From Xestospongia bergquistia (Eukaryota > Porifera > Demospongiae > Haplosclerida > Petrosiidae), in contig OZ014413.1 in the NCBI GenBank assembly GCA_963965975.1, positions 11,018,601 through 11,082,600 of the forward strand: DNA of 64,000 nt, given 5' to 3'. Positions 1 through 64,000 of this stretch are shown piece after piece (positions within the stretch are counted from its first letter, which is position 1; each line of letters opens with the position of its first letter). The notes under the pieces were generated by a model that was not told the DNA's origin, searched no databases, and saw only the letters and a program-made list of their open reading frames with translations. The position numbers and the translations under genes were made by a program.

Positions 1-2658
1 TACAGCTGATCAATAAATGTCATGAATCATACTGTGGTATAATATAGACATGTACATTAAATGTGCTAGTATATATTATATACATTTATTTATGTAATGA
101 TACAATTGATAATTTAATTAATGGCTTAATATTTTTAATACTGTGTCTAGGTAGCTCTGTTTTGATATGTGAAATCAATATTAATATATAGACCATTAAT
201 TGTAGAACAAAACTGTATTATTTTGTACATTAAAGTAGGTTTTTCTCTACCAGCTACCTACATGTAAATGTATTGTATTTTCAAAACATATTCAATTAGC
301 CAACCAATTAACCAGTACTTTTTATAATTACCATTATTATATAATTAAAATTATTTTAATCAATAAATATATCCATGAATACACAGCTAATTACATTGCA
401 ATCCACTTACATGGACTACTTGTACAGTTTTTGAGGTGAAATCGTTGGATAGAATAGGAGGAATAATACTTTAAGAAAAAAACTTATATTTCAAAAGTTT
501 TAACAACTCAAAACACTGAAAAATCAAACCAAAGTAAGCAACTTATATAGAGATAGACAAAAATGCAATATCATTAAAAGATGATGCAATAAGTTAGATA
601 AACAAAACTGATGAAATAACAAATGAATAAGTTAATATTATACATTAGAGGAAACAATATATGATAGGCAATATTCATAGTTTGTAAACAAAGCTCTAAT
701 CAAGAAGCTCTAACTCAAAGATCATGACATTTACTGATCAGCTGTAGAAATTAGAAATGTCAAATGACATGAATTGTTGAGATGGTTCAATTGACCATTT
801 CGGTGTGTATGTAACTGATCACATGATCATATCATTAGCAATGGATCATTATTTTCTAGGCCATAAATTCTTAATATATAGTCTTGGTGCCAGAGGTTTC
901 CTTTCCCCCTAGTGAAATGTCTAGTATCAAGTAGATCATAAACCTTCCTAATTCCTAACTTACTAAAAATAAGATAAGACACTTTCTAAGAATAGTATTA
1001 ATTCATACATGACAAGCAAATATACAACACGTAACATTGTAATGTATAATTGTACATGTAACATGTACAATATGTAACAGCTTATGAAGCAATCGATTGG
1101 CCACAAAAAGAATACAATTTTTTGTATCTATTTTTTTGCTCGAAGTACAAGTAGCAATTTGCTATGCAACCATTTACATGGACTACGTACTTGTACAGGT
1201 TTTGAGGTGAAATCTTGAGTTAGAGCTTCTAGATTAGAGCTTTGTTTACAAACTATGAATATTGCCTATCATGTATTGCTTCCTCTAATGTATAGTATTA
1301 ACTTATTCATTTGTTATTGCATCAGTTTTAACTTATTGCATCATCTTTTAATGATATTGTTGCATACTTTGGTTTGATTATCAGTGTATTGACTTGTTTA
1401 AACGTTTGAAATATAAGTTTTTTCTTAAAGTATTATTCCTGAGTTAATGTGTTGAGACATATCTGCTACATAGTCTGATAAAGACATTACATTACTGCTA
1501 AATCTTCCTTTGATATGTTGATCTTTCTCTATGGCTTTCTTTCTCTGATGAGATGGATGATGCATAATCATACATGAACTGGTTTACTACAATATAGTGG
1601 TGTAATGTGATGTTAGTATAATATACTTATTATGTTTCTTGGTTAAAAAGTGACATATGTAATTGTCAGGAGTGTGTGTGTGCAAGTTTTGGTACAGTAA
1701 AGGGGACTACCATCTGTATCTTAATCTACCCCATTGGGATACCTGTAATCTCTTATGAATATGCTGGAAACCTCTTAACAGGTTATTTATTATACAAGTT
1801 ATCAATGTGCAATATTGTTAGAACCAAATATACACTAGATATGACCAGAAATAATAAGAATAAACTGTATTGTTTTATCTGATTATAATATAGATCAATA
1901 CACTCCTTGAAATTTACTTGCAGACTATTCTTGTGTGTGTGTGTTAGGTGACTGTGATTTTATAGCCATATATGCAAATCACTGTAATGTGTTATATAAA
2001 GTGTCATCTGAAGTTTCCTACCACATATGCAATCTGTTATATATATACACTTCTAACAATATTACTATAGAACTTTAGGAGTGTAGAACTTTGACATCCT
2101 TCCCATCTGTGAAATTTAATTATAATAAACATACTTTAGCTGTTTTATCAGAGTTATAGACAAGATCTCTTCGAAGGAGAACATTACTGCTTCTTCTTAT
2201 ATTCCATTTGGGATTTTGATTGACCATTGGTTTCCACCATTTTGAAGGACCAATGCTCACAATCTGTTTGAACTCTGAAGTCATTAAAATGTTGTCCTAT
2301 CAAATGCTATCCCACAACATGATGTTGTTTGAATTCATGGATGTATCACCAATATATTATCCTGCATCAGTGAATGTGACATAGCCTGCCCAGTGGAGTT
2401 ATTTGACTGTCACAGTCAATTTAGGAATTTATCATAAAAGTCACGATCAGTTGGGAAATGGATTCTTCCAGGTACCAGTAGAGCTGTTGTAAAGTCTAAA
2501 GGATTACAGAAATGTTCAATGTAGACTAAGAGTGGAGGTGTGGTTGACATTAAAATAAAAGCTAATAAATTACTAAGACAATAATAATATTCATAGTTAT
2601 CTGTTAGTCCCACCCACTGCACTTATGACCTCACACGAACAAAGAGAAATTAACTATA
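1..2658. other. AT-rich non-coding region
   Basis: No convincing coding exon is seen on either strand. Short open frames near 1676 and 2416 show no domain, no splice context and no family resemblance. The clearest structure is a foldback repeat at 460-1441, annotated separately. The promoter of the gene starting at 2659 must lie in the last few hundred bases, but no clear core element stands out. Confidence 0.6.
460..1441. repeat. Long imperfect inverted (foldback) repeat
   Basis: The left arm (about 460-720) is the imperfect reverse complement of the right arm (about 1212-1441). Matching landmarks include AGAGCTTTGTTTACAAACTA at 1233-1252 against its complement near 680-700, and AATATAAGTTTTTTCTTAAA near 1410-1430 against its complement near 465-490. 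The spacer is about 490 bp and holds no transposase. In addition, a direct repeat containing TTTTGAGGTGAAATC lies just before each arm (about 408-443 and 1174-1213). This fits a decayed foldback or MITE-type element, or two inverted copies of one repeat. Confidence 0.7.
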
Positions 2659-5600
2659 ATGGGTAATATAATACCTTGGCAAAGAGAACAAGATCAACTT
2701 AGAGAGTTGCCGGCGCCACTAACAAGAGATCACTCTGTATTTACTGTATCTCATCTTGGTAAGCCCCTTTATATAAATGGTGTTTTACTTTACTCGGGAC
2801 TGTTTGGTTTTGTAGAGCCCCGTCATCTCATTGACATTATTAATGTTTTAGAAAGACATCATTTTCCAAGCACAAAATGGTATAAACTAGGTTTTCATCT
2901 TCGTCTACGGAAGAATACACTGGATATTATTGGAGAAGGAAAACATAAAGATGATCCTGGTAGATGTCTTCTAGAATGTCTGGATCAATGGTTGAAAAGA
3001 GTTGATGGTGTAGATGAGCCAACTTGGGATCTGTTGATCAATGCTCTCAAAGATATTGGAGAGGTTGTTACATCTGAGAACATAAAGAGAACAAGTAAGT
3101 GAAGATATCATGTTACTGTGTACAAACCTAGTTTATGATACAGGAGAGGAAATGACATTACCTACTGTTCAGCAGTTTTTACCTTTTCAAGAAATTGGTT
3201 CAGGTAATTTTATTTATCATGTCATTAGTTTTATATTTTATAATTATTAGCAACTATTGCTGATATTCTTCAGAATCTTTTAGCTGCATTAGAACAAGCT
3301 AGGATTTATCCAATGAAAATGGCTCAGATGTTTTTCAGTTATAAATGTATCAGTGAAACAACACTTGATGAGGTAGAGATATTAGAAAACTCATTGGATG
3401 CTAAAAAGAGAACTCTCCTATCTGCTATCTCTGGTGTGGTGTCCTTAGATCACAAGCTACTTAAAGTGTTAGCTACAGTATTGTCTAAATTTGAGGAGAC
3501 GAGGGCTCTTTCTCACAAAATATTTAATGAATATAGTAAGATTCATTGCTATGTAATGTAAAATATTATATATTATTGCTTGCAGTTAAAATTTTCCCAG
3601 AAGATCTTAACTTTCCAGTAGCCATCCCAGAAGTACTTCTCTATAACAGTAGTCTGATGAGTCGTGAAGGTCATGCTAGTGACATTTTACGCTATCATTA
3701 TGGTGACCTCTCTCTATCTCTATATAATACCATTTATATCTCACAGCTACTTTGTGGAGAGAAAGTAATCACATCAACAGAGTTCTTAACTATAGAGTCT
3801 CCTGAATTGTCTCAGTCAGAGAGAGTTACTGTCATTTTAAGAGCAATTCGTAATGCTGTTCATACCAGCTGTCATAACCTGGAGGTATTTGCTAGTATAC
3901 TACAAAAAGTTCCTGAGAATTTTCAATTAGCCACTGTTATTCTGAAAGATTGCCGTAAGTACTACAAGTTATTAAACAAGGAAAAAGAGGACCCAATTTA
4001 GAAATAAATAACTTGTGTCATTAACAATGTGGGTTTTATTTACTGGGGGTGGGGGTGGGGGGGGAAGCTTTCCCCCAAACTCAGTAACTTCCCCCAAAAA
4101 AATTTACAGTAATTTAGTAGCATGAAATTAATAAAAAACAAGATTGAGAAGCAGGATGTGAGAAGAAACATTAGAGCATGCGATGAGAATATGTATTGAA
4201 GGATCTGAACGTTTAACAGATGAAACCCTGGAAGAATTATTGAAAATTACAAAAAAGTCAAGAAAAGAAAAATAGCACTGTAATTAATAATTATTATTTA
4301 TTCACTTTAGTTATTTGCAACATATTATTCAATAAAGCTAAAAGTGCATTGGAAGTCAACTTCCCCCCCCCCCCCAAAAAAAAATTCTAGATAGAACACT
4401 GACAATGTATACTTAATATAATCAATTCTGCTATTGTGGCATGTGATAGCACTTGCTACCCTCAACTTGCATTACTAAAGACTAAAAGTCACACATGCAT
4501 ATTTAATTATTAAAATTTGATAATAGTTGGGCAAACTTTCTCTCATTTCATAGACTCCTATTATTATCATATTCATTAGTAATTATTTTTATTATTTTGT
4601 TATTTTATGTAGAGAAAGCTTATGATCATATTCCATATATTCCTCAAAGCATGAGTGCACAGTTTGGTGAAATCAGAGCTGAATTTGAAGTGACCTTTAG
4701 TAATATTTGCGAAGCAATCAAGACAGCATCAGATCCACCTGTACAATTTGAGGATCTAAGACAGTTTCTCCGAAAAGCATACCCTCACCTCAGGGATCAT
4801 TTGGATCATGCAAGGTCTACTGACGACATACTAGATCTCATTAAAGAGAAATCTACATTGATTGATCTTAGCTTTTTGTCAGCCATTGCAAAGAAGTTTG
4901 ATGTCAAAGTAGCTATACAGCAAATTGAAGCATACCAATGTTTTCTTATGGAACGTTGCCAGAGTACATCTGACTTTTTAGACCAAATATTGAAAGTGGC
5001 CAGACTACCATGTCTTCTTCAATGTGAGACTGCTACATTTGTCTTGAACTGGGAACCACAAACCTGTACATTGACCGATATTCAATACATTCTTTCAAAA
5101 TCTTTAGGAAGAAATGTTCAATTGCAAATTCATTATGTAACAATTGGAAACTCCATCATTATCACCTGTTACTTCCCACTTCACTTAGCCACTTTCCTAA
5201 TTGCCAAAGCTCAGGAAACTCTTGAAGTGGTAAAGAAAAGTGGATTAATTAAACTTATTATCGGTCACTGTGTTATTTTTGATAAACACAAAATAGATCA
5301 GGTAAGAACTGTTTTGTTCTATTAACATTAACTGTTGTACATGTAGGAAGTGAAGTCTTTAGAGATGACTTTAGAAGAAAAACAAAGAGAATCAGAAAAA
5401 CTGAGAAGTCAACTTGAAATACAATTCAGAATAACTAAAAAAATGACACAGGAAAATGAAAATTTGAAGTCTAGACTTAAAATTAGTAAAGGTAATTAAT
5501 CTGATTATTTTATGATACTATACACATGATTCTGTTCCATCATTATAGGAGAAAAAGTCAAGACAAAATCTACTGAAAAGACATATGACTTGGAACATGA

Positions 5601-7799
5601 TGTCAGAGGAATGGAAGGTAGGCAGCACTCACAGCTAATATCATGATTACTTATTAATTAATTCATGAAATATTATAGATTTGAGGAAAGTAAAAATAAA
5701 AATGAAAAAAATATGTTGTTAGAACTTAGTCAGTTAATGTCTTCACAGAAAGACACCTACAATTCTTATATAGTGCTATTATATGTAATAGATATGTACA
5801 CATTGTCTAATGAAAGTAATCTGTTAATTTGGTATATTCTTATCACATTATATAGTAACTACCTTAATAACATATATACTTTTGTCTTAAGGGTAGAGTC
5901 TAAGGGTTATGAATATTATTTTGAGTAACTGAGTGACATGACAAGAAATGAATACTGAGATAGCAAATTAATATGTCCTAGATACTACTAAACTAGTGAT
6001 CAATCAAATTTGTTTTAGTTAATCAATTAATTTATTTTACACATAGCTATAGCCTAATAGTCAGTACAATATATAAAATATTTCTCTACTGTATGTATTT
6101 TCTATAGAGGAACAACAATCATTAATAACATCTCTTACTTTACAATTAAGAGAGAAAGAGGAAAGAAATGTTCATTTAACAGAGAACATAAAAGGTATAT
6201 TAACAACATGTATAGCTCTTTATTTTATCTATTGTAGATCTGAGGTCTAGGATATTAGAGGTGAGAGATCTCCTTAAAACTACTCATCCACTTCTAAGTC
6301 AAAAACTTGAGGAACCACTTGATAGCAAACAAGAAGGTAAGGACACCTGTACATTCTTTATCACTTCATATTTCAGACACAGAAGCATATGAGTTGGTTG
6401 ACAAGATGAAAACACTAGAGGACCTCACATCTACTGTCCAAGAAAGAGAAGGTATTATATAACTACTTAAAATGTACAACATGTTATATTGTGTATTGTG
6501 TAGCTACTGACAGACAACAGGAGATTACTAAATTACAGGAAATGATTAGTTCACTAACTCTTCAATTGACAGAGAAAGATAAAATCATTACTCAGTTAAC
6601 ATCAAAAGATACGGATGAGGAGGACAGCCAACAAGAATCATCAGATGATGAAGAACTACCAAGTAAGCTGTCATTATAACTTTAGTATTATTTAAAACAT
6701 ATGATTAAACTACAATATATATATATTATGGTACAGTATGTACTGACTTGTCACACACTCTTATAACATATGATAACTCATCAATTTCACAAACAACAAC
6801 TGTATGTGAAATTTATTAAATGAAGACACAAGTCTATTTCATTAGTTGCTTTCATCACCACACCTCTTGTCAATATTGAGTAAGAATGAGTAATGAAAAT
6901 AAAATTTAAAGCTTACAATGTATTATGTTAAAATATCTTTACTGACGTCATTCAGACATTTTAGTACCTTGTGTGTCTTTCTCATAGTAGATAGTGGCAT
7001 CCTCATCCTGGCTAATATCATCTAATGCAGTAAATTATTAGTATAACACTCAGTAAATTTAAGTTTGCTTTGTAGAATCTGCTCATCTCCATACGTTGTT
7101 GTTATAGTAATCTAACACTAGTAAAGGCATTGTCTTCTTCATTAGACCTTGACAATTGTAATTGATCATGTTAGAGTGTGTGTATAGCTATTGTTGTGCA
7201 TGTAAAATATTATATAGTAACTATGTTTTATTATAGGAGACACTGGAAGTGTTAAGTGGACTAGTGATAGTGTTATACTTACTTCATCTACTGTGGCAGA
7301 ATGTAAAGAAGTGATACATCAATTAAAGAGACAAAAACACACAACATGGTGGATCGAACTCTATGCGTTATCTCCTCAAAGTTTACTAACAGTATTAACT
7401 GATATTAATGAATGTCAAGTGAGGGGACTTTATATAGAGAACACAAATTTTGATAGTATCAGTGTCAGTCAACTATTACAAGTAGTAACTTATAACATAA
7501 CAATGGAGTACCTATTTCTTCACTCCTCACCTCTCCTACCAGATACTTACCACTTACTTATAACAGCTCTAACTGGTAATAAAATAATCACGAGATTAGA
7601 GTTGCGTAATGACAATAACATTACTGATAAAGATATACCTCATCTCTCTCATCTCATCATTCACAATAAAACATTAGAAGTACTAGATCTCACTAACTGT
7701 CCTAATATTACCGAATTTGGTGAGCAACAATTACAAAATGTTGTTGTTAAAAATAATAGTTTGAGTGTTTTGTACATTAATGGTAATAGACTCCGTTAA
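2659..7799 (+). CDS. Death / CARD-like / coiled-coil / LRR protein (divergent paralogue)
   Basis: Twelve exons join in phase: 2659-3094, 3144-3203, 3251-3535, 3586-3954, 4613-5301, 5347-5491, 5549-5617, 6108-6194, 6238-6336, 6377-6451, 6504-6662, 7237-7799, giving 1011 aa. Residues about 60-140 form a Death domain (WYKLGFHLRLRKNTLDII, then CLECLDQWL-like, then TWDLLINAL). Two helical CARD-like segments follow in exons 3 and 4. Exon 5 encodes a two-part module of about 230 aa ending in a GNSIIITCYFP core. Small exons encode a coiled coil, and the last exon encodes leucine-rich repeats with NLR-type spacing. No NACHT or kinase motif is seen. It is paralogous to the two minus-strand genes at 30-36 kb and 39-45 kb, but those lack the exon 4 domain. 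A role in innate sensing or cell-death signalling is inferred only from the domains. The N-terminus starts MGN, which could allow myristoylation. Confidence 0.75.
4029..4380. mobile_element. Possible transposon relic in intron 4
   Basis: The 658-bp intron is unusually long for this gene. It contains a G-run tract (about 4043-4063), a C-run (about 4364-4378), and between them a short frame (4177-4275, +) reading MRICIEGSERLTDETLEELL and ending at TAG. That peptide resembles the last residues of hAT/ZMYM-type transposases, which often end with an xRIxIEGP...W..K.RR pattern. The match is short and weak, and no terminal repeats or target duplication were identified. Confidence 0.3.
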
Positions 7800-8843
7800 T
7801 TATTAGTTATTTTTTGTACTATTATTGTTGTATTTTTTATAAAAATAATAAACTATTTTAAATTCCAATAAGTCAATTTATAGTTAAATACTTTAGTTTC
7901 CAGTTCTTTGTATTCTAGCAATTGTTATAAATTCACTTCTCTAGAAATTCTCTACTTGACAATTGCCACGCCTACAATAATTAATAAAGCTTCAATATTG
8001 TTATTTCTAATATTTACAATAGAATTATAACAAACAAACTAGACTAAATTGTATATTAATAGTCCTCTAGTTAGTAGCTATATAAAATTACATATTATTG
8101 CTATATCTAATACCACTAATTACTACTAACATCCATTAATTAAAGCCAACTTTCATTCATTTTATTTCACATTATTGGTAATATCTCCTAACATAATTAT
8201 GATTAATAATACTTGTTATTAACTTAATTTTTGCTATGTGTTAATGGCAACATCTTGCAAGCTAGCCCAGTCTTTTCCTTTATAAGATTATAATATAACA
8301 TTTTAATGAACATGAATAAGAGGAAATGAAAATATAAATGTAATGATAAAGTGAAAACAAACCATATTTCAGTAGAGAACATTTAGAGAATAATTCATTT
8401 ACAAATCGTACATTAAATCAAAGGTTTTTATAGACATACCCAACTATTAAAACAGTATGGTTTGTCTGGGAAAGGTTCATTAGTCTGGTTTCCACAACAT
8501 TATTAATTTCACATTAAAGTATGATCTTTCTTTGCAGGCTACCTAGACACTTAAAAATATAAATAATGTAAATATTAATTGCTCCTAAAAAATAAAATTA
8601 ATCGATATTAGCAGTCAGGTATTATGACTTCAATCATAATGATACTGATGTATCTTAAATACCATGTCTTTAATTTTTTATTAGATTCTCAATATCGGGA
8701 TTCAACATATCTATTAAACCAGTCAAACCAATTAAAAATTATTATATAAAATGATTTATGCTAATAATATTTTATGAAATTTTCTTTGTCAGTTTATGTT
8801 TGTAATACCAATTGAATATTTTGTATATATCATAAAACTTAAA

Positions 8844-8893
8844 CAAATTCGTGAAATGTTCTATATTGTCATAGAGAACATCTCACGAATTTG
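8844..8893. repeat. Inverted repeat / hairpin
   Basis: The arms CAAATTCGTGAAATGTTCT (8844-8862) and the complement of AGAACATCTCACGAATTTG (8875-8893) pair with one mismatch around a short loop. It lies about 30 bp before a 39-bp tandem array. It may be the end of a mobile element; nothing in the sequence shows a cellular function. Confidence 0.7.
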
Positions 8894-8924
8894 CTGACAG
8901 TTCTACTGATAGGTAGTTTTCCAG

Positions 8925-9123
8925 TAGTTTAAATAAATCTAAATTTATTTAAAAAAACCTTGTGTAGTTTAAATAAATCTAAATTTATTAAAAAAAACCT
9001 TGTGTAGATTAAATAAATCTAAATTTATTAAAAAAAACCTTGTGTAGTTTAAATAAATCTAAATTTATTAAAAAAAACCTTGTGTAGATTAAATAAATCT
9101 AAATTTATTAAAAAAACCTTGTG
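8925..9123. repeat. Tandem repeat, five units of about 39 bp
   Basis: Five near-identical units contain AAATAAATCTAAATTTATT followed by an A-run and CCTTGTG. Units differ mainly by T/A at one position (TAGTTT versus TAGATT) and by the length of the A-run. TAGATT is the reading in units 3 and 5. There are no unique spacers, so this is a minisatellite and not a CRISPR array. Each unit has a small internal palindrome, AAATTT. Confidence 0.9.
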
Positions 9124-9817
9124 TGTTGTCCAAACGATCTCTCCTCACTCACCCACTCAGGCTTCCACTTAGGCTCCAGGATTCCCTGCTATTTTTATAT
9201 GTACTTACGATTTTGCCTTTAATCTCTTGTGGGGCGCAACTGTCTACGCTTATGAATTTCATTAACGATAACTATGAATATGATTACTAGCATCGCTACC
9301 TTTAAGAACCAAGAATAAAACTAATCCCGCTTAAGCAAACTAGAACAACACTACTAATTATAATAATTTTTAGTATATTTTAATTAAAAGAAATAAAAAT
9401 CATTAACCAAACACTCTTTTTCATTATTTTTTGTTCCTTCTATCTAAATTTATAACAGCTCCTTTAGTTCCTCGAGTGCTCCAACTTTGGATAACTTTTT
9501 TCAGCTAATGGCTGTTGACTTACATTGTCATAGCTATGATTAGCTAATTAAATAGGGTCAACCTAAGACTGTTTATATAACAGTTAATACAAAAATGGAC
9601 ATTCATAATTTTATGTCTCAATTTTATAAGAAGTGATGGCATAACTTTAAGCTTTAAAAAAGTGCAATGTAAAAATATAGTACATCAAAAGAAACCAGGT
9701 AAATAATAAGTTATAAGCACAAAGTTAAAAATACCAGTTAAACAGGTTTTAGATATAATAAATCTATATTATCAGTCACAACATTAACGAGGATATAAGG
9801 AAAGAGGTGAGGCTTCT

Positions 9818-9915
9818 GTTTATCCATTATCCAACCATATATCCATCAGTTCATCTATCCTTCTATCCAATTTATCCATTCATCCATTGTCCATCTTTCT
9901 ATCCATTCATTTATT
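9818..9915. repeat. Degenerate TCCA/ATCC microsatellite
   Basis: The tract is a run of imperfect ATCCAT, TATCCA and CATTCATCC words. Similar TGGA/TCCA words recur elsewhere (about 23100-23230, 25120-25160, 27480-27520 and 29040-29090), so it is a dispersed simple repeat. Confidence 0.75.
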
Positions 9916-10875
9916 TTAACTCTTTTCTCTCTCATTTTATAGTGTTATTTTCTCCTATCATTATTAGATACTACTATTAAACATATACTGATATGATATA
10001 CTGATATGTAGTCAAAGTTTATTAAAATGACATAACTCAATAACAGTAATCATACCTCATGACACATGTAGTTCTGTGAGAAGAACTCTGTAAATTATTA
10101 CTTTATTTTTATATATTTTATTGGAAATGTCCCATAATGTCTAACAGGTGATAACTGAGTGATAATGAATTGATTGTAATTGGGCCACTGTGAGCAAAGT
10201 AGTTCCACATGTGTGATTTAAACTGACCATACGTCCAGGTTTGGTCAAAATAGTCTGAGTAGCCCTTGTCATCTGGTATTTCAATTTTTATTTGATTTTA
10301 TCAACAATTCCTTACTGTTAATAACAAATACTTATTTATCATTATGTTAGAAGATATTGCCAGTAATGTGAAATAAAGAAATTGTTGACTTTCATGTGAC
10401 ATGATGACATGTTACTGGTAACTACCGAGTGTTATCATGTGACATGACTGCTGAGTTTGACATCTTCTCTTTCTTCCTTGTCACGTGAAAACATCACTCC
10501 TGATATAAGTTAAAGTAATCAAGAGATTGTCACATGATAATCACATGATCCATCTTTTAATTGATTTATTGAACTATATTTTAATAACTTTTAATAACAT
10601 CATAATAAGTAATCTATGTATCCATTTCATTTATCATACATTCAACTATTCATCCATTTAGTTTATGTAGAGTTGATGTATGTCCATATATATATATATG
10701 ATAGAGTGGAACTGAGCAGAGACTGTCATATGACTGTCATGTGACTGGTTTGTACATACATTATGATGATTAGATGCTTTGCTTAGAGTATTTAATAATT
10801 TAATTATTTCATTTAATATTGTTTTATTAATATTTTCTAATATAAAAATATCATTCATACAATAATTATTACGTT

Positions 10876-12778
10876 CTAGTCAAATCCATCAGGTTCTTCA
10901 TTGTAAAGAACAAGGGGTGTACAAACTCTCTCTATCTCTTTCTTACGATGTTCAAACACTTCTATCTTAGCATTCCAGTTTTCATCAAGCCAATTAATAA
11001 TCTCTGTACATTTTCTCAAAGCTTTCTTTCGAGCTTCTTCATCGTTTCTTAGTTTGCCTTCTTCTATGGCACTCTTCATAGATATAGCATAGTTCTCTAA
11101 GTCATTCATAGCAGTAACACGTTCTTTCTCCTTTAAATCGTCTTCTTTGTACTTTTTAGCATCACAAATCATTTGATCTAATTCCTCTGCAGTGAGTCTG
11201 ACATTGTCATTAGTAATAGTTGTTTTGCTCTCTTTGCCAGTACTTCTTTCAACAGCATGCACATTGAGAATACTATTCCTATCGATATCTATAGTCACTG
11301 TTATTTGAGGTACACCTTCAGGAGCTGGTGGAATATCTGTTAATTCTAAACTGCCCAATGGATTGTTGTCTCTTGTCATGAGGTTCTCTCCTTCATATAC
11401 AGTAATGGTCATTGATGTCTGGTTATCATAAGTAGTGGATATAACTTGTGATACCTTTTTTGGTATTGTAGAGTTACGTGTAATAAGAGGAATCATCACA
11501 CCATGTTTTGAACTAATTCCGAGAGAAAGAGGAGCAACATCAAGAAGTAAGAGATCTTGGACTTCTTCACTTTTATCACCACTCAAAATAGCAGCCTGGA
11601 CAGCTGCTCCATAGGCAACAATCTGGATTGATGGATTTATTGAGTTCTTTACCATTAAAAAAATCTTGTAAGAGTTTTTGGATTTTGGGGATACGAGTGG
11701 AACCTCCTACCAGTACAATATCATGTATTTGACCTTTGTCAAATTTGGCATCTCTAAGAGCTTTCTTAACATATTCTAGGCAATGTTGAAAAAGATCAGC
11801 ACAGAGTTCTTCAAAACGAGCTCTAGTGATGGTAGTATAGAAATCAATTCCCTCAAAGAGAGAATCAATTTCAATAGAAGCCTGAGCACTTGAAGAGAGA
11901 GTTCTCTTGGCATGTTCACAAGCTGTTCGGAGTCGTTGTATTGACTTTGTATTTCCTCGAATGTCCTTTTTGTATTTGAATTCAAATTCATATACAAAGT
12001 AATTCATTAGACGATTGTTGAAGTCCTCACCACCAAGATGTGTACCTCCATTAGTGGACCAAACTTCAAATATATCATCTTCTATTGTCATTACAGTAAT
12101 GTTGAGGTTTGTTCCACCAAGATCAAAGACGAGAGTGTTGTGTTCTTTCATAAGTGTCTTGTTCAGAAACCCAAATGCAATAGCTCCTGCAGTTGGTTCA
12201 GAGATAATTCGGAGAATAGCTAGCCCCGAGATTGTTCCAGCATCTATGATTGCTTCAATTTGTGCATTGTTAAAGTGTGAAGGAACAGTGATAACTGCAT
12301 TAACAATGGGTATACCAAGATATGCTTCAGCTGATTCTTTCATTCTAGCAAGTATCATTGCTAATATTTCAACTGGATCAAAAATTTTGCGTTCACCTCT
12401 AAAGCTAACTTTGATCTTTAGTCGATTGTTTATATTGAAAATCTGAAAAGGAAAGTGTTTCAGGTCCAATTGGACAGCTGGATCATTGAATTGTTGCCCA
12501 ATAAACTGTTTCATACCATATATGGTATTGTACGGGTTTGTACCAATTCGGCTCTTGGCAGCATCACCAATAAGTCGTTCTGAATCAGTGAATGCGACAT
12601 AACTAGCAGTTGTATTGTTACCATGATCATTAGGAATGATCTCCACTTTACCATGACGGAAAATAGCTACACAGGAATTAGTGGTTCCTAGATCAATACC
12701 AATTGCATGAAAGGGCTTGGCCATATTTCTTGTAGGCCAGCCCCACCCACTAACAGGAGGGGCTACTAATGTAATCAA
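10876..12778 (-). pseudogene. Frameshifted HSP70-family copy
   Basis: Read on the minus strand, the 5' frame (12778 to about 11620) begins like HSP70, with signature 1 as [15 protein letters not shown]. The 3' frame (to 10876) continues the substrate-binding region. Compared with the intact neighbour at 12948-14927, five bases are missing near 11621, where the intact gene reads AACAGCTTCATCTGG and this copy reads AACAATCTGG. This breaks the frame at ...NKSINPD. Signature 2 is degraded ([11 protein letters not shown] instead of [11 protein letters not shown]), and the C-terminus ends EEPDGFD, with no GGMP tail or EEVD. No heat-shock element is seen in the 169 bp upstream. Both halves are otherwise open, so the break may be recent. 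A very short intron or a sequencing error is possible but less likely. Confidence 0.8.
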
Positions 12779-12947
12779 TAAGATATTTTTGGTAAATTTT
12801 TATTTTTATAAATAATCCAAAATTTATCGACATAATTTAAGAGTCTACTACAAAAGACCGATAAATAAAATTAAATGTTAACAATGTATACAATATATTA
12901 TAACAACTACAATGTAGCATAAATCAGTCTTGATTGATTGTCTAGTA

Positions 12948-14927
12948 TTAATCAACTTCTTCAATAGTTGGACCAGCTGAACTAGAAGAATCTCCTCCAC
13001 TAGTAGATCCACCTGGAAATCCACCAGCACCTGGAAATCCTCCAGGCATACCTCCTCCGGCACCAGGGGGAGCACCACCAGCTTGATAGAGTTTAGTGAC
13101 AATAGGCATACAGACTTTCTCCAGTTCTTTCTGTTGATGTTCAAACTCTTCTTTCTCGGCAGTTTGATTCTTGTCTAACCAGTCAATGGCCTCCTTGCAT
13201 TTACCAATAACTGTTTGACGATCTTCTTCACTCACTTTGTCCTTTACTTTATCATCTTCCATTGTACTCTTCATAGTAAAGGCATAACTCTCCAGACCAT
13301 TCTTAGCAGAAATACGTTCTCTCTGTTTATCATCTTCAGCTTTGTATTGTTCAGCTTCATTGACCATACGTTCAATTTCTTCAGCTGAGAGACGTCCCTT
13401 GTCGTTAGTGATAGTAATTTTGTTTTCTTTGCCAGTACTTTTGTCAACAGCAGACACGTTAAGAATACCATTTCTATCGATGTCAAAAGTGACTTCAATT
13501 TGAGGAATTCCCCTTGGAGCAGGTGGGATACCAGACAATTCAAACTTGCCCAAAATATTGTTGTCCCTTGTCATGGCTCGTTCACCCTCATAGACTTGAA
13601 TCAATACACTAGTCTGGTTATCTGAGTATGTAGTAAAAGTTTGAGTCTCTTTCTTGGGAATGGTGGAGTTTCGCTTGATGAGAGCAGTCATGACACCACC
13701 AGCTGTCTCAATACCAAGAGAAAGAGGAGCAACATCAAGAAGTAAGAGATCTTGGACTTCTTCACTTTTATCACCACTCAAAATGGCAGCCTGGACAGCT
13801 GCTCCATAGGCAACAGCTTCATCTGGATTGATGGATTTGTTGAGTTCTTTACCGTTGAAGAAATCTTGTAAGAGTTTTTGGATCTTTGGGATACGAGTGG
13901 AACCTCCTACAAGTACAATATCATGTATTTGACCTTTGTCAAACTTGGCATCTCTGAGAGCTTTCTCAACTGGTTCCAGTGTGCTTCGGAAAAGATCAGC
14001 ACAGAGTTCCTCAAAACGAGCTCTAGTGATGGTAGTGTAGAAATCAATTCCTTCAAAGAGAGAATCAATTTCAATAGAAGCCTGAGCACTTGAAGATAGA
14101 GTTCTCTTGGCACGTTCACAAGCCGTTCGAAGTCGTCGGACAGATCTGGCATTTCCACTGATGTCCTTCTTGTTCTTACGTTTGAACTCCTGGATAAAGT
14201 GGTTCACCATACGATTATCAAAGTCCTCACCACCAAGATGGGTGTCACCAGAGGTAGATTTAACTTCAAAGATTCCATCTTCAATTGTTAGCACAGACAC
14301 ATCAAAGGTACCACCTCCTAAATCAAAAATTAGTACATTTCGTTCAGTTCCAACTTTTTTGTCTAAACCGTAGGCAATGGCTGCTGCTGTGGGTTCATTG
14401 ATGATACGTAGAACATTGATTGCAGCAATGGTTCCAGCATCCTTGGTTGCTTGACGTTGGGAGTCATTGAAGTACGCAGGTACTGTGACAACAGCATCGT
14501 TGATAGTTTTTCCCAAATAAGCTTCAGCTGTTTCTTTCATTTTAGTCAGGACCATTGATGAAATCTCTTCAGGATAGAAAGTTTTTGTGTCTCCTTTGTG
14601 TTCTACTTGTATTTTTGGTCGACCTTCGCTTTCAATTACTGTAAAAGGCCAGTGTTTGCGATCTGCTTGAACTGTCGAGTCGTTAAATCGTCGACCTATC
14701 AAACGCTTAGCATCGAAGACAGAGTTATGTGGGTTCATGGCGACTTGGTTTTTAGCAGCATCACCAATAAGTCGTTCTGTGTCAGTGAACGCGACATAAC
14801 TAGGAGTTGTTCGGTTACCCTGATCATTAGCAATGATCTCCACTTTGCCATGTTGGAAAACTCCGACGCAGGAGTAAGTTGTTCCGAGATCAATACCGAT
14901 AGCTGGACCTGTAGCTGGTTTAGACAT
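12948..14927 (-). CDS. HSP70: Cytosolic heat-shock protein 70
   Basis: An intronless 659-aa chaperone, the usual length for cytosolic HSP70/HSC70. All three family signatures are present: [15 protein letters not shown] near the N-terminus, [12 protein letters not shown] near residue 200, and [14 protein letters not shown] near residue 340. The C-terminus has a [13 protein letters not shown] tail and ends EEVD, the motif that binds TPR co-chaperones and marks the cytosolic or nuclear form. It folds and holds client proteins using ATP, with DNAJ and nucleotide-exchange partners. Absence of introns is typical of stress-inducible HSP70. Heat-shock elements and a CCAAT box lie 130-210 bp upstream. 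The start codon is ATG at 14927, followed by [12 protein letters not shown]. Confidence 0.97.
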
Positions 14928-15054
14928 GGTGACGTATCGTGCAGAAAGCTCCTTTACTGCTTCAGAAATTCAGTGATTCTTTGTGAATTCTGTTGAATGA
15001 AAGGCGACTACGTCTATCAACTGATATAGTAGGAGTCTTCCACGTTCTCTACTA

Positions 15055-15133
15055 TTCTCGAACATTCTTAGCCAATCAGATGAAAGAACTCTAAACACGT
15101 GTACTAGGGGAATTCCTGGAGAACCTTCTAGAG
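15055..15133. promoter_or_regulatory. Heat-shock elements and CCAAT box between divergent genes
   Basis: A perfect three-unit heat-shock element, TTCTCGAACATTC, lies at 15055-15067. A CCAAT box lies at 15072-15076. A second element, GAACCTTCTAGAG, at 15121-15133 has two perfect units and one with a single mismatch. They sit between HSP70 (starting leftward at 14927) and an unrecognised gene (starting rightward near 15212), so HSF1 could drive both. Confidence 0.85.
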
Positions 15134-15211
15134 CAGTACAGAGGCGTGGCTACTAAGTTGACAGGATATTTCCATTTTTGGGTGTATTTATTTAACCACA
15201 CTGATGACCTC

Positions 15212-16562
15212 ATGGTATCCACCTCAGCGGAGGAGGGCTTCATTGTCCAAAAGTTAAAGTTATTACAAGAAGCTAGAGCCGAGGAGGCTAGAACATGGGA
15301 GCTAGGTACACCTCTCAATACACTGTTATTATAGACAACATATATGGGATTATTTGTTTCATTATAGGAGATTATACTGAAAGTACTTCAGTTTTTATAG
15401 GGAACTCTATTAAAACAAGTGGATTTATTCAACATTGTATAGATGTAGTACATAACAATAGTTCAGTCAATGTTACTGCTACCAGTAACAGACATGTGTT
15501 GGTGTCTGACTCAAGTTCTTTGTCAAGACCACCACCACTTCGGTCCATCTACAAAGATCAAATAGAGCGACTTAAAACAGATTCCTCTTTGTATAGAATG
15601 GTAAAGTATTATACATCAGGGCTGGCCACTGTAGGTATCATTGTATGAACACAGACTTGAAATATTACCTTTAAGCTTATCCATACAAAACTGTTTTGTA
15701 AATACTTCAGGTTCTATCCGGGGAAATCTCTTGTATATTCCCATAAGATCAGTTAGTATTATAAATTACACAAATAGATAATGGCTTGTAAGTTGAGTTA
15801 AAAGATTTTTACCTCAATTCAATACAATAATTGTAATATATAATAAAGTTATATGATATCAGTATCAATGACCTTATCAATGTACTCTCTCATATGACCA
15901 TTTTATCAATGATGTCATGAATTTGTGAAATGTAGATTGCCATTTTGATAAGTGTGACAGTCTGATTGGTATCTCTAATCAATTTCCTTTTTAGGAAGAA
16001 ATCATACAGGAAATGGTATTGGGTCAGACAAATCTTTGTTCCAAGTGCAAGTAAATTGAATTACATTATATTATATTGTAGTGTATACATCCCTCAGGGA
16101 ATTATACCTACAGACACTACAAAAGGAATATATCAGGAAGAAGCGTCAACTTTTAACCAGTCCTTTGACCCATGACAGACTAGATAAACACTTACACACA
16201 CATGTGAGTACAACCACATATAATGTATGTACAGGATGAAACCTCTCTATACATTAGACCGTCCTTTAATAGACCCATCCTCAATACAAAGGTTGAATAT
16301 GAATATTAGCATTGGATTACACAAAACAATAAGTTTGTATAATATATATCCTTTTGTACGAGTGGTTTCATGGAATGTATCATCATCGTTGTAGTCTGAT
16401 AGTAACAATGATGTCGTTTTTTTGTTGATTTAGATTGGAACATTGCTTGTAGCTGATATCATAAGAAATGGTGTAATGGGTTCAGTGTCTCCACATGATA
16501 TATGGAATAAATTAACTAAAAAATCAAATATTTTTAAAAAGGAGAATAGTAGTACTTACTAG
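15212..16562 (+). CDS. Unrecognised protein of about 198 aa
   Basis: Five exons join in one frame: 15212-15305, 15368-15630, 15995-16015, 16114-16203, 16434-16562. The product begins MVSTSAEEGFIVQKLKLL. It has a proline/serine stretch (LSRPPPLRSIYKDQIERL) near residue 85-100, then a basic helix (EYIRKKRQLLTSPLTHDRL), and ends in a lysine-rich tail. I do not recognise the family and no membrane segment is evident. The 21-bp third exon is the weakest part of the model. The ATG at 15146 lies in the same frame (the distance is 66 bp) and could be used instead. The gene is head-to-head with HSP70 across shared heat-shock elements, so stress induction is possible. Confidence 0.5.
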
Positions 16563-16631
16563 TACTAGCTAGCTGAGGTGTTTACAAGAAATGAAACATG
16601 TTAAAATATATTATTTTAAAAACATGATTTT

Positions 16632-16955
16632 TTAAATGGAAGAACTTAAATAACTGTCAGTTCTAGTGAAATCAGTGGAATAGTTACTGCCCCAGACTGT
16701 CCAACTTCTAATATATTCTGAAGCTTGCCTGTACAATCGATAATAAATACTTTCTTCTTCTTCATTGCTATTACTAATGTTAGTCTCTGTAGTATTACTA
16801 CCACAGTCTTCTTTCCACTCTGATATCAAGTGAGAGAAATTGCGAGTGTCTGTTTCATCACCGATTTTTTTCAAGAGGTTAGCTGCTGCTAGTCTTTTTG
16901 CTGACAAATCTTGTTCAGACGTTATATCATTCGCTCCTGATTGTTTCTGTTCCAT
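16632..16955 (-). CDS. Small protein with a BH3-like motif (candidate BH3-only)
   Basis: A 107-aa single-exon frame. Residues about 20-37 read KRLAAANLLKKIGDETD. This fits the BH3 pattern: a hydrophobic residue, three residues later a small one, then L..IGD. It resembles the Bax core LKRIGDELD. The fourth hydrophobic position is Thr, a weakness. The rest is acidic and Ser/Thr-rich with an aromatic C-terminal part (YYRLYRQASEYIRSW) and no membrane anchor. If it is real, it would bind Bcl-2-family grooves and promote apoptosis. Its 3' end faces the unrecognised gene ending at 16562. It is head-to-head with UBL3, with 237 bp between the two start codons. Confidence 0.45.
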   Translation of the reverse strand: MEQKQSGANDITSEQDLSAKRLAAANLLKKIGDETDTRNFSHLISEWKEDCGSNTTETNISNSNEEEESIYYRLYRQASEYIRSWTVWGSNYSTDFTRTDSYLSSSI

Positions 16956-17192
16956 TGTAATAATCTGCTCGGTGATTTTAAGACTTTAATCTCGCTGATT
17001 TGCTGGGAAGTAAACTGTTAGTCTCCACCGAGTTCACAAACTTATAAAGAGAGCTCAATTCACTCCGCTTATATTCATAACGTCTTTGACAATAATGACG
17101 TCATTACATCAATCAACTGACAGGTTTGGTCTGGGGGTGTGGTCGGTCTGGCATAGTGATCTAAGGTGTAAACTTATCGAGACTGGCCAGCT
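16956..17192. promoter_or_regulatory. Putative bidirectional promoter
   Basis: This 237-bp gap separates the start codons of the minus-strand BH3-like gene and the plus-strand UBL3. It contains two TGACGTCA-like half palindromes (AATGACGTCATTA at about 17094-17106), a CRE/ATF-type site. No TATA box is obvious. The dual role is inferred from layout. Confidence 0.5.
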
Positions 17193-18122
17193 ATGCCAAC
17201 TGAATCAACTTGTAACAAAGTAAGAGTCCTTCTATTGATCTAGTATTGAAAGTTCATTCTCTACAGATCTCTCTTCGTCTTCTCTTAGTAACAGGAGAGA
17301 CTAGTACATTTATATTTGAACCCTCTGTAACATCCAAAGAGATAATTCGTCATGTCTATACTAACTGGCCAGTCGAATGGGAAGAAAGAACAGTTGATCA
17401 TCCTCAATTCTTACAATTACTTTATCAAGGAAAATTTCTCAGTCAGTCTACTACATTATCAGGTAAATTATTATCTCTTGTTTTTGTTGTTGCTTGTAAG
17501 GGGAAATAGCACCAACTAATTCATTGGCACTTTGTATAGTAATAATATGTAGTGTTACTCTACAAATTGTCACATAGAATTAATAGGCTCTATATTATAA
17601 TATACAACAATGTAGTAACTATATATGGACTTCTTCCCATACAAATAGCATTTGTGTTAATGATAGATAATTGTCTAGCCAATTTTCTCTGTGTATCAAA
17701 GCATATCCCATAAACCTCATAGTACACGACACTTCCTTTGTGTTACCATGGCAGCAACGCCTATTGCCACATCAAAGATCATTTATATTACATCATAGGT
17801 ATTAAACCTTGAACCTTAGAGCAGAATTGTACAAATATGGGTATTGAAATAATTTATATGAATAATATGATTCAGGAAATATTACTGTCTACTAACATCA
17901 TTGACTTTTAATGTCACTTCCTATGGTTCAGATTTGTCACTTCCTCATAACAAAAGTATTGTGATGCATCTTATTGTCAGAGCCAATGCGCCTCAAGAAG
18001 AAACACAAGGTTAATAGACACATTATGAATTACTCATAATACTAGTTTTTATTTATACAGATCAGTCCAGACCCTCACGGAAAACCAATGACCATACTCA
18101 AAGTTGTTGTACAATTTTATAA
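17193..18122 (+). CDS. UBL3: Ubiquitin-like protein 3 (membrane-anchored UBL)
   Basis: Four exons (17193-17219, 17267-17462, 17932-18009, 18061-18122) join in phase to about 120 aa, the usual UBL3 length. The ubiquitin-like fold is recognisable from ISLRLLLVTGETSTFIF, HVYTNWPVEWEE, LLYQGKFL and VMHLIVRANAPQE, which match the vertebrate protein closely. The C-terminus reads QSCCTIL, a CAAX-type prenylation box with a second Cys nearby. In other animals UBL3 is lipidated, sits at membranes and helps sort proteins into small extracellular vesicles. The N-terminal exon is only 9 codons long; it was chosen because of an in-frame ATG and a clean GTAAGA donor. Confidence 0.93.
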
Positions 18123-18563
18123 GTCATATCACTGTTACGTGATCTATTAATTTTTAACTGTTAGTCATAACGATAGGGGTCTAATCATGTGATCCCTATT
18201 ACATCATTAATGTCATCCTCTCATATGCATGTAAATATTGTCTTCTGCTATAATAATTTTTGTTCTATATAATGTGAAAATTTTATCTTGATTAGAAAAA
18301 AAGGATTTTTTGAATGAAATACATATTATAAAATATGAGAAGAAGGGAAATGAAAAGAGAAAAAGAACATTCAATATAATGTAAGTATCAGAATTGAAAG
18401 TGTGGTCAAAGATTATTTAATATATTTATAGTTCACACACAAGAAGAGAATGAAATGTTAACATTATATTTTACTATACAACAATAACTCTAATTGCCAC
18501 AAAAAATCACTGCCCATTGTTTAATTATTATAAATTATAGATTTAAATTGTGAATAATATGGT
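18123..18563. other. Non-coding gap between UBL3 and RAB9 (convergent 3' ends)
   Basis: This is AT-rich sequence between two converging genes. It should hold both 3' UTRs. No coding exon or repeat is recognised. Confidence 0.6.
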
Positions 18564-19172
18564 CTACGCACAGCACCCACCTCCCTTAGGCTTCTTCCCA
18601 CTCAAGTCAACAGTAAAGTCAGTCTTTTTAGAAATAGATAAATGTCCTAAAACACTTATTCTCTTGATGGCTGCTTCAAAGGCTTGCTCTACATTAAGTG
18701 CTTGTTTAGCACTGGTCTCATAGTATGGCATATTGCCATTCTCAGTACACCATCTTCTTGCTTCCTCGGGACTTACTTTACGATCACTAACATCAATTTT
18801 ATTACCTAAGACAACAAAGGGAAAATTCTCTGGATCTTTTACATCTGCATAGTAAAGAAATTCTTTCTTCCACATGCTTAAATTTTGAAAACTTTGTACA
18901 TCGTCTACAGCATAAGTGAGCAGACAGCAATCACTACCACGATAAAATGGTGTCCGCAAACTCTTAAATCTCTCTTGACCAGCAGTGTCCCAAATTTGAA
19001 GTGTGTAACGATCATTATCAACTTCCATGTCTTTATTTAAGAACTCAACTCCAATAGTATGGAACATACCAGGATCAAATTTGTTGCTCACAAATCGTTG
19101 AATGAGCGAGGACTTGCCTACCCCTCCATCTCCAAGCAGGACAACTTTGAGAAATATTGGCTTGTTTGACAT
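18564..19172 (-). CDS. RAB9: Rab9 small GTPase
   Basis: An intronless coding region of 202 aa. It has the P-loop GDGGVGKSS, switch I HTIGVEFLNKDMEVD, switch II WDTAGQERFKSLRTPFYRG with the catalytic Gln present, G4 GNKID and G5 ETSAK. The signature FYRGSDCCLLTYAVDD and the body (WKKEFLYYADVK) match Rab9, not Rab7. The tail GGGCCA carries two Cys for geranylgeranylation, with an extra Ala. Rab9 works in transport from late endosomes to the trans-Golgi. It lies beside three Rab7-like genes in the same orientation, but is clearly the conserved member. Confidence 0.95.
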   Translation of the reverse strand: MSNKPIFLKVVLLGDGGVGKSSLIQRFVSNKFDPGMFHTIGVEFLNKDMEVDNDRYTLQIWDTAGQERFKSLRTPFYRGSDCCLLTYAVDDVQSFQNLSMWKKEFLYYADVKDPENFPFVVLGNKIDVSDRKVSPEEARRWCTENGNMPYYETSAKQALNVEQAFEAAIKRISVLGHLSISKKTDFTVDLSGKKPKGGGCCA

Positions 19173-19549
19173 GACTGTCAGGCAGTCTTGTACGTGGTAC
19201 TATCACCTGAGTAGTGAAAGGAGAAGGAATAAGGTCTTGCAGACACACCCACCTTTCATAGAACGACTATAAGCTATCATACAGTGACTTAGCACAAGTA
19301 AATTAACGAGGTCTACTGCTTACCTTGAGTCTCGTTTGCTTACTCTAACTTAACCAGTTCAGCTAGAAACACCACGTCATTTGAGATTGTCCTCACTAAC
19401 TAAGAGTGTATTCACACTTAAGGTCATATGATCAGGTAGGCTGACTGAGGTCATTGAGCCACACCCACTTACTATTAATAAGATAATTTTTATTTTGCAG
19501 AATATAAAAATAATGCAGTTCATTTTTCAAAGGTAAAATTAAAACATAT

Positions 19550-20140
19550 TTAACATTTATAACTCCTACTACTACTAGTGGTGTGATCAAGTTTTATAGT
19601 TTTCAATGTCTTTCCTTGTTTTTGCTCATGATAACATCTGGTTACCAATTCAAAACCCTCTTGGACTCCAGTTCCATTTTTAGCACTAGTTTCAACATAT
19701 GGGATATTATGATGTTTATCACACCATGTCTTTACTTCATCTGCTGTTATTACAGTCTCAAGATCAGTTTTATTACCCAATAAAACAAATGGTACATGTT
19801 CAATATTAACCTGTGTATATTGTATGCACTCATTATACCATTTGTCTAAGTTATTAAAACTATCACGATTGTCAACAGAGAACACCAGTACAATACAAGA
19901 TGGATTTCTGTAGTAGATTCTATGTAACGGTACAGCAGTTCGCTCACTACCAGCTGTGTCCCAAAGCATAAGCTGATAGATCTGTTCTTGTATTGTAATT
20001 CTTTTTGTTAAATAGTCAAAACCAAGGGCACTCATACGAGCTGGATCAAATTTATTTATCACTAATTGATAGATCAGAGATGTCTTACCCACTCCAGCAT
20101 CTCCTATGATTATCACCTTGAGTTCAGGAATTCTTTCCAT
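19550..20140 (-). CDS. Rab7-like GTPase, atypical copy 1
   Basis: 196 aa, intronless. The P-loop GDAGVGKTS, G4 GNKTD and G5 ETSAK are intact. Switch I reads SALGFDYL where Rabs have TIGxDF, so the Mg-binding Thr is Ala. Switch II reads WDTAGSERT, so the catalytic Gln is Ser. The C-terminus ends RSYKC, a single final Cys instead of CxC or CC. GTP hydrolysis and normal prenylation would therefore be impaired. A 275-bp block (19627-19901) is almost identical to the copy at 21509-22117 while the flanks differ, which indicates gene conversion. It could be a divergent functional Rab or a gene in decay. Confidence 0.85.
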   Translation of the reverse strand: MERIPELKVIIIGDAGVGKTSLIYQLVINKFDPARMSALGFDYLTKRITIQEQIYQLMLWDTAGSERTAVPLHRIYYRNPSCIVLVFSVDNRDSFNNLDKWYNECIQYTQVNIEHVPFVLLGNKTDLETVITADEVKTWCDKHHNIPYVETSAKNGTGVQEGFELVTRCYHEQKQGKTLKTIKLDHTTSSSRSYKC

Positions 20141-20332
20141 ATTGAATTAAAAATATTCTGAACACACAGTGATGAATTTGTCAGCAGATACACTACAGGT
20201 GGATAAGGTGTGGTTACTAATCACAGATCTACCAGCTTCCTTAATTTATTTTATGTTTTTTAAATAAAAAATAAGAGTTTGGAGGAAATATCATACTAAA
20301 AATTAAATGATATTATAGTAAAAATTAAACAG

Positions 20333-20947
20333 TTAGCATTGACAGACCCGGTCACTTGAAGTATTCTGTTCATTTTTAGCATTATTTGTCATTTTTACAG
20401 TTTTTAGCAAATTTTTTTGTTCTGCTGTGAGCTCATGAAAACATCTGGTAAGTAATTCAAAACCTTCAAGGACTCCAGTTCCATCTTTAGCACTAGTTTC
20501 AACATACGGAATATTGTGATGTTTATCACACCATATCTTTACTTCATCCGGTGTAATCACAACTTTGAGATCACTTTTGTTACCAAATAAAACAAATGGC
20601 ATACTCTCAATATCAATTTTTGTGCAATATTTTACACACTCTTCATACCATTTGTCTAAGTTGGAGAAGCTATCATGATTATCAACAGAAAACACTAGTA
20701 CAACACATGAAAGTGATCTAAAGAAGACTGGACTCAATGGTATATATCGTTCACCCCTAGCAGTGTCCCAGACAGTGAGTTGATACGTTTCTTCATCTAT
20801 TGAAACTTTCTTTCTCAAAAAATCAACTCCAATGGATGTTGGGATATCTGGACCAAAGGTATCTCTAGCAAATCGATACATAAGAGATGTTTTACCCACT
20901 CCAACATCTCCAATGAGTCTTACTTTGAGGTCAGGAATTCCTTCCAT
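20333..20947 (-). CDS. Rab7-like GTPase, atypical copy 2
   Basis: 204 aa, intronless. The P-loop is GDVGVGKTS, switch I is TSIGVDFL (Ser at the usual Thr), G4 is GNKSD and G5 is ETSAK. Switch II reads WDTARGERY: the invariant Gly is Arg and the Gln is Gly, the most altered of the three copies. The tail ends VCQC, a CxC motif suited to Rab geranylgeranyl transferase. The body (YEECVKY, WCDKHHNIPYVETSAKDG) places it with its two neighbours. Endosomal or lysosomal function is inferred from family only. Confidence 0.85.
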   Translation of the reverse strand: MEGIPDLKVRLIGDVGVGKTSLMYRFARDTFGPDIPTSIGVDFLRKKVSIDEETYQLTVWDTARGERYIPLSPVFFRSLSCVVLVFSVDNHDSFSNLDKWYEECVKYCTKIDIESMPFVLFGNKSDLKVVITPDEVKIWCDKHHNIPYVETSAKDGTGVLEGFELLTRCFHELTAEQKNLLKTVKMTNNAKNEQNTSSDRVCQC

Positions 20948-21508
20948 TATCTAATCAAATTATGTTGAATACAAGTGCTATTTTTGTCAGTAGAAAGATA
21001 TTTATACTATAACATAATACGTTACAGGTGTGGTATCACTTACCAGTCATGGATGTTCACACACTATCACTAGGACATTCAGCCACACCCACTTGTAATA
21101 AAGCAAGCATTCTTGGAGGTCGGAATGTAATATTTGCAAGTCCAATTACTATAAGTATTTCTATTAGTTTAATAGTTTCTGATACCTTTTTTGGTTTTAT
21201 GTTATCTTTTTTGTCAGGTTGGCTGCTCCAATTTTATCAAAGTTCTCGCGTAGCTAGCCCTTCCCGAGAGGGAGGGGCTGGCTACGCGAGACAAAGTTGG
21301 AAACAGAAGCATCTTATTTGGTAAGCCAATATGTCTGACCTATCTTATAACAACCACTTTAAACTTGGAGATATGTAGTAAGTTGCAGTTACTAATAATA
21401 TATATATATATATACAGTTTATTTTATGAACTTTTTGAATGAAAAATAATAAAATTTGTGCTCATCATAACACAGGATATACAATAAACTAAAATGGAGT
21501 ATCATTAG
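20948..21508. other. Gap between Rab7-like copies 2 and 3
   Basis: No gene is supported; an open frame at 21028-21324 runs through the hairpin and has no family resemblance. The gap contains a GC-richer palindrome (21245-21290) and a short TA repeat near 21400. Confidence 0.55.
21245..21290. repeat. GC-rich palindrome / hairpin
   Basis: The arms CTCGCGTAGCTAGCCCTTCC and, as reverse complement, GGAGGGGCTGGCTACGCGAG pair with two mismatches around a 6-base loop. It is much richer in G and C than the surroundings, so it is probably a short inserted element (MITE type) or a transposon end. Confidence 0.75.
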
Positions 21509-22117
21509 TTAGCATTGACATATCCAGCCACTCAAAGTACTTTGTTCACTTGTAACATTATTTGTCATGTTTACTGCTTTCAATTCAATCTTTTGTTTAG
21601 ATGTAAGGTCATGATAACATCTGGTTACCAATTCAAAACCCTCTTGGACTCCAATTCCATTTTTAGCACTAGTTTCAACATATGGGATATTATGATGTTT
21701 ATCACACCATGTCTTTACTTCATCTGTTGTTATTACAGTCTCAAGATCAGTTTTATTACCCAATAAAACAAATGGTACATGTTCAATATTAACCTGTGTA
21801 TATTGTATGCACTCATTATACCATTTATCTAAGTTATTAAAACTATCACGATTGTCAACAGAGAACACCAGTACAATACAAGATAGTGCTCTATAGAAGT
21901 GTTGGTTCAGACATGTAAATCGCTCAGCACCAGCAGTATCCCACAGAACAAGTTGATAGGTTTGTTCATCTACTGAGACTTTTTTTCTCAAAAAATCTAC
22001 ACCAATTGTTGTCAGAAAGGCTGGATCAAACTTGTCTCTGACTAATCGATACATTAGAGACGTCTTACCAACTCCAGCATCTCCAATGATGATGACTTTA
22101 AGATCAACTGTTTCCAT
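21509..22117 (-). CDS. Rab7-like GTPase, atypical copy 3
   Basis: 202 aa, intronless, the least altered of the three. The P-loop is GDAGVGKTS, switch I is TTIGVDFL with the normal Thr, G4 is GNKTD and G5 is ETSAK. Switch II reads WDTAGAERF, so the catalytic Gln (Q67 in Rab7) is Ala. The C-terminus ends ICQC, a CxC prenylation motif. Its start codon is 208 bp from that of CEP135, head-to-head. It shares a nearly identical 275-bp block (21610-21884) with copy 1. Confidence 0.88.
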   Translation of the reverse strand: METVDLKVIIIGDAGVGKTSLMYRLVRDKFDPAFLTTIGVDFLRKKVSVDEQTYQLVLWDTAGAERFTCLNQHFYRALSCIVLVFSVDNRDSFNNLDKWYNECIQYTQVNIEHVPFVLLGNKTDLETVITTDEVKTWCDKHHNIPYVETSAKNGIGVQEGFELVTRCYHDLTSKQKIELKAVNMTNNVTSEQSTLSGWICQC

Positions 22118-22325
22118 AACTGCTGAGTCATTTTATAACGTGTTTGTAGTTTACGGTTGAGTACAGAGTGTGTTACAAGAGAGGGTGTGGTCATGAGATA
22201 TTTTGCTCCCTTTCCATTTCTATAGAAATTTCAAGCGTTTTCCGTAAAATCTCGTATATTTTTGTATAATATTGCTTATTAAATTCCAATTTGCTATCAC
22301 GGCGCCAAACGAAAAAACATAGAGG

Positions 22326-25300
22326 ATGGCCACAGCTATGGAAAGAAAGTTTACTGGACTTAGAAAGCGTCTAGATCAATTAGGCTATCGTCAGCCTCTG
22401 GGAGTGGAGTCTCTACCTCTGGTTGAACGTATTTTTAGTGACTTACTTCACACAACAGAGAGCTTGAGAAATGCTAAATTACAACTAACAAAGAATAAAG
22501 AACAAAAAGGCAAGTCTTGTAACATTTATCATTTATATATCTGTCTGCTATTTAGGTTTATGGGAACAGCATGTGGCACCATATCAACAGGACAATGGTC
22601 GATTAACTCAAGAAAACATTAGTCTTCATCAACAAATTATGAAACTTAAAGAATCTCTTGAACTCAAAACTAAAGAGTTAAAAGCAGCCATAAGACGACT
22701 TGAACATGAGAACACTGACTTAAAATTTCTCAACAATCAGTATATGCAACGTTTGATTACACAAGAAAAGGAGTCACAATCGAAGTCTGAAAAAATTTTA
22801 GAACTTCAAGAAAAAAACTCGCAAGCTGTCATTCAAACTCCAGGGGGAAGAAAACGACAAATACCATTTCGTCGGCAACGTATGGAACTTGATTCTACAC
22901 TCACAGATAACCCATCTGTCCCCACGTCCCAGAAAGTTCATGTTACCCTTCCTTCTTCTGATCCTTATGTTGCTGATCTCCTCAAAGTAGCTGACAACAA
23001 AATGGCTGACATGCAAAGATCTTTAGAACAATTAGAAAAAGAGAAATCATTATTATTAGATAGTATACAAGATCTTAAGAAACAAGTTAGTAAGATAATA
23101 GATAAATGGACATATAGGCAAATGAATGGATATTTTTATGAACAGATAAATAATGAATGGACAGATAGAAGAATAATGGATAAATTGATGGGACAAATGG
23201 ATTGATGGATAACAGAGTGAATGGATGGATGAAATAATTAATTACATTTTTGTAGGTGGAGCGAAGAGAAGGAGAAATAGAACGTCTTTCTAGTCAGTTA
23301 AGAGGAGGACGACCTCCTGAAGCATTGGCTATGGAAGGGAAAATAGAGAGTAATGAAAGAATGACTGCTCATCTCAATATTCAGGTCGTACTCCAGGCCC
23401 TATACACAAGGGGTCCTAATATCAACGTGATATGTAAATATTTTCTTTACAGGTGGACTTCTTACAACAAGCTAATCAGAAATTGGAATCTGAACTGATA
23501 GAAGAACAGACTAAAAATTCACAGCTGCAGTCTCGAGTTGATGAATTAAGTAGTAAAAACTCTCGAATTTGTACAGAATTACAAGTAAGTACTATATAAT
23601 GTATCTATGAGGATATATAGTACATGTCCGTAAGGACATAGTACATGGTCCTTTAAAACAATTTGTGAGTGAGTGTATTATTATAATAATAATGTGTGTC
23701 TCTTTAAATGTAATGATACTTGAAGTATATTATCCTATGTTGTGAGTGTATATTGTCTTATTATGTGTAGGAGATAGGGGAACTAGTGAAGGAGATGGAG
23801 AAGGAGAGAGAAGACAAGGAGGGATCATTGAAATCTGAAGTGGATAAGTTAGTCCAGAAATGTCATGAACTCACTCAAAAACTAAAGATATTAGAAGAAG
23901 AGAAACAACAACAACAAACAGTTAGTGATTGTAGTGTCCTAACTTTGTATGTATCTGTGATCATTTTAATAGTTACATAATGAAGTGGTCTCTGATAATC
24001 AGAGGATGGGAGAAATGTTAGTTACATCTCAAAGTGACTCAGAACAAGCAGCAGAACTTCTTGAGAAACTCTCAAAGGAAAATCGCCTCTTGAGAAAACA
24101 TATTCAACAACTCAAAGAAACTGGTAATGTTAACTGGTTTAACTAGTTTTCTAAACTTGTTTGTGTAGAATGTACCCTTCAAGATAAACTGGAGGCATTA
24201 GAAGGAGACAAAGGAAAGAGAAAAGAATCTCCAATAAAATCTTCTAGTCCAGAAGAGCTAAGAAAAGTTCGAAAAGAGAGGGATGAACTCAGAGAGGCTG
24301 TGAAGAGCTTTGAAACAGAGTTATTACAAGTGAGCTGTCTATAATTAGAGAGTACTTCATGAGCCATTACATGTAATATATCATTAATAATAGGTTGTAT
24401 ATAATAAAATACATCATGATATCTCAGTACTGAAGTATAATGACATTATATTATATAATGATCTCCTCTCTACTGGACACTAGAGATATATATTGTAACT
24501 AGTACATTAGACCAGGTGTCATTAATATAGAGGTTGTTCTAGTATAGTGTTCTGAATGTAGGGAGTGTTCCTTAATTAAAAGGATTCATTAGTAGATATT
24601 ACATATTATAATAAAATGATATGTCACAATAATGACAATAATATATAACAGAATATTATCTTGTGTCATATGATGATCACAGTATAGTCATGTGATCATC
24701 ATATGATTATATACTTTGTTCTATATAGATACAACAGTGACAATACATATGATATGATATCATCTTATATTCTATAGATACAACAAGATGCTAAAGCATT
24801 AACTCAAGATAGAGATAACTTCCAATTACTCTATACTCAAGTAGATCTCTCTTTATTAATATTATTATATTACTACACTATAGGTCAATGATGAATTGAA
24901 TAGAGTACGTACGGAGTCCAGGGGACCTACAACTGCTCATCTCCTACGTCGACTTGAAGGTGAACGAGATGATGCTAGATTAGAAGTTCAACAGTTGAGA
25001 TCAGAGTGTGAGAGTCTACGAGAGAGACTACAAGTTATGAGAGAAGGAAGAGAGAAAGAGGAAGTTGAGGAAGAACAGGAAATGAAGGAGTTGTTGTTAA
25101 GGATTGAAGAAGTTAGTGATCAATTAATAGATGGATGGATTGATGGATGGACTGATAAATCATATAATTCTCTTTCATTAGATAACATTGGAACGTGATA
25201 ATTTAAATCAACATTCAGACACATTAAGAAATGTTGTTCATAGTCTTGAAGAGGAGCTAAAACAATCAACAACTACTTTAATATCTGCTCAATCAGAGAG

Positions 25301-28300
25301 TAAAAAATTACGTACAAAATTAAAACAAGTACAAAATTTACTTGAAGCAAATGAGAGAACTAGACAAGAACAACAAAGACAATTACAACAACAGGTATGT
25401 TATAAAGTCTTATCAATAACAATATCTATATTATGAGGACACTTGTCCCAAACTAATACTTTAGTGTATTATACAACCTCTATACTGAGGACACTTGTTC
25501 TAGTCCCATACTAATACTTTAGTGTATTATACAACCTCTATACTGAGGACACTTGTTCTAGTCCCATACTAATACTTTAGTGTATTGCACAGCCTCTATA
25601 TTGAGGACACTTGTTCCACTCCCATACTAATACTTAAGTGTATTATACAACCTCTATATTGAGGACACTTGTTCTAGTCCCATACTAATACTTTAGTGTA
25701 TTATACAGCCTCTATATTGAGGACACTTGTTCTAGTCCCTTACTAATACTTTAGTGTATTATACAGCCTCTATATTGAGGACACTTGTTCCACTCCCATA
25801 CTAATACTTTAGTGTATAATACAGCCTCTATATTGAAGACACTTGTTCTAGTACCATACTAATACTTCAGTGTATTATACAACCTCTATACTGAGGACAC
25901 TTGTTCTAGTCCCATACTAATACTTTAGTGTATTATACAACCTCTATATTGAGGAAACTTGGTCCATTAAATAGAGATTTTGTGTCATCTTTATACTCAT
26001 TGTAAATTCTAAACACTAACTCCTCCCTTTCCTCCACACTTCACACACATACACACCACAGATGTCAGTGTCAGAAGTGACTAAAGTTGACAAAACTCGC
26101 TTACAATCACAAATCTCTCAATTAGAAGAAGAGATAAAAAGAAAAGATGAGAAAATTGAGGAAGTGACGCAGGCACTCACTCTACTAGATCAGGAACATG
26201 ACACTTTAAGAGAACAATGTGATATTAAAGATGAAATGATAGTTCAATTAAAGACTGAACTACAACATAAAGTAAGTCTATAAATAGAACATGTAATAAA
26301 TTAATTAAAATTATTAAAGATAATAAAATCCTAATACTTTAAACTTTCAATTTTAATATTTCTAAAATGATTTAACAGGTTAATTGTGTGGTATTGTTTT
26401 AAAGAAAAATAATTGTTAAGTTAATACAATGTCTTTAGTAGTAGTTATAAACTTATTAATATTATGTACTAGTTATTAACTTATTAATATTATATACTAG
26501 TTATTAACTTATTAATATTATATACTGGTTATTAACTTATTAATATTATCTATTTATTCTATTATAGATTACTGAAGGGAGTCAGTTAGAAACTAATGTC
26601 ACACGTTTGAAATCAATTGAAACTGATGTTCAAAATCAAGTTACTGCTAAAGATAAAGAAATTATTAGTTTACGACAGCAACTATTAAGAGTTGAGGATG
26701 ACAGAGAGAAGATAGGATGTGATCAACGTGAACTAGAGCATCAAGTTAGTCAATTGAAACAGGATTTAGTTACCATGACAACTGAGAACCAAGCTATCCA
26801 TGGAGAACTTCGTAAAGTTGTTCAAGAGAGAGACCAATTAGCAAAGAACATTGAGGGTTATACCCAACGTCTGGTCAACTTGGAAGAACAGTTAACTATT
26901 AAGGTAGGGACTGTTGTATTAGTGAAATCACTCAGCATTAAAAACAGTTTGAAATAACCTTTATATAATGGACACTTTAGAACTAGATAATGTCCTTAAT
27001 ATATAGAGATGTCCTCAATACAGTACAGAGGACGGTGGAGTGTTAATATCATTAATATCATTGTTAATTCAGTGTCCATTATAAAATGTTCTGATGATAG
27101 CAATAATACATCCATTTCTTTGTCAATAGGATCAAGAGAGGGAAGGATTGTTAGAGTCATATCGTGTACTCACAAAGGAGGCAGAGAGGTTAGACTGTAC
27201 TATACAACAAACTAAAGAACAACAAAGTTCATTTGAACTTGAAATGACTACATTACAACAAGAGAGAGATCATCTACAACAATTATGTCAACAATATACT
27301 AGTGAGATAGACCAGGTACTCCCATTATTATAATATAATATATTATATAATGTATTATAGCATATTACTACATTACAATCTTATGAACTACAATTATCAA
27401 ATTTGACTCATTCACTCTCAAAAATGGAACAAACTGTACGACAGGAACAAGAAGAGAAGGTAACTATGGACACACTCATCTGTATTTATCCATTCATCCA
27501 TCTATCCATCCATTCATAATCTATTCATTAACATGTATATTCCTATATTACTTCATTACATTACATAATAGTCATAAACTCCTTAATATTGTATGTGTTA
27601 TGTAATAATATATTTATTTATTTATATCTCTTTATTGTAGAAAGCATTACTGGGTGATTTGACAGCTGTGAGAGAACTGTGTCTTCAATTAGAACGTACT
27701 AAAGAGTCCCTTACACGTCAACTATCATCATTGTCTGTTACACAAGAACAGAGACAACAAGAACTAGTTGATATCATAGCTGAGAGAGATCTACTTAAAC
27801 AACAAGTAAGAGAAGAGATAACAACTTTAACACAGGATATGATTTCTCAGCTAGTAAGTCAATGACATCCTCTCTCTCTCTCCATTTTAGTACACAGATG
27901 AACAGAGACGAGTAGATAGTTTAGAAAACTTGTTATCTCAAGGAAGAAAGAAGGTCTCCATTATAACAACAATATTATATTATAATACTTGGTATATAAT
28001 GATATAGGAATTTCAAGCTCAAGTATCTGGTCAAGAGAGAGAGACAGAGATACAACATTTAAAACAACAGTTAACTAGACTAGAAAATGATCAGTAATAA
28101 TATGATTGTATTATAAATGATATGAAGACTGTTTAGTATGTTACAGAGAGAACAGATCAAGAAGTTACAAGGTGAAGTTACTGTAAAAAATGAGAGAATA
28201 CAATTACTTATAGCTGAACAAACAGCAGAGAAATTACAAAAGTATGTTATCGTGAAATCTTTGATATAACAAAATTAATTGTTATATTAGACAAGATGTA

Positions 28301-28710
28301 CAGGAACAATTGAGTAGACTGCGTACTGCTATTACATCATCATTACCTCACTCTTCTCCCACGTCTCATCTTTCTTCTCCTCCTGGTCCATCTCTGTCAC
28401 CCTCACCAGCACCAGAATCAAAGGTACATTGAGTGAATGAAGAGAGGACAGGATAGCTTTATTGTTAATGAGATTATTACTACAAGACAACCAACCTGTT
28501 ATAATGAACACTGATATATAATGTCATAACTTTATTATTGTAGGGAGTTGAAGAGGTAATTGCTCGTGAACAAGAGGACCTCAAATCACAAAGTGCTAGT
28601 AAGTAATTCAGATATTTACAGAAATTGTTGTTGTTTATTTTCCTTTTATTTTATTAGAATTAGTACATGAATTGTTATCTACTCCTCCTATGTTGAAAAC
28701 TAGTCATTAA
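22326..28710 (+). CDS. CEP135: Centrosomal protein of 135 kDa
   Basis: Twenty-one exons join in phase to 1163 aa (human about 1140). The first exons match vertebrate CEP135 closely: RKRLDQLGYRQPLGVESLPL, LVERIFSDLLHTTESLR, DLKFLNNQYMQRL, and the hallmark QTPGGRKRQIPFRRQRM. Later HLNIQ-VDFLQQANQKLE and HLLRRLEGERDDARLEV also match. The rest is heptad-rich coiled coil. CEP135 is a core centriole assembly protein that links the SAS-6 cartwheel to microtubules. Intron 1 uses a GC donor (22510). A 448-bp intron (24330-24777) is repeat-poor, while the next long one (25395-26061) is a minisatellite. The last six exons (27891-28710) were copied to 36 kb. Confidence 0.95.
25429..25972. repeat. Intronic minisatellite, about nine units of 58 bp
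   Basis: Units contain GAGGACACTTGTTCTAGTCC, then ATACTAATACTTTAGTGTAT and a short ACAACCTCTATA segment. Copies differ by a few substitutions (for example AGTCC versus ACTCC, ACAACC versus ACAGCC). The array fills most of a CEP135 intron (25395-26061). Confidence 0.93.
26443..26549. repeat. Tandem repeat, four units of about 28 bp
   Basis: The unit is TTATTAACTTATTAATATTA followed by TATACTAG with small changes. It lies in the CEP135 intron 26272-26567. Confidence 0.88.
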
Positions 28711-30271
28711 TATATCAATATTTTTATAATATTATTATTATTATTATATATAACTATTGTTGTACTGATTATTAATTGTAATATTGAAAGGAATAGAGTA
28801 TTTCCATTCTATGTTTGATAAAGATTACAATTGTTAGTATTATAATATATTATTTTATTAGTAGTATAATTTGTATACAATATTAATACAATAAAGATAA
28901 TATAAATAAGAGAACAAAATATAACATATTGTCAGATATTTAACTAGTAAAATGTTTAGTGTCTCAATTATTTGTTATCATTGGAGATCAGTGATCATCA
29001 AATGTCTAATGAGTGTGGGAGTAAGTAGATAGAGATTATATTAATACACTATATGGATGAATGGAATGGATCAATGAAATAATGAATAATGGATTAACTG
29101 ACTGGTTAGACATTTTATTACTGATCAAGTTTATGAAAGCAATAAAAAATATCTAAAGAACTTCTCCAATAAATATAATAACATATTATGTTTATTATAT
29201 ATGTATACATGTATAATTAACAGGAAGTAATCATTTAATAATGAACACTAGTTTAACAAATAGTTTTAAATCAAAAAACATATTATTAACAATTATTAAA
29301 ACTACCTAATAATTGTTAATAATGTTTAAATATTGGGAAGTTAGCAAGAGCTATGAGATTACAAAAAGTGACTAGTTGTCCTCATCATAATAAGACATTG
29401 TCAGTAGTTTCATAACATGATCAATAGTCACACTCATTGTCATCATAGAAAATGATAATTAATTATATTGATTTCTATAAAATTAATATATATTAGTTAC
29501 ATTATATTTTTAAATTTATTTGTAACTCTCAAATTTTGTATACAACAATAAAATAAAATAATAAATAACGATAATATGGACCTAGTACTTGATTTAATCC
29601 AATAGTCAGTGCTGGTATATAAAGACCTACATTTATTTTATATGATATTGAAGTATGTCTGTTTTATGTTTAAGAGAGAGACTATTCACTTGTTTAAGAT
29701 CATCAGTTACTGGACATCACTTGAAAAGCTACATAATATAGATATATGTCAAAGTAATATTAGAAGGACAAACTTAGTTGTAATGTTATCAAGAAATCTT
29801 CTGATGTTGTATGGATGAGTACTTTAATGGAATTGTTAAAAGTGAGTGTATTATTAAATAGAACGTGTTATTAAATATAATATTAATTTGTTAAGTGAAC
29901 TGTGTGTGTAGGAAATAAGTTTTTAGGTGATTTGATAAATTAATTGGCTTTAATTAATGGATTTTTTATTATCAGTAGTAATTAGTGGTATTAGACGTAG
30001 TGATAATATTTAATTTTATATAGCTACTAACTAGAGGACTATTAATGTACAATTTAGTCTAGTTTGTTTGTTATAATTGTATTTGTAAATATTAGAATTA
30101 GGCGTGGTTAATTGTCAAGTAGAGTATTTGCTAGAGAAGAAGTGAATTATAAAAATTGTTAACTTTTTTTAGAAGACAAAGAACTGGAAACTAAAGTATT
30201 TAACTAATAATTGACTTATTGGAATTTAAAATAATTTATTTTTTAGTAAAAATACAACAATAGTACAAAAA
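28711..30271. other. Non-coding region between CEP135 and the first minus-strand Death/LRR gene
   Basis: AT-rich convergent 3' region, duplicated at about 36933-39176. A 69-codon open frame (29609-29818, and again at 37839) starts only at GTG and changes after the copies diverge, so it is not supported as a gene. The last 250 bp match the flank of the gene at 2659-7799. Confidence 0.6.
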
Positions 30272-33200
30272 TTAATGATAACGGAGATAATTATCATTAA
30301 CATACAAACTCTTCAAACTATTATTTTTAACAACAACATTTTGTAATTGTTGTTTACCAAATTCAGTAATTTTAGGACAGAGAGTGAGATCTAGTTCTTG
30401 TAATGTGTTATTGTTAATGATGAGATGAGAGAGATGAGGTATATCATTATTAGTAATGTTAGTGTCATCATACAAGTATAATCTCTTGATTATTTTATTA
30501 CCAGTTAGAGCTCTTGTTAGTAAGTGGTAAGTATTTGGTAAGAGAGGTGAGGAGTAAAGAGATAGGTACTCCATTGTTTTGTTATAAGTTAGTACTTGTG
30601 ATAGTTGACTGACACAGTTAATATCAAAATGAGTGTTATATATAACAAGTCTCCTCACTTGACATTCATTAATATCAGTTAATACTGTTAGTAAACTTTG
30701 AGGAGATAATGACTTGAGTTCAATATACCATGTTGTGTGTTGTCGTCTCTTTAATTGATGTATCACTTCTTTACATTCTTCCACAGTTGATGAAGTAAGT
30801 GTAACTCTATCATTAGTCCACTTAACACTTCCAGTGTCTCCTATAATAAAACATAGTTACTATATAATATTTTATACACACAACAATAGCTATAGACACA
30901 CTCTAACATGCTCAACTACGATTGTCAAGGCCTAACGAAGAAGACGACGCCATTACTAGTGTTAGGTTACTATAACAACGATGTATGGAGATGAACGGAT
31001 TCTACAAAACGGACTTAAATTTACTGAGTGTTATACTAATAATTTACTGTATTAGATGAGGATAAAGATGTCACTATCTAGTACTGAGAGTCTGAGAGAA
31101 ACACACAAGGTACTGAACTGTCAGATAGATGTCAGTGAAAATGACTCAGTCATATCACTAGTCAAGATGATTCACAATTAAGAAGCAACACTCAATCATG
31201 AATCATCATGATGTCTGGTAACAGAGTTTATGTTTGACTTGTCTTTTTATATCAATTGATTGATATTTCTATTTTACTTTACAAATGTCATAATGTAATA
31301 AAACATTAAATTTAGTGTATATTCTTGTCATTTAACATTGAAGCTGGAACATGTGTGTAATAATAGTGACATCATTTCTCTGTGTCAGTTTAATGGACAC
31401 TAGTTAACTTATAGATGTCATTACAATATTTTCATATCAACTTGAGATTACTATTCTTCTGGTAAATTATTAAATTATATTAACCCAATCATACAATGAA
31501 TTTGATGTCCTAGTTTCCACATTATACTCAAGCTCTGAAGGTATCTTGAAGTAAATAATAACTTAATTGGACTATATTAATTGGTACATGTGTAGGTACT
31601 ATTATGACAGAGATCATCATAGAGATCAACTATAGATTACCAGGAAATATTTGAAAATTTTTTATTTATTACGCTGAGCCATCAATGATGAATTCATTAC
31701 TCAATATTGACAAGAGGTGTGGTGATGAAAGTAACTAATGTAATAGACTTGTGTCTTCATGTAATAAATTTCACATACAGTTGTTGTTTGTGAAATTGAT
31801 GAGTTATCATATGTTATAAGAGTGTGCTACAAGCCAGTACATACTGTACTATATATATATTGTAGTTTAATGACATGTTTTAAATAATACTAAAGTTATA
31901 ATGACAGCTTACTTGTTAGCTCTTCATCATCTAATGATTTCTGTTGGTTGTCCTCCTCATCTGTATCTTTTGATGTTAACTGAGTGATGGTTTTATCTTT
32001 CTCTGTCAATTGAAGAGTTAGTGAACTAATCATTTCCTGTAATTTTGTAATCTCCTGTTGTCTGTCAGTAGCTACACAATACACAATATAACATGTTGTA
32101 CATTTTGAGTAGTTATATAATACCTTCTCTTTCTTGGACAGTAGATGTGAGGTCCTCTAGTGTTTTCATCTTGTCAACCAGTTCATATAATTCTATGTCT
32201 GAAATATGAAGTGATAAATAATGTAGAGGTGTCCTTACCTTCTTGTTTGCTATCAAGTGGTTCCTCAAGTTTTTGACTTAGAAGTGTATGACTAGTTTTA
32301 AGGAGATCTCTCACCTCTAATATCTTAGACCTCAGTTCTACAATAGATAAAATAAAGAGCTATACATGTTGTTAATATACCTTTTATGTTCTCTGTTAAA
32401 TGAACATTTCTTTCCTCTTTCTCTCTTAATTGTAAAGTAAGAGATGTTATTATCTCTTGTAATGATTGTAGCTCCTCTATAGAAGATACACATAGCAGGA
32501 AAATATTTTATATAGGTAAAAAAATTTGATTAGTTAACTATTCTTTAGTGTAACTATGTCATTAATTGTGTCAGAATATCAAAAAATAGACCTGTATCTA
32601 GGAAAGTTGCAAACCAGAAATTCCATATAAAGTGAATGGCATTCTTCACATTCCATCAACACCTAGCCTCGTACCCAGGCTTTTGTGATAGAAAAGAAAG
32701 CCTGGTAACTACTGTTTGTGCAAGCGTTTAATTTCCACAGATTTCTTGGAAAATAGTATACTTTAGGAATCCTCCGTTAACTATGACATCAAAATTCCTT
32801 TTACTACAATGTTGGATTATTTGTGATGGTTACTTGTGTTACAGTTATTCACGTACCCCAATTGTTTACATCCCAACAGTACTGAACAAGTTTGTTGCTC
32901 TTTTGACTTCCACTAAATCTCTGCACAACCAACAAACTCAACTAGTCATACTTAAACTTATGTAGTGAATAAAATGTCATCAATATAAACCCAGCCCATC
33001 AATTCATCATTTAATTTAAAATATGTCATTATGATGTCACATTTTCAATAATTACGCACATGCGCAAGCAGTAGTTACCAGGCTTTCTTTTCTATTGCAA
33101 AAGCCTGGGTATGAGGCTAATTAACACCATATCCAAGTTTGGTTGATGTCATTGTCATAATTAAAATTCCACTAAACAGGAGTTATTCTCAACATGAACA

Positions 33201-35708
33201 GAATATAGTAAGGTTTTGTACAATCATAATTATGTGTATATTATAATAATACTATTATGTTTATATTTTTACCTTTCCTTGGAAATTTTATTTTCTTTTG
33301 CAATATCTCAATCTCTTCTTGTTTCTCTACTAATATTTTATCAGTAACTATAGAACATAACCATATACGGTATGTACTGTACTACTAATAGTATTATAGC
33401 TCACCTTCTTTATGTCTGGTTAACTTCTCTATCTCTAAGGTCTTTGCCTTATTCATTCTATCTAATAGTTTCATCTTCTCTATTTACATTAGGTACATAG
33501 TTATATCTCAATTAATGTGCATGTACCTGATAAAGTGTCAGTTGATGATTGATCTTGTGGTCCTTCTCTCTCCATACTGGTATAAACTAATGTTTAATGA
33601 TAAAGTATATAGCACATGTATCATATCATATAGTGAAGTCAATGTATCAGTAGGATTATTAACCTTCAAGAGAAGATCTTAACTCCATTATGACCTCATC
33701 TTTCTCAGCAGTTGTCTTTCTCTGTGAAATAACCTTCTCTTCAAGAGCTCTCACCTCTTCTACAAAACCTCTCACCTCCTATATATATAAAGAGAGAATA
33801 CTGTCTAGTACTACTCATCTCTTACCTTATCTCTGTTATGTTCATCCCATATTGTATGGAAGGCTATTGTTAGTCTCATTAATCCCATCTTTTTAAGTAG
33901 GTCAAGATTCTTCTTAGCTTTCACAAATAGGATATCAATTAAATTTTGTGGAGCATAGCAGGTCACAATGATAGAGTTGCCCTTTCTTAGTTCTTTCACT
34001 AAAACTTTCTTAGCCACATCTCCAAATGCCTTCCAAAGAAGATCTTGTATTTCACTAAGTGTGTGCTCATCTGTATTCCATCCCAAAACAAACTCAATGG
34101 TCTCACGTTTGAGAAGAGAGGACGGACCTGTCATGAAGCTCAAGTTCTCATTTTCACACACACTGAGTTTAACCTCCTCACAGAACTTATCAACTGCTGA
34201 TTTGTAGACTGTGATGTGAGCTTTGGCATCATCAATGTTATAATGATTGATAATAGCCTCTAAACAAGCAACATTGATTAGTGTACACTTCTCTTCTACT
34301 ATTTGCATAACATCATCAAATGACTTAGCAATGTCAAGTTGAGGTTTTAGTTCACGGAAACATCTTCTAACATATGTTTTGAGTTCTTCCAGTGGAGATG
34401 GTACTTCCTGCAGTGAAAAAGTAATTTGTGATGAAGAAGCCATAATAGCAGATTTAATAAGAGGTACAACTGTATGAATAAACTTCCCAAATGTTACTCT
34501 CATATTATCAAAATTATATTGAAAAGTAGGTGGAAGATACAGCTCTGTTATATCACCTATACATGTAGTGAAATAATAAATGAATTAATAATTGATATAA
34601 AATACTAACATTGAGTAGTTGTTAATGAACATGTAACATTTGGAGAAGGAGGAGCAGTGGTAGTAAGTGTAGTATCTATTAGTTAAAGATATCATATTAA
34701 TATTTAATTTATTCTGTTATTCAATAATTTCAAGTTCTTATGTTGTATTCTTGTGTTCCCAAAGCGTTAAATAAATGGATGCATTTGTATGACTTATGTG
34801 GTTATAGGTTGTGATAAAACATACTAAGCATGACCGAACCCACTTCCAAACACACACTAAGGCATACTAAGGCACTCAATAATTAACCCTTGTTGTTATC
34901 AGTATAATAAAATCAATTATATAATCATCATACCAGCTATCTTTGTAAAAAGAAGTAATTTGTTATACCAGTAATACATACCTGATATAATTAATTGTGG
35001 AGGTATTTGAGGAAAGTTTTCATCTGTCAAGAAAGACAAGTAAAGATTTTACTTTTCATTTTAAATGCAAAGAGCTTACCATATTCTTTCAGTATCTCTT
35101 GTCCTATTTGTACTGTATCTTCTGATTGTAATAAGATTGTTGAAAATGTTCGTAACTGGTTAGGATTATCAGATACTGTACCAGATAGTGCTTTCAATGG
35201 AGAAATATTTGATCTCTGAACTTCATCAAATGTCTTGTCAGAGATGACTCCCTCTGTATATAACATCTCCACAGGAAGGGTTACTTGTGAGAGTCTCTCA
35301 GAGAAGTTTTGCAATATTTGATTGGGAACCTTTTTTTGAACTGATCATAAAAGAAAACACATTCCATAATTAAATTATAACTTGTGGTTACTTACTTTCT
35401 TGTAAGGCTACTCTGTATCTTTCAGCAACAGTAATCTCACCAATGGCCTCTTTCTTTAGTGTTTCAATAATCTCTCTTCTTGTAGCATTAGGTTTACTAC
35501 TCAGCCATAATTCAAACATCTTTAATGATTTGAAATCACTATCTTCATTTAGTGATCTGATATCATTTAACTTTGTGATATCTAACTTGAGAAGAACACC
35601 AAGTTTGTGCCAGTTAGTACCAACTCTGACATGTTCGTATAACTCGTGAACAGTTGGTTTTCCATTCAAAAACTGATCGAAATAGTTCGACTGAATCGGC
35701 GAAGCCAT
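30272..35708 (-). CDS. Death / CARD-like / coiled-coil / LRR protein, copy 1
   Basis: Fourteen exons join in phase on the minus strand: 35396-35708, 35080-35340, 34982-35023, 34610-34675, 33826-34556, 33664-33778, 33527-33586, 33405-33479, 33273-33347, 32381-32476, 32239-32337, 32124-32198, 31913-32071, 30272-30840, giving 911 aa. In order: Death domain (residues about 20-95: WHKLGVLLKLDITKLNDI, FELWLS, REIIETLKKEAI), a CARD-like domain (EGVISDKTFDEV, then LRTFSTILLQSEDTV), a Thr/Pro-rich linker, a two-part module of about 230 aa (CFRELKPQLDIAK, then TIEFVLGW and GNSIIVTCYAP), coiled coil, and LRRs (NNTLQELDLTLCPKITEFG). It resembles an NLR without NACHT. An intron holds a 456-bp inverted-repeat element. 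The immune role is inferred. Confidence 0.82.
32664..33119. mobile_element. MITE-like element with about 50-bp terminal inverted repeats (copy 1)
   Basis: The ends begin TAGCCTCGTACCCAGGCTTT and close with the complementary AAAGCCTGGGTATGAGGCTA. The inverted repeat continues through GAAAGCCTGGTAACTACTG. The flanking TA on both sides could be a TA target duplication (Tc1/mariner type). There is no transposase, so it is non-autonomous. It sits in the intron between the exons ending at 33273 and starting at 32476. Confidence 0.82.
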
Positions 35709-35791
35709 GATCGCTGCAGAGGAATTTAGTGGGAGGAGCTCAAGATTTCTCGAGTTGCTAATTTGTAATTTGTCAGGGCGTGGTCTATGCA

Positions 35792-36090
35792 ATGGTAGTG
35801 GGTATCTATCTGCACTTTCTCTCTCCTACAAATCATATTACAATTGTGAGCACTGTTGCTCTAATAGGAGTGAGTTTATACATTTAAAATAATCTATGTA
35901 ACAAATATAATTATGATTGACAATGAACAATGAAATGACACCATTTTCCTGTAGCTCTACCTTTATTTGAGTCCAACTACATCATGTGAGCCAGATTTCA
36001 AAAGAGCTAAACTAGAGAAAACTTTTATAGACCCCAACGATAGCAATTCATTGAAGCCTTTCCCCTCGATCTTTGATCCGCCCACTCTAT
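35792..36090 (+). pseudogene. Truncated ALG5 5' fragment
   Basis: It corresponds to ALG5 exon 1 (35792-35869) and most of exon 2 (35955-36090) of the intact gene at 44893. The exon 1 copy has indels that replace the hydrophobic anchor by a less hydrophobic stretch (PTNHITIVSTVALIG). Exon 2 runs into CEP135 intron sequence at 36091, and the joined frame meets a stop within about 13 codons. None of the catalytic exons is present. It keeps the head-to-head promoter with the copy 1 Death/LRR gene, so it may still be transcribed. Confidence 0.88.
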
Positions 36091-36932
36091 ATCCTCTCTC
36101 TCTCCATTTTAGTATACAGATGAACAGAGACGAGTAGATAGTTTAGAAAAACTGTTATCTCAAGGAAGAAAGAAGGTCTCCATTATAACAACAATATTAT
36201 ATTATAATACTTGGTATATAATAATATAGGAATTTCAAGCTCAAGTATCTGGTCAAGAGAGAGAGACAGAGATAGAACATTTAAAACAACAGTTAACTAG
36301 ACTAGAAAATGATCAGTAATAATATGATTGTATTATAAATGATATGAAGACTGTTTAGTATGTTACAGAGAGAACAGATCAAGAAGTTACAAGGTGAAGT
36401 TACTGTAAAAAATGAGAGAATACAATTACTTATAGCTGAACAAACAGCAGAGAAATTACAAAAGTATGTTATCGTGAAATCTTTGATATAACAAAATTAA
36501 TTGTTATATTAGACAAGATGTACAGGAACAATTGAGTAGACTGCGTACTGCTATTACATTATCATTACCTCACTCTTCTCCCACGTCTCATGTTTCTTCT
36601 CCTCCTGGTCCATCTTTGTCACCCTCACCAGCACCAGAATCAAAGGTACATTGAGTGAATGAAGAGAGGGCAGGATAGCTTTATTGTTAATGAGATTATT
36701 ACTACAAGACAACCAACCTGTTATAATGAACACTGATATATAATGTCATAACTTTATTATTGTAGGGAGTTGAAGAGGTAATTGCTCGTGAACAAGAGGA
36801 CCTCAAATCACAAAGTGCTAGTAAGTAATTCAGATATTTACAGAAATAGTTGTTGTTTAATTTCCTTTTATTTTATTAGAATTAGTACATGAATTGTTAT
36901 CTACTCCTCCTATATTGAAAACAAGTCATTAA
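36091..36932 (+). pseudogene. Duplicated CEP135 3' fragment
   Basis: It holds the last six CEP135 exons (equivalent to 27891-28710) with their introns and splice sites, nearly unchanged, with changes such as ACATCATCA to ACATTATCA and CATCTTTC to CATGTTTC. It has no 5' exons and no start codon, and lies directly after the ALG5 fragment, so it is a partial, probably non-functional copy. A fusion transcript from the ALG5-fragment promoter is possible. Confidence 0.9.
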
Positions 36933-39176
36933 TATATCAGTATTTTTATAATATTTATTATTATAATATATATAACTATTGTTGTACTGATTATTAATTG
37001 TAATGTTAAAGGAAATAGAGCATTTCCATTCTATGGTTGATAAAGATTACAATTGTTAGTATTATAATATATTATTTTATTAGTAATATAATTTGTATAC
37101 AATATTAATATAATAAAGATAATATAAATAAGAGAATAAAATATAACATATTGTCAGATATTTAACTAGTAAAATGTTTAGTGTCTCAATTATTTGTTAT
37201 CATTGGAGATCAGTGATCATCAAATGTCTAATGAGTGTGGGAGTAAGTAGATAGAGATTATATTAATATACTATATGGATGAATGGAATGGAATGGATCA
37301 ATGAAATAATGAATAATAGATTAACTGACTGGTTAGAGATTTTATCACTGATCAAGTTTATGAAAGCAATAAAAAAATATCAAAAGAACTTCTCCAATAA
37401 ATATAATAATATATTATGTTTATTATATATGTATACATGTATAATTAACAGGAAGTAATCATTTAATAATGAACACTAGTTTAACAAATAGTTTTAAATC
37501 ACAAAACATATTATTAACAATTATTAAAACTACCTAATAATTGTTAATAATGTTTAAACATTGGGAAGTTAGCAAGAGCTATGAGATTACAAGAAGTGAC
37601 TAGTTGTCTTTGTCATAATAAGATATTGTCAGTAGTTTCATAACATGATCAATAGTCACACTCATTGTCATCATAGAAAATGATAATTAATTATATTGAT
37701 TTCAATAAAATTAATATATATTAGTTATATTATATTATTGTAAATTTATTTGTAACTCTCAAATTTTGTATACAACAATAAAATAAAATAATAAATAACG
37801 ATAATATGGACCTAGTACTTGATTTAATCCAATAGTCAGTGCTGGTATATAAAGACCTACATTTATTTTATATGATATTGAAGTATGTCTGTTTTATGTT
37901 TAAGAGAGAGACTATTCACTTGTTTAAGATCATCAGTTACTGGACATCACTTGAAAAGCTACATAATATAGATATATTTCAAAGTAATATTAGAAGGACA
38001 AACTTACATTTAGTCAATAGTAAACATGTTATAGACTTTGATTGATGTTGTAACAATAGGTCATGTTTGTAGACAATATAATGAAACTTATCTTCATCAT
38101 GTTATATCTGAACAACTCACTAGATCTCAAACTGACTGGATCTCTGAGGAAGAAAAGACACAATTGTTGTTATGTTCCAGTAAATATTAAGTTCACAGGT
38201 CATAGGACATTAAGTAGTATTTCTCAACTGGGGGATGAAAACGTTCCACTGTTAATGATAACTACCTGTAACTAATAGTTTTCATTATTACCTGACTAGA
38301 ACAGACATCATATGAACTTTTGACATAACATTCCTTTGTCTCCTCCTCTTCCTACAGTCTGTAGTCTGTTTAAACACAATACTCTTAGCGCCATCTTTAC
38401 TTGCGGGTTTGCATTTTTCCATAGTTACAGACCACACCCATTAAAGTAGCAGCTGGAGAGCCAGCAGCTGTAGGTGAGAAAAAGTTTGCTGCTTAAGTCT
38501 TTACTGCTTTAAGTCTTCTTTACTAGAAACTACTAATGATAGAAGATAACTAACTAGCAAAACTGCTAACTACTAGATACAGTCTACTACTGTTAATAGA
38601 AACTAAGTTAGTTTAGTAGTAAGTTAATAGTTGTAATGTTATCAAGAAATCTTCTGATGTTGTATGGATCAGTACTTTAATGGAATTGTTAAAAGTGAGT
38701 GTATTATTAAATAGAACGTGTTATTAAATATAATATTAATTTGTTAAGTGAACTGTGTGTGTAGGAAATAAGTTTTTAGGTGATTTGACAAATTAATTGG
38801 CTTTAATTAATGGATTTTTTATGAGCATTTGTAATTAGTGATATTAGATGTAGCGATAATATTTAATTTTATATAACTACTAACTAGAGGACTATTAATG
38901 TACAATTTAGTCTAGTTTGTTTGTTATAATTCTATTTGTAAATATTAGAAATAACAATATTGAAGCTTTTATTATTAATTAATGTAGGCGTGGTCAATTG
39001 TCAAGTAGAGAAGTTGAGTTTTTCTAGAGAAGAAGTGAATTATAAAAATTGTTAACTTTGTTAGAAGACAAAGAACTGGAAACTAAAGTATTTAACTAAT
39101 AATTGACTTATTGGAATTTAAAATAATTTATTTTTAGTAAAAAATACAACTACAATAGTACAAAAATAACTAATAA
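36933..39176. other. Non-coding region of unit B
   Basis: Equivalent to 28711-30271 plus the extra block at 38007-38629. No coding exon is supported. The block contains several short frames but no domain and no clear terminal repeats. Confidence 0.6.
38007..38629. other. 623-bp insertion/deletion difference between the duplication units
   Basis: Unit A reads ACAAACTTA then GTTGTAATG directly (about 29770). Unit B has 623 extra bases between the same two words. No terminal inverted repeats or target-site duplication were seen, so either a deletion from unit A or an insertion into unit B is possible. The block includes a patch with an internal near-palindrome around CAGCTGGAGAGCCAGCAGCTG. Confidence 0.75.
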
Positions 39177-42100
39177 TTAACGGAGATAAATATTATTAAC
39201 ACGCAAATACTTCAAACTATTATTATTAACAACAACATTTTGTAATTGTTGTTTACCAAATTTAGTAATATTAGGACATTCAACGAGATATAGTACTTGT
39301 AATGTGTTATTGTTAATGATGAGATGAGAGAGATGAGGTATATCATTATCACTAATGGTAGTGTCATTAAACAAGTATAATCTCTTGATTATTTTATTAC
39401 CAGCTACAGCTGTTGTTAGTAAGTGGTAAGTATTTGGTAAGAGAGGTGAGGAGTAAAGATATAGTTCCTCCATTGTTTTGTTATAAGTTACTACTTGTGA
39501 TAGTTGACTGACACAGTTAATATCAAAATGAGTGTTCTCTATATAAAGTCCCCTCACTTGACATTCATTAATATCAGTTAATACTGTTAGAAAACTTTGA
39601 GGAGATAACGCATAGAGTTCAATCCTCCATGTTGTATGTTGTCGTCTCTTTAATTGATGTATCACTTCTTTACATTCCGCCACAGTAGATGAAGTAAGTA
39701 TAACTCTATCACTGTACCACTCAACACTTCCAGTGTCTCCTATAATAAAACATAGTTACTATATAATATTTTATACACACAACAATAGCTATACACACAC
39801 TCTAACATGCTCAACTACGATTGTCAAGGCCTAACGAAGAAGACGACGCCATTACTAGTGTTAGGTTACTATAACAACGATGTACGGAGATGAACGGATT
39901 CTACAAAACGGACTTAAATTTACTGAGTGTTATACTAATAATTTACTATATTAGATGATCTGAGTCAGAATGGGGACGTCACTATCTACTGTTGAGACAG
40001 ATACACAAGGTACTGAACTGTGAGATAGATATCAGTGAGGATAACTCAGTCATATCACTAGTCAAGATTATTCACAAGATGCAATACTCAATAATGAATC
40101 ATGATGATGTCTGGTAACAGAGTTTTTGTTTGACTTGTCTTTTTATATCAATTGATTGATATTTCTATTTTACTTTACAAAATGTCAAAATGTAATAAAA
40201 CATTAAATTTAGTGTCACGATATAATAGTATAATGTATACTCTTGTCATTTATAATATACTTCAATATTTTTGAAACAATAATTATTTGACAATATCCTA
40301 TTAACATTGAAGATTGAACATGTGTGTAATAATAGTGACATCATTTCTCTATGTCAACTAATGAACACCAGTTAACTCAACAGATGTCATTACAATATTT
40401 TCATATCAAATCAAGATTACTATTCTTCTGGTAAATTATTAAATTTTTAAAATTATATTAACCCAATCATATAGTGTAGTATTGAATTTGATGTCCTAGT
40501 TTCCACATTATACTCAAGCTCTGAAGGTATCTTGAAGTAAACAATAACTCTATATTAATTGGTACATGTGTAGGTACTATTATGACAGAGATCATCATAG
40601 AGATCCACTATAGATTACTGAGAAATATTTGATAGATGGAATTTTATTGTTACTGAGCCATCAATGATGAATTCATTACTTGATCATACTCAATGTTGAC
40701 AACAGGTGTGGTGATGAAAGTAACTAATGAAATAGACTTGTGTCTTCATGTAATAAATTTCACATACAGTTGTTGTATGTGAAATTGATGAGTTATCATA
40801 TGTTATAAGAGTGTGCTACAAGTCAGTACATACTGTACTATATATATATTGTAGTTTAATGACATGTTTTAAATAATACTAAAGTTATAATGACAGCTTA
40901 CTTGTTAGCTCTTCATCATCTAATGATTTCTGTTGGTTGTCCTCCTCATCTGTATCTTTTGATGTTAACTGAGTGATGGTTTTATCTTTCTCTATCAATT
41001 GAAGAGTTAGTGAACTAATCATTTCCTGTAATTTTGTAATCTCCTGTTGTCTGTCAGTAGCTACACAATACACAATATAACATGTTGTACATTTTGAGTA
41101 GTTATATAATACCTTCTCTTTCTTGGACAGTAGATGTGAGGTCCTCTAGTGTTTTCATCTTGTCAACCAATTCATATGATTCTATGTCTGAAATATGAAG
41201 TGATAAATAATGTACAGGTGTCCTTACCTTCTTGTTTGCTATCAAGTGGTTCCTCAAGTTTTTGACTTAGAAGTGGATGACTAGTTTTAAGGAGATCTCT
41301 CACCTCTAATATCTTAGACCTCAGATCTACAATAGATAAAATAAAGAGCTATACATGTTGTTAATATACCTTTTATGTTCTCTGTTAAATGAACATTTCT
41401 TTCCTCTTTCTCTCTTAATTGTAAAGTAAGAGATGTTATTATCTCTTGTAATGATTGTAGCTCCTCTATAGAAGATACACATAGCAGGGAAATATTTTAT
41501 ATAGGTAAACAAATTTGATTAGTTAACTATTCTTTAGTGTAACTATGCCATTAATTGTGTCATAATATCAGAAAATAGACCTGTATCTAGGAAAGTTGCA
41601 AACCAGAAATTCCATATAAAGTGAATGGCATTCTTCACATTCCATCAACACCTAGCCTCGTACCCAGGCTTTTGCTATAGAAAAGAAAGCCTGGTAACTA
41701 CTGTTTGCCCATGCTTTTAATTTCCACAGATTTCTTGGAAAATAGTATACTTTAGGAATCCTCCGTTAACTATGACGTCAAAATTCCTTTTACTGCAATG
41801 TTGGATTATTTGTGATGGCTACTTGTGGTAAAGTTATTCACATACCCCAATTGTTTCCATCCCAACAGTACTGAACAAGTTTGTTGCTTTTTTGACTTTC
41901 ACTAAATCTCTGCACAACCAACAAACTCAACTATCCATACTTAAACTCATGTAGTGAATAAAATGTCATCAATATAAACCCAGCCCATCAATTCATCATT
42001 TAATTTAAAATATCTCATTATGATGTCACATTTTCAATAATTACGCGCATGTGCAAGCAGTAGTTACCAGGCTTTCTTTTCTATTGCAAAAGCCTGGGTA

Positions 42101-44778
42101 TGAGGCTAATTAACACCATATCCAAGTTTGGTTGATGTCATTGTCATAATTAAAATTCCACTAAACAGGAGTTATTCTCAACATGAACAGAATATAGTAA
42201 GGTTTTGTACAATCATAATTATGTGTATATTATAATAATACTATTATGTTTATATTTTTACCTTTCCTTGGAAATTTTACTTTCTTTTGCAATATCTCAA
42301 TCTCTTCTTGTTTCTCTACTAATACTTTATCAGTAACTATAGAAAATAACAATATATGTACTGTACTACTAATGGTATTATAGCTCACCTTCTTTATGTC
42401 TGGTTAACTTCTCTATCTCTAAGGTCTTTGCCTTATTCATTCTATCTAATAGTTTCATCTTCTCTATTTACATTAGGTACATAGTTATATCTCAATTAAT
42501 GTGCATGTACCTGATAAAGTGTCAGTTGATGATTGATCTTGTGGCCCTTCTCTCTCCATACTGGTATAAACTAATGTTTAATGATAAAGTATATAGCACA
42601 TGTATCATATCATATAGTGAAGTCAATGTATCAATAGGATTATTAACCTTCAAGAGAGGATGTTAACTCCATTATGACCTCATCTTTCTCAGCAGTTATC
42701 TTTCTCTGTGATATAACCTTTTCTTCAAGAGCTCTCACCTCTTCTACAAGACCTCTCACCTCCTATATATATATAAAGAGAGAATACTGTCTAGTACTAC
42801 TCATCTCTTACCTTATCTCTGTTATGTTCATCCCATATTGTATGGAAGGCTATTGTTAGTCTCATTAATCCCATCTTTTTAAGTAGGTCAAGATTCTTTT
42901 TAGCTTTCACAAATAGGATATCAATTAAATTTTGTGGAGCATAGCAGGTCACAATGATAGAGTTGCCCTTTCTTAGTTCTTTGACTAAAACTTTCTTAGC
43001 CACATCTCCAAATGCCTTCCAAAGAAGATCTTGTATTTCACTAAGTGTGTGCTCATCTGTATTCCATCCCAAAACAAACTCAATGGTCTCACGTTTGAGA
43101 AGAGAGGATGGACCTGTCATGAAGCTCAAGTTCTCATTTTCACACACACTGAGTTTAACCTCCTCACAGAACTTATCAACTGCTGATTTGTAGACTGTGA
43201 TGTGAACTTTGGCATCATCAATGTTATAATGATTGATAATAGCCTCTAAACAAGCAACATTGATTAGTGTACATTTCTCTTCTACTATTTGCATGACATC
43301 ATCAAATGACTTAGCAATGTCAAGTTGAGGTTTTAGTTCACGGAAACATCTTCTAACATATGTTTTGAGTTCTTCTAGTGGAGATGGTACTTCCTGCAGT
43401 GAAGAAGTAATTTGTGATGAAGAAGCCATAATAGCAGATTTAATAAGAGGTACAACTGTATGAATAAACTTCCCAAATGTTACTCTCATATTATCAAAAT
43501 TATATTGAAAAGTAGGTGGAAGATATAGCTCTGTTATATCACCTATACATGTAGTAAAATAATAAATAAATTAATAATTGATATAAAATACTAACATTGA
43601 GTAGTTGTTAATGAACATGTAACATTTGAAGGAGGAGGAGGAGAAAGAGCAGTGGTAGTAAGTGAAGTACCTATTAGTTAAAGATATAAAATGATTATGA
43701 TGACAATAATATAATGTAAGACAAGGCAATATCATAGTGAATGTTAATTTTCAAATAAAATCAATGATTCAATAGTTTCAGGTTCTTCTGATGCATTTTT
43801 AATTTCTGTGTTCCTGTGTCACTAAAAAGTAAATAAAATGCATCCACTTGTATCGCTGCATGTGATTATGGGTTGTGATAAAACTCATATCTAACCACAA
43901 CTGAATCCACCTTCCCACGTATACACACATACACACACACAGGTGTACTAAGGTAATTGACAATAAACACTTGTTGTTATCAATATAATAAGATAAATCA
44001 TCATACCAGCTATCTTTGTAAAGAGAAGTAATTTGTTATACCAGTAATACATACCTGACATGATTAACTGTGGAGGTATATGAGGAAAGTTTTCATCTGT
44101 CAAGAAAGACAAGTAAAGATTTTACTTTTCATTTTAAATGCAAAGAGCTTACCATATTCTTTCAGTATCTCTTGTCCTATTTGTACTGTATCTTCTGATT
44201 GTAATAAGATTGTTGAAAATGTTCGTAACTGGTTAGGATTATCAGATACTGTATTAGACAGTGCTCTCAATGGAGAAATATTTGATCTCTGAACTTCATC
44301 AAATGTTTCGTCAGAGATGACTCCCTCTGTATATAACGTCTCCACAGGAAGGGTTACTTGTGAGAGTCTCTCAGAGAAGTTTTGCAATATTTGATTGGGA
44401 ACCTCTTTTTGTACTGATCATGAAAGAAAATATATTTCATTAAATGATAACTTGTGGTTACTTACTTTCTTGTAAAGCTACTCTGTATCTTTCAGCAACA
44501 GTAATCTCACCAATAGCGTCTTTCTTTAGTGTTTCAATAATCTCTCTTCTTGTAGCATTAGGTTTACTGCTCAGCCACAATTCAAACATCTTTAATGATT
44601 TGAAATCACTATCTTCATTTAGTGATCTGATATCGTTTAACTTTTTGATGTCTAACTTGAGAAGTACACCAAGTTTGTGCCAGTTAGTACCAACTCTGAC
44701 ATGTTCGTATAACTCGTGAACAGTTGGTTTTCCATTCAAAAACTGATCGAAATAGTTCGACTGAATCGACGAAGCCAT
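39177..44778 (-). CDS. Death / CARD-like / coiled-coil / LRR protein, copy 2
   Basis: It has the same 14-exon layout as copy 1. Checked exons: 44466-44778, 44153-44413, 44055-44096, 43596-43670, 42812-43542 and the last, 39177-39739. The product is about 912 aa. The Death domain, CARD-like domain and two-part module are almost identical to copy 1. The linker exon is 9 bp longer (extra GGA/GAG-type repeats). The LRR exon has more amino-acid differences than the rest (for example VECPNITKFG against LTLCPKITEFG). It starts 115 bp from the ALG5 start codon, head-to-head. Confidence 0.82.
41653..42108. mobile_element. MITE-like element with about 50-bp terminal inverted repeats (copy 2)
   Basis: It is at the same intron position and has the same length (456 bp) as the element at 32664-33119, so it inserted before the segmental duplication. 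The ends are TAGCCTCGTACCCAGGCTTT and its complement. Confidence 0.82.
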
Positions 44779-44892
44779 GACCTCTGGTTGAGCCACTCCC
44801 ACCAAATTCCTCTGCAGAGGAATTTGGTGGGAGTGGCTCAACATTATTCACAGAGTTGCTGGTTTGTAATTTGGTAGGGCGTGGTCTGTACA
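44779..44892. promoter_or_regulatory. Putative bidirectional promoter, Death/LRR copy 2 and ALG5
   Basis: Only 114 bp separate the two start codons. The gap contains an inverted repeat, GAGCCACTCCCACCAAATTC (about 44791-44810) with the complement GAATTTGGTGGGAGTGGCTC (about 44819-44838), around CTCTGCAGAG. The unit A gap (35709-35791) lacks this full hairpin. Confidence 0.6.
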
Positions 44893-45892
44893 ATGGAAGT
44901 AGGTATCTCTCTTCTCTCTCTCCTACAAATCATATTACAATTGTCAGTATTGTTCAGTACTATTGCTCTAATAGGAGTGAGTTTATATATTTAATACAAT
45001 TTATATTACAAACATAATTATTATTGACAAAGAACAATGACATTATAGTAAGGTATTCCTGTAGCTCTATCTTTATTTGAGGCTAACTACATCACGTGAG
45101 CCAGATCTCAAAAGAGCTGAACAAGAGAAAACATTTATAGATCCCAACGATGGCAATTCATTAAAGCCTTTCCCCTCAATATCTGATCCGCCCACTCTAT
45201 ATCTCTCATTAGTTGTCCCAGCGTACATGGAACAGTATCGATGTATGTATGTCATGTGATATGTCATGTGATTATACTCTGTCATTTCAGTGCCAAAAAT
45301 GATGGATGAAACAATGAAATATCTTGAAAAAAGGAGGGTCAGTTACATTTAACATAATATATGACAAAAAACTTAATATGAATTACAGGAAAATGACCCT
45401 TTATTTTCATACGAAGTCATTATTGTTAATGATGGTAGTAAGGACAAAACTGATAAGGTAGACATCACTATAATGTCATGCTATATTTAGTAGTACTATT
45501 TATAGGTTGCTTTAGAGTATGTTGCTAAATATGGAACTGATCATGTGAGGTTATTGAACTTTGTCCGAAACAGAGGGAAAGGAGGAGCAGTGAGAATGGT
45601 ACTTAGTCACATGATAGTCATGTGATCATCATATGACTATATGCTTTGATAGGGTTGTTTAAGTGCTAGAGGAGAAAAGATCATATTCGCTGATGCTGAT
45701 GGAGCAACTGACATTTCTGATATGAAAAAATTAGAAGAAGCTCTAACTGTTGATCATGTGAGTAGTCATGTGACTCTGTGCGTATGCGTGTAATATTAAA
45801 TGTAATTTTATAGACTGTACCTGCTATTGTTGTTGGCTCAAGAGCTCATCTTGAAGATAAAGCTATCGCTACTGTAAGTTCACTTTATTGCA

Positions 45893-45941
<49 letters not shown>

Positions 45942-46717
45942 ACTCTCTCTCTCTCTTACTCTCTCTCTCTCTCTCTCACTCTCTCTCTCTCTCTCTAGCG
46001 TTCTTTTTTTAGAAACATATTGATGTATGGATTTCATTTTCTTGTATATTTTCTTTGTGTCAAAGATGTCCGTGACACTCAATGTGGTTTTAAAATGTGT
46101 ACTCGTTTAGCTGTTCAACAAGTATTTGAAAACCTCCATATTGAACGATGGTAAGTCTATACATGTGCAAAGCTATGAATATCATTAATTATAAACATAT
46201 GAATAATTATAAATTAATAATAATATTATTACTTTTAACCACACCCTCTCATTAATATAGGGCATTTGATGTAGAGATGTTATATATAGCACAATATCTT
46301 AAGATACCTATTAAAGAGATCGCTGTTAACTGGGAAGAAGTAGAAGGTAATAACTTTTAATAACTTAAATTGGGGGTGGAGCACGTCTTTTCATTAAAAG
46401 GATAAGCTATTGGTATCCTATTGAATACACCATCTTAAAAATCTCTTTTCAATATTCAATAGTCAGCCCTTACTCTAGAGTTTGTAGTTGTGTCCAATTC
46501 AATCTTCTTTTTAATGTAAAAGGTTATATTTAAAACTATTAGATACTTTTATAAGAGTAACTACTTTGAATATTATTGTTATAAATTATCAATTTATTTC
46601 TCAATAGGTTCTAAACTAGTTCCAATCTTTAGTTGGTTACAAATGGGACGTGATCTCCTCTTTATAAGACTGCGATACATGTTTGGATTTTGGACTGTGA
46701 AAACTAAATCTTCATAG
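44893..46717 (+). CDS. ALG5: Dolichyl-phosphate beta-glucosyltransferase
   Basis: Ten exons join in phase: 44893-44976, 45065-45242, 45291-45337, 45389-45457, 45506-45598, 45653-45757, 45814-45873, 45999-46150, 46261-46346, 46608-46717, giving 327 aa (human 324). An N-terminal membrane anchor (SLLSLLQIILQLSVLFSTIA) is followed by a GT2 glycosyltransferase domain: LSLVVPAYMEQYRLPKMMDE, VNDGSKDKT, the DADGATD metal-binding motif, RDTQCGFK, and IAVNWEEVEGSKLVP. It makes dolichyl-phosphate-glucose on the ER for building the N-glycan precursor. A 5' fragment was copied to 35.8-36.1 kb. Confidence 0.96.
45899..45998. repeat. CT microsatellite abutting an ALG5 splice acceptor
   Basis: About 100 bp of almost pure CT ends in CTCTCTAG directly before ALG5 exon 8 (45999). 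It serves as an extreme polypyrimidine tract. Read in reverse it creates a false Arg/Glu-rich frame. Confidence 0.92.
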
Positions 46718-46984
46718 TTACAAACCACACCCACTCATTGCTAGTTAATTAGGTATCTACAGGTAAAGGTCTTCCGAGCTACATAGCAACAATATTAGGT
46801 CAAAATGTTATTATTACATTTAATTAAATTTGGAAAAAAAATTGAGTTAAATCATAACTGTTATTTAGAAAAAAAAAGGAAAATTATTTCTTTCAAGAAC
46901 ATCAGTGAATTATTAGGTCATCTAAAGTGAGAAAACGTATAATAATGAGGTTAGTGATCATATTGTGACTCACTGGTGGGCGTG

Positions 46985-47101
46985 TCATGATTGTAATCTC
47001 TTAGGATTATTAGCAGCAATGTAGTGATAGAGAACAACCAAAAGAAAGAGACTCACTCCTAATACGTTAGCAAAAATGGCTAACTGCACGTCTGATATCA
47101 T
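46985..47101 (-). CDS. OST4: Oligosaccharyltransferase subunit 4
   Basis: A 38-aa single-exon microprotein. It begins [20 protein letters not shown], continues [14 protein letters not shown] and ends RLQS. It matches vertebrate OST4 (about 37 aa) almost residue for residue, with one transmembrane helix. OST4 is a structural subunit of the oligosaccharyltransferase complex in the ER membrane and helps hold STT3 and ribophorin subunits together. It lies 268 bp beyond the ALG5 3' end, which belongs to the same pathway. It is head-to-head with OFD1, about 150 bp apart. Confidence 0.96.
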
Positions 47102-47253
47102 AATGAAGAGACTGAGAAAAGAAAAAATGACTACATTTATTGTTGGGGGACTTACTTGAGTGGTAGAACAAAGAAGTGGGCGTGGTTGAGAATGGGGTTA
47201 AAATTTTATTCCTTGTGAGCATGCTCTGTTTATTTTTCAAAACTTAAAATTTG

Positions 47254-50200
47254 ATGATTGCTATGGCTGACGTTCAGCAGCTGACAGAAGATGAATTAAG
47301 AGCTAAATTGTACAGTTCTTTACAGAAGAAAGGAATTCTAGATTCACTGAAGGTACAAACTCGCTGTGTGAATGAATCTTTGAATAGAGACTATATATAT
47401 AATATTATATAGATTGCTATTTAACATGTGATTATCACATGATTATCTTCTCTTCTCCAATAGTCTCAACTTAGGAACTCATTGGCAAGAGAGTTACGAA
47501 GTTCTCTGAGTGTCGAACCACATGTGCCACGCCCATCTCTTTATCATCAAATTTCTAACTACTTAATAACTGATTACCTCCAAGAGAATGGTTTGGAATA
47601 TACTCTATCAACATACCTACCAGAAGCTGGTGTTCATTTAGATAAGGTTAGTAATATTTACTGTGTACAATTTACAATTTATCAAAAGTTGGTCATAGTC
47701 TCCCCTTCTTGTCTCTATACTTGTACAAAACACACAAGTCATTTTTCATGTTAAGGGAATATATTCTGACAATGATATCTCAACAATAGTATTATAATTC
47801 TCACTCTCTACTATTTTTATTAACATAACATAATATTATATTTTTTTACTAGTTATTATCAGCTGAAGAAGTTTGCAATATATTAGGATATTATCCTCAA
47901 CATACAAAGGTAACAAAAGATTACATACATTAAGTAACTATTGTCTTCTGTAGGCTGTTTGCAAAAAGAACAAAAATGGTTGGCTCAGTAAATAATAGTA
48001 ACCATGGTAACAATGATTGTTATCTTTTAGCATCTGGTTTATTATTACAACTCCTACAAGATTTACCTACTTTATTAAATAAACCATTACCAGCTGTAAT
48101 ATCTTGTAGTGTTCAGACTGAGAGTGAGGACCAACTAACAGTTAGAAAAAAACAAGAAGAGATTGAAGACAGTGATGATGAACAGAGCATAGAAAGAAGA
48201 ATGCTAGCTTTTCAACGAGACTGTGAGAATAGAAACAAAAGAATGTTAGAATTAGAGGTAAGAAGAGAGAGAGAGAGAGAGAGAGGGAGAGAATACAAGA
48301 ATAAACTAACCTTTACAAACAGATGGCACGTTTTAAAGAGAAAGAGATTTCTTTGATGAGATTAGATGAGAGAAATCGTTATTTAAAAGATCTAACTGAA
48401 ATCAAAGAACAAGTTAGTGGTAATTAGACAAAGTATTGTCTTTTAATGTTCCATTTATAGTTAAAAAAACAATACCAAGAAAGACTTACCTCAGCAAATA
48501 GAACAATTGAAGAAGAGAAGGAAAGATTATTAAGAAGGGAGAGTGAACTTGAGAAAGGTCTCTTCACTCAACGACAAGCTCTTCTTGATGAAATGGAGGC
48601 TTTAAAAATGGGGGAAATAGAATTGAAGAGGCAATCAGAAATTGATAAAAGGTAAGTTATTAATTGAGATTATACAATATTATATATAGTATTATAATAT
48701 AGGTCTGTTGCATTAGAGAAAGAGAAAACAATGTCACTACAGGAGTTATTAACAAGTAAAGAAGAACTTCTTGATGACCTCAAACAGCAATATGATCAAA
48801 TGGCTGAGGCTAAGTTAGAGAGGTGAGTAGAGAGAGAGATCTTTCTGAATGTGATTATTTTAATCTTCTTTAGATACAAAGCTGAACTGGAGACAAAAAA
48901 ACTAACAGAAACTCAACAAATAGAACAGTTGAAGATACAATTGGAAGGTACTAGTTCTGTGTTCTTCTGTCATTCTATTTAATGTTTCTCGATTATTTTA
49001 GGATCTCAGGAGTCTATGAGAGGGCTACAGTCAAAGTTTGACAAAACAGTTGGTGACCTTCAGGAGGAGAGAGATAGAGTTAAAGAGTTGTGTGAACAAT
49101 TACATTCTTCAATGAACAGACAAAATGAACTAGTCAAAGAGAGGGAGAATCTACAAATAAAACTTGAAACGGTACATTAATTGTAATGAATACAACATAT
49201 TATATAACATTTAAACAATGCTAGGTTGTAGATTATCCTATACTACAAGGCAGGGTAAGAGAAATGGAGCTACAGTTGGAAACTGTAAGGAGACAACATG
49301 AAGGAGAGAGAGGACAATTGAAAAATAAGATAGCAGGTGTGTGCGTGCGCGCGCACGCGTGTGTGTGCGTGTGTGTGATTCTGATAATTCTTTTTAGAGC
49401 AACAAGTAATAATCAAAGAGTTAAAAAATAAAGTTGGTAAGTCGTCAAGGCAACAGGTAACAACTCAACAACAATTAGAAGAACAATTGGAGGATACAAA
49501 GAAGAAAATATTATCATTACAACATAACAATAGATTATTAAAACAAGAGAATAATAAAAAGGTAATGTTGTTATTGTTTGTTTGTTTGTTTGTTTGTTTG
49601 CTTGTTTGTTTGTTTGTTTGTTTATTGGTATATCTATCTGTGTTTATTTATGTCTCTGTTTATATAACATACTTCACCTTGACCTCTCATTTATACTCTA
49701 CTATAATAAATTATTATAATAGAGTATACTAATACAATATATATATTGCAGCTGTCATTATATATATATATGTACTGCAGCTGTCATATTGTTTTATTTA
49801 TAGATGGAGATGAACAAACAATTACAACATAGACTAGATCAAGTTATGATTGAACTTCATTCAGCTCACAATGAGATCCAAGACTTACAAGAACAGATTG
49901 ATGATTTACATAATAGTAAGTAACAAGAGATAGAGTTTATTAAACTAGTTTGGTTCTTTCAGTATTAGCAGCTGGTGGTTCTGTGACAGAGAAAACAAAA
50001 ATAAAGAAAAAGTAAGTTCCTCTCAGAGTTAATAAATGTAGAACCTTCTTTGATCACAGACACAGTCCAAGAAGACGTCCCAAACCTGTTTCTCTTTCAA
50101 CTCCACCTTCAAATAATAGCCCACTTCCTTCATTAGAAACATTATTACTAAATCCTGTTGTACACTCACCTTCTACTCCAAACAACATTAGCTTCTCTGA

Positions 50201-51837
50201 TGCATCAGCTCAACTGTTAGCTGAAGCAAGAGCTACCTTTGCAAGAATGGAAAGAGAAGCAGAGGTAATGTCCTTCAGGAAATAGATCAATTATTTCATC
50301 AGATTTTTTTAGGAGCTTACAAAAACTTACAATATTTTTGAACCTTTTTCTTCAACTCTTCTTCCCAGCAATGACCCAATTATCACAGAAACTTCCCGTC
50401 ATCTTGAAGAACCTATGACACCCTTTACTATAGCAACGGGAGTACACCCTACGTTATCATATACTGATCCGATACTGTCTGTTGGTCACACCCACTTATC
50501 TAGATCTAATGTACCACCCCCTGTATCAAACATACCAATGCCCATTTCTACTGATACCATGGCAACCAAACAAATCACTTCAATAACGTCATTATCATCC
50601 AATCCTACACAAACTACTAGTATAGTTGGTTCTTCTAGTGAGAAAGATCCTATTACAACTGTTATAACAATTGTTAGTACTAAAAATATTTCTCCAACAA
50701 CTGCTACATCATCTATTACTACTAGTAGTAGTAATCCTCTGTCACTGGATAATTTATGGAAGACAGCAGCTGTTACATCACAATCAACTATTACAGTGAC
50801 TACCATACGTACACCATTAGTTACTACACTGTCCCCCTCAGTGTCTAGTAGTAATCCTCTAACACTAGCAGCTGTCACCTCTCAAACAACTGTTATTCCA
50901 ATACCTACCTCATTAAACACCCAACAAGAAGACAGGTCATCTGTTACTACAACATCTTCAAATGTTGTAGAGATACTGTCAGAAAGAGTACCTGACTCAT
51001 CTAAACCAGCTGGTACATCTATTATGATACCTCCTAAACTTGATGATTTGTGGAAACCATCACCTCGTATAGTATCATCACAAGTTACTTCTAGTATACC
51101 ACCACAGTCTTTGTCAAGCACTAAATTAGAAGCTAAAATGTCTGATAACAATGATGAATGGGAAAGAGAGAGAGAAAGAAAACTACAACTTAGACAAGAA
51201 CAAGAACTTAAAGAACAAGAGAAAGTCCAACAAGAGCTAGCCAAGTTACAACAGGAACAAAGCAATGAAGACAAACCATTGTATGATGAAGACAGTAATC
51301 ATGATCCCTCATCACCTCCTGGTGGTGGTACAGTTGAAGATGACAATACTAATGATCATAAGGAAACTAATTGGTTCATCCAACAATATCTAGCTAGTAT
51401 CCAATGCCAATCTCTTCCTTCTACTTCTTTACAATACAAGGATCCTTCCTCTCCATCTGATCAAGTAAGAACTTACTATAGGAGATGTTAGGTTTGATGA
51501 GTTTGTTAAGACATTGGAATGGTGCCATGGTTGTGATTATTGTGTTATTAAAACAATTTGGATTAGAGTTAGTGCTAAAAAATAATATCATAACACTAGT
51601 ACTACAATAAATGTGTATTACCTTAAAAGGGTTAAAATAGAAATGATTTAATATTACAAATTATTTTAATATAATCTTAATATTCTCAATTTACTACAGA
51701 CCTCAAATAACTTACAAGTTCTTTCTGGTCCTATAGATAGGTTAGTAAGTACATTTATAATAATATTTTCATTTATTAACAATAATAGTTTAGTCTCTAG
51801 TGGAGAAGGTGACTCTGATCCATTTGAAAATTGGTAA
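47254..51837 (+). CDS. OFD1: OFD1-like centriole/cilium protein
   Basis: The start region MADVQQLTEDELRAKLYSSL, then QKKGILDSLKSQLRNSLARE matches the OFD1 N-terminus. It is followed by a LisH domain (ISNYLITDYLQENGLEYTLS, then TYLPEAG), long coiled coils over many small exons, a Ser/Thr-rich region (50415-51100), a charged helix (WERERERKLQLRQEQELKEQ) and a C-terminus ending SDPFENW. OFD1 acts at distal centrioles and satellites for ciliogenesis. Two in-frame ATGs exist (47254, 47263). Exons 47263-47352, 47464-47646 and 47853-47909 phase well, but the next exon (from 47954) is one base out of phase with canonical sites. The model there is unresolved. Confidence 0.88.
49337..49377. repeat. Alternating GT/GC tract in an OFD1 intron
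   Basis: The tract is purine-pyrimidine alternating, with the core GTGCGTGCGCGCGCACGCGT flanked by GTGTGT. Such DNA can adopt the Z form. It begins right at the splice donor GGTGTGTG of a short intron. Confidence 0.8.
49570..49624. repeat. TTTG tetranucleotide microsatellite
   Basis: A run of about 13 GTTT units with one GCTT interruption in an OFD1 intron following the donor at about 49561. Confidence 0.9.
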
Positions 51838-52000
51838 TTAAATTAGAAAATATTACAATAATTGTATAATTAATTTATTGACAATAACTTGTCAGACTAC
51901 AAACTATAATATTATTAACTATTATATTCTACAATATATTACATGAGATGTTAATTAAATACATAAAAATGAACAGATTATGTATAAACTAGTTGATGTG

Positions 52001-54500
52001 TTAGAAACATCCTTCTAACCAGCTGTCATCACTATCTCCATTTCCTTGGGGTTCAGGAGGTTTAGGATGACGTGAGGCAGTACCACCTCGTCCTCGAGGA
52101 CTGATACCTCTTGAAGAATTATTGGATGGGAGAACAGGTAGGGTACGTTTCCTTTGTCCAGAGGAAGAAAGGGGACCTCCCCTTTTTTCATTAGACTGTG
52201 GAGGAGTTAAGGGTTGGGAAATTTTAACCCCAGCACCACCTCTTCGAGCAGGGCTAATACCACGAGGGGAAGGACTCCCTGAAGGAGAAATAGTGGCTGT
52301 AAATGGTTCATTAGGTGACCGTATTCTAGTAGGTGTGGTCATCTTAGCACCATTTTGTGGTATTTGACTTGTTCTACGAGGGGATGGTGGACGGAGTGAT
52401 CGTGAAGGGGGTGTGATTTGGGATGTAGCTGTCCCTGAAGGGGGTGTGGTTAGATTAACAGGTATGGCTTGTCTTTTGGGTGAAGGAGATCGAGAAGCCA
52501 CACCTTCTAATGAAGTGTTTCTTTGCTGTTGAAGGGGTGAGGTTGTGGCATATCTAGCAGGTGAAGGGATACGTATCTGGCCACGCCCCCTAGGGGAACC
52601 AAATCTTAATTGACTAGCATTTGGTCCAGGACGTGGTAACTGTCTTTGTGATGATTGTTGTTGATATGCTGTGTATCTTGATTGTCTCTGTGGATCAGGT
52701 GATCTAGTTAAGGTATCTTCTTCAGATGACGCAGGACTGACATTTCTGTTAGGATTCCAATTGACTTTCAGAGGACTATCACCAGCTGCTGTTACTGGTT
52801 GTGGAGACTGTGACAAATTAGTTTTCAAATTATCATCACTTGAGATCTCATCATCAGATTTATTACGTGTATCTCTGATTGAAGGTTTGTCTTTCTTTGT
52901 AAATGTACCACTTCGTTTAACAGTTGCTTGCTTGGGTGTGTCATCTTCTTCATCTTCAGTAACTGGTTTGTTATCTTCTGGTACTTGTTTGACCTTCCAT
53001 TTTCTTTGAGGCTGTGCTGTTCCTTCGACATCAGCAGTAGGTTCATCATCTTGTACTTGTTTGACCTTCCATTTTCTTTGAGGCGGTGGTGTTCCTTCGA
53101 CATCAGCAGTAGGTTCATCATCTTGTACTTGTTTGACCTTCCATTTTCTTTGAGGCGGTGGTGTTCCTTCGACATCAGCAGTAGGTTCATCATCTTGTAC
53201 TTGTTTGACCTTCCATTTTCTTTGAGGCAGTGGTGTTTCTTCATCCTCACTGTCATCACTTACAGCTGCCTTAGACGGATTCCAATTTATCTTCAAGCTG
53301 CCACTGTCCTCACCTTGCTGAGGTACTAAATGACTCGTCTTCTTGAAAGTGGCAGCAACCTTAGGCTTGGAAAAATCCTTTCGTATTTTCAGGCCTGGTG
53401 AATTATTTTGTTTTGTTACGGAAGGATTCATTATCTGATCTTCCTCATCCTCTGAATTTGTTAATTGCGCTTTAGAAGGGTCCCATTTTATTTTTAAACT
53501 TAATTCAGTGTCTTCTTGTTTCATTAATGGACGTGGGAAGTTCTCCTCTTCAGAATCACTAATCTTTTTCGGTGTCCACTTCACCTTTAACGACTGAAGA
53601 CTGTCACCATGTCCTCCTCCTAACGACTGAGGGGATCCAACCAGTTTAGGTACAACTGGTTTAACTGGTCTATTAAAAGACTTCCTTAGCGGTGTAGTAC
53701 TGGTAGTGCCTGTTGTAGGAGGTTCCATATAAGGAGTGGGTGATGGGTGCTTATCTGATGAACTATCTTCTGACTCACTTGGTGACCCACGACGATGTCT
53801 AACTTGATTCAAGTATTCTAAGGAGATTAAAGAGGTAAGGTTTATTTATGACCAGAAACATACTTTGAGCTGTAAGATTGGTTGGTGTTACACGTCTCTC
53901 ACCAGTTCCTGATAAAGTAAACATTAGTACATTTAAATGTATTTATTTAGGGGTGTGGTTTAATATGCCATATATAATTCTAGAGTAAGGTCTACTATAC
54001 TGTCTTATGCAATTTATATTATCAATTTATTGTGACATCATAATGATGTCATCCTTACTTCCAGGTCTTGTCAGCTGTTCCGCCTCATCCATAGTAAATG
54101 CCAAAGACTTTCTGATGTCTTCAAGAGATGGCAATGCCTCCTGCCTTTTCTCACGACCTTCAGAAAGCCACTGAGCAGGTGTCACTTGTTTATGTTCCTT
54201 AGTAGGTGGTCGAAGTGGAGAGACATACAACCTAATGAGAGTACTGTGTAATCTTAGATATTCTCTGACATAATATTACCATTCATCTTCTTCTGGTTCT
54301 TCCATGTCACTTAATGATATCAAATCCTCTTGACCATTTTCTGTCGCAGTCTCGTTAGATTTTCCATTAATTAAGAAGCTGTCTTGTTTGTCTTCTCCTT
54401 TCACTCGAGTTAGTAACTTTTCATTTTCTTGTGTTAGTTTTTTCACCATAGCTTCTAGCTCCTTCATTCGCTCTAATTTTGCTTGATCTTCAACGTCCAT
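52001..54500 (-). CDS. SLAIN: SLAIN-motif microtubule plus-end protein
   Basis: Four exons (54280-54500, 54059-54231, 53864-53908, 52001-53817) join to 751 aa. An N-terminal coiled coil (ERMKELEAMVKKLTQENEKL) is followed by the conserved block DEWLYVSPLR, then LPSLEDIRKSLAFTMDEAEQ, as in SLAIN1/2. The long middle is Ser/Pro/Arg-rich, with repeated NWNP/KWNP-type motifs (for example KINWNPSKA, KVNWNPNRN) and SP sites. The end DSDDSWLEGCF matches the SLAIN C-terminus DDSWKDGCY. SLAIN proteins link CLIP, EB1 and ch-TOG at growing microtubule tips. A 24-aa repeat inside is annotated separately. It converges with OFD1, 163 bp apart. Confidence 0.9.
53012..53240 (-). repeat. In-frame 72-bp repeat within SLAIN
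   Basis: Three nearly identical 24-aa units plus a degenerate fourth, each containing PQRKWKVKQVQDDEPTADVE. Differences are confined mainly to the first residues (LP, PP, AQ) and the last unit (VPEDNKPVTED). The near identity at base level indicates recent expansion. Each unit carries a KWKV core resembling the dispersed KWNP/KWTP motifs of the protein. Confidence 0.92.
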
Positions 54501-55931
54501 AGCTGATAAACCACTTTACTTGTGAAGTTTTAATATTTCGTATTAATTTATTTATGTTCTTATTATACGAAACATTATGGTAAATACGGTAATAATGTCT
54601 ACGCATGCTCTGATTACCTTGTGCGTGCAACTTTTTATTATCTCAATTGCTCGTTAATTAAAAGGTTTGACGCCTTCAGAAATGCAACTTAACTTGAGGA
54701 GAAGTTGAACTCGACTTGTTATCAAAGAACGTGGGAAGATAGTTTTTGTCTGCAAGTTCTACTTTTTTACAAGCTGAAGACGTTTATTTCAGTCCTACAA
54801 CTAGAGAAGAACAGCAACATTATAATCTCTGATATTATTCCTCTTACTGCAAAGATCAACTGGTCAGTTGCTATGTGTATAAGTTTGTTTGTGAGAGCAC
54901 TTTGATCTGTTGTTACATAAAGTAACTAAATTATATTCATGTAATGAATATTTATTGTTGATACCTCACATAATAACATGATCATGAATACTGGTTGATG
55001 TTAATATTTTGTTTATAGAGAAGACATGAATTTAGTCTTTAAAAATATAATATCCTTGTACAAAGAGAAAATATATAAATACCATATAAGTTTAGGGTGC
55101 AGTGATCATTTCAACGCAGACAATGAGTTTTACCTATCAAGTCAATGTACTATTGTGTCCATGAACAAAAAGGCTACATTGTTGAGCATGATCACATGAG
55201 ATATAACAGTGTTTGCACTCACTTTATTTACACCTGTTATAAATACCGAAAGGAACCACAAAAGTTTGCTTTAGAATTTAATTGACTACTATAACTGTGT
55301 CAATTAATGTCAGTTATTAAATAAATAATAAAGTTATTAAATAAATAATAATTATGTTCAATACTAGCTTTGTTTGTAAGTATTATATATAAAAAATTTC
55401 TTATATTATAATAAAATTAGGTGTCGCTCATATTATAAATTTGTATATTAACACTGTATTGTGATTTTAAACTCTCGCTCTGGTTACTTTCTAACAATAC
55501 AAACACTTATAGTAATTCGTACAAACAACACCTTGATAATTCACCAAAATATGACACAACATTACTTAATACATAATTTCATTGAGTTGTTATGTACTAG
55601 GGGAAGTTCATACAAGGTAACATTAACTCCTTTGGAAGATGGCATAGTTCATGTAACAGTAAACAGTCTAGTTAGTATTTGTATATACTCTCAGACATTA
55701 AAGATCATGTATGGTTGCTGTTGGGTGACAACATGATATGACCTTAACCACTTCCAGATGGTGTGGGTGACTATCCTGTTGACTCAATATTAATTATAAG
55801 TTTCAAGGGAAGGGACATGGGTGTATAATGCCATGTGGTCCAGATATGGTAGTGTTGATCCTAGAGCTGACAACTCTATGAAAAGAATTTTTAATAATTG
55901 TTTTGCTTTGATTTGTTATATAGTTTTTAAG
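54501..55931. other. Non-coding region between SLAIN and the DLC1-like gene
   Basis: These are the divergent 5' flanks of the two genes. Open frames at 54705 and 55461 show no domain. A short duplicated word, GTTATTAAATAAATAATAA, occurs twice near 55312-55347. Part of the region may be 5' UTR of the RhoGAP gene, but no clear core promoter is recognised. Confidence 0.55.
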
Positions 55932-58900
55932 ATGTCTGATGGCCGACAGACACCTTCAGCTGCCAGCATTTCATCAACATCACTTAATTCACTAGCCACA
56001 CCTGTTTCTGAGTCATATGAAGGATTGAGTACTAGTTTTAAGGTATTTATTAAAGAGAGGGTGTGTCTATTTATACTAATAATAATTATTAATGTGAATA
56101 ATTTAGGCAGGCTGGCGGTTTAAAAGTTCTCCTGCTCTGAGTTTAGAAGATATGCTATCCAATGGATCTATATCCCCTATTGTTGATGATGGACAAGTTC
56201 GCCAAATTGGTAAGTAATTTTTTTTAAAATCTCAAAATAGTACACATTAAATTTTAACTCTTGAGAAGTAAGTCGCGCTTCGTTAATTACGGATGTTCTA
56301 TGGGCGTGGCTGGTTCCTGCAAGATAATCAGTTAAAAAACGGAATGTTGCTTCTGTGCTCATGACTGGTGAGCTTTTACAATCAAAGCTATGGCTGAGAT
56401 AGATTTAGTAGACCCGCTATTTATGTGGCTATCGCCTATTGAGATTAGAGTTGAAGACGCTAAAAGCGTTAATAGGAGAAGCATGGAAAGACCTCGCTCT
56501 CTCGTACATCAAAGGTCATCTTTAATACGAGCGAAGGCCGCCTTTAAAAAGACGTTTAGTAGTAGAAGTAGCGATGATATAACTAAGAAGAGAGGCAAGT
56601 TTTGAAATTAAATCTTGCAAAGATGAAGCGAATTAAATTAATTACATTTTTTGTCTTTATTGTTTTACACTCGTATCATCTTACGTCTATTTTAACGACC
56701 TTTTGTTTCTCTAGTTCGTCAAGCTCAAGACGCCTGTATTTGGCTTAAATCAGCTGGATTTCCACAATATGTGCACAAATTTGAAGGTCAGTATTAATTA
56801 TTGAGGTTGAAAACAACTGCATTTTGTTTTCATTGACAGCTGGTGAGTTTCCTATCAATGTCACAAAGCTACATGTGGAAAAAGATCATCTCTTTTTGGA
56901 CTCAGCATCCCTAGAAGCACTCATCAAGTTAGTACCTCCATATATATCAGTATGCAGTTGTTAGCCTCCCAACTGGTGGGAGTAGCAACTGCCCAGTTTT
57001 GCACCTTGTATCTGAATATTCTCATTATTATAAATTAAAACTGGTTGTACAAATAGCCTACTTACTGTCTTGCTCAACATTTGTTAATCTATACTTGCCA
57101 GCTGTTGTTATTAGGATTACCAGTATCTCTTTACATCATTTCTCGTATTTCACTCCAGACGTCTCAATATTCTCAACCGATGTGCTGGCCTGCTAGAAGA
57201 TGTATTATCCAAAGTATGTGTACCACACACTAAATTATTGATGTCACTAGTCTAGACTTAGTCTTATATAAATTATATATATAACTAGCATCAGGCGTAC
57301 ACATTTAGCTCATTCTCAGTTATTGCAGCTGGAGATTTAAGAATTCACTGTGTTAATATAATGGTTGTTTAAACTTTACAGAATGATGAATCAGATGATG
57401 AAGACACCATGAGAGCCTTGAGCGAACAATGGCAGTTTCAAAAATCTGAACAACGTTGGTCTCGAAGAAATAAAAAGAAAATCAGTTTGTCCTCCATTTC
57501 CAGTCCTGCTAGAGATACAAGTCTCTTTGAGGAAGGTGCTTCAGAGACTTTAATGGTTTCAGAACTTAGCTCAAGTCCTACTCATTTTGGAGGGAGTCTA
57601 GTTAAAACTTACTCTTTCTGTGCCGATAAAAATTGTAGTGTGTCTTCATTGCCATCTCCTTCAGTCATAGTTAACCACTCTTCAAATGAACATGATGAAA
57701 ACCATGGCCGCAAATGTAGTGATCAGGTAACATACGAAGATGATGAAATTCATGAGTTAGAACGCATGGGAAGTTTTGCAGCGGGAGTGTTAAGTGAATT
57801 TGATGCCAATTTACTCCAGCTGCGACGTGGTTCTGAATACATATCTCGTTCCCTCCCAAATGTGTATACAAGTAGTGTCTCACCGACTGAACTACAGACC
57901 AATGGATTGGATCCTAGTCATACTGGTTTATCCAGTTTAACAGGTAGTGCATCATCGATTGGTGATCTTGACAAAGAGGAACTAATTATGGATAATGACT
58001 CTATGAGTCAAAGCCCTCCAGTACATTCACGAGGAGCTAGTGGAGGGGAGACTTGTCCTGTCGATAACACATGGGAAGCAAGTCCTGGTAGTTCCCCATT
58101 TGGTGATATGAGTAGTCCTGCTTGTGGTTATCATCAACGGATTATTCGTAGGAACACGATGGAATCCAATGATTCTAATTTCTTTTTGGAACAAATGGAG
58201 GTTTTATCAGATAGCCAGAGACAGCTAAGTGTGTCACCACAGTAAGTTTATTATATAATCAATTGTAAAGAGAGCAGTCTTGTTAACGAATAGTTTCTAA
58301 AACTAACACCTTATTTAGTAAACTGTTAATTTGTTTGAACAAATGTAATTATAATCAGCAGCTAGTATATATATATATATATTGGGGTTATTACCTTTTA
58401 CTCTGCTACTTATCACAGTAAATCTCAAGTGTATACAGTTTATATAACATGCAGTGAGACGTGGAAGTCTCTTAAAAAGATTTTATTAATAGTACAATAA
58501 TATTGTAGTCCTTTCATTTTCATAAAGGTTGACAGAATCAGTTTAAATGTTAAGTGTTATTAAGGGAGATTTTAGTTAATTCTAACCAAATTAGAACTGT
58601 AACTATCACATATTATTAACCAAAATAGTCATGTATTTGGCACCTGTATTTCCTTTTTGTTCATATAAGTGTGAGCAGTTGATGTTTATAAATTAGTATA
58701 TTTTATTGCCAATAGAGAAATAAAGTTTGAGCAGTCATATGTATTTTAGACTATACAAGTTTTTATTATTAGTTGCTATTGTTAAATAAATTATTACCAT
58801 TTGTATTGTATGGTTGTTATAACAATAGTTTTAATAGTATTGTTATAATAACACTATAGTTGTCAAGGTAACGAAATACTTTGATGTGGTTAGTAATAAA

Positions 58901-60121
58901 GTAGTAACTATTGTTAGCAGCTCCCAATTATGAAGTATAGGTATTTTCTAATCATTTAATTAATCACATACACACACACACACACACACACACGCACATA
59001 TATATATAAATATGTCTATATTATATCATTCATAATGTGTATTAATTATTATTAAATTAATTGGTTGACCACAAGGTATATTATTATGAGACATAATCTG
59101 ATAATAACATAACTGTTTTATAAACAGCGCTAATTATCGTCTAGTCATAATCATAATTAATGACTCGCTATATCTTTATCATTACCAGCTGTTAATCTCT
59201 CTTCCCTTTCTTTCAGATCTTTCAAAGCAAAATGGCATAGTTTCCAAAGACAACATAGTTTTAGACATTTATTCAAGCCACTTCGAACGTAAGTTAGCAT
59301 GCATTTCTTATCTCACAATGACAAGTATTTATTGCCTTGCTCTCGGTAACTTAAGAAGTTTTCACATTACAAGAAATTATATGATATTGTAATTCTTAAT
59401 ACCACACACTCTCTATTCCTTTTGGTATTATAAGAAAGTGATAGTTTATATATTGTACAGTTCATATATTAATACAATGTATCTATTATATAACATATAT
59501 ATATTGTATAACACAATATATTAATATATAATATGTATATTAATTATATGTAATATAATGATATGTTTTCTATTGACTTAATAGTTGATGTTTGTCCAAA
59601 AGGAAATGTTTACTGAAATAATTCCCTTTGATGACAAACTATGTATTCATATATACAATAGTCATGTGATTTATGTCATTTAATATAATTTATAGTATTG
59701 TCTGTCTGTCACTAACTACCTGTCACTTAGAGGATAGATTAATAACAGTTATACTTTGAAGTGTAATAACTAATTTTGTATTGAACAACTACACTAACTT
59801 TAAGATATGACTCTCTCTCTCTCTCTCTCTTTAGTCTTATACCTATTGAAGAACTCTCAGTCGGTCAAATTATGGTTCTTAGAAAACTCTCTCTTGTCAA
59901 ACTGACTGCTCTTATAGAACTTCACAATGGAAAAGCTAATGTGTAAGTATATCATATTTTATTTCTCAATGTAAAATTTGACATGATTATATGATCTTAA
60001 TTTGACTCATTCTTAATTTTTACTTCCTCGTTAACTTCAGTTCTAGAATTTTGAAATCACGTCGCAATAAATACCATATTACTAGAAGTAAGTAATAAAT
60101 GATTACAAAATATTTTTAATT

Positions 60122-60176
<55 letters not shown>

Positions 60177-63100
60177 CACCAAGGTAAAAAAATATTTGGT
60201 TCTCCTCTTTCTAACAATATCCTTCATTTTGGACAAGTTTTACCACCTGTAATATTACAGGCAATGGATCACTTGAAAAGAACAGGTAATGTTTTACTTC
60301 ATTTAGTCATGTTTGATGTTTCTTATAAAATGTATTCATTATTAATGTCTTGTTAATCATTCTGTATTTATGCCCTCACACTTTATGAAAATAATGACTT
60401 CTTTAATGAAGACACATGTTCTTTAATTATGTAGAGTCGTTGTTGTCATGATGACAAGGATTCTACTGTATATCTATGTACACTAGTATATTGATCAGTA
60501 TTCCTCTGTATATTTATCATAATTATTAGTATATCTTAGTATATTTGTTAGGTATACTGGTATTTATATATGTATACCAGCTTATATATTAACATTGTAT
60601 AGTTTATCCATGTAATTACTAGTACATTATAATATACACACTAACAATTAGTATATCTCAGTATATCTTAGTATATTTATTATGTATACTGGTATTTATA
60701 TATGTATACCAGTTTATATATTAATATTATATACTCTTTATATAATAACTAGTGCACAAACAATACAGTATACCTCTTGTACCTTAACAGCATTGACTCA
60801 GATAATTGCAAAGTGTGTCTCTTTGAAGAGATCTTATAATATTCACTTACCTCTTCATTGTTCTCTAGGTATGGAGACGGTGGGACTCTTTAGACGAACA
60901 GCTGCCAAAGCCAGAGTAGAAGCACTGAGAGATTTAATAGAGACAGCACCAGGTCTGTCTATCTCTTCAGCTATATTTCCATCTTTTGACACATTTCCCA
61001 AATCCCTCCAATAGATCTTGTAAATTTTGCAGACTATACAAGTTATGAGATTGCTGATCTCTTAAAACTTTATTTTCGTGAACTTCCTGAACCTCTTTTA
61101 ACATCAAAATTATCAGAGGCCCTCCTTGTTTGCTATGAATGTAAGTGAAAATAATATAAATAGTTAGTAAGGTATTGTTATAATAATAGTACAAATTGTA
61201 ATACAATATGTGATTAGTATTGTGGTCTGGTATTGTTAACACACCTAAGTATCATATAATATATTTACAATTTCATGAATTGTCTATAATCACAACAATA
61301 TAATTGTTATATTCTATTGATACATTTGAGTAATTGCAAATAATTAAATATCAACTCAACTAATTTTTAAAGTTATGTTCCTTTAATTGATATGTTAACA
61401 CAAATGGTCAAATTAAGTAAGCATGCATAGAACAATGCGCCTGTTTTAAAACTTCAATTATCAATTTCCTTCTCTTATATTGTTAGGTATACCAGAGCAA
61501 GTAAGACTTCAAGCTCAACAATCAATTGTGTTACTTCTTACTGACGAAAACAGAGAAGCTTTACAATGTCTACTGGACTTTTTGGCCTATGTAGCAAGCC
61601 ACTCCCACACTCATCAGGTTACCATGACAATACCCTATTAAATAGAAGATTGCTGCATCATAATTTACTTTTAAGACTATTATTTTTTCTTTATTTTTCT
61701 CAGATGGATGAACAAAATCTAGGTCTCTGTCTGTCTCCTACTCTTTTTTCTCTATCAAGTGTAGTTCGCCCTTCTTCGTTATCACGACGAGGCTCTCTAA
61801 AACGACCATATGCTTTGAGTCCAAGCAATTCTCCTAACCTCCTAACTGTCGCTAACAACAAAGAATTAAACGAACATGTTGTTTCTAGTCGATGTCTAGC
61901 TGAGTTGATACGGTCACATGACAATCTATTTAAAGTAGCAGCTGATATGATGCAGCTGTGTAAATTTAGTCATTTGGAATTTGGAGATCCTGTCCCATTT
62001 CAAGAACTAGGATGCGATATAAATGGTTCTGGTGGATATCAGACTTACATCGATGACTGTATGGCTACTCTAGCTAAAGTAAGAGGATAGAGAAACTACA
62101 TGAATCTCCTTATAAGGACATGTATTGATAGAAGTATAACTCGCACTAATCAATACTAATATTTCTTCCAGATGACCTCTAAAAGAGGGTTGTCCATTTA
62201 ATTAGTGAAATGACCTACTATTAATGTCCACATGTTAACAAATTATGATCGTTATCATGAATTATAATAACTTTTTTCTTGTTTTTGTTATATTAGGAAC
62301 AACGTAGGAGATATAGAGGATGGATCCATTGTGATTCATTGAAAGGTGTTGGATTAGCTTATTGTAAAGTTGATGATGGTATACCTCTACGTCTTTGGAG
62401 AGGGACAGTAGAGATACCTTCTTCTCCAGATATTGTACTCCATAAGTTATGGGAAGAAAAGTAAGTTATAATTCTAGAACTGGAATATTGTTTAAATAGT
62501 ATATATAATGAATTATAAACTATACATCTATTGTTAATAAGTAAATGGACAAATGAATAGATTGATGGATGGATCCACAGATATACAAAGCAATGAGCTA
62601 GACTTGGTTTGTTTTAATATGCCACACCCTCAATAATTAATGGTGTCATTTTTTAATTAACAAAGCACGTCAAATTGTGTAACAACAGATCATTTGACTA
62701 TTATTGTATAAGATAATATTATTGGTTGTCTGAAGTATGTTGATTAATTTTATTTGTTATATTCAATTAAATAATGGGAGGGGACATATTATAAAATATA
62801 CATAATATCACATGACCCAAAATGGTTGCTTAGTATATCTGATTGTTATTAGAGTAGCTAATTGTTCCATTTACTTGATATAACCAAGATATTGCATACC
62901 TAAACCTGAATATAAGAACCTAGATTATACTTATATCTGTATTAATTGGACTTTCTCTCTCACACACACAGATTTTTGTGGGATGGTCATGTGATTAAAG
63001 GAAGAAAAGTAGCTCAATTGGATCCTAAAACAGAAGTATTTCAATATGTCACACCATCAATGTCACCATTAGCAAATAGAGATCATTGTATATTGAGGTA

Positions 63101-64000
63101 AGAGCTTGTTGGCTTGTTTTCTGAAAATAAGCACATATACTTATAATAAGCACATATACCTGAAATAAGCACATATACTTATAATAAGCACATATACCTA
63201 TAATAAGCACATATACCTGGAATAAGCTCCCTCATCAAATTATATATCACTACTGAATAAGTTAAATTTTTAATAACTATATTTATATTATCTTCATTTA
63301 GATCGTGGCAGTTTGATGCTGTAAATGAGGCTTATATTGTCATAGCAACCTCAGTATCTCATCCAAATGCTACACTATTGGCTGGTGTGCGATGTACGGA
63401 GCTAGCAATGAGATATTTGATAGAACCAGCTGAAAATGGCACAACTCATTTAAGTTTTTTCTGTCGAGTTGACATAAGGTATGTGGACAATACTGTTGCC
63501 ATGGAAACCTATTGGTATTTTACCGCAACTTATCAGGATATGTTCACATGTGATTGAGTGTAGTATGATGTCATATAGTGATAGGTTACATCAGATGTCA
63601 TAATAGTGATAGGTTGCATCAGTCCTAATAAGGAGAAGTCATAGAAATGCTATAGGACATTGAAACCACTCTATATATGAACCTATTGGTATTGTAAAGT
63701 CCCTTGTGAATGTTACATCAGAAAGCTGACCACTTCATACCATTTAGTAGTTATTATATTAAGATATAGGATATTCTAGTCAGCAACTATTTCTAGTCAG
63801 ATTATATTAATTAAAGCAGCTGTAACTTCGCACTAATTAAAGCAGCTGTTATCTAGTATATATGTATATTATATTTAACCCCTTTATTTCTTTCATATTT
63901 AGAGGGAAATCTGCAGATTTTTATAATCAATATTATGGACGTTATTTAGCATCTAGTATACATAAATTAAGGGACTCGTTTAAAAGATCACTTGAACTGG
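55932..64000 (+). CDS. DLC1/STARD-type Rho GTPase-activating protein (3' end cut)
   Basis: A multi-exon gene matching the DLC1, STARD8 and STARD13 family. The SAM domain (AQDACIWLKSAGFPQYVHKF, then LDSASLEALIKRLNIL) is followed by a Ser-rich linker in one large exon (57382-58242) and a conserved pre-GAP helix (VLRKLSLVKLTALIELH). The RhoGAP domain has an arginine finger in GLFRRTAAKAR, ELPEPLL and NLGLCLSPTL. The START lipid-binding domain runs from WIHCDSLKGVGLAYCKV, through LRLWRGTVEIPSSP, to HKLRDSFKRS. The window ends a few codons before the expected stop. Two possible first exons exist: 55932-56042 plus 56107-56209 (MSDGRQTP), and 56390-56594 (MAEIDLVDP). Both end in phase 1 and can join 56715. 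The product would switch off RhoA-type GTPases at adhesions. Confidence 0.93.
56390..56594 (+). other. Alternative first exon of the DLC1-like gene (GC donor)
   Basis: The frame starts MAEIDLVDPLFMWLSPIEIR and ends after KKTFSSRSSDDITKKR. It leaves in phase 1 at a GGCAAGTT donor (GC type), matching the acceptor before 56715. It starts at ATG and has no obvious upstream acceptor, so an internal promoter is the simplest reading. Confidence 0.65.
58968..58993. repeat. CA dinucleotide repeat
   Basis: About 12 CA units in the large intron (58243-59218) of the DLC1-like gene. The rest of that intron is AT-rich with no recognised feature. Confidence 0.9.
59812..59831. repeat. CT repeat at a splice acceptor
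   Basis: Ten CT units run into TTTAG just before the exon encoding LIPIEELSVGQIMVLRKLSL. It forms the polypyrimidine tract. Confidence 0.88.
60124..60173. repeat. CT microsatellite near a splice acceptor
   Basis: About 24 CT units followed by ATTCACCAAG, directly before the exon that reads KKIFGSPLSNNILHFGQVLP. Confidence 0.9.
60528..60726. repeat. Imperfect direct repeat of about 75 bp
   Basis: Two copies contain ACTGGTATTTATATATGTAT followed by ACCAG(C/T)TTATATATTAA, within the intron before the RhoGAP arginine-finger exon (60286-60868). Each copy also has a small palindrome, TATACTGGTATTTATATATG and TATACCAG. Confidence 0.75.
63128..63225. repeat. Tandem repeat of about 19-20 bp
   Basis: About five copies of AATAAGCACATATACTTAT or AATAAGCACATATACCTGA variants in an intron within the START coding part. 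Confidence 0.88.

Follow-up and report, generated by a model that had tools for sequence, protein, structure and literature searches.

Three genes with a Death-type domain at one end and leucine-rich repeats (LRRs) at the other lie in the 64,000-nt stretch of the sponge Xestospongia bergquistia analysed here (the window). They raise the question of whether they are NLR immune sensors, what stands in the place of the central ATPase, and how their recognition part evolves.

Gene models and domain order

We rebuilt the three genes, A, B and C, from the window DNA with GT-AG introns (Table 1). The initial annotation of three in-phase genes of about 1011, 911 and 912 aa was borne out, B and C each being 4 aa shorter than proposed, and the splice phases agree across A, B and C. 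Each gene has a Death-type exon, a helical exon, a single-exon module of ~230 aa, coiled-coil exons and one LRR exon. The general domain order is shared, as had been claimed, but A carries an extra exon of ~122 aa (3586-3954) and fewer coil exons. The A front is a distant relative of the B/C front (31% aa identity between the modules), and the nearest relative of the A module is found at another locus, L073 (77% identity). The Death, helical, module, coil and LRR exons recur in unchanged order in L041 and L073. Moreover, in 36 of 37 LRR exons the interval from the preceding stop to the start of the exon contains no in-frame ATG; these 37 exons are all the long LRR matches of a DNA search that scored 40 of 224 candidates (gene A included, one 62-base fragment omitted). 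The recurring exon order and the missing ATG indirectly suggest that each gene would be one transcript.

Table 1. Positions in the window of genes A, B and C and of their exons
Feature	Position	Strand	Details
Gene A	2659-7799	+	12 exons, 1011 aa, single open frame
A exon 1: start and Death-type domain (aa 64-143)	2659..3094	+	PF00531 below cut-off; Death exons of B and C align with it
A exons 2-4: linker, helical exon, extra ~122-aa exon	3144..3954	+	Gene model
A exon 5: module (helical part and putative TRADD-N)	4613..5301	+	31% to B; 77% to L073
A exons 6-7: first coiled-coil exons, A-type	5347..5617	+	Common to A and L073
Shared tail block 1: A coil exons 8-11 and introns	6070..6897	+	DNA identity to B/C
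A exon 12: RI-type LRR, hypervariable concave positions, stop codon	7237..7799	+	
Gene B	35708-30272	-	14 exons, 907 aa, single open frame
B exon 1: start and Death domain	35396..35708	-	PF00531 E 4e-6
B exons 2-4: helical exon (earlier "CARD-like") and linkers	34610..35340	-	No Pfam/PDB match
B exon 5: module	33826..34556	-	AlphaFold: helices 54-127, TRADD-N-like fold 150-230
B exons 6-13: coiled coil	31913..33778	-	Gene model and heptad signal
B exon 14: LRR	30272..30840	-	Profile search and AlphaFold, pLDDT 92.2
Gene C	44778-39177	-	14 exons, 908 aa, single open frame
C exon 1: start and Death domain	44466..44778	-	PF00531 E 3e-5
C exons 2-4: helical exon and linkers	43596..44413	-	Gene model
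C exon 5: module	42812..43542	-	99% aa identity to B module
C exons 6-13: coiled coil	40902..42762	-	Gene model and heptad signal
C exon 14: LRR	39177..39739	-	82% aa identity to B LRR

The proposed Death domain is confirmed by PF00531, which exceeds the cut-off in B and C (Table 1). Each of five aligned Death exons (from A, B, C, L041 and L073) matches this family, the A exon when scanned by itself staying below the cut-off (E 0.052), and the top PDB profile matches are FADD death domains (best E 0.013). The second domain had been called CARD-like, a claim left unsupported by Pfam (no CARD match in five rows); a PDB search with exon 2 returned designed proteins only (best E 0.019). In A, the helical exon within exons 2-4 is related by alignment to exon 2 of B and C, and exons 3 and 4 have counterparts in the paralogue L073 and match no Pfam family. 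The coiled coil was recovered as a heptad signal (z 2.8-4.0 relative to shuffles), and it occupies the place before the LRR, where Pfam scans of A and B found no SH3 domain. The LRR assignment also holds: in a PDB search a five-row profile finds ribonuclease inhibitor (E 3.4e-11) as well as the LRRs of NLRP proteins, and the AlphaFold model of B exon 14 is an alpha/beta horseshoe of high pLDDT (Table 1); Pfam matches of the LRR exons are sub-threshold. The exon order and domains of A, B and C are established at the level of sequence or predicted fold.

The central module and the relation to NLRs

AlphaFold predicts for the B module an RRM-like beta-alpha-beta-beta-alpha-beta fold (DSSP: E150-157 H166-183 E185-191 E195-202 H203-215 H217-222 E225-230), with middling confidence overall (pLDDT 67.7) and values of 74-90 in the putative TRADD-N part. 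S194, which the model places in the beta2-beta3 turn, is unchanged in all 29 rows of the module alignment (L009 and L010 are B and C, for which the window copies were used; L025 and L033 were dropped for stop codons). TRADD-N domains of the NCOA6 clade are described with a Ser in this turn after a tiny residue (PMC8195603), whereas Asn precedes S194 here (G-N-S). PF13820 (NCOA6_TRADD-N) is the commonest Pfam match of the C-terminal 99 aa, found in 4 of the 21 module rows aligned over this part, with a best E of 0.0087 that is below the cut-off; the best row also matches PF20694 (TRADD-like_N) in a second scan that took in 10 of the 21 rows. The C-terminal part of the B module has an unrelated Pfam match only, and not PF13820. 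When whole modules were scanned, PF13820 matched 3 of 29 rows (best E 0.042), outranked by two unrelated families (5 and 4 rows) and tied by a third. A six-frame search of the whole genome with PF13820 gave no match and is uninformative, because its controls also came back empty. Module profiles gave no convincing match in the PDB, and a Foldseek search of the PDB returned nothing at E≤0.001, and TRADD-N is missing from the 50 matches listed; its sub-threshold matches are a mix with many α/β-plait domains (aIF2α, ACT-like, S6, EF1B and CcmK). The predicted fold, the invariant Ser in the beta2-beta3 turn and the weak, sub-cutoff PF13820 matches together make a helical part joined to a TRADD-N domain the best interpretation of the module. 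If so, the order Death-like, TRADD-N, LRR C-terminus is present, and the module, which the initial annotation had left unrecognised, would fit the Death-like and TRADD-N unit known from Amphimedon proteins (PMC8195603).

As had been stated, no NACHT, TIR or kinase domain appears in Pfam scans of A and B in full and of C over residues 1-470 and the LRR exon; nor is the predicted fold of the module, for which a structural match to NACHT had been considered, an ATPase fold. NACHT is easily detected elsewhere in the genome (95 matches), but none of the 148 listed LRR loci and 5 of the 267 listed module loci have a same-strand NACHT match within 9 kb. Among the features that define NLRs, the C-terminal LRR and the Death-fold N-terminus are present and the central NACHT ATPase was not detected. 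True NLRs whose NACHT was missed or has diverged would also have Death and LRR at opposite ends, but this distribution of NACHT matches and the RRM-like model of the module make such a case extremely improbable. A, B and C are NLR-like sensors, not NLRs. The earlier proposal of an NLR-like protein with its ATPase replaced by an unknown module thus stands in its Death-to-LRR layout without detected NACHT, but not in the module, which is recognisable.

Family size and shared tails

The three genes are related, as proposed, but a family of three is an understatement, since the genome holds at least 267 module loci and at least 148 LRR-exon loci. Of the 148 listed LRR loci, 91 have a same-strand module in the 5 kb upstream, and none has one there on the opposite strand; among the listed matches, 57 of the 148 have no module in this interval. 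Stop codons occur in 6 of 150 and 9 of 150 rows of two genome search listings, as they would in a drifting array of pseudogenes with chance exon neighbours. We regard such an array as highly unlikely, because all 37 LRR exons from the DNA search are open, the splice phases are consistent in three genes, and the selection results already oppose it, with a module dN/dS of 0.26 (NG86, over the 36 of 406 pairs from 29 rows with pS <0.3). The module is under purifying selection.

The coil tail of A, introns included, shows 93.6-93.8% DNA identity with those of B and C, whereas the fronts have no DNA match. The same tail is found with 89-92% DNA identity in L039/L040, behind a different front with a different Death exon, and further copies of the tail block were found by DNA search of the genome. 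The front tree rejects a clade (A,B,C) (p-AU 0.00015, 8 rows). In the tail tree, the grouping (A,L073), that is, A with its front sister, is not rejected (P = 0.121), and therefore a transfer of the tail from B/C into A is not established. The tails are of much more recent origin than the fronts; the shared tail cassette sits behind different fronts, and the genes are mosaics.

Diversification of the LRR and comparison with known systems

B and C share 82% aa identity in their LRR exons as against 99% in their modules. Among the 37 LRR exons, variation is concentrated at the concave xxLxLxx positions, with an entropy of 1.76 bits at 30 concave sites and 0.38 at the 156 others, the sites being set by the motif but after the pattern had been noticed in five sequences. 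The most variable sites lie in or within 2 residues of predicted beta-strands in 23 of 25 cases. In this first class dN/dS (NG86) is 4.47 at concave codons (codon bootstrap 2.8-7.3) and 1.00 elsewhere; in a second class (C4) it is 3.96 (2.5-7.1) and 0.80, with concave sites that were set after its 20 sequences had been inspected. The C4 exons are a subset of the rows of that class in the LRR search, picked from those listed without stops, and therefore their openness is no evidence. All rates are NG86 estimates or simple nucleotide counts over pairs, which are not independent. The concave LRR codons are under diversifying selection.

This divergence is already high between the closest copies. 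In 12 pairs whose adjacent intron differs by less than 2%, the 30 concave codons differ at 26% of nucleotides, and the value rises from 0.26 to just 0.34 in the most distant pairs; in this comparison, redone with the 30 motif sites, concave divergence exceeds that of the intron 21-fold in the closest bin, 10-fold in the following one and 4.0-fold across the full set (630 pairs, drawn from 36 of 37 copies). L053 and L061 have an identical aligned intron but 30% concave nucleotide divergence. L039 and L058 differ at 1.3% of backbone nucleotides and at 25.6% of those in the 26 sites of highest variability, where many codons have two or three nucleotide changes; this 26-site list, also used for the linkage and silent-site figures of the first class, gives higher values because it was chosen after the entropies were known (constant sites dropped; 8, 11, 13 and 184 added). 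In the first class, concave sites are near linkage equilibrium (mean z 0.04-0.39) and backbone sites are linked (2.69), the near-duplicates L051 and L054 being excluded. All these observations would suit a dedicated targeted process, either site-directed mutagenesis or very short-tract gene conversion, that rewrites concave codons in place of mutation and selection. However, fourfold-degenerate third bases of the first class are no more variable at concave codons (2.5%) than elsewhere (2.8%; also 630 pairs, from 36 copies), some very young duplicates (L049/L051/L054 and L083/L089) keep nearly the same concave residues, C4 backbone sites are unlinked too, and gene conversion may homogenise the intron and make it a poor clock. 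Third-base A is mostly retained at sites 63 and 119 (NNA), where positions 1 and 2 vary; third bases are kept whatever the base, and on this evidence we reject an adenine-specific mutator of the diversity-generating retroelement type. Taken together, a targeted process is unlikely. Blind hypermutation is disfavoured in the first class by the same silent sites; in C4 their variability is 3.0% at concave codons vs 1.4% elsewhere (the near-duplicate L089 excluded, as for C4 linkage).

An anticipatory germline LRR repertoire in which many copies share nearly one backbone, chiefly the ligand-facing codons are rewritten one by one through a dedicated route, and the coil and LRR cassette was moved between fronts, also appears rather doubtful. 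The route would be targeted mutation or micro-conversion coupled to selection, and in the closest copies the concave codons would change at roughly 10 to 20 times the rate of the adjacent intron.

Our preferred reading, with a probability of about 0.7, is that these genes encode ATPase-free Death and TRADD-N sensors of a germline repertoire, with extreme diversifying selection and a shared recombining tail. The proteins are probably cytoplasmic; ligand would bind to the concave side of the LRR horseshoe, the coiled coil would multimerise the protein, and the TRADD-N and Death-type domains would serve as switch and as contact to Death-fold signalling partners. The repertoire would have been built by gene duplication, the coil and LRR tail moved between fronts by ectopic recombination or gene conversion, and about 26-30 codons placed under very strong selection for novelty, perhaps driven by microbes or non-self cells. 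It is less probable, but worth considering, that the genes encode adaptor or regulatory proteins, the LRR of which recognises other repertoire members or, in allorecognition, cells of other individuals instead of microbial ligands. Binding-face diversity suits allorecognition as well as defence, and TRADD-N expansions have been tied to sessile, aggregating marine animals (PMC8195603). The present data do not separate it from microbe recognition.

The preferred sensor reading suggests a functional reason for the domain family, namely a constant signalling front with a hypervariable recognition face. To our knowledge, the family has so far been known from architecture alone, and sponges have no known adaptive immunity. 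The codons expected to matter are now named, which makes the question of sponge specificity testable, and the extreme concave rate, unchanged silent sites and shared tails recommend these genes for work on the diversification of germline repertoires.

The LRRs of plant NLRs and the VLRs of jawless vertebrates likewise have their diversity focused at concave xxLxLxx positions. Their signalling parts differ from those of the sponge genes, and VLRs are assembled somatically, whereas the sponge LRRs are complete exons in the assembly. The LRR-ROCO candidate receptors of brown algae also show positively selected concave LRR sites and exon shuffling, but there each LRR has its own exon and the protein includes a ROC-COR GTPase (PMC11378527); in the sponge genes a single exon holds the entire LRR, and we detected no GTPase. 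The NACHT-LRR proteins of sponges such as Dysidea avara, which carry Death or CARD, share the Death-type N-terminus, C-terminal LRR and large expansion but have NACHT (PMC12909245), which was not detected in A, B and C, the NACHT matches of this genome lying elsewhere. In Amphimedon, 357 proteins with Death-like and TRADD-N domains, some with terminal LRRs, were reported (Kaur et al. 2021, eLife; PMC8195603), and those of the NCOA6 clade have one to three Death-like domains, TRADD-N and a variable C-terminus. The likeness lies in the Death-like domain, TRADD-N, an LRR-capable C-terminus and hundreds of copies in a sponge; the Amphimedon variant reported with LRRs has SH3 before them where a long coiled coil stands here. 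A term search of the main text of PMC8195603 gave no concave hypervariability or positive selection, its source-data tables may list these proteins, and a shared recombining tail and concave dN/dS are not among its passages on TRADD-N proteins. The architecture is already known in kind; the tail mosaics and the concave hypervariability, both absent from the initial annotation, seem new.

Gene models and domain content

The window (C3:11018601-11082600, in a genome of 146 Mb and 21 contigs) bears genes A, B and C, whose models, with GT-AG introns and consistent phases, encode 1011, 907 and 908 aa, respectively. The three in-phase genes of the initial annotation are thereby rebuilt, and its lengths of about 911 and 912 aa for B and C are corrected; the domain layout it described as common to all holds across B and C and, with a qualification, in A, which has an extra exon of ~122 aa and fewer coil exons. 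PF00531 (Pfam Death) scores above the Pfam cut-off in the Death exons of B and C and below it in that of A (E 0.052 for the exon by itself). PF00531 is matched (E<=10) by each of the five rows in an alignment of Death exons, and FADD death domains top the list in a PDB profile search (best E 0.013), in agreement with the Death assignment. The coiled coil is likewise upheld by a heptad signal (z 2.8-4.0), and the label "CARD-like" for exon 2 found no support in Pfam and PDB searches. The LRR, also sustained, is weak by Pfam alone; a five-row profile against PDB retrieves ribonuclease inhibitor (E 3.4e-11) and also NLRP LRRs, and AlphaFold predicts an α/β horseshoe (pLDDT 92.2) with strands at 11-15, 37-42, 61-67, 91-95, 119-123, 148-151 and 177-180.

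The exon order of the window genes is also found at two related loci, L041 and L073, the latter being A's closest relative in the front (Death to module). We compared 37 LRR exons (A, B, C and L039-L072), all of which are open; stops occur in 6 of 150 rows of a wider LRR listing. In 36 of the 37, no in-frame ATG occurs in the stretch from the last stop to the beginning of the exon; the first internal Met is at index 85-89 in 34, and the acceptor context is TATAG or TGTAG in 34. Among the matches listed, 91 of 148 LRR loci have a same-strand module within 5 kb upstream and 57 have none there, 26 have one within 5 kb downstream, the expected position of the next gene in tandem, and none has one within 5 kb on the opposite strand; within 9 kb, the counts are 100 upstream and 50 downstream on the same strand and one each on the opposite strand. 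A long Death exon lies within 5 kb upstream of 13 of these 148 listed loci. The exon order in L041 and L073, the lack of an upstream ATG and the same-strand upstream modules favour a single predicted transcript for the Death, module, coil and LRR exons.

The mid-protein module and NACHT

The module occupies a single exon (~230-243 aa) and was detected at no fewer than 267 distinct loci in the genome, a count that rests on 150 scored candidates of 508 in one search and 150 of 415 in the other. AlphaFold models of the three window modules show helices at 54-127 and β-α-β-β-α-β at 150-230 (pLDDT 74-90 across 150-230, 67.7 overall). S194, invariant in 29 of 29 module rows, sits in the predicted β2-β3 turn, where the conserved Ser of TRADD-N is placed in PMC8195603; the residue preceding S194 is Asn, not a tiny residue. 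For the C-terminal 99 aa, NCOA6_TRADD-N is the commonest Pfam match, found below cut-off in 4 of 21 rows; the strongest of these (E 0.0087) also matches TRADD-like_N. Other results weigh against a TRADD-N reading. When whole modules are scanned, only 3 of the 29 match NCOA6_TRADD-N (best E 0.042), fewer than match Polyoma_coat2 (5) or GARS_A (4) and as many as match AdoHcyase_NAD (3), three families taken as chance matches. A six-frame genome search with PF13820 (NCOA6_TRADD-N) gave no match, its controls being equally empty, and Foldseek with the module model gave none at E<=0.001; the matches listed were a mixed set, many of them generic α/β-plait domains. On its predicted fold and invariant serine, the module, initially "unrecognised", reads as a helical part plus TRADD-N, with a probability of about 0.8. 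PMC8195603 reports 357 Amphimedon proteins of TRADD-N type; in most of their architectures, one to three Death-like domains and TRADD-N are followed by a C-terminus that varies, with ankyrin or SH3 plus LRRs the most common. Thus, the Death/TRADD-N/LRR architecture is already known in kind.

NACHT is readily detected in this genome (95 matches). Among the matches listed, a same-strand NACHT within 9 kb is found at none of 148 LRR loci and at 5 of 267 modules, in line with the earlier claim that NACHT is lacking, and to judge from sequence the Death/module/LRR genes are not NLRs. All five of these modules fall in C2:8.9-9.1 Mb, where NACHT, Death and module matches are interleaved.

Shared tail, fronts and neighbouring features

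The front of A has no DNA match with that of B or C at E 1e-5 and the modules share 31% aa identity, whereas A 6070-6897, introns included, shows 93.6-93.8% DNA identity with B and C, and the LRR part 85-86%. This shared tail (coil and LRR) is also found in L039 and L040 (89-92% identity), whose front is a single long Death exon (399 aa in L039, a 373-aa open frame in L040). In L041, which has a B-type front, the match to A outside the LRR part (87%) is confined to 176 nt of the coil block (86%). L073 is 79-83% identical to A in the front, 87% in the coil and 84% in the LRR. A clade of A, B and C is rejected in the module tree (p-AU 0.00015) and weakly supported in the tail tree (60/83), where a grouping of A with L073 is not rejected (p 0.121). 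A tail this similar behind diverged or different fronts indicates that the tail is much more recent than the fronts to which it is joined.

L039 and L040 represent a second front type; the long Death exon of L039 matches Death strongly (E 1e-10), and a C-terminal stretch has, by eye, G-C at the TRADD-N Ser/Cys place. B and C sit in a direct duplication of ~8-9 kb (28.0-36.0k and 36.2-45.2k), whose divergence is uneven (0 to 24% in 200-column steps), and ~620 columns, at about 38.0-38.8k, are exclusive to the C copy. The MITE-like insert in B has inverted termini of 70 nt (87% complementary); by eye, it is present in C (about 42.1-41.6k) and absent from A, and may be of use in dating the duplication of B and C. 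The two HSP70 copies (10876-14969 -) are tandem and diverged. PF00071 is matched by three GTPase ORFs (three of four scanned), and their cluster has internal duplications of 66-97% DNA identity.

Features of the window
Feature	Position	Strand	Remark
Gene A	2659-7799	+	
Second HSP70 copy	11579-12799 and 10879-11706	-	split over two frames
Intact HSP70	12951-14969	-	PF00012 E 1e-258
Four Rab/Ras-like small GTPase ORFs	18564-22132	-	clustered
58-bp tandem repeat array	25384-26079		
Gene B	30272-35708	-	
MITE-like insert	32664-33119		gene B intron, exons 9-10; ~456 bases
Gene C	39177-44778	-	

Variation on the concave LRR face

Across the 37 LRR exons, the 30 concave positions defined by the motif (xxLxLxx, the presumed ligand face) have an average entropy of 1.76 bits, versus 0.38 for the 156 others, and dN/dS (NG86, all pairs) is 4.47 at concave codons (codon bootstrap 2.8-7.3) versus 1.00 elsewhere. 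Twenty-three of the 25 sites above 1.5 bits are in, or at most two residues from, a predicted strand, many alternating (38/40/42, 63/65/67, 91/93/95, 119/121/123), and over all LRR sites the strands with their flanks are more variable than the helices (p 0.004). For the module, dN/dS pooled over the 36 pairs that have pS below 0.3 is 0.26, and B versus C gives 0.08. A second LRR class, on C4 and ~40% identical to the LRR of C, repeats the pattern in 20 copies picked without stops (dN/dS 3.96, 2.5-7.1, at concave codons versus 0.80).

Concave nucleotide divergence at the 30 motif sites is 0.26 in 12 pairs with intron difference <2% and just 0.34 in the most distant pairs; at 26 sites picked for variability it is 0.34-0.43 throughout. 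Relative to the intron, concave divergence is 21 times as large in the closest bin, 10 times in the second and 4.0 times across the full set of 630 pairs, a fall expected if concave sites are near saturation; for B/C, L039/L058 and L053/L071 the ratio is 9.3, 10.2 and 14.4, respectively. Because the intron was possibly homogenised by gene conversion, these ratios are not clean rates. The aligned intron is identical between L053 and L061, yet 30% of their concave nucleotides differ. Concave residues are nearly unchanged in some very young duplicates (L049/L051/L054 and L083/L089). Concave sites are near linkage equilibrium (mean z 0.39 within and 0.04 between strands), and backbone sites are linked in the first class (mean z 2.69); those of the C4 class are unlinked as well.

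Fourfold third-base variability at concave codons versus elsewhere is 3.0% versus 1.4% in the C4 class and 2.5% versus 2.8% in the first. These figures place the concave excess mainly at amino-acid-changing positions. Selection fits as the cause of the concave diversity; a blind hypermutator fits badly, since silent bases at concave codons are not more variable in the first class.

Our data show the exon order, the domains (at sequence or predicted-fold level), the shared tail, the constant front and the diversifying face. We propose that the concave face, as the selection signal suggests, would bind ligand, that the coil may multimerise the protein, and that TRADD-N and the Death-type domains, judging from their family, could switch and recruit Death-fold partners. 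At the level of titles and abstract openings, with the subscription literature mostly outside reach, we found no sponge report of a concave-hypervariable LRR pattern. In Halichondria panicea, the receptor sets expressed differ between individuals, according to PMC8242945. The window genes differ from NLRs in having no NACHT nearby, though NACHT is readily detected elsewhere in the genome, and the brown algal LRR-ROCO genes, as described in PMC11378527, provide a parallel case to the diversifying LRR face.
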